Of a stretch of DNA of 64,000 nt, positions 1-64,000 are shown piece by piece (the stretch's first letter is position 1; each line of letters opens with the position of its first letter). Made by a program: the position numbers and the translations under genes. The DNA is from Blastobasis lacticolella. Taxonomy: Eukaryota > Arthropoda > Insecta > Lepidoptera > Blastobasidae. Below the pieces are notes generated by a model. That model was not told the DNA's origin. It was given only the letters and a program-made list of their open reading frames with translations, and searched no databases. The stretch spans positions 18,700,173 through 18,764,172 of the forward strand of contig LR990045.1 in the NCBI GenBank assembly GCA_905147135.1, read 5' to 3'.

Positions 1-934
1 TATAGGGACCATGCTCCGTCCAACTTGACGATAATGAGTGATTATTCACCTCCTCGCTGGCGTCATCACTATCAGCCGACTCCCGCTCGATGTAATGGTT
101 CGTGTACGATGTCGACTCGTCTCTCAGTCTCGGGCACATCTTTTTTAAATGCCCCTCTCGGTTGCAAGCACGGCACACGTATCTCTTGACCTTGCATGCG
201 TCGAAACCATGATCTCCTCCGCATGCGCGGCACTCGCGCGGCCGTTCACCTCGCTGCGGCCAGCGGGCGGGCGCGCGGCCAGCCTGTCTCGCCGACGCCG
301 GCGCCGCGGCGCGCTGCGGCCGGTCCCGCCAGCGCGGCCGCTCCGCACGCGGCGCCGCCGACGCCAGCGCGTGCACCTGCACCGCCGGCCCCGTGTCAGC
401 CGCCGCCGTGGCCCGTCCGTCTACCAGCGCGGCATTTTTCTCGGCCGTCTCCATTGCCACCGCCAGCTTGACCGCGTTGTCGAACTTTAAATCGTCCTCG
501 ACCAACATACGCTGTCGAAAACTATCACTGTACAGACCGCACACAAATTGATCGCGCAGACTTTCCGAGAGCCAAGTCCCAAAATAACACGACTTCGACA
601 ACCTCTTAAGGTCCGCCACGTACTCCGTTATACCCTCACTGTTTAATTGTTTACGTTGCCTAAACTTATACCGTTCCGTCAACACACTCGTTTTAGGTAG
701 TAGATGATTATTTAAAATGTCCACCAACTCTTTAAATGTTTTACTCGACGGTTTGTCGGGAGTGCATAAATTAACTAACAAGTCGTACGCGTCACCACCC
801 ATGACTGTTATCAAAATCGGCACCTTTTTGTCTTCCTTAACTTCATTCACAATAAAATATTGTTCTAGCCGCTCGACGTATGACCTCCAATTGTCCTTTA
901 GCACGTCGAACGGTCCAATCTTGCCCACCGACAT
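1..934 (-). CDS. gag: Ty3-type (mag-like) LTR retrotransposon Gag, open at window edge
   Basis: Reading leftwards from the ATG at 934-932, the frame stays open for about 311 codons and runs off the left edge, so the rest of the element lies outside. The N-terminal 200 or so residues look like a Ty3 capsid, with a tryptophan/arginine start, an 'LLVNL' helix and a 'YVADLKRLS' stretch. A low-complexity Ala/Arg/Pro linker follows. Two zinc knuckles come next, CRACGGDHGFDAC (CX2CX3HX4C) and CRACNREGHLKKMC (CX2CX4HX4C), then an acidic Ser/Asp/Glu tail. Gag packages the element RNA in the cytoplasm. The frame has no stop or frameshift, unlike the dead relative at 14.75-19.85 kb. It is antisense to the host gene and sits in an intron upstream of the first visible exon. 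Confidence 0.85.
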   Translation of the reverse strand, partial: MSVGKIGPFDVLKDNWRSYVERLEQYFIVNEVKEDKKVPILITVMGGDAYDLLVNLCTPDKPSSKTFKELVDILNNHLLPKTSVLTERYKFRQRKQLNSEGITEYVADLKRLSKSCYFGTWLSESLRDQFVCGLYSDSFRQRMLVEDDLKFDNAVKLAVAMETAEKNAALVDGRATAAADTGPAVQVHALASAAPRAERPRWRDRPQRAAAPASARQAGRAPARWPQRGERPRECRACGGDHGFDACKVKRYVCRACNREGHLKKMCPRLRDESTSYTNHYIERESADSDDASEEVNNHSLSSSWTEHGPY

Positions 935-1048
935 TTTTTTTGCACAGGTTTAACACTTTCACCAACGATCAAAGTTCACCCCGAATTTCCGTCAAACACT
1001 TCTATTTTTTTATTTTTTTTTTGCAAAAATACACGCTATGGGTCAGTG

Positions 1049-1058
1049 CTCGTCGCCA
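1049..1058 (-). promoter_or_regulatory. primer-binding site of the Ty3 element (tRNA-Ser-like)
   Basis: On the minus strand this reads TGGCGACGAG, complementary to the 3' end expected for an insect serine tRNA (acceptor end CUCGUCGCCA). It lies about 115 bases before the gag ATG, two bases inside a possible LTR end (CA at 1062-1061). Its position and sequence fit priming of minus-strand DNA. The tRNA identity comes from memory of tRNA-Ser acceptor stems. Confidence 0.6.
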
Positions 1059-1060
1059 AA

Positions 1061-1345
1061 TGAAATGTTTGTTAGTTCAGTAGCAGTTCACAGGTAATTA
1101 GCGGAGCGCAATTAAACACGTCTTCTTGGTACAATCGTATAATGCAAGACAGCGAATGGCGGTACATATAAAAACTTATTTTGACATCTACCCCAAACAT
1201 CACAATTATATTCAAATATTTTCTAACTATTGAACCGAAGTTAATTAAACAAAGCATATCGATTAAACTAGTTTTCAAATATAAAAAATCGGATCGAAAT
1301 CAGTTCGTTCGTTCGGGAAGTACACATACTTAAACGGGAGACACA
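1061..1345 (-). mobile_element. probable 5' LTR and leader of the Ty3 element, outer end uncertain
   Basis: The inner LTR end would be the CA at 1062-1061, next to the primer-binding site. The outer end cannot be fixed because the partner LTR lies outside the window. TGTGTCTCCC reading leftwards from 1345 is one candidate start. A TATA-like stretch (minus strand TTTTATATG near 1165-1173) would suit an LTR promoter. No coding potential is seen from here to the exon at 1769. Confidence 0.35.
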
Positions 1346-1768
1346 GGCGTACACGTCAACGCCCTTTTTTTTCGTTGGGGGTTAAAAAGGAACTACCACG
1401 CTGCCGTTTTTTTAAATGAGACAGTTTAATAAAGCATTTATCGTGCAAAATGGAATGGGTAAAAGACATGAAGAGAACTTAATATGTCGTTTGACTTTTG
1501 TTCGTATAGGTATGTACCTAAATAATCACTGAAAAGGGCAAGTCTGCGATTCCCAAGAAGCGATAAACAGCCTGTATAGGTCGTGTCATTCAATCTCTGC
1601 TTTGCTTAACCCTGTGTAAAGAAAGAATGTTGTATGTGTCAATGACGTCTGCGTCCCCAACAGCCTAACTAAATAAATCATCTTCACACCAGCGGTAAAT
1701 TCTAGCTTCTATCAGGGTCCTAACCTGAGATCCTAAACAAATATGTGAACGGTATTTTTGTTTGTCAG

Positions 1769-1870
1769 AGAACGTGTGCAAATGCAAGACGAAGGAGGTG
1801 TATGTGCCGCCGGTCCGCCGCCCGATGAAGCCCGTGGAGGGGCCCGACGACCCCTATTTCGTGGAGTTCG
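1769..1870 (+). CDS. ASH-domain gene, first visible exon
   Basis: The acceptor is tttgtcag and the donor is G|gtgagt. It enters with two bases completing a split codon and leaves in phase 1. It encodes a Cys/Lys start followed by 'VPPVRRPMKPVEGPDDPYF', a proline-rich linker. The upstream partner exon is outside the window, beyond the antisense Ty3 element. Confidence 0.7.
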
Positions 1871-4800
1871 GTGAGTGGTACTACCCCACACGGAAACCAC
1901 TATACACTAAAGTGTAATCCACAATAAACCGAGCACGGAAACTCACCCGCCACGGCGAAACCAGCGGTGGCGTGACGGGTCAGTTTCTAATCCATAGTAC
2001 AGAGTAATAAACCTAACAGAGAGTAAACGCCTTATAACCGCGTTTTAATAGGTACACTATAACAAACGCAGGCGTAAGCTGCATCGCGTATTCAGATAAA
2101 CTGGTTCTGCGAAACAGCCGCCTAAGCACAGAATATTAATTAAATCCTTACCTTAGGTCTTAGTCCTAAAAAATATCACTGACCTGTCGATTTCACTATG
2201 TAACTTCAAAAGTCTTTAACTGTAAAACAAATGTTCTGCATTTGAAATGCATGCCAACAAAATTGCGAGACGGACTTTAGTGCCTGTCTGTATCGAGAGC
2301 ATGAATTTAGATGAAATGCAACGGAACTGCTACCGATATTGCAGCTGGCAAACCCCCATTTACTGTAGAATTATAGTACCTATATGTGTATTGTGGCCCT
2401 CGCATAGTCTGTTCATTTGAAAATCCGTCCTTTTGCGACCATTAATTTTTTAGTATGTAGTTAATTGCTGTATATGTGCTAGTCCGGGGAGTTATTCACG
2501 CCAATGTTGACGCTAATCCGAGGCCACATCGTAGTAAAATTATGCGCAAACTGCGTACCTAGCTGGATACTGGATGCGGCAAGCCAGTTGCTGGTGTTCA
2601 TTAGTGGAGTCCTTTCTCCAGCCGTGGATTAGTGATGATGATGATAATTATGATGATGATCATAGTGACATCCCCGCCGCCCATGACGCGCGTGTGCTCC
2701 TGCGGCGCGGTGTGCGCGCCGACGCTGCCGATGTACGAGTCGGCGCCTTCCCTCCAATTGTGCGCGGTGGCGGTCCGCGGGGCGGCCTCCCGCTACGTCA
2801 CGCTGCGGAACCCGGGAGAGCTGCCGGCCGAGTGGCGCGCGGTGGTGAGGCGGTGGCCGCGCGAGGAGCCCACCACGGCCGCAAGGCTCGGCGACCCGGG
2901 TAACGCACGTTTCAATAGACACTGGCAAAACATCAGGTTACCCTGTTAATACTTTTTAGGCTGTTTTCCATGCGAAACATAGGATAGGCAAGCTTCCGGC
3001 TGATGATTTCTTGAGAGAAGTACGAGTATATACATTTTGATTCATCTATAAAGCAAAATGATAAGTATCAACTTCTGAAGTCTAAAAAGCTTATTGGCTC
3101 ACTCGTTATAAGTACGTCAAAGATTTCCGTCTCATTGGTCACTGAGTCAATGAGTTGTCATTTCCAAATTTAATTAATTAGATCATGCGAAAAAAGTCCC
3201 GGAACAGAGAGAGATAAAATATCAAGAGTTAAATTTAGGGCCTCCCCTATTTTCCTCCTCTTTGTCCACGCGAATGTTGTTTATCTCTTTTGACTGATTT
3301 CAATGTGCGTTAGTTTACTTGATCTATGACTTCCTGTCACCAAGATTTGTGAAAAGAATGCCCATGCCTTAACAGCGGGCCGATTGTGGGGTTGATTCTG
3401 ATGGTAATGCGTTGAGGATTGAAGCAGGAAGTCTAGTTTAAACGCTATCGTAGGATCATTCGAGGCGTCATTTATTTTTGGATATTAAACAAGCGTAAGC
3501 AACCTATGTATCACATGGTTGTTGCCCTTGTCTTTGCCGGCAAACAACGGTCACCACCCACCGGTACATATCAATATATTACGGTCTTTTAATATAGTAC
3601 AAAAGAAAAATTTGCTGGAACTACTGAGCTGACGTCTAGAAATCTAATCACTCTAATCGGAAGCTGCATAATTGCCGAGTGTCACAGGGTAGTTTTGGTC
3701 CCGGAAAAATTATACGATCCTGATGATTAGTTTTTCAAAAACATTCGAATTGCTCTTGTTAAACCGCCTGAGTAGCAAGACTTCAAAAAAAAAGATACTT
3801 AATTTTCCTATCACCTCATAAAAATTTGGGCAGTTATGATTCCAAAATCCATCAGATAGAGCTACTGTGATGTAAGATCGGCTGTCAAAAGCAAGCCAAA
3901 GCTGGAATGGATCCGTCATTTTACAGCTGTTGTGTCTGCCCAATAGCGCGGCATCAACTTACGGCTCAGTAGCACCATCTGGTGTATGAAATCGGAAACA
4001 CCCTCATTGGTCGGTATGTATCAGCCGCGGCGTGGCTCGGCGCGGGCCCGGCGGGCGTGTGGGTGTCGGCGCGGCCGGCGCGCGGCGAGCTGCCGCCGGG
4101 CGACGAGCAGCGGCTGCTGGTGCGCGCCGGCGGCGACTGCTGGGGACTGTACCACGACCAGCTGCTTATACAGGTGGGCTGAGACCGTGCTGAGTGTAGT
4201 GGTCTCTGTGCTTTGTATTTCACTCCTCCCACCTGGTGCTTGTTCATTATTTTTTTGCAGCTTCCTACGTATTAGTGCGAGTGCTCGTTAGCTTTAACAC
4301 ATCTGCTTTAAAGGAAACCCTCTATTTATTTATTAAAATTTAATGTACAAAATGGTACAATGGCGGACATAAAGCTAAAATAGTATTATTTTATTTATTT
4401 TATATTATTTGGAAAACAAACAGCTTATAATTACAATGAGTCTACCATTATTTACTGGACTATTACAATAGTAGTCTGACTGAAGTCTCGTTGTAGTCTC
4501 GTAGTACTCAACTGCTGTAATCGCACTCCCTGACATACTCGTAGATGCGATAACATATTTTCATTACATTGTCAGATAGAACACCTGGAGCCGCTGGTCA
4601 TCGACGTGTGGGTGGAGATCGTGGGCTCGCCGTTGGAACTCGCCCTGCAGCCGCCCCACCCTATCCCGCCCCCAGAGCCCGTCTCGACCTGCCCAAAACC
4701 AACCGGGGTCCCGACGCTCTGGTGGGTTTTCTTGACTCACAGAAGAAGAAAGAAGCTCAAGAGTAGGGTAGAATCTCATTAGGTGATCATGTACCGGCAG

Positions 4801-7800
4801 TGGTAGGACGGTTCCGTAAAAGATGGAGCTACAACAGAAAAATTAGTTGGAGCATGGAGATGCAGGCTTGTTTTAACTGATAGCGAATGGATATTACAGT
4901 GGATGTGGATGTTTTCCCGTCATTAAAGTAAAAGTATCAAATTTAGCCGACCCAAATGGATAACCCGCGGTATAAGAATTTGTAGTTAAAGAAAACGAGA
5001 GATGTTATGGAACTATAGAAGAACATCGAGTTTAATCACAAAGGAAACATTTAAAACATACAGCAAAAGATTAAGACAGATTGTAAAATTGACACAAAAA
5101 TCTCAAAATAACTATCTCATAAAAACAGCTCGAAATAAATCAAAAGCTGTTTGGAAAATTATAAAAGCAAATAATCCGAAACTGCCTAGACATGGAATAC
5201 CGTATATAAAACCTTACAATAATATTAAAAATCCTAAAAATATTGCACAAACTTTTAATGACCATTTTTTAAATCAAGTAGAACCATCAAATATAAACAT
5301 GCATAGCAATACATGCAGGTACGATAGTCCTAAGTCAATGTTCATGAGTCCAACGGGACCCTTTGATGTTTTCAAAATAATAAAGGATCTAAAAGATACA
5401 AATAGTACAGGATACGACGACATATGTACTAAGGTAATCAAATCGGTAGCTATAATAATTGCACCAATTTTAAGTGACATTATCAATAAATGTATAGAAC
5501 ATGGAATATTTCCTGAAAACCTTAAGATCTCAATAATTAAACCATTATATAAGAAAGGAGATAAACGAAATTTAGGTAACTATAGACCAGTTGCGTTAAT
5601 TCCAATTTTTTCCAAAATTATTGAAAGGGTTATGTACAATAATTTATATTCATATCTCGAGAAAAACAATATTATATGTGAAGAACAAAAGGGATATAGA
5701 AAAAATAAATCTATTGATTCGGCATTGTATAGTTTCTTAGAGAAAATATATTCATGTATGGATGCGGGGAATCCAGTCCTGGCGCTTTACATGGACTTAG
5801 CTAAGGCATTCGACTGTGTCAGACATGATTTGCTATTAGATAAACTCAGTGTCTATGGAGTTAGAGGGAAATGTTTACAACTTATAAGTTCATACCTAAA
5901 TGAAAGAAAGCAGATTACATGTATTACTGGTCTTTGTCAGAAAACTAAAACAGAAAAAGTTTATTCGTCTACACCAGGGGTTGTGCGGTATGGAGTTCCC
6001 CAAGGCAGTGTATTAGGACCACTACTATTCCTAATATACATTAACGATTTTCCTAAATCAACACAATAATTCATGGCTCTATTTGCAGACGATAGTACTG
6101 TCGTGTTTACTGGTAAAAATTTAGAGGACATTGTCGATACCATTAACAGTAATTTAAAGTCCATGACTGATTGGCTAAAAGCGAATAACTTAAAAATTAA
6201 TATAAATAAAACATTAATAATGAATTTCCGTCAAAGGCAAAGAAATAATATTGAACTTGGCATTAAATATCAGGGCATAAAAGTTGAAGAAACGAAAGTA
6301 ACAAAGTTTTTAGGTCTGTTTATAGACAACAACATGAGATGGCAAACTCAGATTGACATGGTATGTAATAAAATTCACCAGATGTCATATGCCTTATACA
6401 TGCTAAGTAAAGTTGTGAATAAGAACGCTCTAGTAACGGCCTATCATGGCTATGTGGCATCCGTAATAAAATATGGGATCATTTTTTGGGGAAACACTAC
6501 CAATAAGGAAGCAGTGTTTGTAGCGCAGAAACGGTGTATAAGAGCAATTTGTAACCTAAAACAATTAGATTCATGTCAACCACATTTTAAAGAATTAAAA
6601 ATTCTTACAGTGCCTTCATTGTATATCTTGGAGGTTGCTACATTTGTAAGATTGAATTTACATATCTTTACGTTTGTTACAAGAAGCCGCCGATGTGACC
6701 AGTTATGTTTGATTTCGTCGAGAACAGCCTTGTTACATAAAAGTTTATTTGCAATGGCGCCAAAAATTTATAATAAAGTGCCTAAACGCATTCGAGATGC
6801 CGAAACTTTTAGCGAATTTAAGAGACAAAGAATTTTTTGATGGAACGATGTTACTATTCAGTGAATGATTATTTATCTGACACGAAAATTTAATTTAAGT
6901 AGGTACCTAATTGAAATTGTTTGGTAGAGTAATTGACATTTGTTAATTTATTTGTTTGACATATTCAATAATTAGTTTGTAGATCATTGACATTTTATTT
7001 ACATATTTGATTATTTCGGTTTATTTTGTATATTAATTGTTAGAATTAGACACATTTAATCTCAATTAGATTGACATATAATTATGTAACTCGCTAAGCC
7101 TTAAAAGGCAACTAATGTGATCAAATATTTGTATTAACACCAATGTAACCATTAGAGAGCGAATGAATAAATAAATTATGAATTATGTCCTTGATCAGAC
7201 GTCAGTTGAGAGCAGCCATGTTTTTATTTTGACACAATTTCTGAACAAGCGCGCTACCCCCTGACAGTAAGCAGCCCCTGAACCTATGGAGTTTTGTAAT
7301 ATTGGGTGTATCACTCGCTGTTTGCTGAAATTAAAATTATTATCATACTATATGCACAAGGAAAACCAATAAGAATCATTTCACCAATGTATGTAGGCGT
7401 CATCGTCGACGATAAAAATAATTATAGTGAAAACGATAATAGCGACAACGATAACAAGGAACGACGAAAACCCATGACTGACCAGGAGGATGAGCGATTA
7501 TGACGATCACGATGTCTTGTCGCAGGGTGTCAGTGTCGGATACGGAGCGAGTGGTCCGAGCGCGCAATACGTCCCGCAGCGCGTTGGCCGTGCAGGCGTA
7601 TCTGTTCCGCGAACCAGGTAGGTGCATTCTTTGTTTTAAATATTCTTATAATCTTTTTGCAGGGAGGCAGTAAATAGCAGAATCGCTTGCGCCTATTAAA
7701 TCGCTTAAAAAGTTACTTTGGCAAGTTGCCTGTTCTGCCGCATTCGGTTACATCCAATTAATGAGGGAGGAAGGGAGCTAACACATTTCACACATAGGTA

Positions 7801-10800
7801 AAACGACTAAAACTTTCTGCTCAATAATATTTACGTGGACAAAAGAGAACATTTTTGTAATACATTTAAAGCATTGGAATAATCGCAAAATGTCAAAATC
7901 GTATTTTCCAATTCTACAAAAAGCTCCCAACACAGGCTGATGATGACCATCACAAGATCAGCAAAACTTTTTGAATACCCGTTCCTGAATAGCTTGCATC
8001 CTCGCTGTACAGACAAGGCGCGCTGCGTATTGCCGTTCCGACTCTACCTGCGGTTCCTGGACTTACCGCCACGCGAGTGTCCGTGCCGGCGGACGGACGA
8101 GCGCGCGGGCGAGTCGGACTGCAGCCGGTCTGCGTCTACCGTGGTGGACACCGGCGTCGAGCTGTATCTCGCGCCAGACTTCGGAATGCAGGACGACGGG
8201 TACTTCAAGGTAAGCCATGTCTACATATGCTTCTAAGTCAAAGGCCTTTGTTTGTCAAGTATGAAGATAAAGGCTGACATTCTTCTACTTTTGGAAATGA
8301 TATTTGAATAATTCTGCCCGATGGTAAGCCTAGTGACTATAGTAGTTGTTATGCGAATTATTCGCGCATTTTCCTTTCACTTTATACGGCTTACACGAAC
8401 CAATATACCAATAAGCAGTTTCACAAGAAGATAGCCAGCCAACTGAGCTCACCGAACATATGCTAATCTTAGTATATGTAAATCGATTTGTCACTCATAA
8501 GAATCATCCTACGCAGCTTAGATGGATTCACTCTCCCACCGCACAAAGTTGAGTTTAAATAAGAACTAAAACATTACGATTCGCGTTCCACTAAATTTGT
8601 CCACGCTTAAAACGCCTAATACTGTTGGCAATGCGAAGTTTACCAAGATCTTCCGCTGGAGACCCGAAGACTGGTATAACAGTTTAGGGCCCCCTGACGG
8701 TATTGATTAAAACGCAGGTGGAGCCCGAGTGTATGGAGGTGGCGGCGGGTGCGGCGGGCGAGTGGCGCGTGAGGCTCGCAGATGTGGCACGCCGGGAGCC
8801 CGCGGCGGCCGCATGGGAACAGCTGCTCGTGCTCAGGATGCTGCCACTGCAGCCGCAGGGGTAAGGGTGGGAAAAGATGGTGATAGGAGGAGGAGAAAAC
8901 TGGCTTCTGTTTAGCTACCTACCAGGAACTGCAGCGATGATTCATTAAGACTACTGAGTTTTGACACTCAGGTACGATCGAGGACAAGCTAAACTGTCTT
9001 GGAACTCGCAAGAAAAGAGCTTCAGAAGAGGGCCTAAGAACGATGGATAGACTTCACTGAATTGGCTGCGAATGCCAACGGCATACAACGCGAGGGTGCT
9101 GAAGACCGCGGCATAAATAGGAGCAGTATCCTAGCAGAAGCCGGGATAGAGACTAAAACGATATTGATGATAATTATAAGTCTTGCTCTGCCTAGTACGG
9201 AGTGGTACCGTCCCTTGCCGCCGCCGCTGGGGCTGCTGCTGCGCGCGGCGCCGCGCGAGCCGCGGCTGCAGCTGGCGTCGCGCGCGCTCCGGATCGCCGT
9301 GTGCGCGCTAGACCTGCCGCCCAACAACGTGCTCAGGTGATCTGTGACGATTTTGTTGTTTCGTATTTGTGTCGCAAATTGGACGATTTAACTGGCGTTT
9401 AAACGTCCAACTTCCTAAACAACTACAGTTTTTTCGGTGACTGGAAATCTGTTTGCCCTAAGCATTTTTCAAACCACTATAATTTTTAGTAATGATCGGC
9501 GCCCATATGAATATCTGAAAGATCAGGAGGGTCTCGAATGCGTTGCCCGCTTTTGAGAACGGTTAAGTAGGCTCGTTTCTTGAAGGTTCCGGAATCGTAC
9601 CGACTCGGTAATACGCAGATAAGGCATATGTCATAACAGTACTATATCTATGCTATATGCAATCCTTGTAACTTCGTTTTTCAACTAATAATCAATATCT
9701 AAATAACAACATCTTGCATGCTCCCATCCATTCCAAATGAATGAAAATCGTTACCATCTTACTAATTACATGACTTCAAAGTCTACACAACGTTTTATAA
9801 GATAGACATTTCATCAGCTACAGTTCATCAGCTAATCGCCTCCAAGTGTCCTCTCGACCAGCTGGTAGGTCATTGACACATATGTTTTTGGCCTACTTTT
9901 TTAAACAGAAGTTGAATTATTATGTCATTCTCATGAACCTGTTAAAATATTTTACACTATTATTGTTAGACCAAATATATTTGTTAACCCGAACTTCACC
10001 TCTCGCAGGGTCCGAAAGCGAATACACGCGAAGAACGTGTCCAGCGGCTGGGTGTACTGCCAGGCGCGCGTTGATGCGCCGTGGAGCCTGGTCTTAAATC
10101 GCATAAGGCAAGAGATGTTGCCGCTCACGCTGCCCCCGCATTCTTCCACAGAGGTATTTGATTACATACTTTTAACCCCTACGCAGAAAAAGGGATGTTA
10201 AGTTTGACATGAGTGAGTATCTGTGTATCTGTATGTTGTATAGTAGCTCTCTAGCGGCTAAACTGATTTCGATCGGTTTGTTTGATTCAAGTCAGTTTAT
10301 TCAGGAAGGTTGTAACCTTGTTTGATTTAAATTTATGCAGTAGCTTATACAATATTTGAGTATGTATGTGGGCCTATATAGAATAGCAGTTTAGACCCAT
10401 GGCTTTTATTTTATGCTATGTAGGGATAAGAACACTGTCTTCGTTCTCTTACCCGGTATCCAGATATGCGTGGAGATCTGCATAAACACGAACGAGGTGT
10501 GCCCGCGCAAGGCGGTCGAGGCGCCGGAGGAGGGCGGGGAGGAGCTCCCCGCGCCCCGCTACCCCCCGCGCCGCGTGTTCCGCAACCCGCTGCACTTCTA
10601 CGACGAACTGTGCTGTTTTGAGGTACGTATGTATGCGGCTTGCGTCATTTGAGGTACGTCTGTAGGCGGCTTACGTTGTTTGAGGTACGTCTTTAGGTAG
10701 ACTTAAAAATATTTTTAAAGTCTGCCTAATAGTTCTTGAGTTTAAACTTTATTCATTACTACAAACAAGCATACAAATATTTTCTCTTTATGATATTAGT

Positions 10801-11825
10801 GTAGATGTATCTGAAATAAATACAGTGGAAATGAATAACAATAAAAAAAAATAAGTACTCACTAACGTTCTTTGCTAGCAAAGCAATACTCGACCACCCG
10901 TTCCCGCAGACGGTGTCATTATCGCTCGAGCTCGAGTTCCCGCAACTCAAGATCGAGCCCGATACGCTCGACTTTGGCTTCGTGTGCACGGGGGACACTC
11001 GCAAGTCATACTTCAGTGTGCTGCACACGGCGCGGCGGAGTCTGGCGCTGCGCGTGCGCTGGCGCGCCGCCGACGACGTGTGGGCGGTCTCGCCGCGGAA
11101 GCTGAACGTGGCGCCCGGGGAGACGGCGCGCGTCTATGTGCAGGTTAGTCATTAGTCAGTGTTGACCGATTGCCCAAATCCCATGGAGGACTGGAAACCC
11201 CACTCACCGGTAGAAACACAATAAATAGTATTTAAATATGTAATGTTTGGCTGCGGTATTCTAGGTTAGGGTAAGACTCGTACCGGATTCGAGCCCCAGA
11301 ATCAGAATCAGAATTTTTGTCAGTGATACAGTGTCACCATGTACCAATGACTTTTTTTTAAGTTATGTGCATTAGTTTAACACTAGCTGATACTCTTACG
11401 GTAAGGGAGAACATCGTTATGAAAACTTCATATTCAGGCGACTGAATGTGAAATTGGACAAGACTGGATCATGGTTAGATCCAATCTGGTCAGGTTACCC
11501 TGTTAACAGGGGAACAACGGAGGTCAGATAGTAGTCTCTCCACTGCAATTACCTGAGCTGTAAAATTGTAAATAGCAAACTGTATCCCCAGCTCCCCCCA
11601 TTCCCACAGTACACGGCGGACCGTTCGCCGGACGCGGCACCGGCGCGGCTGCTGCTGCGCGTGGGCAGCGGCTGGCTTACGGCGGCGGGGCGCGCGCGCG
11701 CTGTGCGCAGCCGCGACGGGAAGTGGCGCGGCCCGCCGCACGACCACACCGACGACACCACGCTCAGGCACCCGCAAGCCCCCGCCTTGCCGCCCGTCGC
11801 CGCTGCGCCGATGCGGCGACAGTAG
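1769..11825 (+). CDS. ASH/MSP-domain axonemal-type protein (HYDIN/CFAP65/DLEC1 class), 3' twelve exons
   Basis: Spliced model: 1769-1870, 2666-2899, 4025-4173, 4576-4721, 7526-7617, 8013-8209, 8718-8860, 9196-9336, 10009-10153, 10464-10622, 10910-11143, 11610-11825. Every junction is GT/AG and all phases agree, giving about 651 codons ending in TAG; 5' exons lie left of the window. Repeated beta-sandwich signatures are visible: 'RYVTLRNPGELPAEWR' in exon 2, 'ERVVRARNTSRSALAV' in exon 5, and 'LDFGFVCTGDTRKSYF' with 'PGETARVYVQ' in exon 11. These are typical of ASH (ASPM-SPD2-Hydin)/MSP domains of cilium and sperm-tail proteins. The layout resembles the C-terminal half of DLEC1/CFAP81, but I cannot separate it from CFAP65 or HYDIN relatives by eye. 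Exons are GC-rich while introns are AT-rich, and intron 4 carries a LINE. The domain class is likely; the exact orthologue is inference. Confidence 0.8.
1871..2665 (+). other. intron 1 with (GAT)n tract
   Basis: AT-rich intron sequence with no gene. A GAT/ATG trinucleotide tract at about 2633-2662 abuts the acceptor (tcatag) of the next exon. It makes spurious Asp-rich or Met-rich reading frames. Confidence 0.6.
2666..2899 (+). CDS. ASH-domain gene, exon 2
   Basis: The acceptor is atcatag and the donor is G|gtaacg, phase 1 in and out. It encodes 78 codons with a Cys-rich start ('RVCSCGAVCAPTLPMY') and then an ASH-like core 'RYVTLRNPGELPAEWR'. GC content is very high compared with the flanking introns. 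Confidence 0.75.
2900..4024 (+). other. intron 2, no gene recognised
   Basis: About 1.1 kb of AT-rich intron. I saw no coding frame with family features on either strand and no clear repeat boundary. Confidence 0.5.
4025..4173 (+). CDS. ASH-domain gene, exon 3
   Basis: The acceptor is tatcag, the donor is CAG|gtgggc, and it ends in phase 0. It encodes 'GVWVSARPARGELPPGDEQR' and 'GDCWGLYHDQLLIQ', the end of one beta-sandwich, and runs straight into exon 4. Confidence 0.75.
4576..4721 (+). CDS. ASH-domain gene, exon 4
   Basis: The acceptor is ttgtcag and the donor is TG|gtgggt, phase 2 out. It encodes 'LEPLVIDVWVEIVGSPLEL', the closing strands of an ASH domain ending in the GSPL-type motif, then a proline-rich linker. 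The next intron holds a LINE. Confidence 0.75.
4985..7188 (+). mobile_element. 5'-truncated LINE in host intron 4
   Basis: AT-rich non-LTR retrotransposon in the sense orientation of the host gene, inserted between exons 4 and 5. It holds the C-terminal part of ORF2 (reverse transcriptase and 3' tail region) but no endonuclease domain, so it is 5'-truncated. The 3' UTR ends near an A-rich run (aataaataaattatgaatt, about 7165-7186). The 5' limit is approximate and I could not define target-site duplications. Confidence 0.75.
5002..6840 (+). pseudogene. LINE ORF2 reverse transcriptase, one in-frame stop
   Basis: One frame encodes 'NYRPVALIPIFSKIIERVMY', the A box 'YMDLAKAFDCV', the B box 'YGVPQGSVLGPLLF', and after a single TAA (6067-6069) the catalytic 'FADDS' motif. 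A C-terminal region follows, ending in TGA at 6840. The stop falls only a few codons before the FADD motif. Otherwise the frame is clean, so this insertion looks young. The RT type is Jockey/CR1-like; the exact clade was not assigned. Confidence 0.8.
7526..7617 (+). CDS. ASH-domain gene, exon 5
   Basis: The acceptor is gtcgcag, the donor is CAG|gtaggt, phase 1 out. It encodes 'ERVVRARNTSRSALAV', a strong ASH/MSP signature (R-x-V-R-x-R-N-T-S). The joint with exon 4 across the LINE-bearing intron restores a TGG codon. Confidence 0.78.
8013..8209 (+). CDS. ASH-domain gene, exon 6
   Basis: The acceptor is ctgtacag and the donor is AAG|gtaagc. It encodes 'RLYLRFLDLPPRECPCRR', an acidic/Ser stretch and 'VELYLAPDFGMQDDGYFK'. 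Confidence 0.72.
8210..8717 (+). other. intron 6, no gene recognised
   Basis: About 0.5 kb of AT-rich intron with no coding signature or clear repeat. Confidence 0.5.
8718..8860 (+). CDS. ASH-domain gene, exon 7
   Basis: The acceptor is acgcag and the donor is GG|gtaagg, phase 2 out. It encodes an Ala/Arg-rich segment ending 'WEQLLVLRMLPLQPQG'. Confidence 0.7.
9196..9336 (+). CDS. ASH-domain gene, exon 8
   Basis: The acceptor is tgcctag and the donor is AG|gtgatc, phase 2. It encodes 'EWYRPLPPPLGLLLRAAPRE' and 'LRIAVCALDLPPNNVLR'. The phase matches both neighbours. Confidence 0.7.
9337..10008 (+). other. intron 8, no gene recognised
   Basis: AT-rich intron sequence with no coding signature seen. 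Confidence 0.5.
10009..10153 (+). CDS. ASH-domain gene, exon 9
   Basis: The acceptor is tctcgcag and the donor is GAG|gtattt. It encodes 'RKRIHAKNVSSGWVYCQARV' and a Leu/Pro-rich end. The start looks like another weak ASH strand pair (K-N-V-S). Confidence 0.72.
10170..10340. repeat. interspersed intronic repeat
   Basis: This stretch (ctacgcagaaaaagggatg, then a run of tctgtatct-type words, then ctgatttcgatcggtttg) matches the style of a common lepidopteran dispersed repeat. I recognise the style only; borders are approximate. Confidence 0.35.
10464..10622 (+). CDS. ASH-domain gene, exon 10
   Basis: The acceptor is ggtatccag and the donor is GAG|gtacgt, phase 0. It encodes a segment with an acidic/Pro linker ('EAPEEGGEELPAP') and 'FRNPLHFYDELCCFE'. 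Its donor site is copied twice downstream in a 31-bp tandem repeat. Confidence 0.75.
10616..10695 (+). repeat. 31-bp tandem triplication of a 5' splice site
   Basis: TTTGAGGTACGT recurs three times with donor GTs at 10623, 10654 and 10685. The first is the real exon 10 donor, since it keeps phase. Use of the second or third would add 31 or 62 bases and reach a TGA inside the added sequence. Confidence 0.7.
10910..11143 (+). CDS. ASH-domain gene, exon 11 (clearest ASH/MSP domain)
   Basis: The acceptor is tcccgcag and the donor is CAG|gttagt, exactly 78 codons in phase 0. It encodes 'IEPDTLDFGFVCTGDTRKSY', 'LALRVRWRAADDVWAVSP' and 'NVAPGETARVYVQ'. This is the canonical order of an ASH/MSP beta-sandwich: L-D-F-G-x-V, a small turn, a hydrophobic strand, then P-G-E-T. 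Confidence 0.82.
11610..11825 (+). CDS. ASH-domain gene, terminal exon
   Basis: The acceptor is ttcccacag. It runs for 72 codons in phase 0 to TAG at 11823-11825. It finishes the sandwich ('ARLLLRVGSGWLTAAG') and ends in an Arg/Pro/Ala-rich tail 'RRQ'. Low complexity makes the tail hard to judge. Confidence 0.7.
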   Translation, partial: YTADRSPDAAPARLLLRVGSGWLTAAGRARAVRSRDGKWRGPPHDHTDDTTLRHPQAPALPPVAAAPMRRQ

Positions 11826-12740
11826 CCGCCTCAACGCCTATTGCTTGCATAGGGTCCACCCACGACACGGCGATGAGACACCCGCTATCGCCTGCCGCTG
11901 CTTCTAGCCACGGCAGCTGTCTCCACGTCACAGCAACGGCTGAGAGATGGCCAGCTTTAGTCACGATAGATACCCCACCGACAACATTGCGCTGAGACAC
12001 CCGCTAGCGCTCGCCTCGCTTCGTAACGATTCTGTTGAGACTGTGGATGTTTTCTGTTACATTTGGCCAGCTTCGCGACTTTAGAAGTACTGTCACTCTG
12101 ACTACATTTATCGATCGCTTAGACCACTTCTCATTTGCTTAAGTCAAACATTTTCCTTAACTCAAACATTTTCCTTTCTATTCTAATGTCGATTGCGAAA
12201 ATAAAATGCATGTTGGCTAGAACAGGCTGCCTCACTGCTTGCGCGATGATGATCTCTAGTGATGGCAGCCGCAGCCACGCTGCGAGGAGAGAGATGACGC
12301 GATACAACGTCACTCCGTGTCTCGCTGCTTATAGAGGGACGATTCGTTCTGTTAACTGCTGTTGACTCAACGCTACGTTGTATGACGTATCGTATCATAT
12401 AGAGGTGGTGAGGTCTGTACGCCTCGCCGCTTGAAGATGACGAGCGCTATTTCAGTCCGATCAATAATAAATATTAGATTTATGCCTCACTGCTTACGCG
12501 ACTGTGGCGATTTTGTAACGACAAAATCAATCAAGTTCGTTTTCACGAAGTCGCCGTCGCGTCGCCATCGCTGCTCGGACTAATTTAGCCTTATATTAAT
12601 TCAATCCTTTGGATGTATGTTCAGTGTGTAAAAGTAACGAAGTGGTTTAGTATTTACCAGCTTAGTTTTATATTACAGAAAAGTGTTCTTGTAAATATTA
12701 TTCTGTTATTGAGTATTTATAATTGAAATAAACAAATACA
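11826..12740 (+). other. probable 3' UTR and downstream flank of the ASH-domain gene
   Basis: No coding signature. The motif GAGACACCCGCTA occurs twice (near 11876 and 11995) in related surroundings. AATAAA-type hexamers occur near 12464 and 12726 and are candidate polyadenylation signals. The true transcript end is unknown. Confidence 0.4.
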
Positions 12741-13129
12741 TTAAATATAATCACCTGACATGTATGTATGTTTCACTAAATTTAATATTCTTTATGCCTA
12801 CAAGATTGATAACGATCAAATCAAAACCAGGAGACATGAAATGGAAAATGGGGCTTGGCGTTACTTTGTAATTCTTGTTTGAAGTTAAATAAGTTAGTTT
12901 CACAGTCACTGAGCTTCGCTGATTGCTTTAGCAGCATGGCTTCAAAGCCAGCTCCGGAGGCGATACTGCGCAGGGTAAGATAGTAAAACGATAACAGCAT
13001 ACTAAGTCTATGATGTTACGACTAATAACTAGCTGTCATTTTGCGGCAGTTTCAATTTGTTAGCATTCAACTATTTCGCAAGTTCGTTTTTCAAGTACCA
13101 AGTAGCCTTTATCACCCGGGAACAGTACA

Positions 13130-13425
13130 CAGTACTTCATCATCTCAGCCCGTAACAGTCCACTGCAGGACTAAGGGCCTCTCTCACGAAAGGGGAGGGT
13201 ATTGCCATAATCTCCACGCTTGGCAGGCGGGTTGGAGTTCGCAGTGTTTAAATATAGCAATGGAAAATGCTGCTGCCCATTTTCTAGGCTACGGAGAATC
13301 TTGATCTTTTGCCTCGAAAACATTAGTCGCCTTGTACGACACCCATGAGTGCAAGGGGTTGGTACTATTCTACTCTGCTGGTCACCACACGGTCAACGTA
13401 GAGTCCTACTCATTGCAATTATAAC
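13130..13425 (+). repeat. dispersed repeat family, copy 1
   Basis: It contains the words gggtattgccataatctc, agtcgcc-ttgtacgacaccc and ctctgctggtcaccacacgg. The same words recur in decayed form at 50230-50690. No coding potential. I recognise the family as common in moths but cannot name it with certainty. Confidence 0.5.
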
Positions 13426-13689
13426 AACACTGAAACAGAGCCTAGCTGTTTATTTTCCAAATACAATAAAATAATTAAAATAATGCTATTTTACCACGTA
13501 CCAGTTTTAATAAATAAATAGAAGGTTTACAATAAAGTACATGTCTTAAGCTAACGAGCACTTGCACTGATGAGTACTTATAACAGCTTTTTTATGAAGT
13601 TACGTTGTCCAAGTTCATAATTAAATTATCACAATAAAGAAATAAACGATAGTTTTTTTTTATTATCTATCGTTTTTAATTATTTCAGA

Positions 13690-13927
13690 AGCACAGTTTT
13701 GGTAAGATATTTTATACTGGGTTCGTGCTGTATTTTTAAGCATCTTATTATATTTTGGCATAGATTCACTGCTGGGTGCTAAAATAAATGGCTCAATGTT
13801 GCCACGGCCCGCAGCCCTATTTTCTAAATGTTATTTGTAAACATAATTTTGTGTTTTGTGACGTTCATAAGAGTTTTGTAAACGTAAATTGAATAAAAAT
13901 TATTTGACTTTGACTTTGACTTTGAAA
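13690..13927 (+). mobile_element. LINE 3' end with (TTTGAC)n tail
   Basis: A 3'-UTR-like stretch ends in gaataaaaattatttgac followed by tandem TTTGAC hexamers at about 13904-13926. Simple hexamer tails of this kind are typical of Jockey/CR1-group LINEs. The 5' limit is approximate and no coding part is present. Confidence 0.5.
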
Positions 13928-14269
13928 TGAGCTCTTGGTACTCGTAGCTATAACGTAGCATTTGCTACGCTTGCTCTACGGGATTCGTCTGCGAGTATTC
14001 TGTGCTACGTGTGATACTAATTTGTAGGAGATTCGTCGTCAGCACTTTTAAAGATTTTTCACTTCTTTATTTTATTTATTTGTTTCCAGTTTATTGTACA
14101 CATGAAACTTTGATGAAAAATACAGAGTTATAGATGATACTACAGGCGCTACTTATTTCTTAGAAGAAATCTCTTCCAGCAGGTCTATCAAAGAGATATG
14201 TGATAAGTAGTCGCAGATTAGACATGCACAATATCTAACTAAATATACATACACATATAATAAACTACT

Positions 14270-14625
14270 CTTAAGAGAGGTAGGGCATAGCGGGGTATCT
14301 CGTTCGAATTGGAGCCGCCTGACTGGGGAAGTACCTCCACCTTACAGAATATCGCAGCTAAATAATACTCTTTTAAAAAGTATTGTGTTTCTGCTGGTGA
14401 GTAAGGTTTCCAGTGCTCCATGGGGTGGGGATTTGGGGAACCGTGGCTTTGGCAGTGGAGTGGCATTTGCTTTTTGCTGCCAGAGCAACGTGTTATAGAG
14501 GTGGGCAACGCATTAGCGATACTCTTGGTGTTGCTAATGTCTATAGGCAGTGGTGACCACTTTCCATCAGGTGGCCCGCTTGCCTGTTAGCCTACCGTAT
14601 GACATGAAAAAAAAAAAAAAAAAGC
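14270..14625 (+). mobile_element. SINE-like element with LINE-type tail
   Basis: A non-coding body (ctgactggggaagtacctcc ... gtgagtaaggtttccag) is fused to the tail gtgaccactttccatcaggt ... gcttgcctgtt, ending in poly-A at about 14608-14624. The same tail ends the coding LINE at 38.5-44.6 kb, so this copy probably borrowed that LINE's machinery. Confidence 0.55.
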
Positions 14626-14750
14626 TCTACTAAACCAGAAGCGTTATTGAGTTTTTAAAAAGAAACGCAGAAAAGATTTAACGACCGTTATTTATAACGA
14701 ATAACACTATGCACTAGAGACACGTCCATTTCGTCCGAGCGCCAGGAGCA

Positions 14751-14840
14751 AAGTGACGACCGGCCGACTCAGCCGCCCGCACGTCCCCCTTCACCCCTTC
14801 GCCGCGGTTAAAGGCTTCCGTTGGAAGAATCCTCTAAGAC
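14751..14840 (-). repeat. terminal direct repeat of dead Ty3 element, left copy
   Basis: Nearly identical to 19757-19846 (shared words cgcacgtcccccttcacccc and gaagaatcctctaagac). mag-family LTRs are known to be very short, so this may be the 3' LTR. Confidence 0.5.
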
Positions 14841-15177
14841 GGCCGTTCCTGACAGCTGAACGTCCTCGTCAGCTGGTTCCTCAGCAGGCCTGCTTCCAGA
14901 TGCCTGTGGGTTTTCTGCTTGGACCTCAGGCTGGCCTTGGCCCTCATCAGACTGGTCGCCATCTAAAAATTAACAAATTTGCATCTTAGGGGACTACACA
15001 TGATTGCTCCAGCTATCCATCGCAACAGAACCACAAGCGTTCACTCAAGTGGTGCATCCCAATGGGCAGCTACAGCTATCAGCTAGCAGCAAATATTTAT
15101 CGAAACAGCGTATCGTCAATGATAGAGTTCCGGATCTCGCTCACTAACGATAATACATGTAAGCAAAGCTATCATTT

Positions 15178-15330
15178 GTAACCACAATGGTCGAGGTTAC
15201 AAATATTTCAAATTAGCCACAATGTCGGGGCATCAAAGCACGGCCACAATGTCAGGGCACAAAAATACAGCCACAATGTCGGGGCTACAGCCACAATGTC
15301 GGGGCTAAAAGTAACCACAATGTCGGGTTA
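15178..15330 (-). repeat. minisatellite in the 3' region of the dead Ty3 element
   Basis: About six copies of CCACAATGTCGGGG, spaced 19-35 bp apart with variable spacers (near 15182, 15217, 15244, 15272, 15291 and 15314). They lie just past the pol stop. Confidence 0.7.
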
Positions 15331-15332
15331 CA

Positions 15333-15630
15333 TTAAAACAAAATTGACAACTCACCATTCCCGAAAAATGCCTCACATGCATCCGGGGTCCACTCTCAGC
15401 GCCACTGAACCATCCGTTCCGCGGCGATCTCAGTTTTCTTCCCGTACGAGCCCGCAAGCGGCTCAAGCTCGTAGCGGTCATGTGGCAGCGCGCGCACAAC
15501 CTTGTAGGGCCCGCGCATGCCAGAATCAAGCTTCCCGGTGCTCTGCGAGCCTTTGCTCACAAGAACAAAGCTGTTAACCGCAAAAGTGCGTGGTTGCCGA
15601 CGACCTTCGTTGACATATGAGTCTTGTCGC
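15333..15630 (-). pseudogene. pol: Ty3 pol C-terminal domain
   Basis: The minus strand encodes 'GPYKVVRALPHDRYEL' and 'KKTEIAAERMVQWR', the post-integrase domain of mag-type Pol. An in-frame TAA separates it from the integrase core, and a TGA follows 'MVQWR'. The frame ends at TAA (15335-15333). Confidence 0.7.
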
Positions 15631-15632
15631 CG

Positions 15633-16304
15633 TTAATTAGCATCAAGCAATTCAGAAGCACGCTGTCGTCTCAGTGTTCGCAGGGCTTGATGGTTCGGTC
15701 GGGAACAGTCAAGTGCGACATCACGCACAAGTGACCTCAGTACCGGCGTAGTACCTTCGGTACCAGTCAGAAGCTGTAGAGCTGAGGTTTGTGTAGTTGC
15801 CTGTTTTGTAATATTCAAAGTTAGCTGTATCTTCCATAAGACATCGGACCACGACGAGCTATTGTTGTTGACTTCAATACGCAGCATGTTGAGAACGGTC
15901 CAGCAGTACCGCTCAACCTGGCCATTCTCGCGGTGCATCTCAGGTGTAATGAAGTGTATAGAACAGCCTAAGTCACCCGCCCATTCTTGGAATGATGTTC
16001 TTTCGAACATTCTGCCTCGGTCGCAGATAATAGTGGATGGTGTACCGAATAGAGAGACGGTGTTCGAAAACACCCGCTTCAGTTCATCAGTGTCTTGTCT
16101 ATAAAGTGCGTGCAACAAACAGTACTTAGAGAAAGAATCGACAATTATAAGAATGTACTTGAACCCATTATATTCGGCTAATGGTCCTAAGACATCAGTG
16201 TGGATCAACCGAGAAAGGAATGTCAGGTTTTGTCCATGATTCAATCGGTTGACTGGGGGCTCGGGGCACCTTTTTATGTGCCAAACAAACAATGCAGTGA
16301 CCAA
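15633..16304 (-). pseudogene. pol: Ty3 integrase catalytic core
   Basis: The DDE triad is present: 'LIHTDVLGPL', 'IICDRGRMF' and 'ENGQVERY', with typical D-D and D-35-E-like spacing. The reading frame differs from the upstream RNase H/zinc-finger frame. The change falls near 16205, just before the first catalytic Asp, so the polyprotein is broken here. The first codons in this frame (16304 to about 16210) are shadow sequence. Confidence 0.8.
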
Positions 16305-17090
16305 TATTCTTTTTTAAAAACGGTCTTAGTCCGGGAAACCAAAAATGGCGAAGTATAAGATCGGTGGTCTTATCTATTCCAATGTGATCATGGTCGTCGT
16401 GAAAAACTCTTAGCAGACTAAGTCTATGCCCCTTTGGGATAAAACAAAGAAAGCGGGATTCTTCACCAGTTGGTGTATATTTGTAATACAACAAATCATT
16501 CTTAATCGCATACTTTGTAGAATATAATTGAGCTTCACGTAATTTTTGCATTAAATCTTGCGTCTCGGTATCGGCCATTTGAGCGATTTTTGCCCAGTTA
16601 CGTGGATTTCGAATTTGGAATACATTCGCGGGCTGTCGGCTTAAAAAGTCGGCATGTTGCATAAGGCACCCTTTTCGATACTCTAATGTGAACTGAAAAT
16701 CTTGCATGTATCCCACCCACCAGCGGGCTACACGCGGTAATAAGTCCCTCTTTCGTTCAGTCAATTTTAACGAGTTGCAGTCGGTCACTATTTTAAATTT
16801 AATTCCTATAAAATAGTGTCTAAAATGTTGTAGCGCGCGCACAATCGCTAGAGTCTCGAGCTCGTAGCTATGATAACGAGACTCGGCACCTTGTGTAGAT
16901 TTAATAAAGTAGCCGACAACACGCTTTCGCTTTCCGTCGTGTACTTGGAATAAAATGGCTCCATAGCCCACAGCGCTAGCGTCCGTGTGCAACTCCGTAG
17001 GCATTCTGGGATCGAAAATCGCTAAGACGGGTTCTTCCGTTAGGCACTTAACTATGTAGTTACGCGCCGCCTCTTGTTCTGGCCGTTTTG
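16195..17090 (-). pseudogene. pol: Ty3 RNase H and integrase zinc finger
   Basis: It starts with 'EQEAARNYIVKCLTEEP' (about 17085), runs into RNase H 'ELHTDASAVGYGAIL' and 'YHSYELETLAIVRAL', then 'HADFLSRQP'. The integrase HHCC finger follows ('HIGIDKTTDLILRHFW' ... 'CIVC'). It is intact until the frameshift before the integrase core. Confidence 0.82.
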
Positions 17091-17695
17091 GATGCGTAAC
17101 TAGCTATATACCTACGAAAGTAGCCCGCCAGTCCAAGGAACTGGCGTACCTCTCTCACGTTCGTAAGCTTAGGGGTCTTGACTAGAGCATCAGTTTTACT
17201 CCGGCTCGGCCGTACCTGACCATGTCCTATCAGTCTACCCAGATACTCAAGTTCGACATCGAGGAAGGTAATTTTTTTTAAATTAACTGAAAAGCCTGCA
17301 GCTGTAAGTGTTTTTAACACCTCACGTAAAATCTCTAACCCTTCCTCGACCGTATTGGACATGATCAGGACGTCGTCGATATAGTTCAGTGCCTTGCCAG
17401 CATCAATAAGGTGCTTCAGAGTCTTGGAAATGATCCTCTGGTAAATGATGGGGGCATTAGCGAGCACGTAGGGCATTTTTAAGTATTCGTAATGCCCCTC
17501 AGGCGTTACGAATGCTGTTTTGTTTACAGAGGCCTCATCTTTTATCGGCACCTGATGGAAACCTGACGCCATATCGAGGCTGGTGAAAAAACGAAAGCTA
17601 CCCAACTTATCTATATGGTCGTCTATGAGCGGCAATGGGAATATTTCCTTAACAGTGACAGCATTCAAGGCTCGATAGTCTACGCACAGGATGTG
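17060..17695 (-). pseudogene. pol: Ty3 reverse transcriptase, N-terminus deleted
   Basis: It begins abruptly at 'CVDYRALNAVTVKEIFPLPL', then 'FFTSLDMASGFHQVPI', 'YEYLKMPYVLANAP' and the catalytic 'LNYIDDVLI'. The usual sequence between protease and this point is missing. The start shown by a frame caller is a TTG, not a true initiator. A short deletion with a frame change follows 'YASKTA' at the RNase H side. Confidence 0.82.
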
Positions 17696-17700
17696 CGTAG
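17680..17700. repeat. 8-bp hairpin at the protease/RT deletion joint
   Basis: CTACGCAC (17680-17687), loop AGGAT, then GTGCGTAG (17693-17700) pair perfectly. The hairpin lies where the protease frame ends and the RT begins at 'CVDYR'. Confidence 0.75.
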
Positions 17701-17895
17701 ACCTATGCCGCGCATTCGGCGATACGTGGGTAGTTTGTTAAAATTAAAATATTTTAGAATCGACTCGGTTATTAAAGATGTGTCGGAACCGGAATCTATT
17801 AAAACGTCAACGGGTCGGTTTTGAATAACAGCAGACATCACGTTGTTTCGTTTGGAGTTGTCTCCGAGCAAAAATTTACATTTTTAGGCGAATCT
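17690..17895 (-). pseudogene. pol: Ty3 aspartic protease, truncated
   Basis: 'PVDVLIDSGSDTSLI' carries the D-S-G active site of retropepsins. Only about 60 residues remain. The frame is -1 relative to the gag zinc knuckles. The change falls in the run CCTAAAAATG and may be a lost A or an original gag/pol frameshift. Confidence 0.78.
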
Positions 17896-18664
17896 TTTGA
17901 TTTAGCCGCAATTCGCTCCTTCAAAAAGCAATTCTCAACGAGATGTCCAGCCTTTTTGCAATATGAGCATATTTTTACCGACTTCATGTTCAAAATTGAT
18001 TTTTCCGGCCGCGAATTGGATGTTAAGGGTACCGACGATCGCGGGCGAGAGATATTTGAATCTGGTTTAGGTTTCTTAGGACAGTTAGCTTGCTTATGGC
18101 CTACAACCCCACACGAGTGACAAGTCAGGCGATCGTATCTTAGCGGTTCGCGTTTGTTTGATTAGATGTACCCGTAGAATTTGACGAACGGACGGAATTG
18201 TTGGTTGACATAAACGGACAAAAACTCAACAATGTATTTTGCGGACAGTTTTGCATTAGCCGTCGCGGCTTTAACTTGAGGGTCGGAAATACCTCGGACT
18301 ATTATTGCAACTTTTAGGTCGTCAGAAAGACCTTTAACAATACTCAGTCGCAAAAGACACTTTCGAGCATATTCGGCATACGTATTGAATTTATCTGAAT
18401 TCGTATTCATTACATCATACAGCACCGTAGCCATATCGACTTCACGTGGACATAATGACCTAAAGTCTGTCTTAAAATTTGATCAAGTGCGGTCAATGGT
18501 CACCCAATCATTAAGCCAAGACTTCGCGTCGCCTCGCAAACAACTGCCAATGCGACCTAAACATTCCCTGTCGTCCCAACGGTTCAAGTCGCGTTCACGA
18601 TCAACCTCCGCGCACCATACTTCGAAATCGTGGATGCTAGGGTCAAAATTGGATAGACTTAGAC
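17836..18664 (-). pseudogene. gag: Ty3 Gag C-terminal part, two in-frame stops
   Basis: It encodes 'SNFDPSIHDFEVW', 'LRGDAKSWLNDWV' and then, after a TGA, 'MATVLYDVMNTNSDKF'. A TAA follows 'KFYGYI'. Two zinc knuckles come next, CHSCGVVGHKQANC and CSYCKKAGHLVENC, both CX2CX4HX4C. The N-terminal part lies beyond a LINE insertion at 18.66-19.39 kb. Confidence 0.8.
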
Positions 18665-19385
18665 ATAGACATTTACATTGATTTATTGATAAAATAATTT
18701 ACAGGTCACTTAAATTAATTGCTTTAAAATAACAATCGTGATAGTATCTAATCCAATATTAACAAATGTCATAAAAATAATTATAGCAATCCATCAATAA
18801 TTAAATATAAATAATAATAATTCCTCAAGAAGTGATTAGTCATTTATTAAATAAATAATTATATTCATAATGTCAATAATAATATAGCTAACGTTTGTCA
18901 ATAATAAATTCATGGAAAAAATAATAGTAAAAAAAAAATGTAATTTAATTACTGATGTACAGCCATGTCACAAGTCTCTATTTAAACACAGTCAATTTTA
19001 GGTCCAAAAATTCAGCAAGTGAGTAGAACGCCTGCGTAATGAGCCACTGGTGAAGCTTCTGCCTAAATGTTCCAGAACTCGGAGCTTCTACGACCGATTG
19101 TGGGAGCCTGTTATACACAGGCGGCCCCATAATACGAATAGTCTTTGATGATTTTGCTAAAGAGTGCGGTACAGGCGACAGCCGATTTGTATGCCTAATA
19201 CTATACGAATGACATCCACCCATACACGGATAATGATTTAGGTTTTCCCTTACGTATGTGGCTATCTGAAAAATCAGAAGACACGTCAACGTCATGATAC
19301 CAAGTTCCACAAAGAGTGGCCTGGCCGGTTCGTTATACGGCACTCGGGCTATTGCTCGGACCGCACGATACGTAGTAACGCTTAG
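18662..19385 (-). mobile_element. 5'-truncated LINE nested in Ty3 gag
   Basis: The minus strand encodes the C-terminal end of a Jockey/CR1-group ORF2 ('RAVRAIARVPYNEPARPLF', 'IMGPPVYNRLPQSV', 'QKLHQWLITQAFYSL'), stopping at 18978. A 3' UTR of about 300 bp follows, ending in the tail ATGTAAATGTCTATGTC. Gag sequence resumes on both sides, so this insertion is younger than the Ty3 element. Target-site duplications were not identified. Confidence 0.72.
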
Positions 19386-19800
19386 ATCTTACTTGTAATA
19401 AGGAACAAAGCGCGCCAACAATCCCGTCCGCAGCACCGCCGCCAGCGCCGTTCACGTCGCTCGGCGCCCCCGCGGAGCCGTCCGCGGCGCGCGCCCCGGC
19501 CGCGTCCGACGCGGGCCCTGGCGGGCAGCTTCCAGCGCTAGGTCGCGAAATCGACTGACGTTTCTCTAGTGCATTCAATCTTTGCAATATTTTATCTAAA
19601 GAGCCGAGGCGAGGGCTATCGCGGCGCCCGACGGAGCTATTGCGTCGTCTCGGTGGACTATCAGGGCCAAGGGGTCTATCACGGCGTCTTGTCGGTCGAG
19701 TATCACGAGGGCTGTCTCGTCGTGAGCAATCACGTCGACTACACGAACGTCTAACTAAGTGACGTCTGGCCGACCCAGCCGCCCGCACGTCCCCCTTCAC
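19386..19800 (-). pseudogene. gag: Ty3 Gag N-terminal part
   Basis: It begins MKGDVR and is very Arg/Ser-rich ('RRSCSRRDCSRRDSPRD'). A short coiled-coil-like 'LDKILQRLNALEKRQ' and an Ala/Gly-rich stretch follow, then the LINE insertion. An Arg-rich, coiled-coil start fits mag-type Gag. The ATG lies within the right copy of the 90-bp terminal repeat, so the native start is uncertain. Confidence 0.6.
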
Positions 19801-19846
19801 CCCTTCGCCGCGGTTAAAGGCTTCCGCTGGAAGAATCCTCTAAGAC
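19757..19846 (-). repeat. terminal direct repeat of dead Ty3 element, right copy
   Basis: Partner of 14751-14840. If these are LTRs, the primer-binding site should lie just left of 19757, but I saw no convincing TGG-starting site. Confidence 0.45.
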
Positions 19847-19854
19847 TACATATA

Positions 19855-20100
19855 CCAATACATAAAATACATAGATACCTACAAATTATCTATAGGCATT
19901 GTACCCCGCATTTTCAAGAACTAAGAGAGAGATAGTGCTCTTTCACACTTTCTTAAAAATACCGATAGATTTACTATCGCGTATTCCATACGGCAGAGAG
20001 TTCCACAACCTTGCAGCATGAACAGTGAAGGACTTTATCATACTCTGATCAGTTCCTAGCTCTGATCAGGAGATCAATCATACAAGGATGAAGTCTTTAA
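19855..20100 (-). mobile_element. LINE ORF2 C-terminal scrap
   Basis: The minus strand encodes 'MIKSFTVHAARLWNSLPYG' and 'SIGIFKKV' followed by a stop. This is the conserved R-L-W-N-x-L-P end of CR1/Jockey-type ORF2, with a short 3' UTR to the left. Confidence 0.6.
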
Positions 20101-20131
20101 GCTCGTGATCTAAAACTGCTTCATCATCTGC

Positions 20132-20390
20132 CTATACTAATCCACTGCTGTAGGCATCCCCCAATGAGCGCCAATGCACCCTGACCTCGGATTGTCGCAT
20201 CCAGCATCCACCCGCAGCCTTCCACAAATCGTAACTCCATCTGGCCGGAGGATGCACACTACGCTTGCCGAGTCGCGGTCTCCACTCAAGAACTCGCTCA
20301 CCCCAGCTGTTATAGGTTTGTCGGCTGATATGGCCACCCCACTGCCACTTTAGCGTACTAATTCTGAGCGTTATGTTCATTGGCTCGCTG
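20132..20390 (-). mobile_element. RTE-type LINE 3' fragment
   Basis: The minus strand encodes 'RISTLKWQWGGHISRQTYNS', 'LEWRPRLGKRSVHPPARW' and 'WMRQSEVRVHWRSLGDAY'. I recognise this as the C-terminus of the RTE-type endonuclease/reverse transcriptase common in moths. Everything 5' is missing. Confidence 0.7.
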
Positions 20391-20639
20391 TCTGATCATC
20401 CGTTGCAAATTTCGTCCTTCAGGGAGACTCAGGGAGCATGGCACATTCTATACATTGAACTAATGAAAAAGCTATACCGTATGTGTTCACGTCTCGGCAA
20501 TGCAGGTAAAACGCTTAACTGCTTACAGAATCGATTTCAACGAAAGAAGAAGAATCAGTGTAATAATAGAAAACAACATCTAAATTGGTGTATCAGTTAC
20601 CGCGCTTCGACATTGCTGAGAAAGAAATATAGCTCTTAA

Positions 20640-21207
20640 GTTTGTGAGCTCGTGAACGAGATTTCATTATAAGTAACTTTCTAAAAGCAGAGGTTTCAGA
20701 AATTACTCTATACCTATCGAAATCCACACACTCTCATAGTAAAGTCCCCGAGTAGTGAGTAGTGCCCGAGGTACCTGCGAATAAGCTAAGCTCGCGCTGC
20801 CTATTGTGCGAGATAATGCTCTCTCGGGAACGATTCGATTCTAAAATAATTCGTTTGCGCTTAAAAAACCTTCAGCGTAAAGACACAAATTTTATAATTT
20901 GCATAATTGGATGTATAAAATACAAAGCAAATCAACGTGGATACAGACGCAAATACAATTTACGTTTTACGAAAATTGAAATACCGTAAATGTACCGAGA
21001 ATGCATTTGATTTCAATAATAAATTAGGTACGAAGCATAATATTGTCACATCGTGGGACGGCAGGGTTAATTAATTCCACTGACATGTGTTGCTAACTAC
21101 TAAATGTTGTGACAGCTAAATATTATACGTTCGAGATTACAATTCACAACTTCTGCCGGCTCCTTTCCGCATTCACTTTACGATTTACAACCAAGGAATT
21201 GTTTTAT
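20640..21207. other. AT-rich stretch, nothing recognised
   Basis: No coding signature, repeat border or RNA gene seen. Confidence 0.4.
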
Positions 21208-21211
21208 ATAA

Positions 21212-22262
21212 GGGTAAGGCCGACAATGATTGTACGTTAAAAAAAAATTGTCTCCTAACTTCAGCTGTTAATATAACTTATATAACTTAATATAGGATTC
21301 AAAATTAGGTTCTGAACCAGTCTATATAACTATCTCAACAAAACTAATGCAAACAAATAACATTTCTGTGCAATTTAAATATAGTATAGAGTGTCTTTCG
21401 AACACTGTAATATTTTGCTTCATACTAAACTCACTTGTCTCTAATGGGCATAGGATAGCTTAGGATTTTATCATTATACTGAAATATATCTAGTTTACAA
21501 AATGTTGAATATATTAAAACCACTCAGAATAGTATAATAATCAATAAGAATAGTATGTATTTCTTTTATTAAACTTATTTCCTTTATATATTTAATAAAA
21601 TTTAGATGTCTCTACATTTCTGTCGGTTGTGTTACCAACGTAACCAACATTTCGTAGTATATTTAATTTGTAGGCCGCCAACATGTTTTATGTCGTAAGG
21701 TTGATACTTTCGGGGTTTTTTTGTATGTCGCAGTCACGTCTCCACGATTTTGCAGCATATTTCATAGTTTTGTTGACCGTTGGTCAGAGTGTAAAATATT
21801 AAATTGCTTGATTTAATGAAGCTTTTTGGTACGGTAAGTAGTTATTTTTTAGTTTCTTTGTGGTTTTTACCTTTATGCAGTTATATCTAGCGGTTAACTG
21901 TAAGAACTTGTGTTAGGACTATATAAAGTACGTATTTTCTATGTTATGTTGCCGCGTGACATGGGTAACACAACCGAAAATATCTTTGGTTGTGATAGTA
22001 ACACAACATATTAATCTCGGGTGTGTTACCTAAAGCTTAGTACAGAAGATTGTTTCTTATTCGCATTTAAATGAAAAATAAAAAATATCAGGTGTCGCTG
22101 GTGTATTAGCCACAACATGACATTGGTATGGGTTCACCAATGTCATGCTGTGGCTAAACCTTATTATGTTCAGTTGTGTTACTTCTTGTAGGCTGTGTTA
22201 CCTTGACAAGGGTGTGTTACAGTTTCGGTTGTGTTATGGTACAATCATAGTCGGCCTTACCC
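21212..22262. mobile_element. 1.05-kb non-autonomous TIR transposon
   Basis: Ends are inverted repeats of 24 bp with one mismatch (GGGTAAGGCCGAC then A/T then ATGATTGTAC), flanked by ATAA on both sides (21208-21211 and 22263-22266), a probable 4-bp target duplication. The interior has no transposase but is rich in GTGTTA-type words. It contains an imperfect 22-bp hairpin at 22106-22157. The superfamily is not assigned. Confidence 0.65.
22106..22157. repeat. hairpin inside the TIR element
   Basis: TTAGCCACAACATGACATTGG-T pairs with its downstream complement across an 8-base loop, with one mismatch in 22 bp. Confidence 0.75.
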
Positions 22263-22760
22263 ATAAATGATTAGGAATGTGGTGATGAGGCAAAAGAGGT
22301 GTGTCACAGTGTTAGGAACGTATCTTCTAACACTCAATAGTCCCCTCTTCCCCTGCGGGATACAGGCATAGGTGTGTATGTGTGTATGTTACTCTTGTCG
22401 GTGGAGCGATCGCCACTCCTCTCTCCAGCTTGCTAATCTTAACGCTATAAAAGGATAGCTGCCAAAAAATAAAGTATTCGAAACTCCTAGTGTGTATCCA
22501 TAAGCGGTGGTTATCGGTTTGCCATGTGGTCTCGCTCATTGGCCCCTCTAGAGTAAAATGAAATAGCGGAATATATCACACATATCGCAAATTATAGACA
22601 TATTTGCATATTCTGTGTAGGATAGATTATTTTCCTCTAAATGTGCAGCGCTGCTGCGGTGTAGCACTACTGCGGTGCAGCGCCCAACTGTTTGATAATT
22701 TATTGTTGTAATGAAATGTCGATTAGCTGTTCCACGGCTATTAATAGTTTCAGCATTCAT

Positions 22761-22790
22761 GCAGAATTTGTCATTAATGACAAATTCTGC
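22761..22790. repeat. perfect 30-bp palindrome
   Basis: GCAGAATTTGTCATT is followed immediately by its exact reverse complement, with no spacer. Confidence 0.85.
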
Positions 22791-22845
22791 CTAGCCTGAA
22801 AGTACGAAACAATCACCAATCCATTTACCGGAAATTGTGGACTCA

Positions 22846-22924
22846 CAAGCACGCTGCCACTACACCAGTACCGCTTCCTATCAGATAGACAAGAAGCGGC
22901 ACTTTTATAGTGGTAGCATGCTTG
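22846..22924. repeat. inverted pair of tRNA-like SINE heads
   Basis: Two copies of about 32 bp of one tRNA A-box-like head (TAGTGGTAGCATGCTTG type) face each other across about 15 bp, with roughly 80% identity. The same head recurs near 30193-30225 and 58617-58650. Confidence 0.5.
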
Positions 22925-22929
22925 CTGAT

Positions 22930-24562
22930 TGTAAAAATCTAAGCAAACAAACACTACACTAATATTACGCTAGTTTCAAAATACATTTTATTTAATATAC
23001 ACGCTAAAATTATACCATCTATTATTTCTGTCATATTTATTCAAAGCCAATAACACCCTTGACAATAGACTTAACTGTACCGTATTAACTATTATCGAAC
23101 TCAATTGAAGTGTAAAGGTTGTCAGTCCGTCCGCGTTGGACCGCTCCGTCGGCGGCACTACAAAGGGCCTAAAATAATCCGTATGTAATTTGCAAGTGAT
23201 TGGAAACCCGCCGTCGCGAGGACGGGACGTGACCGGAATGGAATGGTCATGTGACGGCGTGTTTAGACCAAACTAACATAAGAGGTTTCCGATGGAGAGT
23301 ACAACATGGAGTTCTTCAAGAAAGGGGTGAAACGGTTTTTTATAGGGTCAACATAATGGGAGTGATAATGGTATTGCAACCATATTACTACTACGGTAAT
23401 TGCTACCATCAGACAAGCTTGTTTGTCAACTTAAAATTAAAATGAAATAAAATCCCCCGTCGTTCCTAGCCCCGATCGAGGAGAATATACGGTCAATCTG
23501 TGAACGGTGTTCAGGAGAGCGAGTCTTCTTAGAACATGCATAAAATACACTTAGAACGTTAACTTTGTCGAAAACGCTTCAAAAATAAACAAAGAAATAA
23601 CGCTCTTTCTTCTGTTTACAAGTTTATCAAGCAAATATGCTATAGACACTCCTGTATGTATATAATTGGCGCTCTGTGGGTAGAATGAACATTCTCTCGC
23701 TTGATCTAGAAGCACCGTGGTGTTCGCAACAGGCTCGACCCGGGACGAAACGCCCACCAGATTGTTCAATTGAACAAGTGAGAATTGATTTGCTCAATAG
23801 TTGAGTATGCATATTAGGTGAATGAGTGCAGACTCACACCAAGTTTAAGTCTCCTCTCTGACTCACACTCAAGGAAGGGTACTTGTGATTCTCTCCGTCA
23901 TTCTATGTGTAGTGTATCAAAAGTTGCATAGTTCAGAAGTAAGCATGTAAACCTACGGACGCGTATAAGCACTTTGTTGACTATTTTACTTATTCATGTT
24001 TTGAATTACAAGCAGATAGCTTTAGTACTTTTTATACTTGTTTAGGTGTTTTATTTTAATATCACTTAAATTTCACAACAACGCCTACCGCCTAAAAAGG
24101 TTCAGTCTTCCTAAAGAATGAAAGCGTAATTAGTGCTGTGATCCTCGAGACTAGCAACATAAACACAACTTTTCAATTCTATTGTCGGCGCCGCCATCTC
24201 ATTACCTGCCGGTAACGTTGCTACGGAAGCTTCGGCAAATCATTATTGGAAAAGTCGCTTGCGTGGAAATTGTATGAAGTTAAATCTTTAGGTTTATTTT
24301 ATCTCGAATAATGTCTCGTAAGTAGGGTTTGCTATGTAGATAAATAAAAATAATTACGAATTATTATCATTTTCAAAGGAGATACCCGGTCCTAAGCCCG
24401 GATGGAGAAGGTGACTACGCTGCCGGAAATGTCACCAAGCTGACTATCGGGAGGCGATCAATTAACCCGAAATGCTCTTCGGAGATTCGACTGGGTAAGG
24501 ATGTCGCAGAACAAGAGAGAATAGCGTGCTAACGAAGATATAGCATATAGCAGTGCAAGGCT
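22930..24562. other. unassigned sequence left of the duplication
   Basis: About 1.6 kb of mostly AT-rich sequence with no supported gene. Short frames are not backed by any family signature. Confidence 0.4.
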
Positions 24563-24787
24563 ATTATGTGCAAGGCGTGGATGCAGTGTACGTCCTGCGT
24601 CGAAATGATGATAATCTGGATACATTCAGCGGAGTGAATACGCTGACGCGCTGTGTCGATCCCATATATGTATATCAGGTTCAGACTCTTTCTTGAACTA
24701 CTGTATCGTCTGTCTCATCATCATTTATGACTGTCATATTACTTGGTTGGTGCTATTAGCAGTAAATAAGTTTGAAACTTGATTACA

Positions 24788-24824
24788 GTTTCTAATTATT
24801 TAAATACTTTAAATAATTAGAAAC
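24788..24824. repeat. 17-bp perfect hairpin, 3-base loop
   Basis: GTTTCTAATTATTTAAA, loop TAC, then the exact complement. Conserved in the second copy at 53227-53263, so it predates the duplication. Confidence 0.85.
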
Positions 24825-26149
24825 TAACCAAATTCTTCTTATGGACAGTGATAGCCGGAGGCGCTGCTATGGAAATCATTTGCATTCGGCCCCTCCCCCC
24901 CGCCGCCCCGCGATGCTCCCGCTGCTCTCGTCTAATTCGCTCCATTTCAACAGTTGCCACAAAATGGGAAAACGAAATGGAAACTTGTAAAAGGGAATCT
25001 GGTTACAATTTCGCGTCGACATTTATGCAAAAAGAAAAGTTTTTATCCCTTGTAGGCGCGTTTTTGTCCGTTCTATTTTGCGAGGCACCTCACCTCGCCG
25101 AGTCTAAATATTTTTTCGCTTTCATCAAATTATTTCGGAAGAGAACTTGTTCCTACCGAGTTTAGGTTTGGTTCATTGAATCTCGTGTCTGAAAATTCAG
25201 ATACTACATACCTACAAAGCGTATCTAAATACTTATGTTCGAAAAAGCTACGTAAAATGCAATTTTATTTCAAAGCTGCGTCCCCAGACGCGGCAGACGA
25301 AACAAAAATAAAACAAGAAAGCAGAGCGTAAGTGAGTCTGTAAGTAAATAAGCCCGCGGGGTCGAGTTGATCCGGTTGCTCGTCGTGTTACTATTTGTTT
25401 GTTGTCACACTACGCGCGAATCGCTTAGAAATATACAAGACGCTCCGCTACGCTAAAACAGGTCAAACTCAAACATTTAACTCCACGATGGAACAACGTT
25501 TTTGATAGTTTCGGTTTTTTTTTCAAACTTTCAAATAACACATGGAAACTAACGCATTTTCGATTCTTGTTTAGGAAATATATAAAATTCCTAAGAAAAC
25601 GATTTAATAAAAAAAAATTTCACACAATTCCTGTCGATTTTAGGCAATATATACTTTTCCTAGATTGAATAAATACTTTTCCTAGATTAAATAAATTTAT
25701 GGTGACATATACACGCGATTCTAATACAGCTTGAAAGCGGGCTTGAATGTGGTTCCATATAAACTGTGAGCTGCCTCCAGTTCATTAAAATGTGCCCTAG
25801 TTCAACGGTTAATCCAATTACAAATTGCGCAGGCTTGCTTTCCAATTGCGCAGCTCGTGTATATTATTATGTGTTTTTTGTAGCTTTATACTTTATTGAA
25901 AGTGTATAGAACCACAATGGCTATACCATCTGTCTGCGTCATTTATTCATGGGGAGATTTTACTCCAGTCGTTGCAGCTTTTACGAAATATATTTTTAAT
26001 CATAAACTTCCCCTCTTTAGATGGGTCGCTGATAAAGGAAGAGCTTTATCTAAAATTGAAATTTCTCCCTGAGATTTTAAAATGACGGCGTATTTTTAAG
26101 TACATGGTTATTTATATTTTACCTGTATTGTATTTGCTCGTAGTCGACG

Positions 26150-26365
26150 GAACCGATGGGCGAAGGGGTGGAGAGGCTCTTGAGTGGCGATCGCGTATCC
26201 GAAATCCACGAGATGAACGACGACCTCGTAAAGGTCATAAGGAGCCGATGGATGCTAAAGGCACACTGTGTGTCGATCGATGAGGAAGGTTGGAGTGGAG
26301 ATATTCTCAGCAGTGGACGTACAGTCAGATGATGGCTGATGAATATGACTTGTTGGTAAACAACA
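26150..26365 (+). mobile_element. RTE-type LINE 3' scrap in copy 1
   Basis: The plus strand retains 'NDDLVK' and 'SRWMLKA' followed by a CAGCAGTGGACGT end, the decayed C-terminus and 3' end of the same RTE family seen at 20.1-20.4 kb. The matching copy is 54590-54785. Confidence 0.55.
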
Positions 26366-27516
26366 CAAAATATTTATCAATTTCTTATATACTTTTTAAC
26401 TCGGTTAAATTACTTTATAAAGGGATACATATGTCAAAGGCCGGCAACGGTGCGGGCGGCGGTGATCACTCACCATCAGATGGCTTGCTAGCTACGTCGG
26501 TGGAATCTTAAATAAACAGGTTTGTGAAACAACTAGCACTTAGGGAATTGCAGGATTAACTATTCTTCAAACAAGGATTTTGTTGTCAAAGTTGATTTAC
26601 ATCTAAAGCTAAAGCTTGATTTACATCTGACTAAACGTGTTAGCGCAGGCAACGAGAAACTTACAAATATGAATCTAATGACGTCCGTATTTCCTACTAA
26701 ATATTGAAGAAGTTCTTCCGATATTTTAAAGAAATGGCGAGTATTCACCTACGAGTACAGAAAAAACTATTGATTGAAGTACTTACAACTTTATAATAAG
26801 AAAGGAGCGATAGCCGTGCGAGTCGATTTTTCTAGACATGCATTAGATGCTTTGCCACAAAACGCTGCGTTATCCTTATAAAGAAGAGAATCAGACAGTC
26901 TGTAACAATGTTACTTCTAAATGAAAGAAGAATGCCGTTAATATATTTCGTCTATTATGCTTCCATGTGCGTACAAAAATGTAACAAACGGGCCGTCACC
27001 GGCAGAACTGCGGCTGCCGCCGAGCTATTGGGCTCTCGAACTGCATCTGACGTCCCTCTAGCATTGTCATCGCCCGATTCCTATCATATCGAAGCCTAAT
27101 AATAGTTCAAATCGTCTTTGTATTTCTCTTTTGTCACGCTGTTATGTTACAACGATATTTTTGGAATGGTATGTTCTACGTTGGGGTCTTGTCTGCAACG
27201 TGTTTGAATTGCCTACAGCGGAGAATACAGATATTTATTATTTAGGAGACACTGTTGAAGGCATGATTGGTGTTTTTGAGTACTGTATCGAGTCATACTC
27301 GTATTGCATACCATTTCGTAGACCCAGTGTTTCCTATCACGTACTGTTACCTAACTCTCCACTCACCGATGAGGCGCAAGCCCAATTAATAGAGCGTCGT
27401 ATTAATATTCCGGTTATGTCTCGCACGCGGGGGTCCGAAGTCCGCCATGATCATATTCCAGGATTTGACAGAAGCTCGACTACCGTAAGATCGCCGTGGC
27501 TCTGAAAACGAGACCA

Positions 27517-27769
27517 GTAGCCGTATTCACAATGATTAGAAACCGTTTCCGAACGATTCGACACGAAATTCGTGAGCTGCGAATCCGTGTCGATTGAATC
27601 GAAAACTGTTATTCAGAATCCCGATAGATTCCACGGAAACTCTACTCTCTATAACATATGAAAATTTAATCAAAATTAACTGAAATCACATTTTCCTAAG
27701 AACTTTTGCGGGGTCCTTTGTCGATTCCGTATCCGAATCCGATTTCCGAGAGATTGTGAATACGGCTAC
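27517..27769. mobile_element. 253-bp MITE in copy 1
   Basis: The ends are GTAGCCGTATTCACAAT and its inverted complement. The interior is non-coding with smaller inverted stretches. The copy at 55894-56146 has the same length and a 19-bp perfect inverted end (…AATGA). Confidence 0.7.
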
Positions 27770-28574
27770 AGATTCAATCACGGTTAGTTCAGTCGTTTGA
27801 ATGTGCAGGTTGTTAAGAGTAAGTTAGTGTTAAAGGTTAGTGTACAACTTATGCATATAACACAAAAAATGTCATTGGTATATACGGCGGCAATGGAGAT
27901 CGTTCTCAGTACATCCAACCGACCCGCTAGTAAATTGCCTATACGATATGGTCGCTTTTACGGCACCCGACATTGAAAAGGTAGGTTCTTTTCCACTCTG
28001 CTGGACACCACACGGCGATAATTACACGGCCAACTTTATTATGAAACATGACATACTTAATGAGGTATTCCTCAGAGCGGCAAAACGCGCCGCCGCGGCG
28101 GCAGCCGCGACATCGAGCACATTCCCAGTAGAGGCGCATTATATGGCAATCAGAAATAAATTCTTAATAATAGCTGGGAAATGAGGGAAGGAGAGGAGGA
28201 GCGTGCAATGTATTCTACTCACTGCTTCGTCATGGTTGTCTAAATCGCAATACATTGCTGTGAAAAGTGACTAATAAAAATTTTAATAATGAAATTGCAC
28301 CGGAGCGTACATCGTACTTGATCCATAGCCAGCTCCGTACGTATTTCGTTTATTAGATTTGTCATTGGCTAATTGTTTACAGGAAATTATGTACAGCCAA
28401 AATCATTCTACAACCTTAGTGCTCACAGTTCAAACTAGTTTTGTAATAATACAAACACCCCCTCAAAGTAATGTCTGGAAACTCCACTTTGATAGCATTT
28501 ACGGCAGCAAATTCAAAGCCTGTCATAAATTTCTTAGGGCGGTTGCATATCCTACTAAGTAGTTGTGTACAATT

Positions 28575-28858
28575 TCCTGGATTAGAGTGTACTTAAAAGC
28601 GGAATCAAATCCATTGATGGATTGTAGTATACTTTGAAGCGGAAACAAATCCATTAATGGATAAGAGTGTACTCAGAAGCGGAATCTAATACATCCATGG
28701 ATTTGACCAATGGATTACAGTGGAATACACGTTCCACTCTAATTCGGTCTCTAGTCAGTTTGTAGGAATGGATGAGAGAGTACTTAAAAGCGGAATCTAA
28801 TCCATCAATGGATTTGACCAATGGATTAGAGTGGAATAGGCGGTTCAAATTTGGTGTA
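28575..28858 (+). repeat. degenerate minisatellite in copy 1
   Basis: Related units built on GCGGAATC(T/A)AATCCAT, then ATGGATTTGACCAATGG, then ATTAGAGTGGAATA. Each unit carries small internal palindromes around AATCCAT/ATGGATT. The equivalent array is 56955-57215. Confidence 0.7.
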
Positions 28859-29144
28859 AGAATGAATTCCCTTTGGTTTATTTTAAGTTTTTTGTTCGCC
28901 ATCTCACTTGTGGGTAAGTGACGATGCGGCCGAAGATCGATCTTCCTGGGTTAGATCCTCCCAGTAGATTGCACCTCTATGGCGTATGTGCTCGGTGGGC
29001 TGCGATGACTTAGCAGCGCGCCGCAACATAAATTATTCGCTGAACCCTCTTTGATACGCCGCGCTCGCCGGCGGTACATTATTAATTCCGGCGCGGTTAA
29101 CTCGGCGCCGCATATTGGCACCCGACGGGTAACAGGTAAACAGG

Positions 29145-29430
29145 GAAGAGAGAGGTCGTTTCGGCTTACACGCATCGTTTACAACCGTACACTTAGTTAC
29201 GGCTATTAGGGTGCTTTTGACAGCGACGTCATCCATTAGTAAAAGCAACTGGATAGAATATAATTTTTAATTGCACTAGCAAGGTATTTGATCGCCATCT
29301 CACTTGGTTGTAAGTGGAAGAATGTAAGAAACCCCAGCACCCCTGGTGTTGCTGATGTCCATAGCCGGCGGTGACCACTTTCCATCAGGTGGCCCGCATG
29401 CCTGTTTGCCTGCCGTATAACATAAAAAAA
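29145..29430 (+). repeat. local repeat with LINE-type tail, unit 1
   Basis: It starts with tttcggcttacacgcatcg, runs through acttagttacggctattagg, and ends in the tail gaccactttccatcaggtgg plus poly-A. It recurs at 31565-31690 (partial), 57543-57830 and 60013-60311, so the block was duplicated inside each large copy. Confidence 0.65.
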
Positions 29431-29439
29431 AACATTGCC

Positions 29440-29535
29440 TGCGTGTGTGTACCTTGATCATTATAATCTGGACGCCCTGGAGGTTGTTCCTAGACAGGCA
29501 TTCTTCATCTTCGGCCACATCGTCACTTACCTACA
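29440..29535 (+). mobile_element. LINE 3' end scrap
   Basis: Carries attataatctggacgcc and cttcggccacatcgtcactt, the 3' end of the LINE represented with coding sequence at 47363-47640. Confidence 0.55.
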
Positions 29536-29737
29536 GGATCTTAAGTCGGCTAATATACTTCATTCTATCGAATTGTAATTGGATCGAAATAGCAGGTCAA
29601 TGGCAGTTTTAAAGATGGCGGACAAATGCCTGGCTAGCCTATTAAAAAACATCCATCTGAACTTCTCATGTTCCGTAATAAACTAAACAGGCTATGGATG
29701 TTTGCAATAAGTACATCACTCCAATGTTGTCCAGTAA

Positions 29738-30106
29738 AATATTTTCGACGTTCAAACTCTCCATGTTGAAACATCTCCAGAGAAATCATTCCACAACCTC
29801 GCACGGGAGAAAGTTTTTAACAATAAATTATTTGAAAACTGTCTCTCTGAAAATAAGCTGGAGTATTATCATGACCATACGATAGAAGTTATAACTTATA
29901 AGATTAATGAAGTGCCTGAAGTTTTGCCGATTCAGAGCCACCGATTCGAATGTAACGATCCAGATTCGCCATCGAGTGCAAGGTTGATTGTAGAAGTTTT
30001 CACATTTAAAATACCTGGTTCTACTGCTCCGTTGCCCATCGTAAAAGATCGGAAAACCACACAAACGGTGGTATTTGTCAATTTTAGTAACGATACGAAC
30101 AATTGA
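29738..30106 (+). other. conserved open frame of 122 codons, function unknown
   Basis: Open from just after a TAA at 29735 to TGA at 30104-30106, encoding 'SFHNLAREKVFNNKLFENC' ... 'RLIVEVFTFKIP' ... 'VNFSNDTNN'. The same frame is open in copy 2 (58138-58506). I noticed nine base differences inside the frame and all change an amino acid, so there is no sign of purifying selection. It may be a decayed gene or transposon exon. It lacks an ATG near the start in copy 1. Confidence 0.3.
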
Positions 30107-30924
30107 AAATCCGGCGTATAGGTAATATCTAAGGTAAGGATTGTTTACCTTAATTACTTAGTTACCCATCCAGATCCCGAACATTACGGTCATTGCTTAA
30201 GCACGCTACCACTAGACCAGTCTCGCTTATAATACTACTGTTAGTTTACTAAATTTAAGACAAATCTTAAAATATAATTTGGCTGATATTAGACGATGAA
30301 CTGTAATATTTTAACAGCTGATTTAACTTGCAATGGTTTTACTGCTGTATTTAAACTAATTTAATCTTAAATCTACTCGATTGTTAATAAACTGTCAAAC
30401 TTGACATTTGCGATTGGTGTTATCACTTATAAAACACATTCCATTTTGTAGAAAATAAATGGATTTAATCTATTCGGAGGTGCTCAAAATGACAACACTG
30501 AGGATGCGCTTATAAAAGCAAGTGTAACGTTGTGTCTGGCCCCTTATTATTCTGGTGATCATAGAATAAACAACAACTGTTCTGTATGTTGTATATATAT
30601 TATGTTTTTATTCAATATACAAAGTATAACACCATACTTCTGACTTTGTATCATTCAACACTACATTTTACAAAATTATTTTTGTCTTCCATCCACTTTC
30701 CATCAGATGACTGGCATGGTGTCTTATGATAGGGATGATAGTCGTGTCAGGAGAAAAGTTGTGGGCTAAGCCAAGTAAAAGTGTCAAGACTGAGTGAGCG
30801 ACGACAACGATAAGATAGTGGGTGTGGGCGAGTGATAAAGTGAGGTTGCGAATGTTTGCTTTAATAAAATGGATGTAGGTAGATAACTTGTTATCCTTAG
30901 TAGACATAATAAATAAACAGAAAT

Positions 30925-31170
30925 AAATATGCTTGGACAATTCACACAGCGCCATCTGGCGCCGTATAGTAAGCAAAGCTTGTATTATGGGTGCCAAAAA
31001 ACGATAAAATACTTAGATATTTTTTAAATACTTACTTATTATACAGATAACACCCAGACCCGAAACAGAAATTAAAATTCATCATTTAAATTTCCGTCCG
31101 GCCTGGAATCGAACCCGGGACCTCTGCATGGCCGACCGAGATGTTAACCAACTGGAACACTCAGATCGTT
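30925..31170 (-). mobile_element. tRNA-derived SINE, copy 1
   Basis: On the minus strand the head carries a B-box GGTTCGATTCC (31115-31105) and an A-box-like stretch near 31150. A conserved body (gggtctgggtgt; gcgccatctggcgc) follows to about 30930. Relatives lie at 36350-36575, 46606-46831 and 59350-59600. Confidence 0.65.
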
Positions 31171-32104
31171 AGTTAGTAGATATGTGATTTGTGAATTCAT
31201 AGCATATCTTTACATCTTTTAAACGAACAAATTTTATTAATAGGAACGTATATCTTTTACTGGTAGTTTGTTATTTGATCCTTATCTAAAGAAGAACTAC
31301 CTAACGGAATTACGGAGTTTGCTGTGATGTATGAAGCTATCAATTTGGCTACAAGCCACGGAACCACGCTATAATTTAATTTTCGGAAGCCAGTTTAATA
31401 TGCCAACCAGTCTAAAATTCTTCTCTTACACGCGCCTTTGCGTCACAACTTCACGCATCTGCGACCCCCATGTGACAGGTTGCTATGAGCGACGGTGATC
31501 AAGTACCATCAGTTCAGGTGACCTGCCGCTGGCGCTAGGTCATTTGCCTTAATATAATACAATGAAGAGAGAGATCGTTTCGGCTTACACGCATCGTTTA
31601 CAACCGTACACTTAGTTACGGCTATTAGGGTGCTTTTGACAGCGACATCATCCATTAGTAAAAGCAACTGGACAGAATATAATTTTTCTTAACAGGGTGA
31701 AATGGGGCACTAACCTAATAAATACCAAGCTCAGAATGAGTTACTCTGCAAACAAAGTTACAGATTTTTAGGAATCTCCGTGTAACAAATAGCAGTAAAC
31801 CCATCGATATTACCCTTTGACATAATTTTAGCAGATCTGAACAATTGTTCAGATCACCATCATAATCAAAAGACCATTAGGTACTTACGTAAGTACGAAA
31901 AAAACGATAACATAATTGCTAGACCCAATGAAATTAATGACTCTCTGATGTACTCTTGGACCATGACTGGTGTGACGACTATGTTAACATGTAGAGTAGT
32001 TATTAGATTTGTAGATTTTTTTTTACTTTTTTTTTATTTTATGTACGCTTTGTTTATAGTTAGTTATTTCTTACTTTTTGTACCTAATGATTGTCGTGTC
32101 TATG

Positions 32105-32210
32105 CGCAATATCTGGTGTTGCTGATGTCCATAGGCTGCGGTGACAACTTTCCATCATGTGGCCCGCTTGCCTGTTTGTCTGCCGTATAACATAATAATA
32201 AAAAAAAAAT
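32105..32210 (+). mobile_element. LINE/SINE tail
   Basis: Short copy of the shared 3' tail (ggtgttgctgatgtccatag ... gtataacataataat, poly-A). It has point changes in the normally constant ccatcaggtgg (here ccatcatgtgg). Confidence 0.6.
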
Positions 32211-32974
32211 TAGTCAATTATAGTCGAGGCTCTATTGGATCGCTCCCATACAGAACCTTAAAAAAATTTATAGAGTTATGGGCTTCACCACATTTATTCC
32301 TTAAGTAATTCTAAGCATTTCTAGTACATGTCCCACTGTTATACTGCTGCCAGGGGCGAGGGGGGTATAAAGGACCCCTCCAACCACCATATTTTAAAAA
32401 ATCGGTATGTTTCCCGCTGGCTACTACAGCAAGTTTGGTATCATTTTCGTATAAAATAATGATGTTGAATTCATTACCGGTATTTAATTTTATCATTTTC
32501 GTAGTAATATTTTGAATAAATCGTAAATAATCGTAAATAAAAGTAAAAAGATAACAATTGTTTTTCTGCTTTGAGAGCTAATATCTTTTAAGCAACAAAA
32601 AATATAACAAAAAAAAAAATACTTTAAAAAAGCGAATTTTATGCCGATTCTAAAAATATAAATTTTAAGAACCTCTTGCTTCTAAAAGTTGGTAAAATAT
32701 ATTCTGTAACATCACGGTGGTGACAGTTCCCTCTAAAAGGCGATTTACTTATTTACATATTGGTCTGTATTATCAAGCTACTTTAGTATGTTTGGTATCA
32801 TTTTTATATAAATAGAATATGCAGCATTCATTTCTGGTATTATCTTAAACATTTTCATAATAATTTTTCTAAAAAATCGTAAAAACGTGAAAAGTTTACT
32901 ATGTAATTAACTATAATACTTAAAAGTATATTCTAACAAAGTATATTCTAATTTGCTAAAAATACTGATATTCA

Positions 32975-33310
32975 TAATGTCAATTTAAGAAACAAAAATA
33001 AACTGGTAACACCGTTGTTCAGACTAAGTAAAGTAAATTCATCTTTCATGGGTAACTGTATAAGATTTTATAATCATATTCCTGAATGTATTATTAATTT
33101 GCCTGAATTACAATTTAAAGATAAGGTGAAAACAACTTTAATGAAAAAAGCCTATTATAAAATTGATGAATATATCAATGACAAAAATGTATGGTGTACT
33201 ACTAGCTCTTCGAAATAGGAAGTTATTTATAAATTTATAATTTTGTTAATTGAGTGAGGATGATTTGATGTGTAATAGTCATTGAATAACAAATATTTTT
33301 TTAATGTGTA
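32975..33310 (+). mobile_element. LINE ORF2 C-terminal fragment
   Basis: The plus strand encodes 'KLVTPLFRLSKVNSSFMGN', 'CIRFYNHIPECI' and 'LMKKAYYKIDEYINDKNVW' followed by TAG at 33218. This is the usual Jockey/CR1 ORF2 end. It fills the gap between duplication copy 1 and the inverted-repeat left arm. Confidence 0.65.
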
Positions 33311-34669
33311 CGGCATTGGCAGCGCATGCTCACTTAAAAGTCTGCCTGGTGGTGGCATGGGGGTCGGGTCGTTCTATTCCCTCAAATATGGTTGAATTGG
33401 ACTGTCTGTCAAGTTTAGTTCCTTTCTCATCCGCGAGCAATGTTATTTGCACAAATGTCTGAACTTTTTCATATAGTACGCAGTATGCTAAAATGCTACT
33501 TACAAGGGAACCCTTAGATTCCAAAACATCTGAAATTTAGTGGATATGTAGAGTAACCGATTCTGACCTTGATACCATTTTTAATTTTTACCCTAAATCA
33601 CCCTGTACACTAAGTCACTTATATGTAAGTAGATGATCAAGCCATCAAAACGTTAGACGGGTAGCAAAGCAAAGTCCCACTTACCCACTCTGCATTGTAA
33701 AGTTGGCTGGTAGAAGACGTTTTCACGAATAAATAAATATTAAGTGGACAAGTTGTCACCGTGTGATTGCCAAGTCATTACTATAACCCCCACTAATCTC
33801 GTGCAGCAATATAGATATTTATATGTAAAGTAATATAGCTTAGAATAGTACATTGGCTATAATTTATCCCAAAATTCAATGAGGTCAAGATGCAAAGCCG
33901 GGGCGGCAAACAAACAGAGGGAGGCGAACGAACAAGCGTGAAATGAAAAGCATATCTATTTCATTGCAGATAAAGTCCATAGTAGTTAGAAAGTATAATG
34001 ATCTTATACACTACGTGTAACAATACCTGAGAGTATGAACAATGATACAAAACTACGTTTGATTGACACAATTAAGCCACATTCATTTCCGATGTGGGTA
34101 CAAATTCGCGGCACCAGGGATATGTACGTCAGTGGCCCCAGAGTAAGCCTTCGCATTTCTCATTGATCACTTTCAGTGCTGTCGCTCCGAACCCTACGCA
34201 ACAGTGACGCGGCTCTTTTACGAATCAGGGTTGGAAATTGTCAGTGTGAGCGTCTGCAAACATACCTGATGCGCTGCAGTGACGTGGGAGCTCCAACAAC
34301 TGAAATAAATTAATGATTGGGGATTGAAATTATAAGGACCTTATTGTAAATATTTCATTAGAGTGTTAATTAAAATGCCACACACAAGGGAACATTAGCT
34401 ACTATGATATTCCAAAACATCTGAAAAGTTTATGTAGACAACGTGATGCCGCGTTTGTAATAATTGCTAAATCGATTTATATAAATTATTTATATCAGAA
34501 CCCTTACAGTTTCGCTACGTCCGTCTGTCCGTCCGCGGTTTTTCCCAAAAACTTAAAAGAGCTGAAATTTGTTATTGTTATACATATTATAAGTTATAAG
34601 ATAAAATCTTTTGAAAGTTCCCTTCTTTGGGTATCTCCGAAACACGTAAATCGGGGGATAAAATTTTCG

Positions 34670-34765
34670 CCGCAGGTGTCGCTAAAGGCGGCAGGGACCA
34701 CTTTCCATCAGGTGACCCGCTTGCCCGAATACCTTGCTGCCTACCATAAAACTAATATAAAAAAT
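34670..34765 (+). mobile_element. decayed LINE/SINE tail in left arm
   Basis: Contains gaccactttccatcaggtga and cgcttgcccg before an A-rich end. The mirror copy is 48420-48511. Confidence 0.5.
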
Positions 34766-35559
34766 TCTTATTCAGTCTTCAAAGAAACCTTAAACCGAAT
34801 CGCAGCTAGAGTCAACTGCGTGGGTAACTGAATAAGCTGCCGTATTATAGACCAGCGTTCTGTGCCAAATAAAATATCTAAACCGATTTCGTCTACATCC
34901 ATTCCTGCTATTTCATTCGATTTGATTTATAACCAACAGCCTCATATTCACACTCCCATACATGTTACATGTTGGTGCGGCAATGAATCCTAGCTAGCTC
35001 ATGACAGCAACAGGCTCCCCCGCATTACGTTTAATCAACGGAATTCAAACGGCCTCCCAATTTATATGGACTCCCGGTGCGGTAATGCTGTATTATCTTA
35101 ATTAGAACGAGGTCCAAAGCTGTTTATAGGAACGGTTAACGCGGCGCCGTAATCGCGCGTGGGCTGTATAATATTACCGTCTATCTTCGGCGTCGTTGTC
35201 ACTTAGTGGGGTACACTGAAAGTTTTGCGAAACTCATTAATGAAACTATTAACATGTATAGTGATACGATAACTGCTTTTCGAAGTATTCTCCATTAGTT
35301 TTAAACACTTTTCCATTCGGTCAAACCGTTTTTGAAAACATGAGGACTATTGGTCTGAGGGCTTGTTTTTCACATGCAGGTTGAAAGCTATCACGGCCTC
35401 TTCCAGCCCCGTAAATGTCAAACCTCTCAGCAAATGTTTTATTTTTAGAAATATAAAGAAATCGCATGGTAACAGGCCTGGAATATGTGCGAGATGGGTC
35501 ACTAATTCACAATCACTTTTTATTTTTATTTTAGACTATCCTGGTGGTAAGTGACGATG

Positions 35560-35826
35560 CGGTCGAAGATGGAACATGCCTGTCAAGGAACAGCCTATTC
35601 ACTCAAGCCTTGAAGGCGTCCAGATTATAGTGATCAGGGAAAACACTCGCAGGCAACGCGTTCCATTCCTTAGCCGTTCGCATTATAAAGGTTGAACCAA
35701 ACCGGCTCGTGCGGGTTGCTGGAAGATCCACGACATAAGGATGAAGCGCTCGCCCGGATCGCGTTTCCCGATGGCGGAAAGGGGTCGGCGGAATGAGGTC
35801 GTGCTTTTCAGAAGGCAAAACTTAGT
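35560..35826 (-). mobile_element. LINE 3' part with ORF2 end, left arm
   Basis: The minus strand encodes '[18 protein letters not shown]' and 'YNLDAFKA' then a stop, followed by the 3' end cttcgaccgcatcgtcactt. The conserved E-W-N-x-L-P end marks a CR1/Jockey-group ORF2. The identical mirror copy is at 47363-47621. Confidence 0.7.
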
Positions 35827-36349
35827 TTGCCTTGTTCGCTGTGTGTGCGAAAACATTGTCATGGTGCAATTAGGATGCGACTTCTTGTATTAAATGCAGC
35901 CGATATTTGGGTGATGATTAGTGACTGTTTGGAAAGTACCTGCGAAACGGATGGCTATATTTTATTTTGGATGTTCATGGATTTCATCAATGGAAATATA
36001 TGGATAGATATTTGTAGGTACAATAAAAAAACAAACAAAACTGAAATTAATAAATTAAATAACCATGGTATTTCCACGAAGTTATTGGAATCGTATACTA
36101 TTTAGATCAAGTCCCTGTCCTACACGTGACAAATCCATGATTTAGATAATTAAATTATCTGCGTTTGCTTTGATCACGGAGAATAGAGAAAATCAATCGA
36201 TGTGGAAAGTGTGAGGGCCTACTTGCTATAGAGAGATGATGACGATAATGTTGTTGTTTAGATTACCATAGATACAGTCAGTCCAAATAACTAGCTACTC
36301 TTGATGACGTATCTGTACATAGGAAAACATACATATAACCAAAACAAAA

Positions 36350-36575
36350 ATTATGCTTAGACAATTCACATAGCGCCATCTAGCTCCAAAGTAAACAAAG
36401 CCGTTTGTTATGGGTGCCAGAAAACTACTCATACATTTTTAAATACATACTTATACAACAGCCAGACCCATAGCAGAAATTTAAATTCTTAATTTAAATT
36501 TCTGCCCGACCCGGAATCGAACCTGCGACCTCGATGTGGCAGACTGGAATGTTAACCAAATCACTCAGGTCGTCA
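36350..36575 (-). mobile_element. tRNA-derived SINE, left arm
   Basis: Minus-strand B-box GGTTCGATTCC (36523-36513) in a tRNA-like head, followed by the common body with gggtctggc and gatggcgctatg. Mirror copy at 46606-46831. Confidence 0.7.
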
Positions 36576-37470
36576 TCCGTCGTCATACATATATATAAAC
36601 ATACATGAGTAAACAGAAAAAACTCTTTACGATGCCGTGTCCGGCCGAGTTAATTAGGGCCATCCTTTCAACCCGCGGGTGTCACAAAAGGCTACTAACG
36701 TGTCAGAGACAGACTTTCTGAGACCTCCGCAGATACAGCGTTCCTATTCAACCCGTATGACAATCGTGTAGATTCTGAGGCTAAGTAAAATATTATGATT
36801 AGGCGAGATTATGTGTTTACAACGCAGCTATGATTTCTAATAAACATCATGTGGTCTGTCAAGTGAAGAGAGTAGAGAGGACATCGTTTCATCTTTCAAG
36901 CCCCGTCGTTATTATTATATATTTCGATTTGATTTGATTTACTCGGGAATTTTCCATAACTCGACGACCTTGCGCCTCTTTATCGTGAGGGTGGAAATTA
37001 TAGTTTGGGGAACACTAATGTTCCTGCCCTCAATTTCTCCAGAAAATTCAAGAGACCCTTCGGCCTCCAGAAAATCTTCGAGTGGGTGGAACTACAGACT
37101 ATATTAAAAGTATATAGAGCCTCCTCAAAGTACTTAATGTTGAATCATTTTATGGAGACTATAAAAAAACATATATTCCCTCATAGTCTCATTTTATAGT
37201 CCTCTGCGGTCTCATATTCAACAGTCGACAACAGTCGTATGCACTCGTCTATGAATCGAATGGAAAATTTAAAATTATAAACAGCGATCTAAACCGCCCA
37301 AAGAGCCCGCAGCGGTGACGAAGTTCGTAAATCGCGTAATAATTTACCGCAAATGCCTTGTGAGAGATTGCGCTATTCGGGCGCGTCAGCTCACCTGACG
37401 CCGCCCCGCGACGCGCTCACAATCATTTCTTAAGGGTTCCGTACGCCAGAAAAAAACGGTATCCTACAGG

Positions 37471-37639
37471 ATCAGTCATGTACACTTTCACTACACATAT
37501 TATCGGGTTTGTTACCACGGTTAGTATTGTTTTTACCTCGATATTTCGACGCAGTTGCATGCGTCATGGTCACGAGTTAATGTGTAGTGAAAGTGTAGTG
37601 AATAACCACGAAAGTCTTTAAACCTATATCAGTCATGTA
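37471..37639. mobile_element. small MITE with 12-bp flanking repeat, left arm
   Basis: Inverted ends ACACTTTCACTACACAT (37482-37498) and its complement (37580-37596). ATCAGTCATGTA is repeated at 37471-37482 and 37628-37639. Mirror copy at 45541-45709. Confidence 0.5.
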
Positions 37640-38089
37640 TCCGTCTAGCACAGTCACTACTGGACCGGTTAAGTTGATTTCTGAGACTTAAACGCGGACG
37701 TGTATACACAAATTTCGAATGTAAAGGTCACTATTAGAGGCAATTTCAAAATTAAAAATTACAAACTGCATCATGTTAAATAGGTACCAAGTGAAAGGAA
37801 TTGTGAATATCTCAAATACATATTTTATTAAGTAATCGTAAAATCAATATTTTTAAGTTATTTTATCTACACTCATAGCGAAAACAGTCGTTTAAGGGTA
37901 TACTTTTTTCAAGCCAGTCTATACAATTTTAGAAAATTACTTTTCGATACAGCATTTCCCATACTATTTTCATTACAGCTGTATCGAAAAATAACTTTTT
38001 AATCATTATGCAACACTTTAATTTTTTAAATTTTTGTCGGGCGCCGAGACACGGCGAAATGTAGGCTGAATAAATAAATAAAAATAAGT

Positions 38090-38175
38090 ATAAATATTCG
38101 TGGATAAATTCACACAGCGCCATGTAGCCCCAAACTAAGCAAAGCTTGTACTATGGGAACAACCTAATGGGCATG
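38090..38175 (-). mobile_element. partial SINE body, left arm
   Basis: Contains attcacacagcgccat and gcaaagcttgtactatggg, the distal body of the SINE family, without the tRNA-like head. Mirror copy at 45005-45090. Confidence 0.5.
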
Positions 38176-38607
38176 GGTAATACCTAGATGTCTTTGACAA
38201 ATCCAAAATTCAAATACAAAATTTAAATTAATTTAAATCTGTGTAATTATTTTCCCGCTAAACAGAATATTATTTGTAATCGTTGTAATTTGTGTGTTGT
38301 TAATGTTTAATGTTTTTTTCTTATTTGAAGCACATCAATAGATAAAGTAAAAGTATTAAAGTAAATTTCCCGCCGCTTGATATCCAGGATGCGTAGATAC
38401 AACAGGTACTGTCTCGCAGCTAACTTCCAGCAAAGTTCAGAAAATTATAGGTACGATATTTTAACATAAAAATATGAGTGTAGATAAAGTAGTGTATGCA
38501 ACTGCATATAATTAGGTATTAAAACACTCGTGTCAAACTATTATCTCTCATTTTTTTTATGTTATCCGGCAGACAAACAGGCATGCGGGCCACCTGATGG
38601 AAAGTGG

Positions 38608-40275
38608 TCACCGCTGCCTATGGACATCAGCAACACCAGGGGAGTCACCAATGCGTTGCCCGCCTCTGAAGAGACCTCTAATATACCTCTTGAACGATCC
38701 CATGTCATAGTCCAAAGGAAACACTGTGGCTGGGAGCTCATTCCACAGCCGAATCGTACGAGCGAGAAACGTTTTTTCAAACCTTCGCGTGGTGACCAAC
38801 AGAGGGTCTACGTAGTGGGGATGAGTACCCAGCCCACGGCGGGTGGTGCGATGGCGGAATTGTGCTGTTGGCACCAGATCGAAAAGTTCCTCGGAACACT
38901 CCCCATTGTACAGCCGGTAGAACACACACAGGGAGCCAAAGTCCCTTCGGTTAGCCAGTGGTTCTAATTTGCTTGTTTGTATGGGATCGTCGACAATTCG
39001 AACGGCACGTCTCTGTATGGAGTCCAGAGGATTAAGCAGGTCGGCAGTTTCGCCGGCCCAAAGATGGGAACAATACTCCATATGAGGCCGCACCTGCGCC
39101 TTGTACAGCAGCAGGCGCTGCCCTGGGGTGAAGTATCGCTTGGACCGGTGAAGCACTCCAAGCTGTTTCGAAGCCAGTTTGGCTTTACCTTCTAGGTGAC
39201 TCCGGAATCGCACGCTATCCGATATGTCGACACCAAGGATCCCGATACTATTTGAGATGGAAAGGGGTGTTCCTTGGAACTGCGGCACCATGACAAAAGG
39301 ATCCTTTTTGGCAGAATATGCGCAGACCTGTGTCTTTGAGGGGTTGAATTCCACCAGGTTCAGTCTGCCCCAGTGAGCAACTTGCTCCAAGGAGTGTTCA
39401 ATCTCTGACACAAGTCTTATTCGGCTTTCCGACACCACGGAACGAAGGGTATTCGCAAGTCCAGTATAACGAGCATCTCCAGTACTGTCATCTGCATAGC
39501 AGTGAATACTGGGAATATTCAGCATATCATTGATATGCAGAAGAAACAGCGTGGGAGATAGCACTGAACCTTGGGGTACTTCAGCATTAATGGTCTTGGT
39601 ATCGGAGCAGCATCCGTCGACAACGACTTGGATGCTCCGTCCAGACAGAAAGCTGGATACCCAATTGCAGAGCCCCTCGCGGATACCGTACTTCGGGAGT
39701 TTTGTTAGCAGTGCCCTGTGCCAGACCCGATCAAATGCCTTGGCTATATCACGACTGACAGCCAGAGCCTCCCCCTTGCTCTCGACGGCCTCAGCCCACC
39801 GGTGTGTTAGGTACACGAGAAGGTCACCAGCTGAGCGACCATGGCGAAAGCCATATTGACGGTCACTGATCAGCTGGTGGTCCTCTAGGTATCCGAGGAG
39901 CTGGATATTGATAACCCGCTCCATCACCTTAGAGAGCAAGGAGGTTACCGCTATAGGCCTGTAATTTGATGGGTCTGAATTATCACCCTTCTTGGGTATC
40001 GGATGCACAAGGGCTAGCTTCCACGAAGACGGCACCGTTCCAGAGGTGTAGGAAAGCTTGAATAGGCGCATTAACACGGGAGACAACTCGGGAGCACACT
40101 TTTTAAAAACAATAGCCGGAATGCCATCAGGTCCACTGGACTTGGAGAGAAGCACACGACTTATGATTTTTTGGGTGAAACGAACCTCGGGCATGATGCC
40201 CTCACACCGTGAGATGGTAGACGGTGCAGCTCCCCCATCATCCAGAGTTGAGTTATGAGCAAAGAGATTTCCCAA
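38608..40275 (-). pseudogene. LINE reverse transcriptase (left arm)
   Basis: 555 codons: 'SSGPDGIPAIVFKKCAPEL', 'NYRPIAVTSLLSKVMERV', A box 'SRDIAKAFDRVWH', B box 'EVPQGSVLSPTLFLLHIND', catalytic 'CYADDS', and the C-terminal 'IRLWNELPATVFP'. The domain itself is open. The frame is continuous with the endonuclease except for TAG (40383-40381) and a TAA further downstream, so the full ORF2 is interrupted. Confidence 0.88.
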
Positions 40276-40380
40276 GAGATCGGCTTTCTCCTTTGCTGTG
40301 TGGGCTTATTGGTCATCCGGCTTGCGCAAAGGTGGAAAGGTGGTCCGACAAAAGTTCCCCTTAACAGCTTTGGAGAGAGA

Positions 40381-41253
40381 CTAAAAAGCACGGCTCCCAG
40401 AGGGGTAGCTGATTAGTTTCTCTCCAATTCCGCCGATGAATTTAAATTTTGCTCTGGCCATCACCTTCTTTGTAGACCTCGATACAGCGTTGTACTTTTT
40501 CCTCAAAATGTGGGTGTTAGGGTCCTTCTGGGCCCGAGCCACTGTCCAGGCACGAAAAGCATTCTGCTTGAGGCGAGTTGCCTCAGCACTCGGCCTGTCA
40601 TACCAGGGCTGACTCTTGCCGCCGAGACGGACTACAGAGGACGGAATAAAACACTCCATTCCCTGCAGTATGACGTCAGCTACAGCAGCAGCACAGATGT
40701 TTGTGTCATTTGAGGAGAAGCAAAGCTGTATCCACGGGTACGACGCGAAGAATTCTCGCAATCCATCCCAGTCTGCTGAACCATAATGCCATACCTTGCG
40801 TGACCCATTGGGGCGGGCCCGTTCGGGTATAGCAAGAGGCTTCTCAGAACGGACCAGGCAGTGGTCTGATGTCCCAGGAGGGGCATCGACGGCCACCTGA
40901 TAACCGTTTGGGTGGGTGGTGAGCAGAAGATCTAATAAAGAGGGTTCACGGCCCACAACATCCGGTAAGTAGGTGGGTTCTGACACCAGTTGCGTGAGAC
41001 CATGGGCCAGAGAAAATTCATGGGCGGACCTCCCGGCCGGGTAAGTAGGACGGCCTGACCCTAGCCACTCGGTGTGGTGACCGTTAAAGTCTCCTAGGAC
41101 TACCAACTCGGCTGAAGGATACCGCTCAAAGACTTTGTCGGTAGCGCATTGTATGTGCTCGAAAAACCGATTTGTCTCACCTACGCCGTGACGGTTGTTG
41201 TATAGGCATGCGTAGAGACGAATCTGTGGTATGGGTGTTCTACGCACACCCAT
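40381..41253 (-). pseudogene. LINE AP-endonuclease, main part (left arm)
   Basis: It carries 'ELVVLGDFNGHHTEWLGS', the G-D-F-N active-site motif, and 'GTSDHCLV', the S-D-H motif. It ends at TAG 40381. The beginning of the frame overlaps an 18-bp hairpin and is out of frame with the N-terminal part. Confidence 0.85.
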
Positions 41254-41564
41254 ACCACAGATTCCTCACTTAGTTCTATGGCATTAAGACGTCGACAGCA
41301 GATATCACCTCTGACGAATAGGCACACACCAGCGCGAGGTAAAAACCTGTGTTCCAATTTGTATCCAGGATTGTGAAGATACGAAGTGTCAGCCGGAGGT
41401 GATATCTGTGTTTCCGTCAGGAAAAGTAAGGCGGGCTTCGCCGTCTCTAGGTGGTGATGTACGGCGTTCAGATTGGAGTGTAGACCCCTGATATTACAAA
41501 AGTCCACTCGATGTGTGGAAAGGGGTGCCGCTGAGAGAACCTTACTCTTATTTTTCCTTGCCAT
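41200..41564 (-). pseudogene. LINE AP-endonuclease, N-terminal part
   Basis: It starts MARKNKSK and reads 'FCNIRGLHSNLNAV' and 'PALLFLTETQISPP', the N-terminus of the endonuclease with N and E (TETQ) catalytic positions. It reaches 'SEESVVWV', where a frameshift at the hairpin 41221-41263 breaks it. This part has no counterpart in the right LINE. Confidence 0.82.
41221..41263. repeat. 18-bp perfect hairpin at the endonuclease frameshift
   Basis: AATCTGTGGTATGGGTGT (41221-41238), loop TCTACGC, then the exact complement (41246-41263). The two reading frames of the endonuclease meet here. Confidence 0.85.
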
Positions 41565-42135
41565 TTGTGATAATATTAAATTTCCAGATAATATTAAAAA
41601 TCCAGCAGGGCAAGGTCGTTTTGCTTCTGAACGCTGCAGAGAGATGGGTTATGTGAAAAGTTGGCACGGGGGATGGAAGGGCCCCCGATTCCCCCTGAAT
41701 ATACCTGCCGGGTCCACCCCGGTCTCCTACCCCGGCACGACAAACATATTCAGGATTTTTCGCACAGTTGGCGGGACGGCCTCCCGGGCCGGAGATTAAA
41801 AGCGATGCCCGGGTTCGGGTCCCCTACTAACCGGCGGGCGGCCAGCGACGAGCCGTTTCATCGGGTCTCCCTGGCCCCCGCGCCAACCTGTCACGCCCAA
41901 CCCTCTAACATATCCAACACAAAACTGGGACCTGCAGGATACCAATATTATAGCACTCGGACAAAGGGGGAATGGCTCACGGAGTACTCTGACGGAACAC
42001 AGCCCAGGGGCTGCTTAGCGCCATGCAGACTCATCTCCGTGGGTGGTCGCTAGCCATGCGGGCCGAGGCCCTACCACCAAGCATTTCGGCTGCACTCTTC
42101 GCACCACCCGGGGGTCACGTGTAGGGTCTCTAGGG
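41565..42135 (-). other. LINE 5' region inside the palindrome spacer
   Basis: GC-rich and upstream of MARKNKSK. On the minus strand it reads cgcatggctagcgaccaccc and related words. No long uninterrupted minus-strand frame is present. The 393-bp plus-strand frame here is a shadow. It probably represents the LINE 5' UTR or the end of ORF1. Confidence 0.5.
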
Positions 42136-42139
42136 ATAC

Positions 42140-42799
42140 CCGGCCGGGAGGTCCGCCCATGAATTTTCTCTGGCCCATGGTCTCACGCAACTGGTGTCAG
42201 AACCCACCTACTTACCGGATGCTGTGGGCCGTGAACCCTCTTTATTAGATCTTCTGCTCACCACCCACCCAAACGGTTATCAGGTGGCCGTCGATGCCCC
42301 TCCTGGGACATCAGACCACTGCCTGGTCCGTTCTGAGAAGCCTCTTGCTATACCCGAACGGGCCCGCCCCAATGGGTCACGCAAGGTATGGCATTATGGT
42401 TCAGCAGACTGGGATGGATTGCGAGAATTCTTCGCGTCGTACCCGTGGATACAGCTTTGCTTCTCCTCAAATGACACAAACATCTGTGCTGCTGCTGTAG
42501 CTGACGTCATACTGCAGGGAATGGAGTGTTTTATTCCGTCCTCTGTAGTCCGTCTCGGCGGCAAGAGTCAGCCCTGGTATGACAGGCCGAGTGCTGAGGC
42601 AACTCGCCTCAAGCAGAATGCTTTTCGTGCCTGGACAGTGGCTCGGGCCCAGAAGGACCCTAACACCCACATTTTGAGGAAAAAGTACAACGCTGTATCG
42701 AGGTCTACAAAGAAGGTGATGGCCAGAGCAAAATTTAAATTCATCGGCGGAATTGGAGAGAAACTAATCAGCTACCCCTCTGGGAGCCGTGCTTTTTAG
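42140..42799 (+). pseudogene. LINE AP-endonuclease, C-terminal part (right arm)
   Basis: It reads from 'AGRSAHEFSLAHGL' through 'GTSDHCLV' to the same TAG as in the left arm. One substitution I noticed against the left copy changes V to A in 'YLPDAVGREP'. There is no initiator; the GTG at 42194 is only an internal codon. Confidence 0.82.
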
Positions 42800-42904
42800 T
42801 CTCTCTCCAAAGCTGTTAAGGGGAACTTTTGTCGGACCACCTTTCCACCTTTGCGCAAGCCGGATGACCAATAAGCCCACACAGCAAAGGAGAAAGCCGA
42901 TCTC

Positions 42905-44572
42905 TTGGGAAATCTCTTTGCTCATAACTCAACTCTGGATGATGGGGGAGCTGCACCGTCTACCATCTCACGGTGTGAGGGCATCATGCCCGAGGTTCGT
43001 TTCACCCAAAAAATCATAAGTCGTGTGCTTCTCTCCAAGTCCAGTGGACCTGATGGCATTCCGGCTATTGTTTTTAAAAAGTGTGCTCCCGAGTTGTCTC
43101 CCGTGTTAATGCGCCTATTCAAGCTTTCCTACACCTCTGGAACGGTGCCGTCTTCGTGGAAGCTAGCCCTTGTGCATCCGATACCCAAGAAGGGTGATAA
43201 TTCAGACCCATCAAATTACAGGCCTATAGCGGTAACCTCCTTGCTCTCTAAGGTGATGGAGCGGGTTATCAATATCCAGCTCCTCGGATACCTAGAGGAC
43301 CACCAGCTGATCAGTGACCGTCAATATGGCTTTCGCCATGGTCGCTCAGCTGGTGACCTTCTCGTGTACCTAACACACCGGTGGGCTGAGGCCGTCGAGA
43401 GCAAGGGGGAGGCTCTGGCTGTCAGTCGTGATATAGCCAAGGCATTTGATCGGGTCTGGCACAGGGCACTGCTAACAAAACTCCCGAAGTACGGTATCCG
43501 CGAGGGGCTCTGCAATTGGGTATCCAGCTTTCTGTCTGGACGGAGCATCCAAGTCGTTGTCGACGGATGCTGCTCCGATACCAAGACCATTAATGCTGAA
43601 GTACCCCAAGGTTCAGTGCTATCTCCCACGCTGTTTCTTCTGCATATCAATGATATGCTGAATATTCCCAGTATTCACTGCTATGCAGATGACAGTACTG
43701 GAGATGCTCGTTATACTGGACTTGCGAATACCCTTCGTTCCGTGGTGTCGGAAAGCCGAATAAGACTTGTGTCAGAGATTGAACACTCCTTGGAGCAAGT
43801 TGCTCACTGGGGCAGACTGAACCTGGTGGAATTCAACCCCTCAAAGACACAGGTCTGCGCATATTCTGCCAAAAAGGATCCTTTTGTCATGGTGCCGCAG
43901 TTCCAAGGAACACCCCTTTCCATCTCAAATAGTATCGGGATCCTTGGTGTCGACATATCGGATAGCGTGCGATTCCGGAGTCACCTAGAAGGTAAAGCCA
44001 AACTGGCTTCGAAACAGCTTGGAGTGCTTCACCGGTCCAAGCGATACTTCACCCCAGGGCAGCGCCTGCTGCTGTACAAGGCGCAGGTGCGGCCTCATAT
44101 GGAGTATTGTTCCCATCTTTGGGCCGGCGAAACTGCCGACCTGCTTAATCCTCTGGACTCCATACAGAGACGTGCCGTTCGAATTGTCGACGATCCCATA
44201 CAAACAAGCAAATTAGAACCACTGGCTAACCGAAGGGACTTTGGCTCCCTGTGTGTGTTCTACCGGCTGTACAATGGGGAGTGTTCCGAGGAACTTTTCG
44301 ATCTGGTGCCAACAGCACAATTCCGCCATCGCACCACCCGCCGTGGGCTGGGTACTCATCCCCACTACGTAGACCCTCTGTTGGTCACCACGCGAAGGTT
44401 TGAAAAAACGTTTCTCGCTCGTACGATTCGGCTGTGGAATGAGCTCCCAGCCACAGTGTTTCCTTTGGACTATGACATGGGATCGTTCAAGAGGTATATT
44501 AGAGGTCTCTTCAGAGGCGGGCAACGCATTGGTGACTCCCCTGGTGTTGCTGATGTCCATAGGCAGCGGTGA
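42905..44572 (+). pseudogene. LINE reverse transcriptase (right arm)
   Basis: 555 codons identical in translation to the left-arm RT, with the same A box, B box and CYADDS. The two stops between endonuclease and RT are shared by both arms, so the LINE was already dead when it was duplicated. Confidence 0.88.
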
Positions 44573-45540
44573 CCACTTTCCATCAGGTGGCCCGCATGCC
44601 TGTTTGTCTGCCGGATAACATAAAAAAAAATGAGAGATAATAGTTTGACACGAGTGTTTTAATACCTAATTATATGCAGTTGCATACACTACTTTATCTA
44701 CACTCATATTTTTATGTTAAAATATCGTACCTATAATTTTCTGAACTTTGCTGGAAGTTAGCTGCGAGACAGTACCTGTTGTATCTACGCATCCTGGATA
44801 TCAAGCGGCGGGAAATTTACTTTAATACTTTTACTTTATCTATTGATGTGCTTCAAATAAGAAAAAAACATTAAACATTAACAACACACAAATTACAACG
44901 ATTACAAATAATATTCTGTTTAGCGGGAAAATAATTACACAGATTTAAATTAATTTAAATTTTGTATTTGAATTTTGGATTTGTCAAAGACATCTAGGTA
45001 TTACCCATGCCCATTAGGTTGTTCCCATAGTACAAGCTTTGCTTAGTTTGGGGCTACATGGCGCTGTGTGAATTTATCCACGAATATTTATACTTATTTT
45101 TATTTATTTATTCAGCCTACATTTCGCCGTGTCTCGGCGCCCGACAAAAATTTAAAAAATTAAAGTGTTGCATAATGATTAAAAAGTTATTTTTCGATAC
45201 AGCTGTAATGAAAATAGTATGGGAAATGCTGTATCGAAAAGTAATTTTCTAAAATTGTATAGACTGGCTTGAAAAAAGTATACCCTTAAACGACTGTTTT
45301 CGCTATGAGTGTAGATAAAATAACTTAAAAATATTGATTTTACGATTACTTAATAAAATATGTATTTGAGATATTCACAATTCCTTTCACTTGGTACCTA
45401 TTTAACATGATGCAGTTTGTAATTTTTAATTTTGAAATTGCCTCTAATAGTGACCTTTACATTCGAAATTTGTGTATACACGTCCGCGTTTAAGTCTCAG
45501 AAATCAACTTAACCGGTCCAGTAGTGACTGTGCTAGACGG

Positions 45541-45709
45541 ATACATGACTGATATAGGTTTAAAGACTTTCGTGGTTATTCACTACACTTTCACTACACA
45601 TTAACTCGTGACCATGACGCATGCAACTGCGTCGAAATATCGAGGTAAAAACAATACTAACCGTGGTAACAAACCCGATAATATGTGTAGTGAAAGTGTA
45701 CATGACTGA
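45541..45709. mobile_element. small MITE, right arm
   Basis: Mirror copy of 37471-37639 with the same inverted ends. Confidence 0.5.
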
Positions 45710-46605
45710 TCCTGTAGGATACCGTTTTTTTCTGGCGTACGGAACCCTTAAGAAATGATTGTGAGCGCGTCGCGGGGCGGCGTCAGGTGAGCTGACGCGC
45801 CCGAATAGCGCAATCTCTCACAAGGCATTTGCGGTAAATTATTACGCGATTTACGAACTTCGTCACCGCTGCGGGCTCTTTGGGCGGTTTAGATCGCTGT
45901 TTATAATTTTAAATTTTCCATTCGATTCATAGACGAGTGCATACGACTGTTGTCGACTGTTGAATATGAGACCGCAGAGGACTATAAAATGAGACTATGA
46001 GGGAATATATGTTTTTTTATAGTCTCCATAAAATGATTCAACATTAAGTACTTTGAGGAGGCTCTATATACTTTTAATATAGTCTGTAGTTCCACCCACT
46101 CGAAGATTTTCTGGAGGCCGAAGGGTCTCTTGAATTTTCTGGAGAAATTGAGGGCAGGAACATTAGTGTTCCCCAAACTATAATTTCCACCCTCACGATA
46201 AAGAGGCGCAAGGTCGTCGAGTTATGGAAAATTCCCGAGTAAATCAAATCAAATCGAAATATATAATAATAACGACGGGGCTTGAAAGATGAAACGATGT
46301 CCTCTCTACTCTCTTCACTTGACAGACCACATGATGTTTATTAGAAATCATAGCTGCGTTGTAAACACATAATCTCGCCTAATCATAATATTTTACTTAG
46401 CCTCAGAATCTACACGATTGTCATACGGGTTGAATAGGAACGCTGTATCTGCGGAGGTCTCAGAAAGTCTGTCTCTGACACGTTAGTAGCCTTTTGTGAC
46501 ACCCGCGGGTTGAAAGGATGGCCCTAATTAACTCGGCCGGACACGGCATCGTAAAGAGTTTTTTCTGTTTACTCATGTATGTTTATATATATGTATGACG
46601 ACGGA

Positions 46606-46831
46606 TGACGACCTGAGTGATTTGGTTAACATTCCAGTCTGCCACATCGAGGTCGCAGGTTCGATTCCGGGTCGGGCAGAAATTTAAATTAAGAATTTAA
46701 ATTTCTGCTATGGGTCTGGGTGTTGTATAAGTATGTATTTAAAAATGTATGAGTAGTTTTCTGGCACCCATAACAAACGGCTTTGTTTACTTTGGAGCTA
46801 GATGGCGCTATGTGAATTGTCTAAGCATAAT
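46606..46831 (+). mobile_element. tRNA-derived SINE, right arm
   Basis: Mirror of 36350-36575. On the plus strand, a tRNA-like head with B-box GGTTCGATTCC is followed by the family body. It differs from the left copy at one base in the word gggtctgggtg (left arm: gggtctggctg). Confidence 0.7.
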
Positions 46832-47362
46832 TTTTGTTTTGGTTATATGTATGTTTTCCTATGTACAGATACGTCATCAAGAGTAGCTAGTTATTTGGAC
46901 TGACTGTATCTATGGTAATCTAAACAACAACATTATCGTCATCATCTCTCTATAGCAAGTAGGCCCTCACACTTTCCACATCGATTGATTTTCTCTATTC
47001 TCCGTGATCAAAGCAAACGCAGATAATTTAATTATCTAAATCATGGATTTGTCACGTGTAGGACAGGGACTTGATCTAAATAGTATACGATTCCAATAAC
47101 TTCGTGGAAATACCATGGTTATTTAATTTATTAATTTCAGTTTTGTTTGTTTTTTTATTGTACCTACAAATATCTATCCATATATTTCCATTTATGAAAT
47201 CCATGAACATCGAAAATAAAATATAGCCATCCGTTTCGCAGGTACTTTCCAAACAGTCACTAATCATCACCCAAATATCGGCTGCATTTAATACAAGAAG
47301 TCGCATCCTAATTGCACCATGACAATGTTTTCGCACACACAGCGAACAAGGCAAACTAAGTT

Positions 47363-47640
47363 TTGCCTTCTGAAAAGCACGACCTCATTCCGCCGACCCC
47401 TTTCCGCCATCGGGAAACGCGATCCGGGCGAGCGCTTCATCCTTATGTCGTGGATCTTCCAGCAACCCGCACGAGCCGGTTTGGTTCAACCTTTATAATG
47501 CGAACGGCTAAGGAATGGAACGCGTTGCCTGCGAGTGTTTTCCCTGATCACTATAATCTGGACGCCTTCAAGGCTTGAGTGAATAGGCTGTTCCTTGACA
47601 GGCATGTTCCATCTTCGACCGCATCGTCACTTACCACCAG
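47363..47640 (+). mobile_element. LINE 3' part with ORF2 end, right arm
   Basis: Mirror of 35560-35826: ORF2 end with '[18 protein letters not shown]' stopping at 47578, then the 3' end ccgcatcgtcacttaccacc. Confidence 0.7.
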
Positions 47641-48419
47641 GATAGTCTAAAATAAAAATAAAAAGTGATTGTGAATTAGTGACCCATCTCGCACATATTC
47701 CAGGCCTGTTACCATGCGATTTCTTTATATTTCTAAAAATAAAACATTTGCTGAGAGGTTTGACATTTACGGGGCTGGAAGAGGCCGTGATAGCTTTCAA
47801 CCTGCATGTGAAAAACAAGCCCTCAGACCAATAGTCCTCATGTTTTCAAAAACGGTTTGACCGAATGGAAAAGTGTTTAAAACTAATGGAGAATACTTCG
47901 AAAAGCAGTTATCGTATCACTATACATGTTAATAGTTTCATTAATGAGTTTCGCAAAACTTTCAGTGTACCCCACTAAGTGACAACGACGCCGAAGATAG
48001 ACGGTAATATTATACAGCCCACGCGCGATTACGGCGCCGCGTTAACCGTTCCTATAAACAGCTTTGGACCTCGTTCTAATTAAGATAATACAGCATTACC
48101 GCACCGGGAGTCCATATAAATTGGGAGGCCGTTTGAATTCCGTTGATTAAACGTAATGCGGGGGAGCCTGTTGCTGTCATGAGCTAGCTAGGATTCATTG
48201 CCGCACCAACATGTAACATGTATGGGAGTGTGAATATGAGGCTGTTGGTTATAAATCAAATCGAATGAAATAGCAGGAATGGATGTAGACGAAATCGGTT
48301 TAGATTATTTTATTTGGCACAGAACGCTGGTCTATAATACGGCAGCTTATTCAGTTACCCACGCAGTTGACTCTAGCTGCGATTCGGTTTAAGGTTTCTT
48401 TGAAGACTGAATAAGAATT

Positions 48420-48511
48420 TTTTATATTAGTTTTATGGTAGGCAGCAAGGTATTCGGGCAAGCGGGTCACCTGATGGAAAGTGGTCCCTGCCGCCTTTAG
48501 CGACACCTGCG
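48420..48511 (-). mobile_element. decayed LINE/SINE tail, right arm
   Basis: Mirror of 34670-34765, containing the reversed cacctgatggaaagtggtc. Confidence 0.5.
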
Positions 48512-49780
48512 GCGAAAATTTTATCCCCCGATTTACGTGTTTCGGAGATACCCAAAGAAGGGTACTTTCAAAAGATTTTATCTTATAACTTATAATATGT
48601 ATAACAATAACAAATTTCAGCTCTTTTAAGTTTTTGGGAAAAACCGCGGACGGACAGACGGACGTAGCGAAACTGTAAGGGTTCTGTTATAAATAATTTA
48701 TATAAATCGATTTAGCAATTATTACAAACGCGGCATCACGTTGTCTACATAAACTTTTCAGATGTTTTGGAATATCATAGTAGCTAATGTTCCCTTGTGT
48801 GTGGCATTTTAATTAACACTCTAATGAAATATTTACAATAAGGTCCTTATAATTTCAATCCCCAATCATTAATTTATTTCAGTTGTTGGAGCTCCCACGT
48901 CACTGCAGCGCATCAGGTATGTTTGCAGACGCTCACACTGACAATTTCCAACCCTGATTCGTAAAAGAGCCGCGTCACTGTTGCGTAGGGTTCGGAGCGA
49001 CAGCACTGAAAGTGATCAATGAGAAATGCGAAGGCTTACTCTGGGGCCACTGACGTACATATCCCTGGTGCCGCGAATTTGTACCCACATCGGAAATGAA
49101 TGTGGCTTAATTGTGTCAATCAAACGTAGTTTTGTATCATTGTTCATACTCTCAGGTATTGTTACACGTAGTGTATAAGATCATTATACTTTCTAACTAC
49201 TATGGACTTTATCTGCAATGAAATAGATATGCTTTTCATTTCACGCTTGTTCGTTCGCCTCCCTCTGTTTGTTTGCCGCCCCGGCTTTGCATCTTGACCT
49301 CATTGAATTTTGGGATAAATTATAGCCAATGTACTATTCTAAGCTATATTACTTTACATATAAATATCTATATTGCTGCACGAGATTAGTGGGGGTTATA
49401 GTAATGACTTGGCAATCACACGGTGACAACTTGTCCACTTAATATTTATTTATTCGTGAAAACGTCTTCTACCAGCCAACTTTACAATGCAGAGTGGGTA
49501 AGTGGGACTTTGCTTTGCTACCCGTCTAACGTTTTGATGGCTTGATCATCTACTTACATATAAGTGACTTAGTGTACAGGGTGATTTAGGGTAAAAATTA
49601 AAAATGGTATCAAGGTCAGAATCGGTTACTCTACATATCCACTAAATTTCAGATGTTTTGGAATCTAAGGGTTCCCTTGTAAGTAGCATTTTAGCATACT
49701 GCGTACTATATGAAAAAGTTCAGACATTTGTGCAAATAACATTGCTCGCGGATGAGAAAGGAACTAAACTTGACAGACAG

Positions 49781-49805
49781 TCCTTGCCATAAACAATGGC
49801 AAGGA
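49781..49805. repeat. 10-bp hairpin at the outer end of the right arm
   Basis: TCCTTGCCAT, loop AAACA, then ATGGCAAGGA. Homology to the left arm stops at its first three bases. Confidence 0.8.
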
Positions 49806-50229
49806 CGCCGTAAACTCACAGCAATGTTATCTGGACCTAAGGCTTCAATAAGATCCTTACCATTTAAATCCCCATTCATTCATTCATTTCATTTCCCACT
49901 TGCTTGTTTAATGAAATATTTCTTTTAAAAAGTTTTATTGCCGATATTTTCCATGAAATAGCAAACGGCGCGTGTAATTATACAGTAAATCAACATTTTT
50001 CAATTCAATTGCTCTCTTTGTGACAACCTCTGATAGAATTTAAGAGCGTAGAAATAATTTGATTCAGTTCATTAATTTATTATCAAAACACTCAATTACA
50101 TTTGACAGCACTCAAACAAAATATAAATGATATTTTAGCGCCAATATCGACGGTAAAATACTCAATATGAAATGAAAAAACACTTTGGCTAATGAACAGC
50201 CTGTAGCCATAGCTGTAACTGTTCACAGC

Positions 50230-50690
50230 TGGACTTTAGCTTCCTCCAAATCAGTTGAGGGTATTGCCATAATCTCGATTCTTAGCACTGGAAGGATTGG
50301 ACTGGAGGAAAATATGGTCCGCCTATATGATATTAGTCACCTTTTAAACCGACTACTTACGACACTGCGTAAGGCCGATCTAGGAAGCAGCTAGACAGTT
50401 GACACGAATCCTTTCTGTATAAAATAAAGTCGCTTTTCGGATACGGAGGACATAGTCGGACTTCCGACCAAGGTCGCCTCGCCCACGAATCTGATTAGCG
50501 ACGTTATTTTAAACACTTAAGCATTAGTATTAACTGCCTAGCCGCCCCATAGATCGGGCCTGCCGCAGTGTCATATGTAGAGTGCTTTACATTACTCGCC
50601 TTTTACGACACGAGTGTCGATTGCCGAGGCAATAGATGCGGTTAGATATTGTACTCTGCGAGTCACCACACGGCTATGAAGTAAGCAAAA
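50230..50690 (+). repeat. dispersed repeat family, copy 2 (decayed)
   Basis: Shares gggtattgccataatctc, the cgccttttacgacacg word and the gtcaccacacgg end with 13130-13425. The interior is diverged. Confidence 0.5.
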
Positions 50691-51049
50691 ATCCAGTGTT
50701 GTTATTAGGCCAGTTTTATATTTCTCCCAGCGGGTTTGATTGACAAGTCCCCTATCTCATAAAACGGTAGCTGATAACGCGAATTGGCGATACGATTTTT
50801 AAAAATAACTAGAACATGGTTCTGGTTGGTGTAAGGCGAAGATTCTATTTTGAATGCAGATTGTAGCGAAGTATTCTAAAATGGAATTGTAAATAATATT
50901 TTAATAGAATTTTCACATACTCTTTGTTAAAGTAAACCCTACGATTAGACGAGCAATTAACACCTAAGTAAGTTTCTTGGAAGCAGTTCTCATTAGTTTA
51001 GTCAAATTACTAGTTGGGATTTGAGTCAAATCTAAATGTCAAATTTACA

Positions 51050-52590
51050 GACCTATCAGTAAACGGTCGTGTTGCGCAAATCTATTCGAAGCCGTGGTAT
51101 ACAAAGATTTTAATTTATATTTCAAACAATTTTTGTCCAATAAACAGCATGGTTTTGTCACGGTCTCACGGGTCGCTCGACAACTACGAACCTATTGGAA
51201 TACAATAATTATTTATGCTGTGCCTTCGCCGGGTCAAGTCAGGTAGACTCAGTCTACACAGATTTTTGTAAAGCGTTCGATAAAGTAAATCATTCAATCG
51301 GTACATAAACTTATGGGTTACGGAATTCACGGCAATTTAATTCGATGGACAGAACCTTATCTTCACAATAGGAGTCAGTTGGTTTCTGTAGGTGGTCATA
51401 GGTCTTTACCAGTTACTGTAACTTCTGGAGTGCCACAGGACTCGCATTTGGGTTCTTTTTAATTTGCAATTTTCATTAACGATCTTCCCGGTAGCATCAA
51501 AAGCCGATGTCTGCTTTATGCAGACGATCTTAAAATATTTCGAAAGATCACTAGCGTCGACGTCGTTATTGAGTTACAACAGGGCCTGGACTTGGTAGCT
51601 CACTGGTGTGCACGTAATATGATGTCGTTAAATACTGAAAAGTGCTCTGTGATCTCTTTTACTCACAAAAATAACATGGCCGTTAACAATTATACTGTCG
51701 CCAATACTATCCTGCAGCGTAAATTTGTGGCAAATGATTTGGGAGTGTATTTTGATAATAAACTATCCTTGTTAACGTTAACGAACGTTCGTTGTTAACG
51801 AACACATTGTTAACAAGGGCATGCGTACTCTGGGTTTCATTTACAGGTCCACCAAAGAATTTAAGGGCACTCGTTCTGTAATATATTTGTCAGGATCGTC
51901 AGGACTATTCTTGAATATAATTCTGTAGTGTGTACTCCTTTCTATGGGGTTCACAGTGCGCGTATTGCGGAGTACAGCGGAAACTTCTCAATATGCTTTG
52001 CTACCGGCGCCACGTAGGCAGACACGCTCTTATGCCGATAGATTGTTGAAGTTTCGTATTGATTCCTTGGAGACACGTCGCAATTGCAACGATTTGATCA
52101 CGCTTTACAAAATTGTCCACAACTATTATAACTCTCCAGCGCTCCTCTCTTTTTTAAACTTTAATACCCGCTATAAATCACGTAATTCTAGTCAGAGACT
52201 TTTTGCCCTTCAAGTTTACTCGAATAATATATCATATTATTACCCTGTAGTCCGTATTTGTTGCAAATACAATGAAGCGGTTCAAAAACACTCGTCACTT
52301 GACATACTTCATCCGAGTTTACCCAATTTAAGAATAATGTGTTTGTTTGGTATTCTTCTATTGATAACTAAAATATATTTGATTTTCTAGTTCAAACACC
52401 ACTGTAATTTTGATTATTGTTCTAATTAACCAATACTACTAACACTATTTTAGAAATACTTTATGCCATGCTGTGCACATAATGTAAAAGAATTATAGTC
52501 TAGTACTTACACTTAAAAAATTATGCACAATATTGTTTTATGGCTTTAATTTGTTGGATGTACCTGATAAAAAAAAGTAAAAAAAAATTC
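51050..52590 (+). mobile_element. degenerate LINE reverse transcriptase
   Basis: Several frames together show 'KQHGF', 'VKRSIK' (the A-box neighbourhood), 'TSGVPQDSHLGSF' (the B box, usual G replaced by D) and 'CLLYADDLKIF' (catalytic). 'LVAHWCARNMMSLNTEKC' and a C-terminal part at 51944-52390 follow. It has multiple stops and frameshifts and an inserted hairpin at 51767-51818. The type is Jockey-like. It ends near A-rich sequence around 52570-52590. Confidence 0.75.
51767..51818. repeat. nested hairpin inserted in LINE RT
   Basis: CCTTGTTAAC (51767-51776) pairs with GTTAACAAGG (51809-51818). Between them GTTAACGAAC is partly repeated and inverted. It breaks the RT frame between 'YFDNKLS' and 'NKGMRTLGFIYRST'. 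Confidence 0.75.
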
Positions 52591-52839
52591 AGGAGTGGTT
52601 ATAAACACACTACACAAACATGGGGCTCAAACGCCCACACTTTATTAGTATGTTAAAGGATATATTATTATGTTGATAATAAGGTTTTGTATAAGCTAAG
52701 TAAATTAGTAGATAATGTTAATCTGCACGAGTCCTTTGTGGTTATATTTAGGGAGATGAAGCTGGCTCTTTAGGAATGTGCGTTGAATACCTATGTTTCT
52801 TGGACAGAATGCCAGTGCCTGGACTAGTGAACAGTATAA

Positions 52840-52990
52840 CCATAGCTCTCCGATGGTCGATGGGACACATTCTTGAGAGGCGACCACGTATAGGCAAACG
52901 CAGCGTGTTACGCCCAACCACAACTGGGATGGACAACCTCTTATAAAGGTCGTACAAAGCCGATGTATGCAAAAGGCTAAGGCTGTGAAT
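52840..52990 (+). mobile_element. RTE-type LINE scrap
   Basis: The plus strand reads 'RWSMGHILERRPRIGKRSV', a deleted version of the RTE C-terminus seen at 20.1-20.4 kb. It abuts the left end of duplication copy 2. Confidence 0.55.
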
Positions 52991-54589
52991 AGAACTAGCC
53001 GATTATGTGCAAGGCGTGGATGCAGTGTACGTCCTGCGTCGAAATGATGATAATCTGGATACATTCAGCGGAGTGAATACGCTGACGCGCTGTGTCGATC
53101 CCATATATGTATATCAGGTTCAGACTCTTTCTTGAACTACTGTATCGTCTGTCTCATCATCATTTATGACTGTCATATTACTTGGTTGGTGCTATTAGCA
53201 GTAAATAAGTTTGAAACTTGATTACAGTTTCTAATTATTTAAATACTTTAAATAATTAGAAACTAACCAAATTCTTCTTATGGACAGTGATAGCCGGAGG
53301 CGCTGCTATGGAAATCATTTGCATTCGGCCCCTCCCCCCCGCCGCCCCGCGATGCTCCCGCTGCTCTCGTCTAATTCGCTCCATTTCAACAGTTGCCACA
53401 AAATGGGAAAACGAAATGGAAACTTGTAAAAGGGAATCTGGTTACAATTTCGCGTCGACATTTATGCAAAAAGAAAAGTTTTTATCCCTTGTGGGCACGT
53501 TTTTGTCCGTTCTATTTTGCGAGGCACCTCGCCTCGCCGAGTCTAAATATTTTTTTGCTTTCATCAAATTATTTCGGAAGAGAACTTGTTCCTACCGAGT
53601 TTAGGTTTGGTTCATTGAATCTCGTGTCTGAAAATTCAGATACTACATACCTACAAAGCGTATCTAAATACTTAAGTTCGAAAAAGCTACGTAAAATGCA
53701 ATTTTATTTCAAAGCTGCGTCCCCAGACGCGGCAGACGAAACAAAAATAAAACAAGAAAGCAGAGCGTAAGTGAGTCTGTAAGTAAATAAGCCCGCGGGG
53801 TCGAGTTGATCCGGTTGCTCGTCGTGTTACTATTTGTTTGTTGTCACACTACGCGCGAATCGCTTAGAAATATACAAGACGCTCCGCTACGCTAAAACAG
53901 GTCAAACTCAAACATTTAACTCCACGATGGAACAACGTTTCTGATAGTTTCGGTTTTTTTATCAAACTTTCAAATAACACATGGAAACTAACGCATTTTC
54001 GATTCTTGTTTAGGAAATATATAAAATTCCTAAGAAAACGATTTAATAAAAAAATTTTTCACACAATTCCTGTCGATTTTAGGCAATATATACTTTTCCT
54101 AGATTGAATAAATACTTTTCCTAGATTAAATAAATTTATAGTGACATATACACGCGATTCTAATACAGCTTGAAAGCGGGCTTGAATGTGGTTTCATATA
54201 AACTGTGAGCTGCCTCCAGTTCATTAAAATGTGCCCTAGTTCAACGGTTAATCCAATTACAAATTGCGCAGGCTTGCTTTCCAATTGCGCAGCTCGTGTA
54301 TATCATTATGTGGTTTTTGTAGCTTTATACTTTATTGAAAGTGTATAGAACCACAATGGCTATACCATCTGTCTGCGTCATTTATTCACGGGGAGATTTT
54401 ACTCTAGTCGTTACAGCTTTTACGAAATATATTTTTAATCATAAACTTCCCCTCTTTAGATGGGTCGCTGATAAAGGAAGAGCTTTATCTAAAATGAAAT
54501 TTCTCCCTGAGATTTTAAAATAACGGCGTATTTTTAAGTACATGTTATTTATATTTTACCTGTATTGTATTTGCTCGTAGTCGACGGAA

Positions 54590-54785
54590 CCGATGGCGAT
54601 GGGGTGGAGAGGCTCTTGAGTGGCGATCGCGTATCCGAAATCCACGAGATGAACGACGACCTCGTAAAGGTCGTAAGGAGCCGATGGATGCTAAAGGCAC
54701 ACTGTGTGTCGATCGATGAGGAAGGTTGGAGTGGAGATATGCTCAGCAGTGGACGTACAGTCAGATGATGGCTGATGAATATGAC
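54590..54785 (+). mobile_element. RTE-type LINE 3' scrap in copy 2
   Basis: Counterpart of 26150-26365 with 'NDDLVKVVRSRWMLKAHC'. Confidence 0.55.
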
Positions 54786-55893
54786 TTGTTGGTAAACAAC
54801 ACAAAATATTTATCAATTTCTTATATACTTTTTAACTCGGTTAAATTACTTTATAAAGGGATACATATGTCAAAGGCCGGCAACGGTGCGGGCGGCGGTG
54901 ATCCCTCACCATCAGATGGCTTGCTAGCTACGTCGGTGGAATCTTAAATAAACAGGTTTGTGAAACAACTAGCACTTAGGGAATTGCAGGGTTAACTATT
55001 CTTCGAACAAGGATTTTGTTGTCAAAGTTGTGGATGGTATTTTCGGCAAAAGCTTGATTTACATCTGACTTAACGTGTTAGCGCAGGCAACGAGAAACTT
55101 ACAAATATGACTCTACTGAAGACGTATTTCCTACTAAATATTGAAGAAGTTCTTCCGATATTTTAAAGAAATGGCGAGTATTCACCGACGAGTACAGAAA
55201 AAATCGATTTCTCTAGATATGCATAAGATGCTTTACCACAGATGGCTGCGTTATCCTTATAAAAAAGAGAATCAGACATTCTGTAACAATGTTACTTCTA
55301 AATGAAAGAAGAATGCCGTTAATATATTTCGTCTATTATGCTTCCATGTGCGTACAAAAATGTAACAAACGGGCCGTCACCGGCAGAACTGCGGCTGCCG
55401 CCGAGCTATTGGGCTCTCGAACTGCATCTGACGTCCCTCTAGCATTGTCATCGCCCAATTCGTGCGCGAATAAGCCTAATAATAGTTCAAATCGTCTTTG
55501 TATATCTCTTTTGTCACGCTGTTATGTTACAACGATATTTTTGGAATGGTATGTTCTACGTTGGGGTCTTGTCTGCAACGTGTTTGAATTGCCTACAGCG
55601 GAGAATACAGATATTTATTATTTAGGAGACACTGTTGAAGGCATGATTGGTGTTTTTGAGTACTGTATTCATACTCGTATTGCATACCATTTCGTAGACC
55701 CAGTGTTTCCTATCGCGTACTGTTACCTAACTCTCCACTCACCGATGAGGCGCAAGCCCAATTAATAGAGCGTCGTATTAATATTCCGGTTATGTCTCGC
55801 ACGCGGGGGTCCGAAGTCCGCCATGATCATATTCCAGGATTTGACAGAAGCTCGACTACCGTAAGATCGCCGTGGCTAGGAAAAACGAGACCA

Positions 55894-56146
55894 GTAGCCG
55901 TATTCACAATGATTAGAAACCGCTTCCGAACGATTCGACACGAAATTCGTGAGCTGCGAATCCGTGTCGATTGATTCGAAAACTGTTATTCAGAATCCCA
56001 ATAGATTTCACGGAAACTCTACTCTCTATAACATATGAAAATTTCATCAAAATTAACTGAAAGCACATTTTCCTAAGAACTTTTGCGGGGTCCTTTGTCG
56101 ATTCCGTATCCGAATCCAATTTCCGAGTCATTGTGAATACGGCTAC
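55894..56146. mobile_element. 253-bp MITE in copy 2
   Basis: Counterpart of 27517-27769 with a 19-bp perfect inverted end (GTAGCCGTATTCACAATGA). Confidence 0.7.
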
Positions 56147-56954
56147 AGATTCAATCACGGTTAGTTCAGTCGTTTGAATATGCAGGTTGTTAAGAGTAAG
56201 TTAGTGTTAAAGGTTAGTGTACAACTTATGCATATAACACAGAAAATGTCATTGGTATATACGGCGGCAATGGAGATCGTTCTCGGTACATCCAACCGAC
56301 CCGCTAGTAAATTGCCTATACGATATGGTCGCTTTTTCGGCACCCGACATTGAAAAGGTAGGTTCTCTTCCACTCTGCTGGACACCACACGGCGATAATT
56401 ACACGGCCAACTTTATTATGAAACATGACATACTTAATGAGGTATTCCTCAGAGCGGCAAAACGCGCCGCCGCGGCGGCAGCCGCGACATCGAGCACATT
56501 CCCAGTAGAGGCGCATTATATGGCAATCAGAAATAAATTCTTAATAATAGCTGGGAAATGAGTGAAGGAGAGGAGGAGCGTGCAATGTATTCTACTCACT
56601 GCTTCGTCATGGTTGTCTAAATCGCAATACATTGCTGTGAAAAGTGACTAATAAAATTTTTAATAATGAAATTGCACCGGAGCGTACATCGTACTTGATC
56701 CAGAGCCAGCTCCGTACGTATTTCGTTTATTAGATTTGTCATTGGCTAAATGTGTACAGGAAATTATGTACAGCCAAAATCATTCTACAACCTTAGTGCG
56801 CACAGTTCAAACTAGTTTTGTAATGATACAAACACCCCCTCAAAGTAATGTCTGGAAACTCCACTTTGAATTTATGGCAGCAAATTCAAAGTCTGTCATA
56901 AATTTCTTAGGGCGGTTGCATATCCTACTCTAAGTAGTTGTGTACAATTTCCTG

Positions 56955-57215
56955 GATTAGAGTGTACCTTAAAGCGGAATCAAATCCATTGATGGATTGT
57001 AGTATACTTTGAAGCGGAAACAAATCCATTGATGGATTAGAGTGTACTCAGAAGCGGAATCTAATACATCCATGGATTTGACCAATGGATTACAGTGGAA
57101 TACACGTTCCACTCTAATCCAGTCTCCAGGCAGTTTATAGGAATGGATGAGAGAGTACTTGAAAGCGGAATCTAATCCATCAATGGATTTGACTAATGGA
57201 TTAGAGTGGAATAGG
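56955..57215 (+). repeat. degenerate minisatellite in copy 2
   Basis: Counterpart of 28575-28858. Confidence 0.7.
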
Positions 57216-57542
57216 CGGTTCAAATTTGGTGTAAGAATGAATTCCCATTGGTATTTTTTTATTTTTTGTTATATTAGACAAGACAGGCATTTGTCCGCCA
57301 TCTCACTTGTGGGTAAGTGACGATGCGGCCGAAGATGGATCATCCTGGGTTAGATCCTCCCAGTAGATTGCACCTCTATGGCGTATGTGCTCGGTGGGCT
57401 GCGATGACTTAGCAGCGCGCCGCAACATAAATTATTCGCTGAACCCTCTTTGATACGCCGCGCTCGCCGGCGGTACATTATTAATTCCGGCGTGGTTAAC
57501 TCGGCGCCGCATATTGGCACCCGACGGGTAACAGGTAAACAG

Positions 57543-57830
57543 GGAAGAGAGAGATCGTTTCGGCTTACACGCATCGCTTTACAACCATACACTTAGTTAC
57601 GGCTATTAGGGTGCTTTTGTCAGCGACGTCATCCATTAGTAAAAGCAACTGGACAGAATATAATTTGTAATTGCACTAGCAAGGTATTCGATCGACGTCT
57701 CACTTGGTTGTAAGTGGAAGAATGCAAGAAACCCCAGCACCCCTGGTGTTGCTGATGTCCATAGGCGGCGGTGACCACTTTCCATCAGGTGGCCCGCATG
57801 CCTGTTTGTCTGCCGTATAACATAAAAAAA
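57543..57830 (+). repeat. local repeat with LINE-type tail, copy 2 unit 1
   Basis: Counterpart of 29145-29430, ending in the shared tail and poly-A. Confidence 0.65.
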
Positions 57831-58137
57831 AACATTGCATGCGTGTGTGTACCCTGATCATTATAATCTGGACGCCTTGGAGGTTGTTCCTAGACAGGCA
57901 TGCTTCATCTTCGGCCACATCGTCACTTACCTACAGGACCTTAAGTCGGCTAATATACTTCATTCTATCGAATTGTAATTGGATCAAAATAGCAGGTCAA
58001 TGGCAGTTTTAAAGATGGCGGACAAATGCCTGGCTAGCCTATTAAAAAACATCCATCTGAACCTCTCATGTTCCGTGATAAACTAAACAGGCTATGGATG
58101 TTTGCAATAAGTACATCACTCCCATGTTGTCCAGTAA

Positions 58138-58506
58138 AATATTTTCGACGTTCAAACTCTCCATGTTGAAACATCTCCAGAGAGATCATTCCACAACCTC
58201 GCACGGGAGAAAGTTTTTAACAATAAATTCTTTGAAAACTGTCTCTCTGAAAATAAGCTGGCGTGTTATCATGACCATACGATGGAAGTTATAACTTATA
58301 AGATTAATGAAGTGCCTGAAGTTTTGCCGGTTCAGAGCCACCGATTCGAATGTAACGATCCAGATTCGCCATCGAGTGCAAGGTTGATTGTAGAAGTTTT
58401 CACATTTAAAATACCTCGTTCTATTGCTCCGTTGCCCATCGTAAAAGATCGGAAAACCACACAAACGGTGGTACTTGTCAATTTTAGTAACGATACGAAC
58501 AATTGA
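58138..58506 (+). other. conserved open frame of 122 codons, copy 2
   Basis: Counterpart of 29738-30106. An ATG appears at 58282 here where copy 1 has ATA. No recognised domain. Confidence 0.3.
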
Positions 58507-59349
58507 AAATCCGGCGTATAGGTAATATAGAAGGAAAGGATTGTTTACCTTAACTACTTAGTCACCCATCCAGTTCCCGAACATTGCGGTCATTGCTCAA
58601 CCTTGGTTATCGGTTTCACAAGCATGCTACCACTAGACCAGTGCCGCTTATAATACTACTGTTAGTTAACTAAATTTAAGACATATCATAAAATATAATT
58701 TCGCTGATATTAGACGATGAACTGTAATATTTTAACAGCTGATTTAACTTGCAATGGTTTTTCTGCTGTATTTAAACTAATTTAATCTTAAATCTACTCG
58801 ATTGTTAATAAACTGTCAAACTTGACATTTTCGATTGGTGTTGCCATTTATAAAACACATTCCATTTTGTAGAAAATAAATGAATTTAATCTATTCGGAG
58901 GTGCTCAAAATGACAACACTGAGGATGCGCTTATAAAAGCAAGTGTAACGTTGTGTCTGGCCCCTTATTATTCTGGTGATAATAGAATAAACAACAAATG
59001 TTCTGTATGTTGTATATCAATTATGTTTTTATTCAATATACAAAGTATAACACCATACTTCTGACTTTGTATCCTTCAACACTACATTTTACAAAATTAT
59101 TTCTGTCTTCTATCCACTTTCCATCAGATGACTGGCATGGTGTCTTATGATAGGGATGATACTCGTGTCAGGAGAAAAGTTGTGGGCTAAGCCAAGTAAA
59201 AGTGTCAAGACTGAGTGAGCGACGACGACGATAAGATAGTGGGTGTGGGCGAGTGATAAAGTGAGGTTGCGAATGTTTGCTTTAATAAAATGGATGTAGG
59301 TAGATAACTTGTTATCCTTAGTAGATATAATAAATAAACAGAAATAAAT

Positions 59350-59600
59350 ATGCTTGGACAATTCACACAGCGCCATCTGGCGCCGTAAAGTAAGCAAAGC
59401 TTGTATTATGGGTGCCAAAAAACGATAAACTACTTATATATTTTTTAAATACTTACTTATTATACAGATAACACCCAGACCCGAAACAGAAATTAAAATT
59501 CATCATTTCAATTTCTGTCCGGCCTGGAATCGAGGTCCCGGGGACCTCTGCATGGCCGACCGAGATGTTAACCAACTGGAACACTCAGATCGTTAGTTAG
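59350..59600 (-). mobile_element. tRNA-derived SINE, copy 2, B-box destroyed
   Basis: Counterpart of 30925-31170. The B-box core is replaced by the hairpin GAGGTCCC-G-GGGACCTC (59532-59548), so this copy should no longer bind TFIIIC there. Confidence 0.65.
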
Positions 59601-60012
59601 TAGATATGTGATTTGTGAATTCATAGCATATCTTTACATCTTTTAAACGAATAAATTTAATTAATAGGAACGTATATCTTTTACTGGTAGTTTGTTATTT
59701 GATCCTTATCTAAAGAAGAACTACCTAACGGATTAACTTAACTGTTTGCTGTGATGTATGAAGCTATCAATTTCAGGCCTATATTTATCTCCAATTTAGT
59801 ACAAGCCACGGAACCACGCTATAATTTAATTTTCGGAAGCCAGTTTAATATGCCGACCAGTCTAAAATTCTTCTCTTACACGCGCCTTTGCGTCACAACT
59901 TCACGCATCTGCGACCCCCATGTGACAGGTTGCTATGAGCGACGGTGATCAAGTACCATCAGTTCAGGTGACCTGCCGCTGGCGCTAGGTCATTTGCCTT
60001 CCTATAATACAG

Positions 60013-60311
60013 TGAAGAGAGAGATCGTATCGGCTTACACGCATCGTTTACAACCGTACACTTAGTTACGGCTATTAGGGTGCTTTTGACAGCGACGTCA
60101 TCCATTAGTAAAAGCAACTGCACAGAATATAATTTTTAATTGCACTAGCAAGGTATTCGATCGCCGTCTCACTTGGTTGTAAGTGGAAGAATGTAAGAAA
60201 CCCCAGCACCCCTGGTGTCGCTTATGTCCATAGGCGGCGGTCCATAGGTGACCACTTTTCATCAGGTGGCCCGCTTGCCTGTTTTTCTGCCGTATAACAT
60301 AATAATAAAAA
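60013..60311 (+). repeat. local repeat with LINE-type tail, copy 2 unit 2
   Basis: Second full unit inside copy 2. It carries a small internal duplication of gtccatagg within the tail (about 60226-60250). Copy 1 has only the first part of this unit (31565-31690). Confidence 0.65.
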
Positions 60312-60459
60312 AAAAATTAGTCAATTATAGTCGAGGCTCTATTGGATCGCTCCCATACAGAACCTTTAAAAAATTAATAAAGTTTGGGCTTCACCACATT
60401 TATTCCTTAAGTAATTCTAAGCATTTCTAGCACATGCCCCACTGTTATACTGCTACCAG

Positions 60460-60786
60460 CGCTCCCGACCCGTGGTACAACTGCGATGTCCAACTGGTTG
60501 TACTACGGAGAAGTAAAGTTACCCATGGTTCAACTGGTTATTCTATGGGGAAATATCTTTACCAATGGTTCAACTCGAGTGAGTATTTATTTCCTTGGTC
60601 CAACTAGTTGTACTACTGGGAATTGAATGTATCTATGGAACAACTACTGGTACTAAACAGGAAAAGGTTATCTATCAATGCTGAATGCAATGCAATTACT
60701 ACCTCTTTTGATTAATTGTCTATTGATGATTAAAACGTTGATATTGACGCGTGAATATTTCTTGTTTTCACACGATACCAAAGTAA
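60460..60786 (+). repeat. left terminal inverted repeat of the MULE
   Basis: About 327 bp that pairs with 62607-62934 with few mismatches. It ends just two bases before the first exon's ATG, so the promoter and 5' UTR must lie inside the repeat. Confidence 0.88.
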
Positions 60787-60787
60787 A

Positions 60788-60958
60788 ATGTCGGAAAATT
60801 GTGAACTTGCAATAATTGAAAGAAAAGGCGGTAATGTTTTATTATCAAAAGGTCGTCAATTTTACAAAGTGAAAGCTTTTAAAGATGAGTCGCGTGGCGC
60901 ATATTGGCGGTGCTCTATGTACAAAAAACTCAAATGTTGTGGATTTGTTACAGTTAAG
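60788..60958 (+). CDS. MULE transposase exon 1: FLYWCH zinc finger
   Basis: ATG at 60788, 57 codons, donor AAG|gtacga. Encodes 'GRQFYKVKAFKDES' and 'GAYWRCSMYKKLKCCGFV', the F-x-Y-W-x-C ... C part of a FLYWCH finger. The remaining His lies in exon 2 ('EKEHSC'). FLYWCH fingers bind DNA and probably recognise the element's ends. The splice is inferred from phase agreement and domain continuity. Confidence 0.75.
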
Positions 60959-60981
60959 GTACGACTGTATGTATGAGTATT

Positions 60982-61165
60982 AGAGTGCGTTTCCACTGAC
61001 GCGGAGCTGTGTGGAGTGCAGAGGAGTGGACCGTGGATTGGTCAATCAAAGTGCTTGTAATCTCCCTCTGTTTCACATTAATGTAACTAAATATACTGAT
61101 ACGCTGCATTTTAAAGTGAGAGTGGAACTCAGCTCCGCTCCACTCCGCTTCAATGAAAACACTCT
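60982..61165. mobile_element. MITE-like insert in the MULE intron
   Basis: Imperfect inverted ends (AGAGTGCGTTTCCACTGA and, reversed, AGAGTGTTTTCATTGAAG) continue into GCGGAGC-type arms. It occupies most of the 292-bp intron 60959-61250, so the intron may have been lengthened by it. Confidence 0.5.
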
Positions 61166-61250
61166 CTACACTCCTTCGTATTTATTGAAATTGTATATGT
61201 ATGCTTTGCTTTATATTTGTTATATCATTGTTTATATTATTTTTTATCAG

Positions 61251-62428
61251 GACATGCAAATAATTAAAGAAAAAGAGCACTCTTGCCAACCTAACTACGG
61301 TAAAAACGAAATAGCCGAAACAGTTGTAAGTTTAAAAAATGAGGCAGCAAGCACAGATGTCCCGATGCCACAATTATACAAGAGACACGAGGCAAAGTTG
61401 AGAGACAGAGGTTACGATCTAATAGACAGTATACCAAGTTTCGATAATCTAAAGCACTCCCTTTATATCGCGAGGCATAAATCAGCGGGAGTATCGAGAA
61501 CAACTTTTCATCTGTGGACGAAGTTGATGTGCCTGACCAGTTTCTTGATTTTATGCTGGGTTGCGACACAGAAAAAAGAATACTTATATTCTGTACCTCC
61601 CAAGCAAGAGAAATGATTGACCACATTAACGAATTTTTTGGAAATGGCACTTTCAAATGTAGCCCGCACCCGTACGTACAGCTGTTTACTTTGCACGGTG
61701 ATATTGGGAGTGATAACAAAATTACTAATGTTGTTCCACTAATTTATGCCCTACTCTTGGACAAAAAAAAAGAGACATACGTCACAATGCTTCGTATAAT
61801 CAAAGCGCAATTGCCAAAATGGGAGCCTAAAAAGTACCATTGCGACTATGAAACTGCAGCAATCAACGCAATGTTGGAAGTATTCCCACGCGTAGAGATA
61901 AAAGGCTGTTACATGCATTTTTCTAAAAATATTTGGAAGAAGGCAAAGGTATTGGGACATATAAAGTCCAAACCCGAGAAAAGAGTAGTCGGAATGTGTT
62001 CTATATTACCCTTAATACCAGCCGGGATAATAAATGAGGCATGGACATACATAAAGAACGAAGTAAAAACATTGGGATTTCTGAAAATGGGTAAATTCTT
62101 GAAGTACATAAGTCGCGTTTGGTTAAATAAGAAAATCAAAAGGTACATAACTGTCTTCTGAGAACGTCACAGGACGAATAATGTGGCAGAGTCCTTCCAT
62201 GGCGACTTAAACAAGGCAGTTAACAAGAATAATGTGAATTTAATCAGATTTTTAAATGCACTTCTTGAAAAAGGTAACTTATCCAAGGGACCTATGCCGA
62301 AGAAGCGTAAGGTCGGTAATAAAAGAAGGGCACAATATATAATGAACGATGATTATGTAAGACATGTACAACTGCAGTTATTGGATGGACACATAACTAT
62401 TGGGCATGCAATCGACAAATTGCGTTAG
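61251..62428 (+). pseudogene. MULE transposase exon 2, frameshift and stop
   Basis: The acceptor is tttttatcag at 61250. The frame runs from 'DMQIIKEKEHSCQPN' to about 61480, then shifts. From about 61481 it continues as 'ENNFSSVDEVDVPDQF' and 'TLHGDIGSDNKITNVVPL' (DDE region), then 'HCDYETAAINAML' and 'GCYMHFSKNIWKKA', typical MULE motifs. A TGA at 62159-62161 interrupts just before 'RTNNVAESFHGDL', the conserved R-T-N-N-x-x-E motif. The end carries 'PKKRKV', a classic nuclear-localisation motif, and stops at 62428. Otherwise well preserved, so inactivation is recent. Confidence 0.82.
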
Positions 62429-62566
62429 GCACATGCCTATAAAGATGATGATAATATAATATTCCTAAAAAAAAATTTTCAATAAATAAATGTTTATTAT
62501 TAACATATTTATTGCACCAATCGCTTGCACGCATTTTTTACAATATTTAATATTCATAATTCCACC

Positions 62567-62581
62567 GTTGTACCACGGGTC
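62567..62581 (-). repeat. internal copy of the MULE terminal word
   Basis: GTTGTACCACGGGTC occurs here as well as at the outer right end (62914-62928), just inside the right terminal repeat. Confidence 0.6.
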
Positions 62582-62606
62582 AAAATCTTAAATATAAAAA
62601 AAAGAG

Positions 62607-62934
62607 TTACTTTGGTATCGTGTGAAAACGAGAAATATTCACGCGTCAATATCAACGTTTTAATCATCAATAGATAATTAATCAAAACAGGTAGTAATTG
62701 CATTGCACTTCAGCATTGATAGATAACCTTTTCCTGTTTATTACCAGTAGTTGTTCCATAGATATATTCAATTCCCAGTAGTTCAACTAGTTGGACCAAG
62801 GAAAGAAATACTCACCCGAGTTGAACCATTAGTAAAGATATTTCCCCATAGAACAACCAGTTGAACCATGGGTAACTTTACTTCTCCGTAGTACAACCAG
62901 TTGGACATCACAGTTGTACCACGGGTCGGGAGCG
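62607..62934 (-). repeat. right terminal inverted repeat of the MULE
   Basis: Partner of 60460-60786. Confidence 0.88.
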
Positions 62935-63512
62935 GCTGCCAAGGGCGAGGGGGGTATAAAGTACCCCTCCAACCACCATACTTAAAAAAATCTGTATGTT
63001 TCCCGCTGGCTACTACAGCAATTTTGGTATCATTTTCGTATAAAATAAAGATGTTGAATTCATTACCGATATTTAATTTTATCATTTTCGTAGTAAAATT
63101 TTGAATAAATCGTATAAAAGTAAAAAGATAACAATTGTTTTTCTGCTTTGAGAGCTAATATCTTTTAAGCAACAAAAAATATAACAAAAAAAATACTTTA
63201 AAAAAGCGAATTTTATGCCGATTCTAAAAATATAAATTTTAAGAACCTCTTGCTTCTAAAAGTTGGTAAAATAAATTCTGTAACGTCACGGTGGTGACAA
63301 TTCCCTCTAAAAGGCGATTTACTTATTTACAAATTGGTCTGTATTATCAAGCTACTTTAGTATGTTTGGTATCATTTTTATATAAATAGAATATGCAGCA
63401 TTCATTTCTGGTATTATCTTAATCATTTTCATAATAATTTTTCTAAAAAATCGTAAAAACGTGAAAAGTTTACTATGTAATTAACTAAAATACTTAAAAG
63501 TATATTCTAACA

Positions 63513-64000
63513 ATACAAACTTAAATAACCTCCAACTAACCAATTTCTATATAAATTTTGAAATTAAATCTGTATCTTCGCAATGGTGGCGACTCAAGCT
63601 AGGAGGCAGACTACGGCCTAGCTCATAAGCCATCGGAGCTTCTGAAAGTACGATAATACTTATATATAAGACACCAATTTAGATAGTCATACAGTTTCCG
63701 TTTTGGCTTCGTAGCCCACCCCCGCGTCGCTCGTTGCCAGCTCGCTTTCGTTTTTTCTTACGTATTTCGCAAGTTTTCGCGCGCGTTCACTTCGCGTTGC
63801 GAGCCCGCGTCCCACTGAGCGTAACACATTTTAGTTACGTTCATTCAGAGACGTAGGTTCTTGTTACCGATTCGTTGGTAACACAAAGCTACGTTTCTGC
63901 CACGTTGAGTTGGTGGATACTTAACGGTGACAACTAAGCCAACAAGCGTTGCCCCGGTGCGCTGTTAAGGCCCTTCAGGTCTTAACGAAACCGGACGTCC
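63513..64000 (+). promoter_or_regulatory. unassigned right edge with TATA-like core promoter
   Basis: Sequence beyond the duplication. TATATATAAG (about 63661-63670) lies some 25-30 bases before an initiator-like tcatacag, followed by GC-richer sequence without a clear frame up to the edge. It could be the LTR or 5' UTR of another retroelement or a host first exon. There is not enough sequence to decide. Confidence 0.3.

What the first reader, a model, noticed from the sequence alone, without database searches (positions are those of the whole stretch)
24563..63512. A direct 8-10 kb duplication brackets a 16-kb near-perfect palindrome
Copies at 24563-32938 and 53002-63512 lie in the same orientation on either side of arms at 33399-41044 and 42136-49783. 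The direct copies differ at a few percent and by many indels; the inverted arms differ at about seven sites I could see. Two duplications of different apparent age, nested this way, suggest a rearrangement-prone locus, or two haplotypes plus a fold-back joined by the assembler.
Basis: partly seen in the sequence, partly recalled or inferred. Interest (0 to 1): 0.8.

Follow-up and report, generated by a model that had tools for sequence, protein, structure and literature searches.

The report
Young palindrome between older direct repeats
In a repeat-rich stretch of what looks like a butterfly or moth genome, a recent fold-back copying event seems to have made a 16-kb DNA palindrome between two older copies of another segment; it is an ordinary kind of rearrangement, unless it is an assembly error.

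Summary
Arms 33399-41043 and 42137-49783 match at 99.9% (6 substitutions, 2 one-base indels). Direct copies 24563-32939 and 53002-63513 differ by 3.2% substitutions plus 25 gaps; the size difference is mostly one MULE transposon (about 60460-62934) found only in the second copy. The window looks lepidopteran and is rich in transposable elements. The arms carry a dead Jockey-type retrotransposon whose coding sequence continues from arm 1 into the 1,093-bp spacer. So arm 1 looks like the parent and arm 2 the inverted, truncated copy. Best reading: fold-back or template-switch repair copied about 7.6 kb backwards and was then joined to other sequence; an 11-bp hairpin lies on that outer join. The direct copies look like older paralogues: their flanks hardly match, so simple side-by-side haplotigs are disfavoured. 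Without reads an assembly fault cannot be excluded. Known kind of rearrangement; modest interest.

The parts
24563..32939 (+). Direct copy A. Its first 491 bp are identical to copy B; about 3% divergence overall
32952..33398 (+). X: reads by eye like the tail of a 5'-truncated Jockey-type retrotransposon (no database search was made with it), between copy A and arm 1; preceded by a 15-bp tandem repeat at 32923-32951
   Evidence: resemblance to Jockey is by eye
33399..41043 (+). Palindrome arm 1 (taken as the parent arm)
38551..42136 (-). Dead Jockey-type non-LTR retrotransposon; ORF2 from about 41564 to 38608 with two in-frame stops and one frameshift; 3' end at about 38551; the leader 41565-42136 is assigned to it by inference
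41044..42136 (.). Single-copy spacer (putative fold-back loop), 1,093 bp; its left part is ORF2 coding sequence of the arm-1 element
41220..41264 (.). 19-bp perfect hairpin, 7-bp loop, inside ORF2; lies where the frame shifts relative to relatives
42137..49783 (-). Palindrome arm 2 (taken as the derived, inverted copy); its element lacks the 5' end
49780..49806 (.). 11-bp hairpin, 5-bp loop, lying on the outer join of arm 2 (49783/49784)
49784..53001 (+). Y: segment between arm 2 and copy B, with a degenerate reverse transcriptase (RVT_1, E 4.7e-11)
53002..63513 (+). Direct copy B
60460..62934 (.). MULE DNA transposon inserted only in copy B (terminal inverted repeats about 330 bp, 96% alike)

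Best explanation
The palindrome is a real, fairly recent inverted duplication made by a fold-back or template switch during repair of a break in a dead retrotransposon. The growing 3' end left its template at what is now 42136, re-primed on the opposite strand about 1.1 kb back (at 41043), copied some 7.6 kb backwards to the complement of 33399, and the new end was joined to segment Y at 49783/49784. The 1,093-bp loop remains as the single-copy spacer. Copies A and B are an older pair of paralogous segments in the same orientation; copy B took a MULE insertion. Shown in the sequence: both repeats, their divergence, which side of the inner border keeps the reading frame, the hairpin on the outer join. 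Inferred: that the DNA exists in the animal as assembled, the break-repair route, the order of events, and that both joins belong to one event.
For: Arms differ at 8 events in 7647 columns, A/B at 277 in 7966. All 7 of the 7 relatives tested (picked from the 120 listed of 538 hits) align in one stretch straight across the arm-1/spacer border, so that side is ancestral and the arm-2/spacer border is new. Two premature stops interrupt the frame at the matching places in both arms, so the element was probably dead before the copying. The one difference between arms inside ORF2 reads V in arm 1 and A in arm 2, where the two relatives whose alignment I read there (P0001, P0002) have I. In human fold-back inverted duplications a single-copy spacer of 766-70,466 bp was present at 21 of 21 sequenced junctions, 3 of the 21 at LINE/SINE repeats (PMC3907307, passages). 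Short fold-back insertions at breaks are documented in yeast (PMC11724301, abstract).
Against: No reads, no relative's genome and no copy numbers were available. Inverted microhomology at the inner join cannot be measured because the original sequence beyond 42136 is not in hand. Short perfect hairpins are in excess across the whole window (8 against a mean of 0.575 in 40 resamplings), so the one on the outer join may be coincidence (my hand estimate, about 3%, not computed in a call). The low arm divergence could also come from gene conversion in an older palindrome.
Confidence: 0.55

Rival explanations
1. Assembly or library artefact: chimeric or fold-back reads, or two divergent haplotypes threaded into one contig, produced the palindrome and/or the direct repeat.
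For: Fold-back and amplification palindromes are a known long-read problem (PMC12870357 passages; PMC6218980 passages). A 3% difference with indels is within what I recall for butterfly haplotypes (recalled, not looked up).
Against: The flanks of A and B do not match as allelic copies should (two weak matches left, none right; the right side covers under 500 bp). The inner border is not a plain turn-back but leaves a 1.09-kb loop; the cited tool's default calls fold-back artefacts only within 200 bp. The arms carry 6 substitutions, none inside a run of four or more equal bases. No N in the window.
Confidence: 0.27
2. An older palindrome kept nearly identical by arm-to-arm gene conversion, as on sex chromosomes; the age inferred from the arms is then wrong.
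For: Arms are far more alike than A and B. Exchange between repeats here is plausible: the first 491 bp of A and B are identical, longer than the longest run in any of 5000 permutations (407).
Against: Nothing found ties the window to a sex chromosome, and no gene was recognised in the arms apart from the dead element (six-frame Pfam scan of 33399-38302: no hit). A young duplication needs no conversion.
Confidence: 0.12
3. A/B and the palindrome arose in one complex event of the DUP-TRP/INV-DUP or ODIRA type.
For: Direct repeats flanking an inverted segment are the outline of that structure (PMC10766186 passages).
Against: No inverted copy of A lies in the window beyond short matches of 37-251 columns, and the two duplications differ about thirty-fold in divergence.
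Confidence: 0.04

Closest known systems
Fold-back inverted duplications (human, Hermetz et al. 2014, PMC3907307; passages seen)
   Same: Inverted copy separated from its parent by a short single-copy spacer; some breakpoints lie in interspersed retrotransposons
   Different: Interstitial and 7.6 kb here, against megabase duplications next to terminal deletions or translocations in the passages seen; inverted microhomology could not be tested here
Short template-switch and fold-back hairpins (PMC7954356, passages; PMC11724301, abstract)
   Same: Short perfect inverted copies next to a join or inside a coding sequence, as at 41220-41264 and 49780-49806
   Different: No ancestral sequence is available here to map the switch points
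DUP-TRP/INV-DUP and ODIRA rearrangements (PMC10766186, passages)
   Same: Inverted segment lying between direct repeats
   Different: No long inverted copy of the direct repeat in the window, and very different divergences

Membership tests
Fold-back inverted duplication | Inverted copy adjoining its parent across a single-copy spacer | tested here: met
   Spacer 41044-42136 has no second copy in the window at E 1e-10; the rest of the genome was not searched
Fold-back inverted duplication | Parent arm continuous with the spacer, copy arm discontinuous | tested here: met
   7 of 7 relatives tested align through the arm-1/spacer border; the arm-2 frame starts at 42134
Fold-back inverted duplication | Short inverted microhomology at the spacer/copy join | tested here: inconclusive
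   Sequence originally beyond 42136 is not available
Fold-back inverted duplication | Present in the DNA of the animal | not testable with these tools
   No reads; the own-genome search did not complete
DUP-TRP/INV-DUP | Inverted third copy of the duplicated segment | tested here: not met
   Only short matches (37-251 columns) to A in inverted orientation within the window
Haplotig false duplication | Flanks of the two copies homologous on at least one side | tested here: not met
   Left flanks: two weak matches of 76 and 86 columns only; right flanks: none; the right test covers only 459 and 487 bp, and transposon insertions at the borders could hide homology
MULE transposon (insert in copy B) | MULE transposase domain, terminal inverted repeats, short target duplication (8-10 bp, recalled) | tested here: met
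   PF10551 E 8.2e-9; TIRs about 330 bp at 96%; by eye an 8-bp duplication, each copy with one change against the empty site in A

The most novel reading that the evidence does not exclude
This genome, or this region, is unusually prone to fold-back template switching at all scales: hairpins with 11-19-bp stems (8 seen against a mean of 0.575 in resamplings) and a 7.6-kb-armed palindrome would be small and large products of one process, with the same kind of hairpin left at the palindrome's outer join.
Probability: 0.12. Interest if true: 0.55.

Novelty: new member of a known kind. Interest (0 to 1): 0.27.

Why it matters
If real, it is a well-preserved interstitial fold-back duplication in what looks like a lepidopteran genome, with the direction of copying readable from a dead retrotransposon. 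It would be a natural case for testing whether short hairpin mutations and large palindromes come from the same repair process. If it is an assembly fault, it is an example of one that passes simple checks.

Tried and rejected
Rejected: palindrome formation coupled to insertion of this retrotransposon, because two stop codons lie at matching places in both arms, so the element was probably dead before copying. Rejected: copy B longer because a longer unit was duplicated; it is mostly the MULE insert. Rejected: the palindrome as one giant inverted-repeat transposon; by eye the flanks show no target duplication.

Led nowhere: tRNA and Rfam scans (none); Pfam on six frames of 53001-60003 in copy B (none) and of 33399-38302 in arm 1 (none); six frames of the spacer gave only a weak endonuclease match in the expected frame (E 0.0013, below cut-off) and one stray match; protein search with the 122-codon frame at 58138-58503 (none); two spacer patterns in viral contigs (none). 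A species name: the retrotransposon's best named hits are 66-71% to several butterflies; the gypsy frame's best named hit over most of its length is 66%, Parnassius mnemosyne, with shorter unnamed hits up to 87%. Paper searches seen as listings only and judged from titles and starts of abstracts: searches (Lepidoptera, W chromosome, palindrome; 9 papers; false duplications in Lepidoptera; 1 paper; butterfly segmental duplications; 2 papers; template-switch hairpins with insects; 8 papers): nothing used.

Full report
What is there. The self-comparison confirms both repeats at the stated places. The inverted arms 33399-41043 and 42137-49783 are 99.9% identical with 6 substitutions and 2 one-base indels; one indel lies in a run of T, the other in A/T-rich sequence. 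The direct copies 24563-32939 (A) and 53002-63513 (B) align over 7941 positions with 252 mismatches and 25 gaps. B holds an extra 2,483 bases, a MULE transposon with terminal inverted repeats of about 330 bp plus its target duplication, and A has the empty site. A in turn has some 350 bases of its own near 31690-32110 (gaps of 143, 11 and 197).

Where it is. Protein hits of the retrotransposon frames point to Lepidoptera: named hits Euphydryas editha 71%, Iphiclides, Pieris and Colias 66-67%, Parnassius 66% for the gypsy frame. The species is not identified, and the own-genome search did not complete. The six-frame scan of 53001-60003 in B and of 33399-38302 in arm 1 found no Pfam domain. Y was scanned in its three + frames only; copy A and the rest of B were not scanned separately, apart from single frames of B.

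Which arm is the parent. The arms carry a Jockey-type element with its 3' end pointing outward. Read on the minus strand, its ORF2 begins near 41564 inside the spacer, crosses the arm border at 41043 and ends at 38608. Seven relatives that I picked from the 120 listed hits were aligned; all 7 cross that border in one stretch. At the mirror border (42136/42137) the frame is cut. So the arm-1 side looks ancestral and arm 2 the copy. The frame is broken by two stops at matching places in both arms, so the element was probably already dead. The single difference between arms inside ORF2 (40958 / 42222) gives V in arm 1 and A in arm 2; P0001 and P0002, the only two relatives read at this site, have I, which leaves arm 1 the less changed.

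How it probably formed. A single-copy spacer between parent and inverted copy is the mark of fold-back duplications: in the human set all 21 sequenced junctions had one, 766-70,466 bp long, median 3,428 bp (PMC3907307, passages seen); here it is 1,093 bp. The outer end of arm 2 joins Y, and an 11-bp hairpin with a 5-bp loop sits on that join. Short fold-back insertions at breaks are documented in yeast (PMC11724301, abstract). The spacer also holds a 19-bp perfect hairpin at the place where ORF2 loses a few matching codons and its frame relative to relatives, the pattern described for short template switches (PMC7954356, passages). Perfect hairpins (stem 11 or more, loop up to 40) number 8 in 47,976 bases counted with one copy of each repeat, against a mean of 0.575 (maximum 3) in 40 first-order resamplings within 2-kb blocks. 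Several of these are A/T-rich and some may belong to transposons, so the excess is not proof of one process, and it also means that the hairpin on the outer join could be coincidence.

The direct copies. Their divergence is uneven: 44 events in 2205 columns up to 26766, 176 in 5439 to the right with 26767-26822 and 31680-32346 left out (Fisher p 0.003). The first 491 bp are identical, longer than the longest run in any of 5000 permutations (407). That suggests past exchange between the copies, pieces of different age, or a conserved stretch. The flanks of A and B hardly match: left flanks show two weak matches of 76 and 86 columns, right flanks none over the short stretch available. On the right of A the homology stops beside what reads by eye as a truncated Jockey tail, so the true end of the duplicated unit may be hidden there.

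Artefact or real. Against an artefact: loop, second join, substitutions, flanks that hardly match, no N. For it: no reads, and fold-back and amplification palindromes are known faults (PMC12870357 and PMC6218980, passages seen). I put the artefact at about one in four.

Verdict. It is a good example of a known kind of rearrangement in transposon-rich DNA, of modest interest.

Noticed in passing
10835-11152 (+): A frame with weak matches to HYDIN/CFA65-like and Cep192 immunoglobulin-like domains (best E 0.0005, below the curated cut-offs), perhaps an exon of a cilia or centriole gene near the left of the window
   Followed up: partly
15636-18482 (-): Degenerate gypsy-type LTR retrotransposon (RT, RNase H, integrase domains; further frames); a 90-bp direct repeat at 14751 and 19757 may be a remnant of its LTRs
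   Followed up: partly
1-949 (-): Open frame of 316 codons at the window's edge with a retrotransposon gag match just above cut-off and weaker zinc-knuckle matches
   Followed up: no
24787-24825 and 53226-53264: 18-bp perfect hairpin with 3-bp loop, identical in both direct copies
   Followed up: no
24563-25053: 491 bp identical between copies A and B, which differ by about 3% overall; possible gene conversion or conservation
   Followed up: partly
5002-6840 (+): A second non-LTR reverse transcriptase with long open frames, split in two (355 and 255 codons), left of the repeats
   Followed up: no
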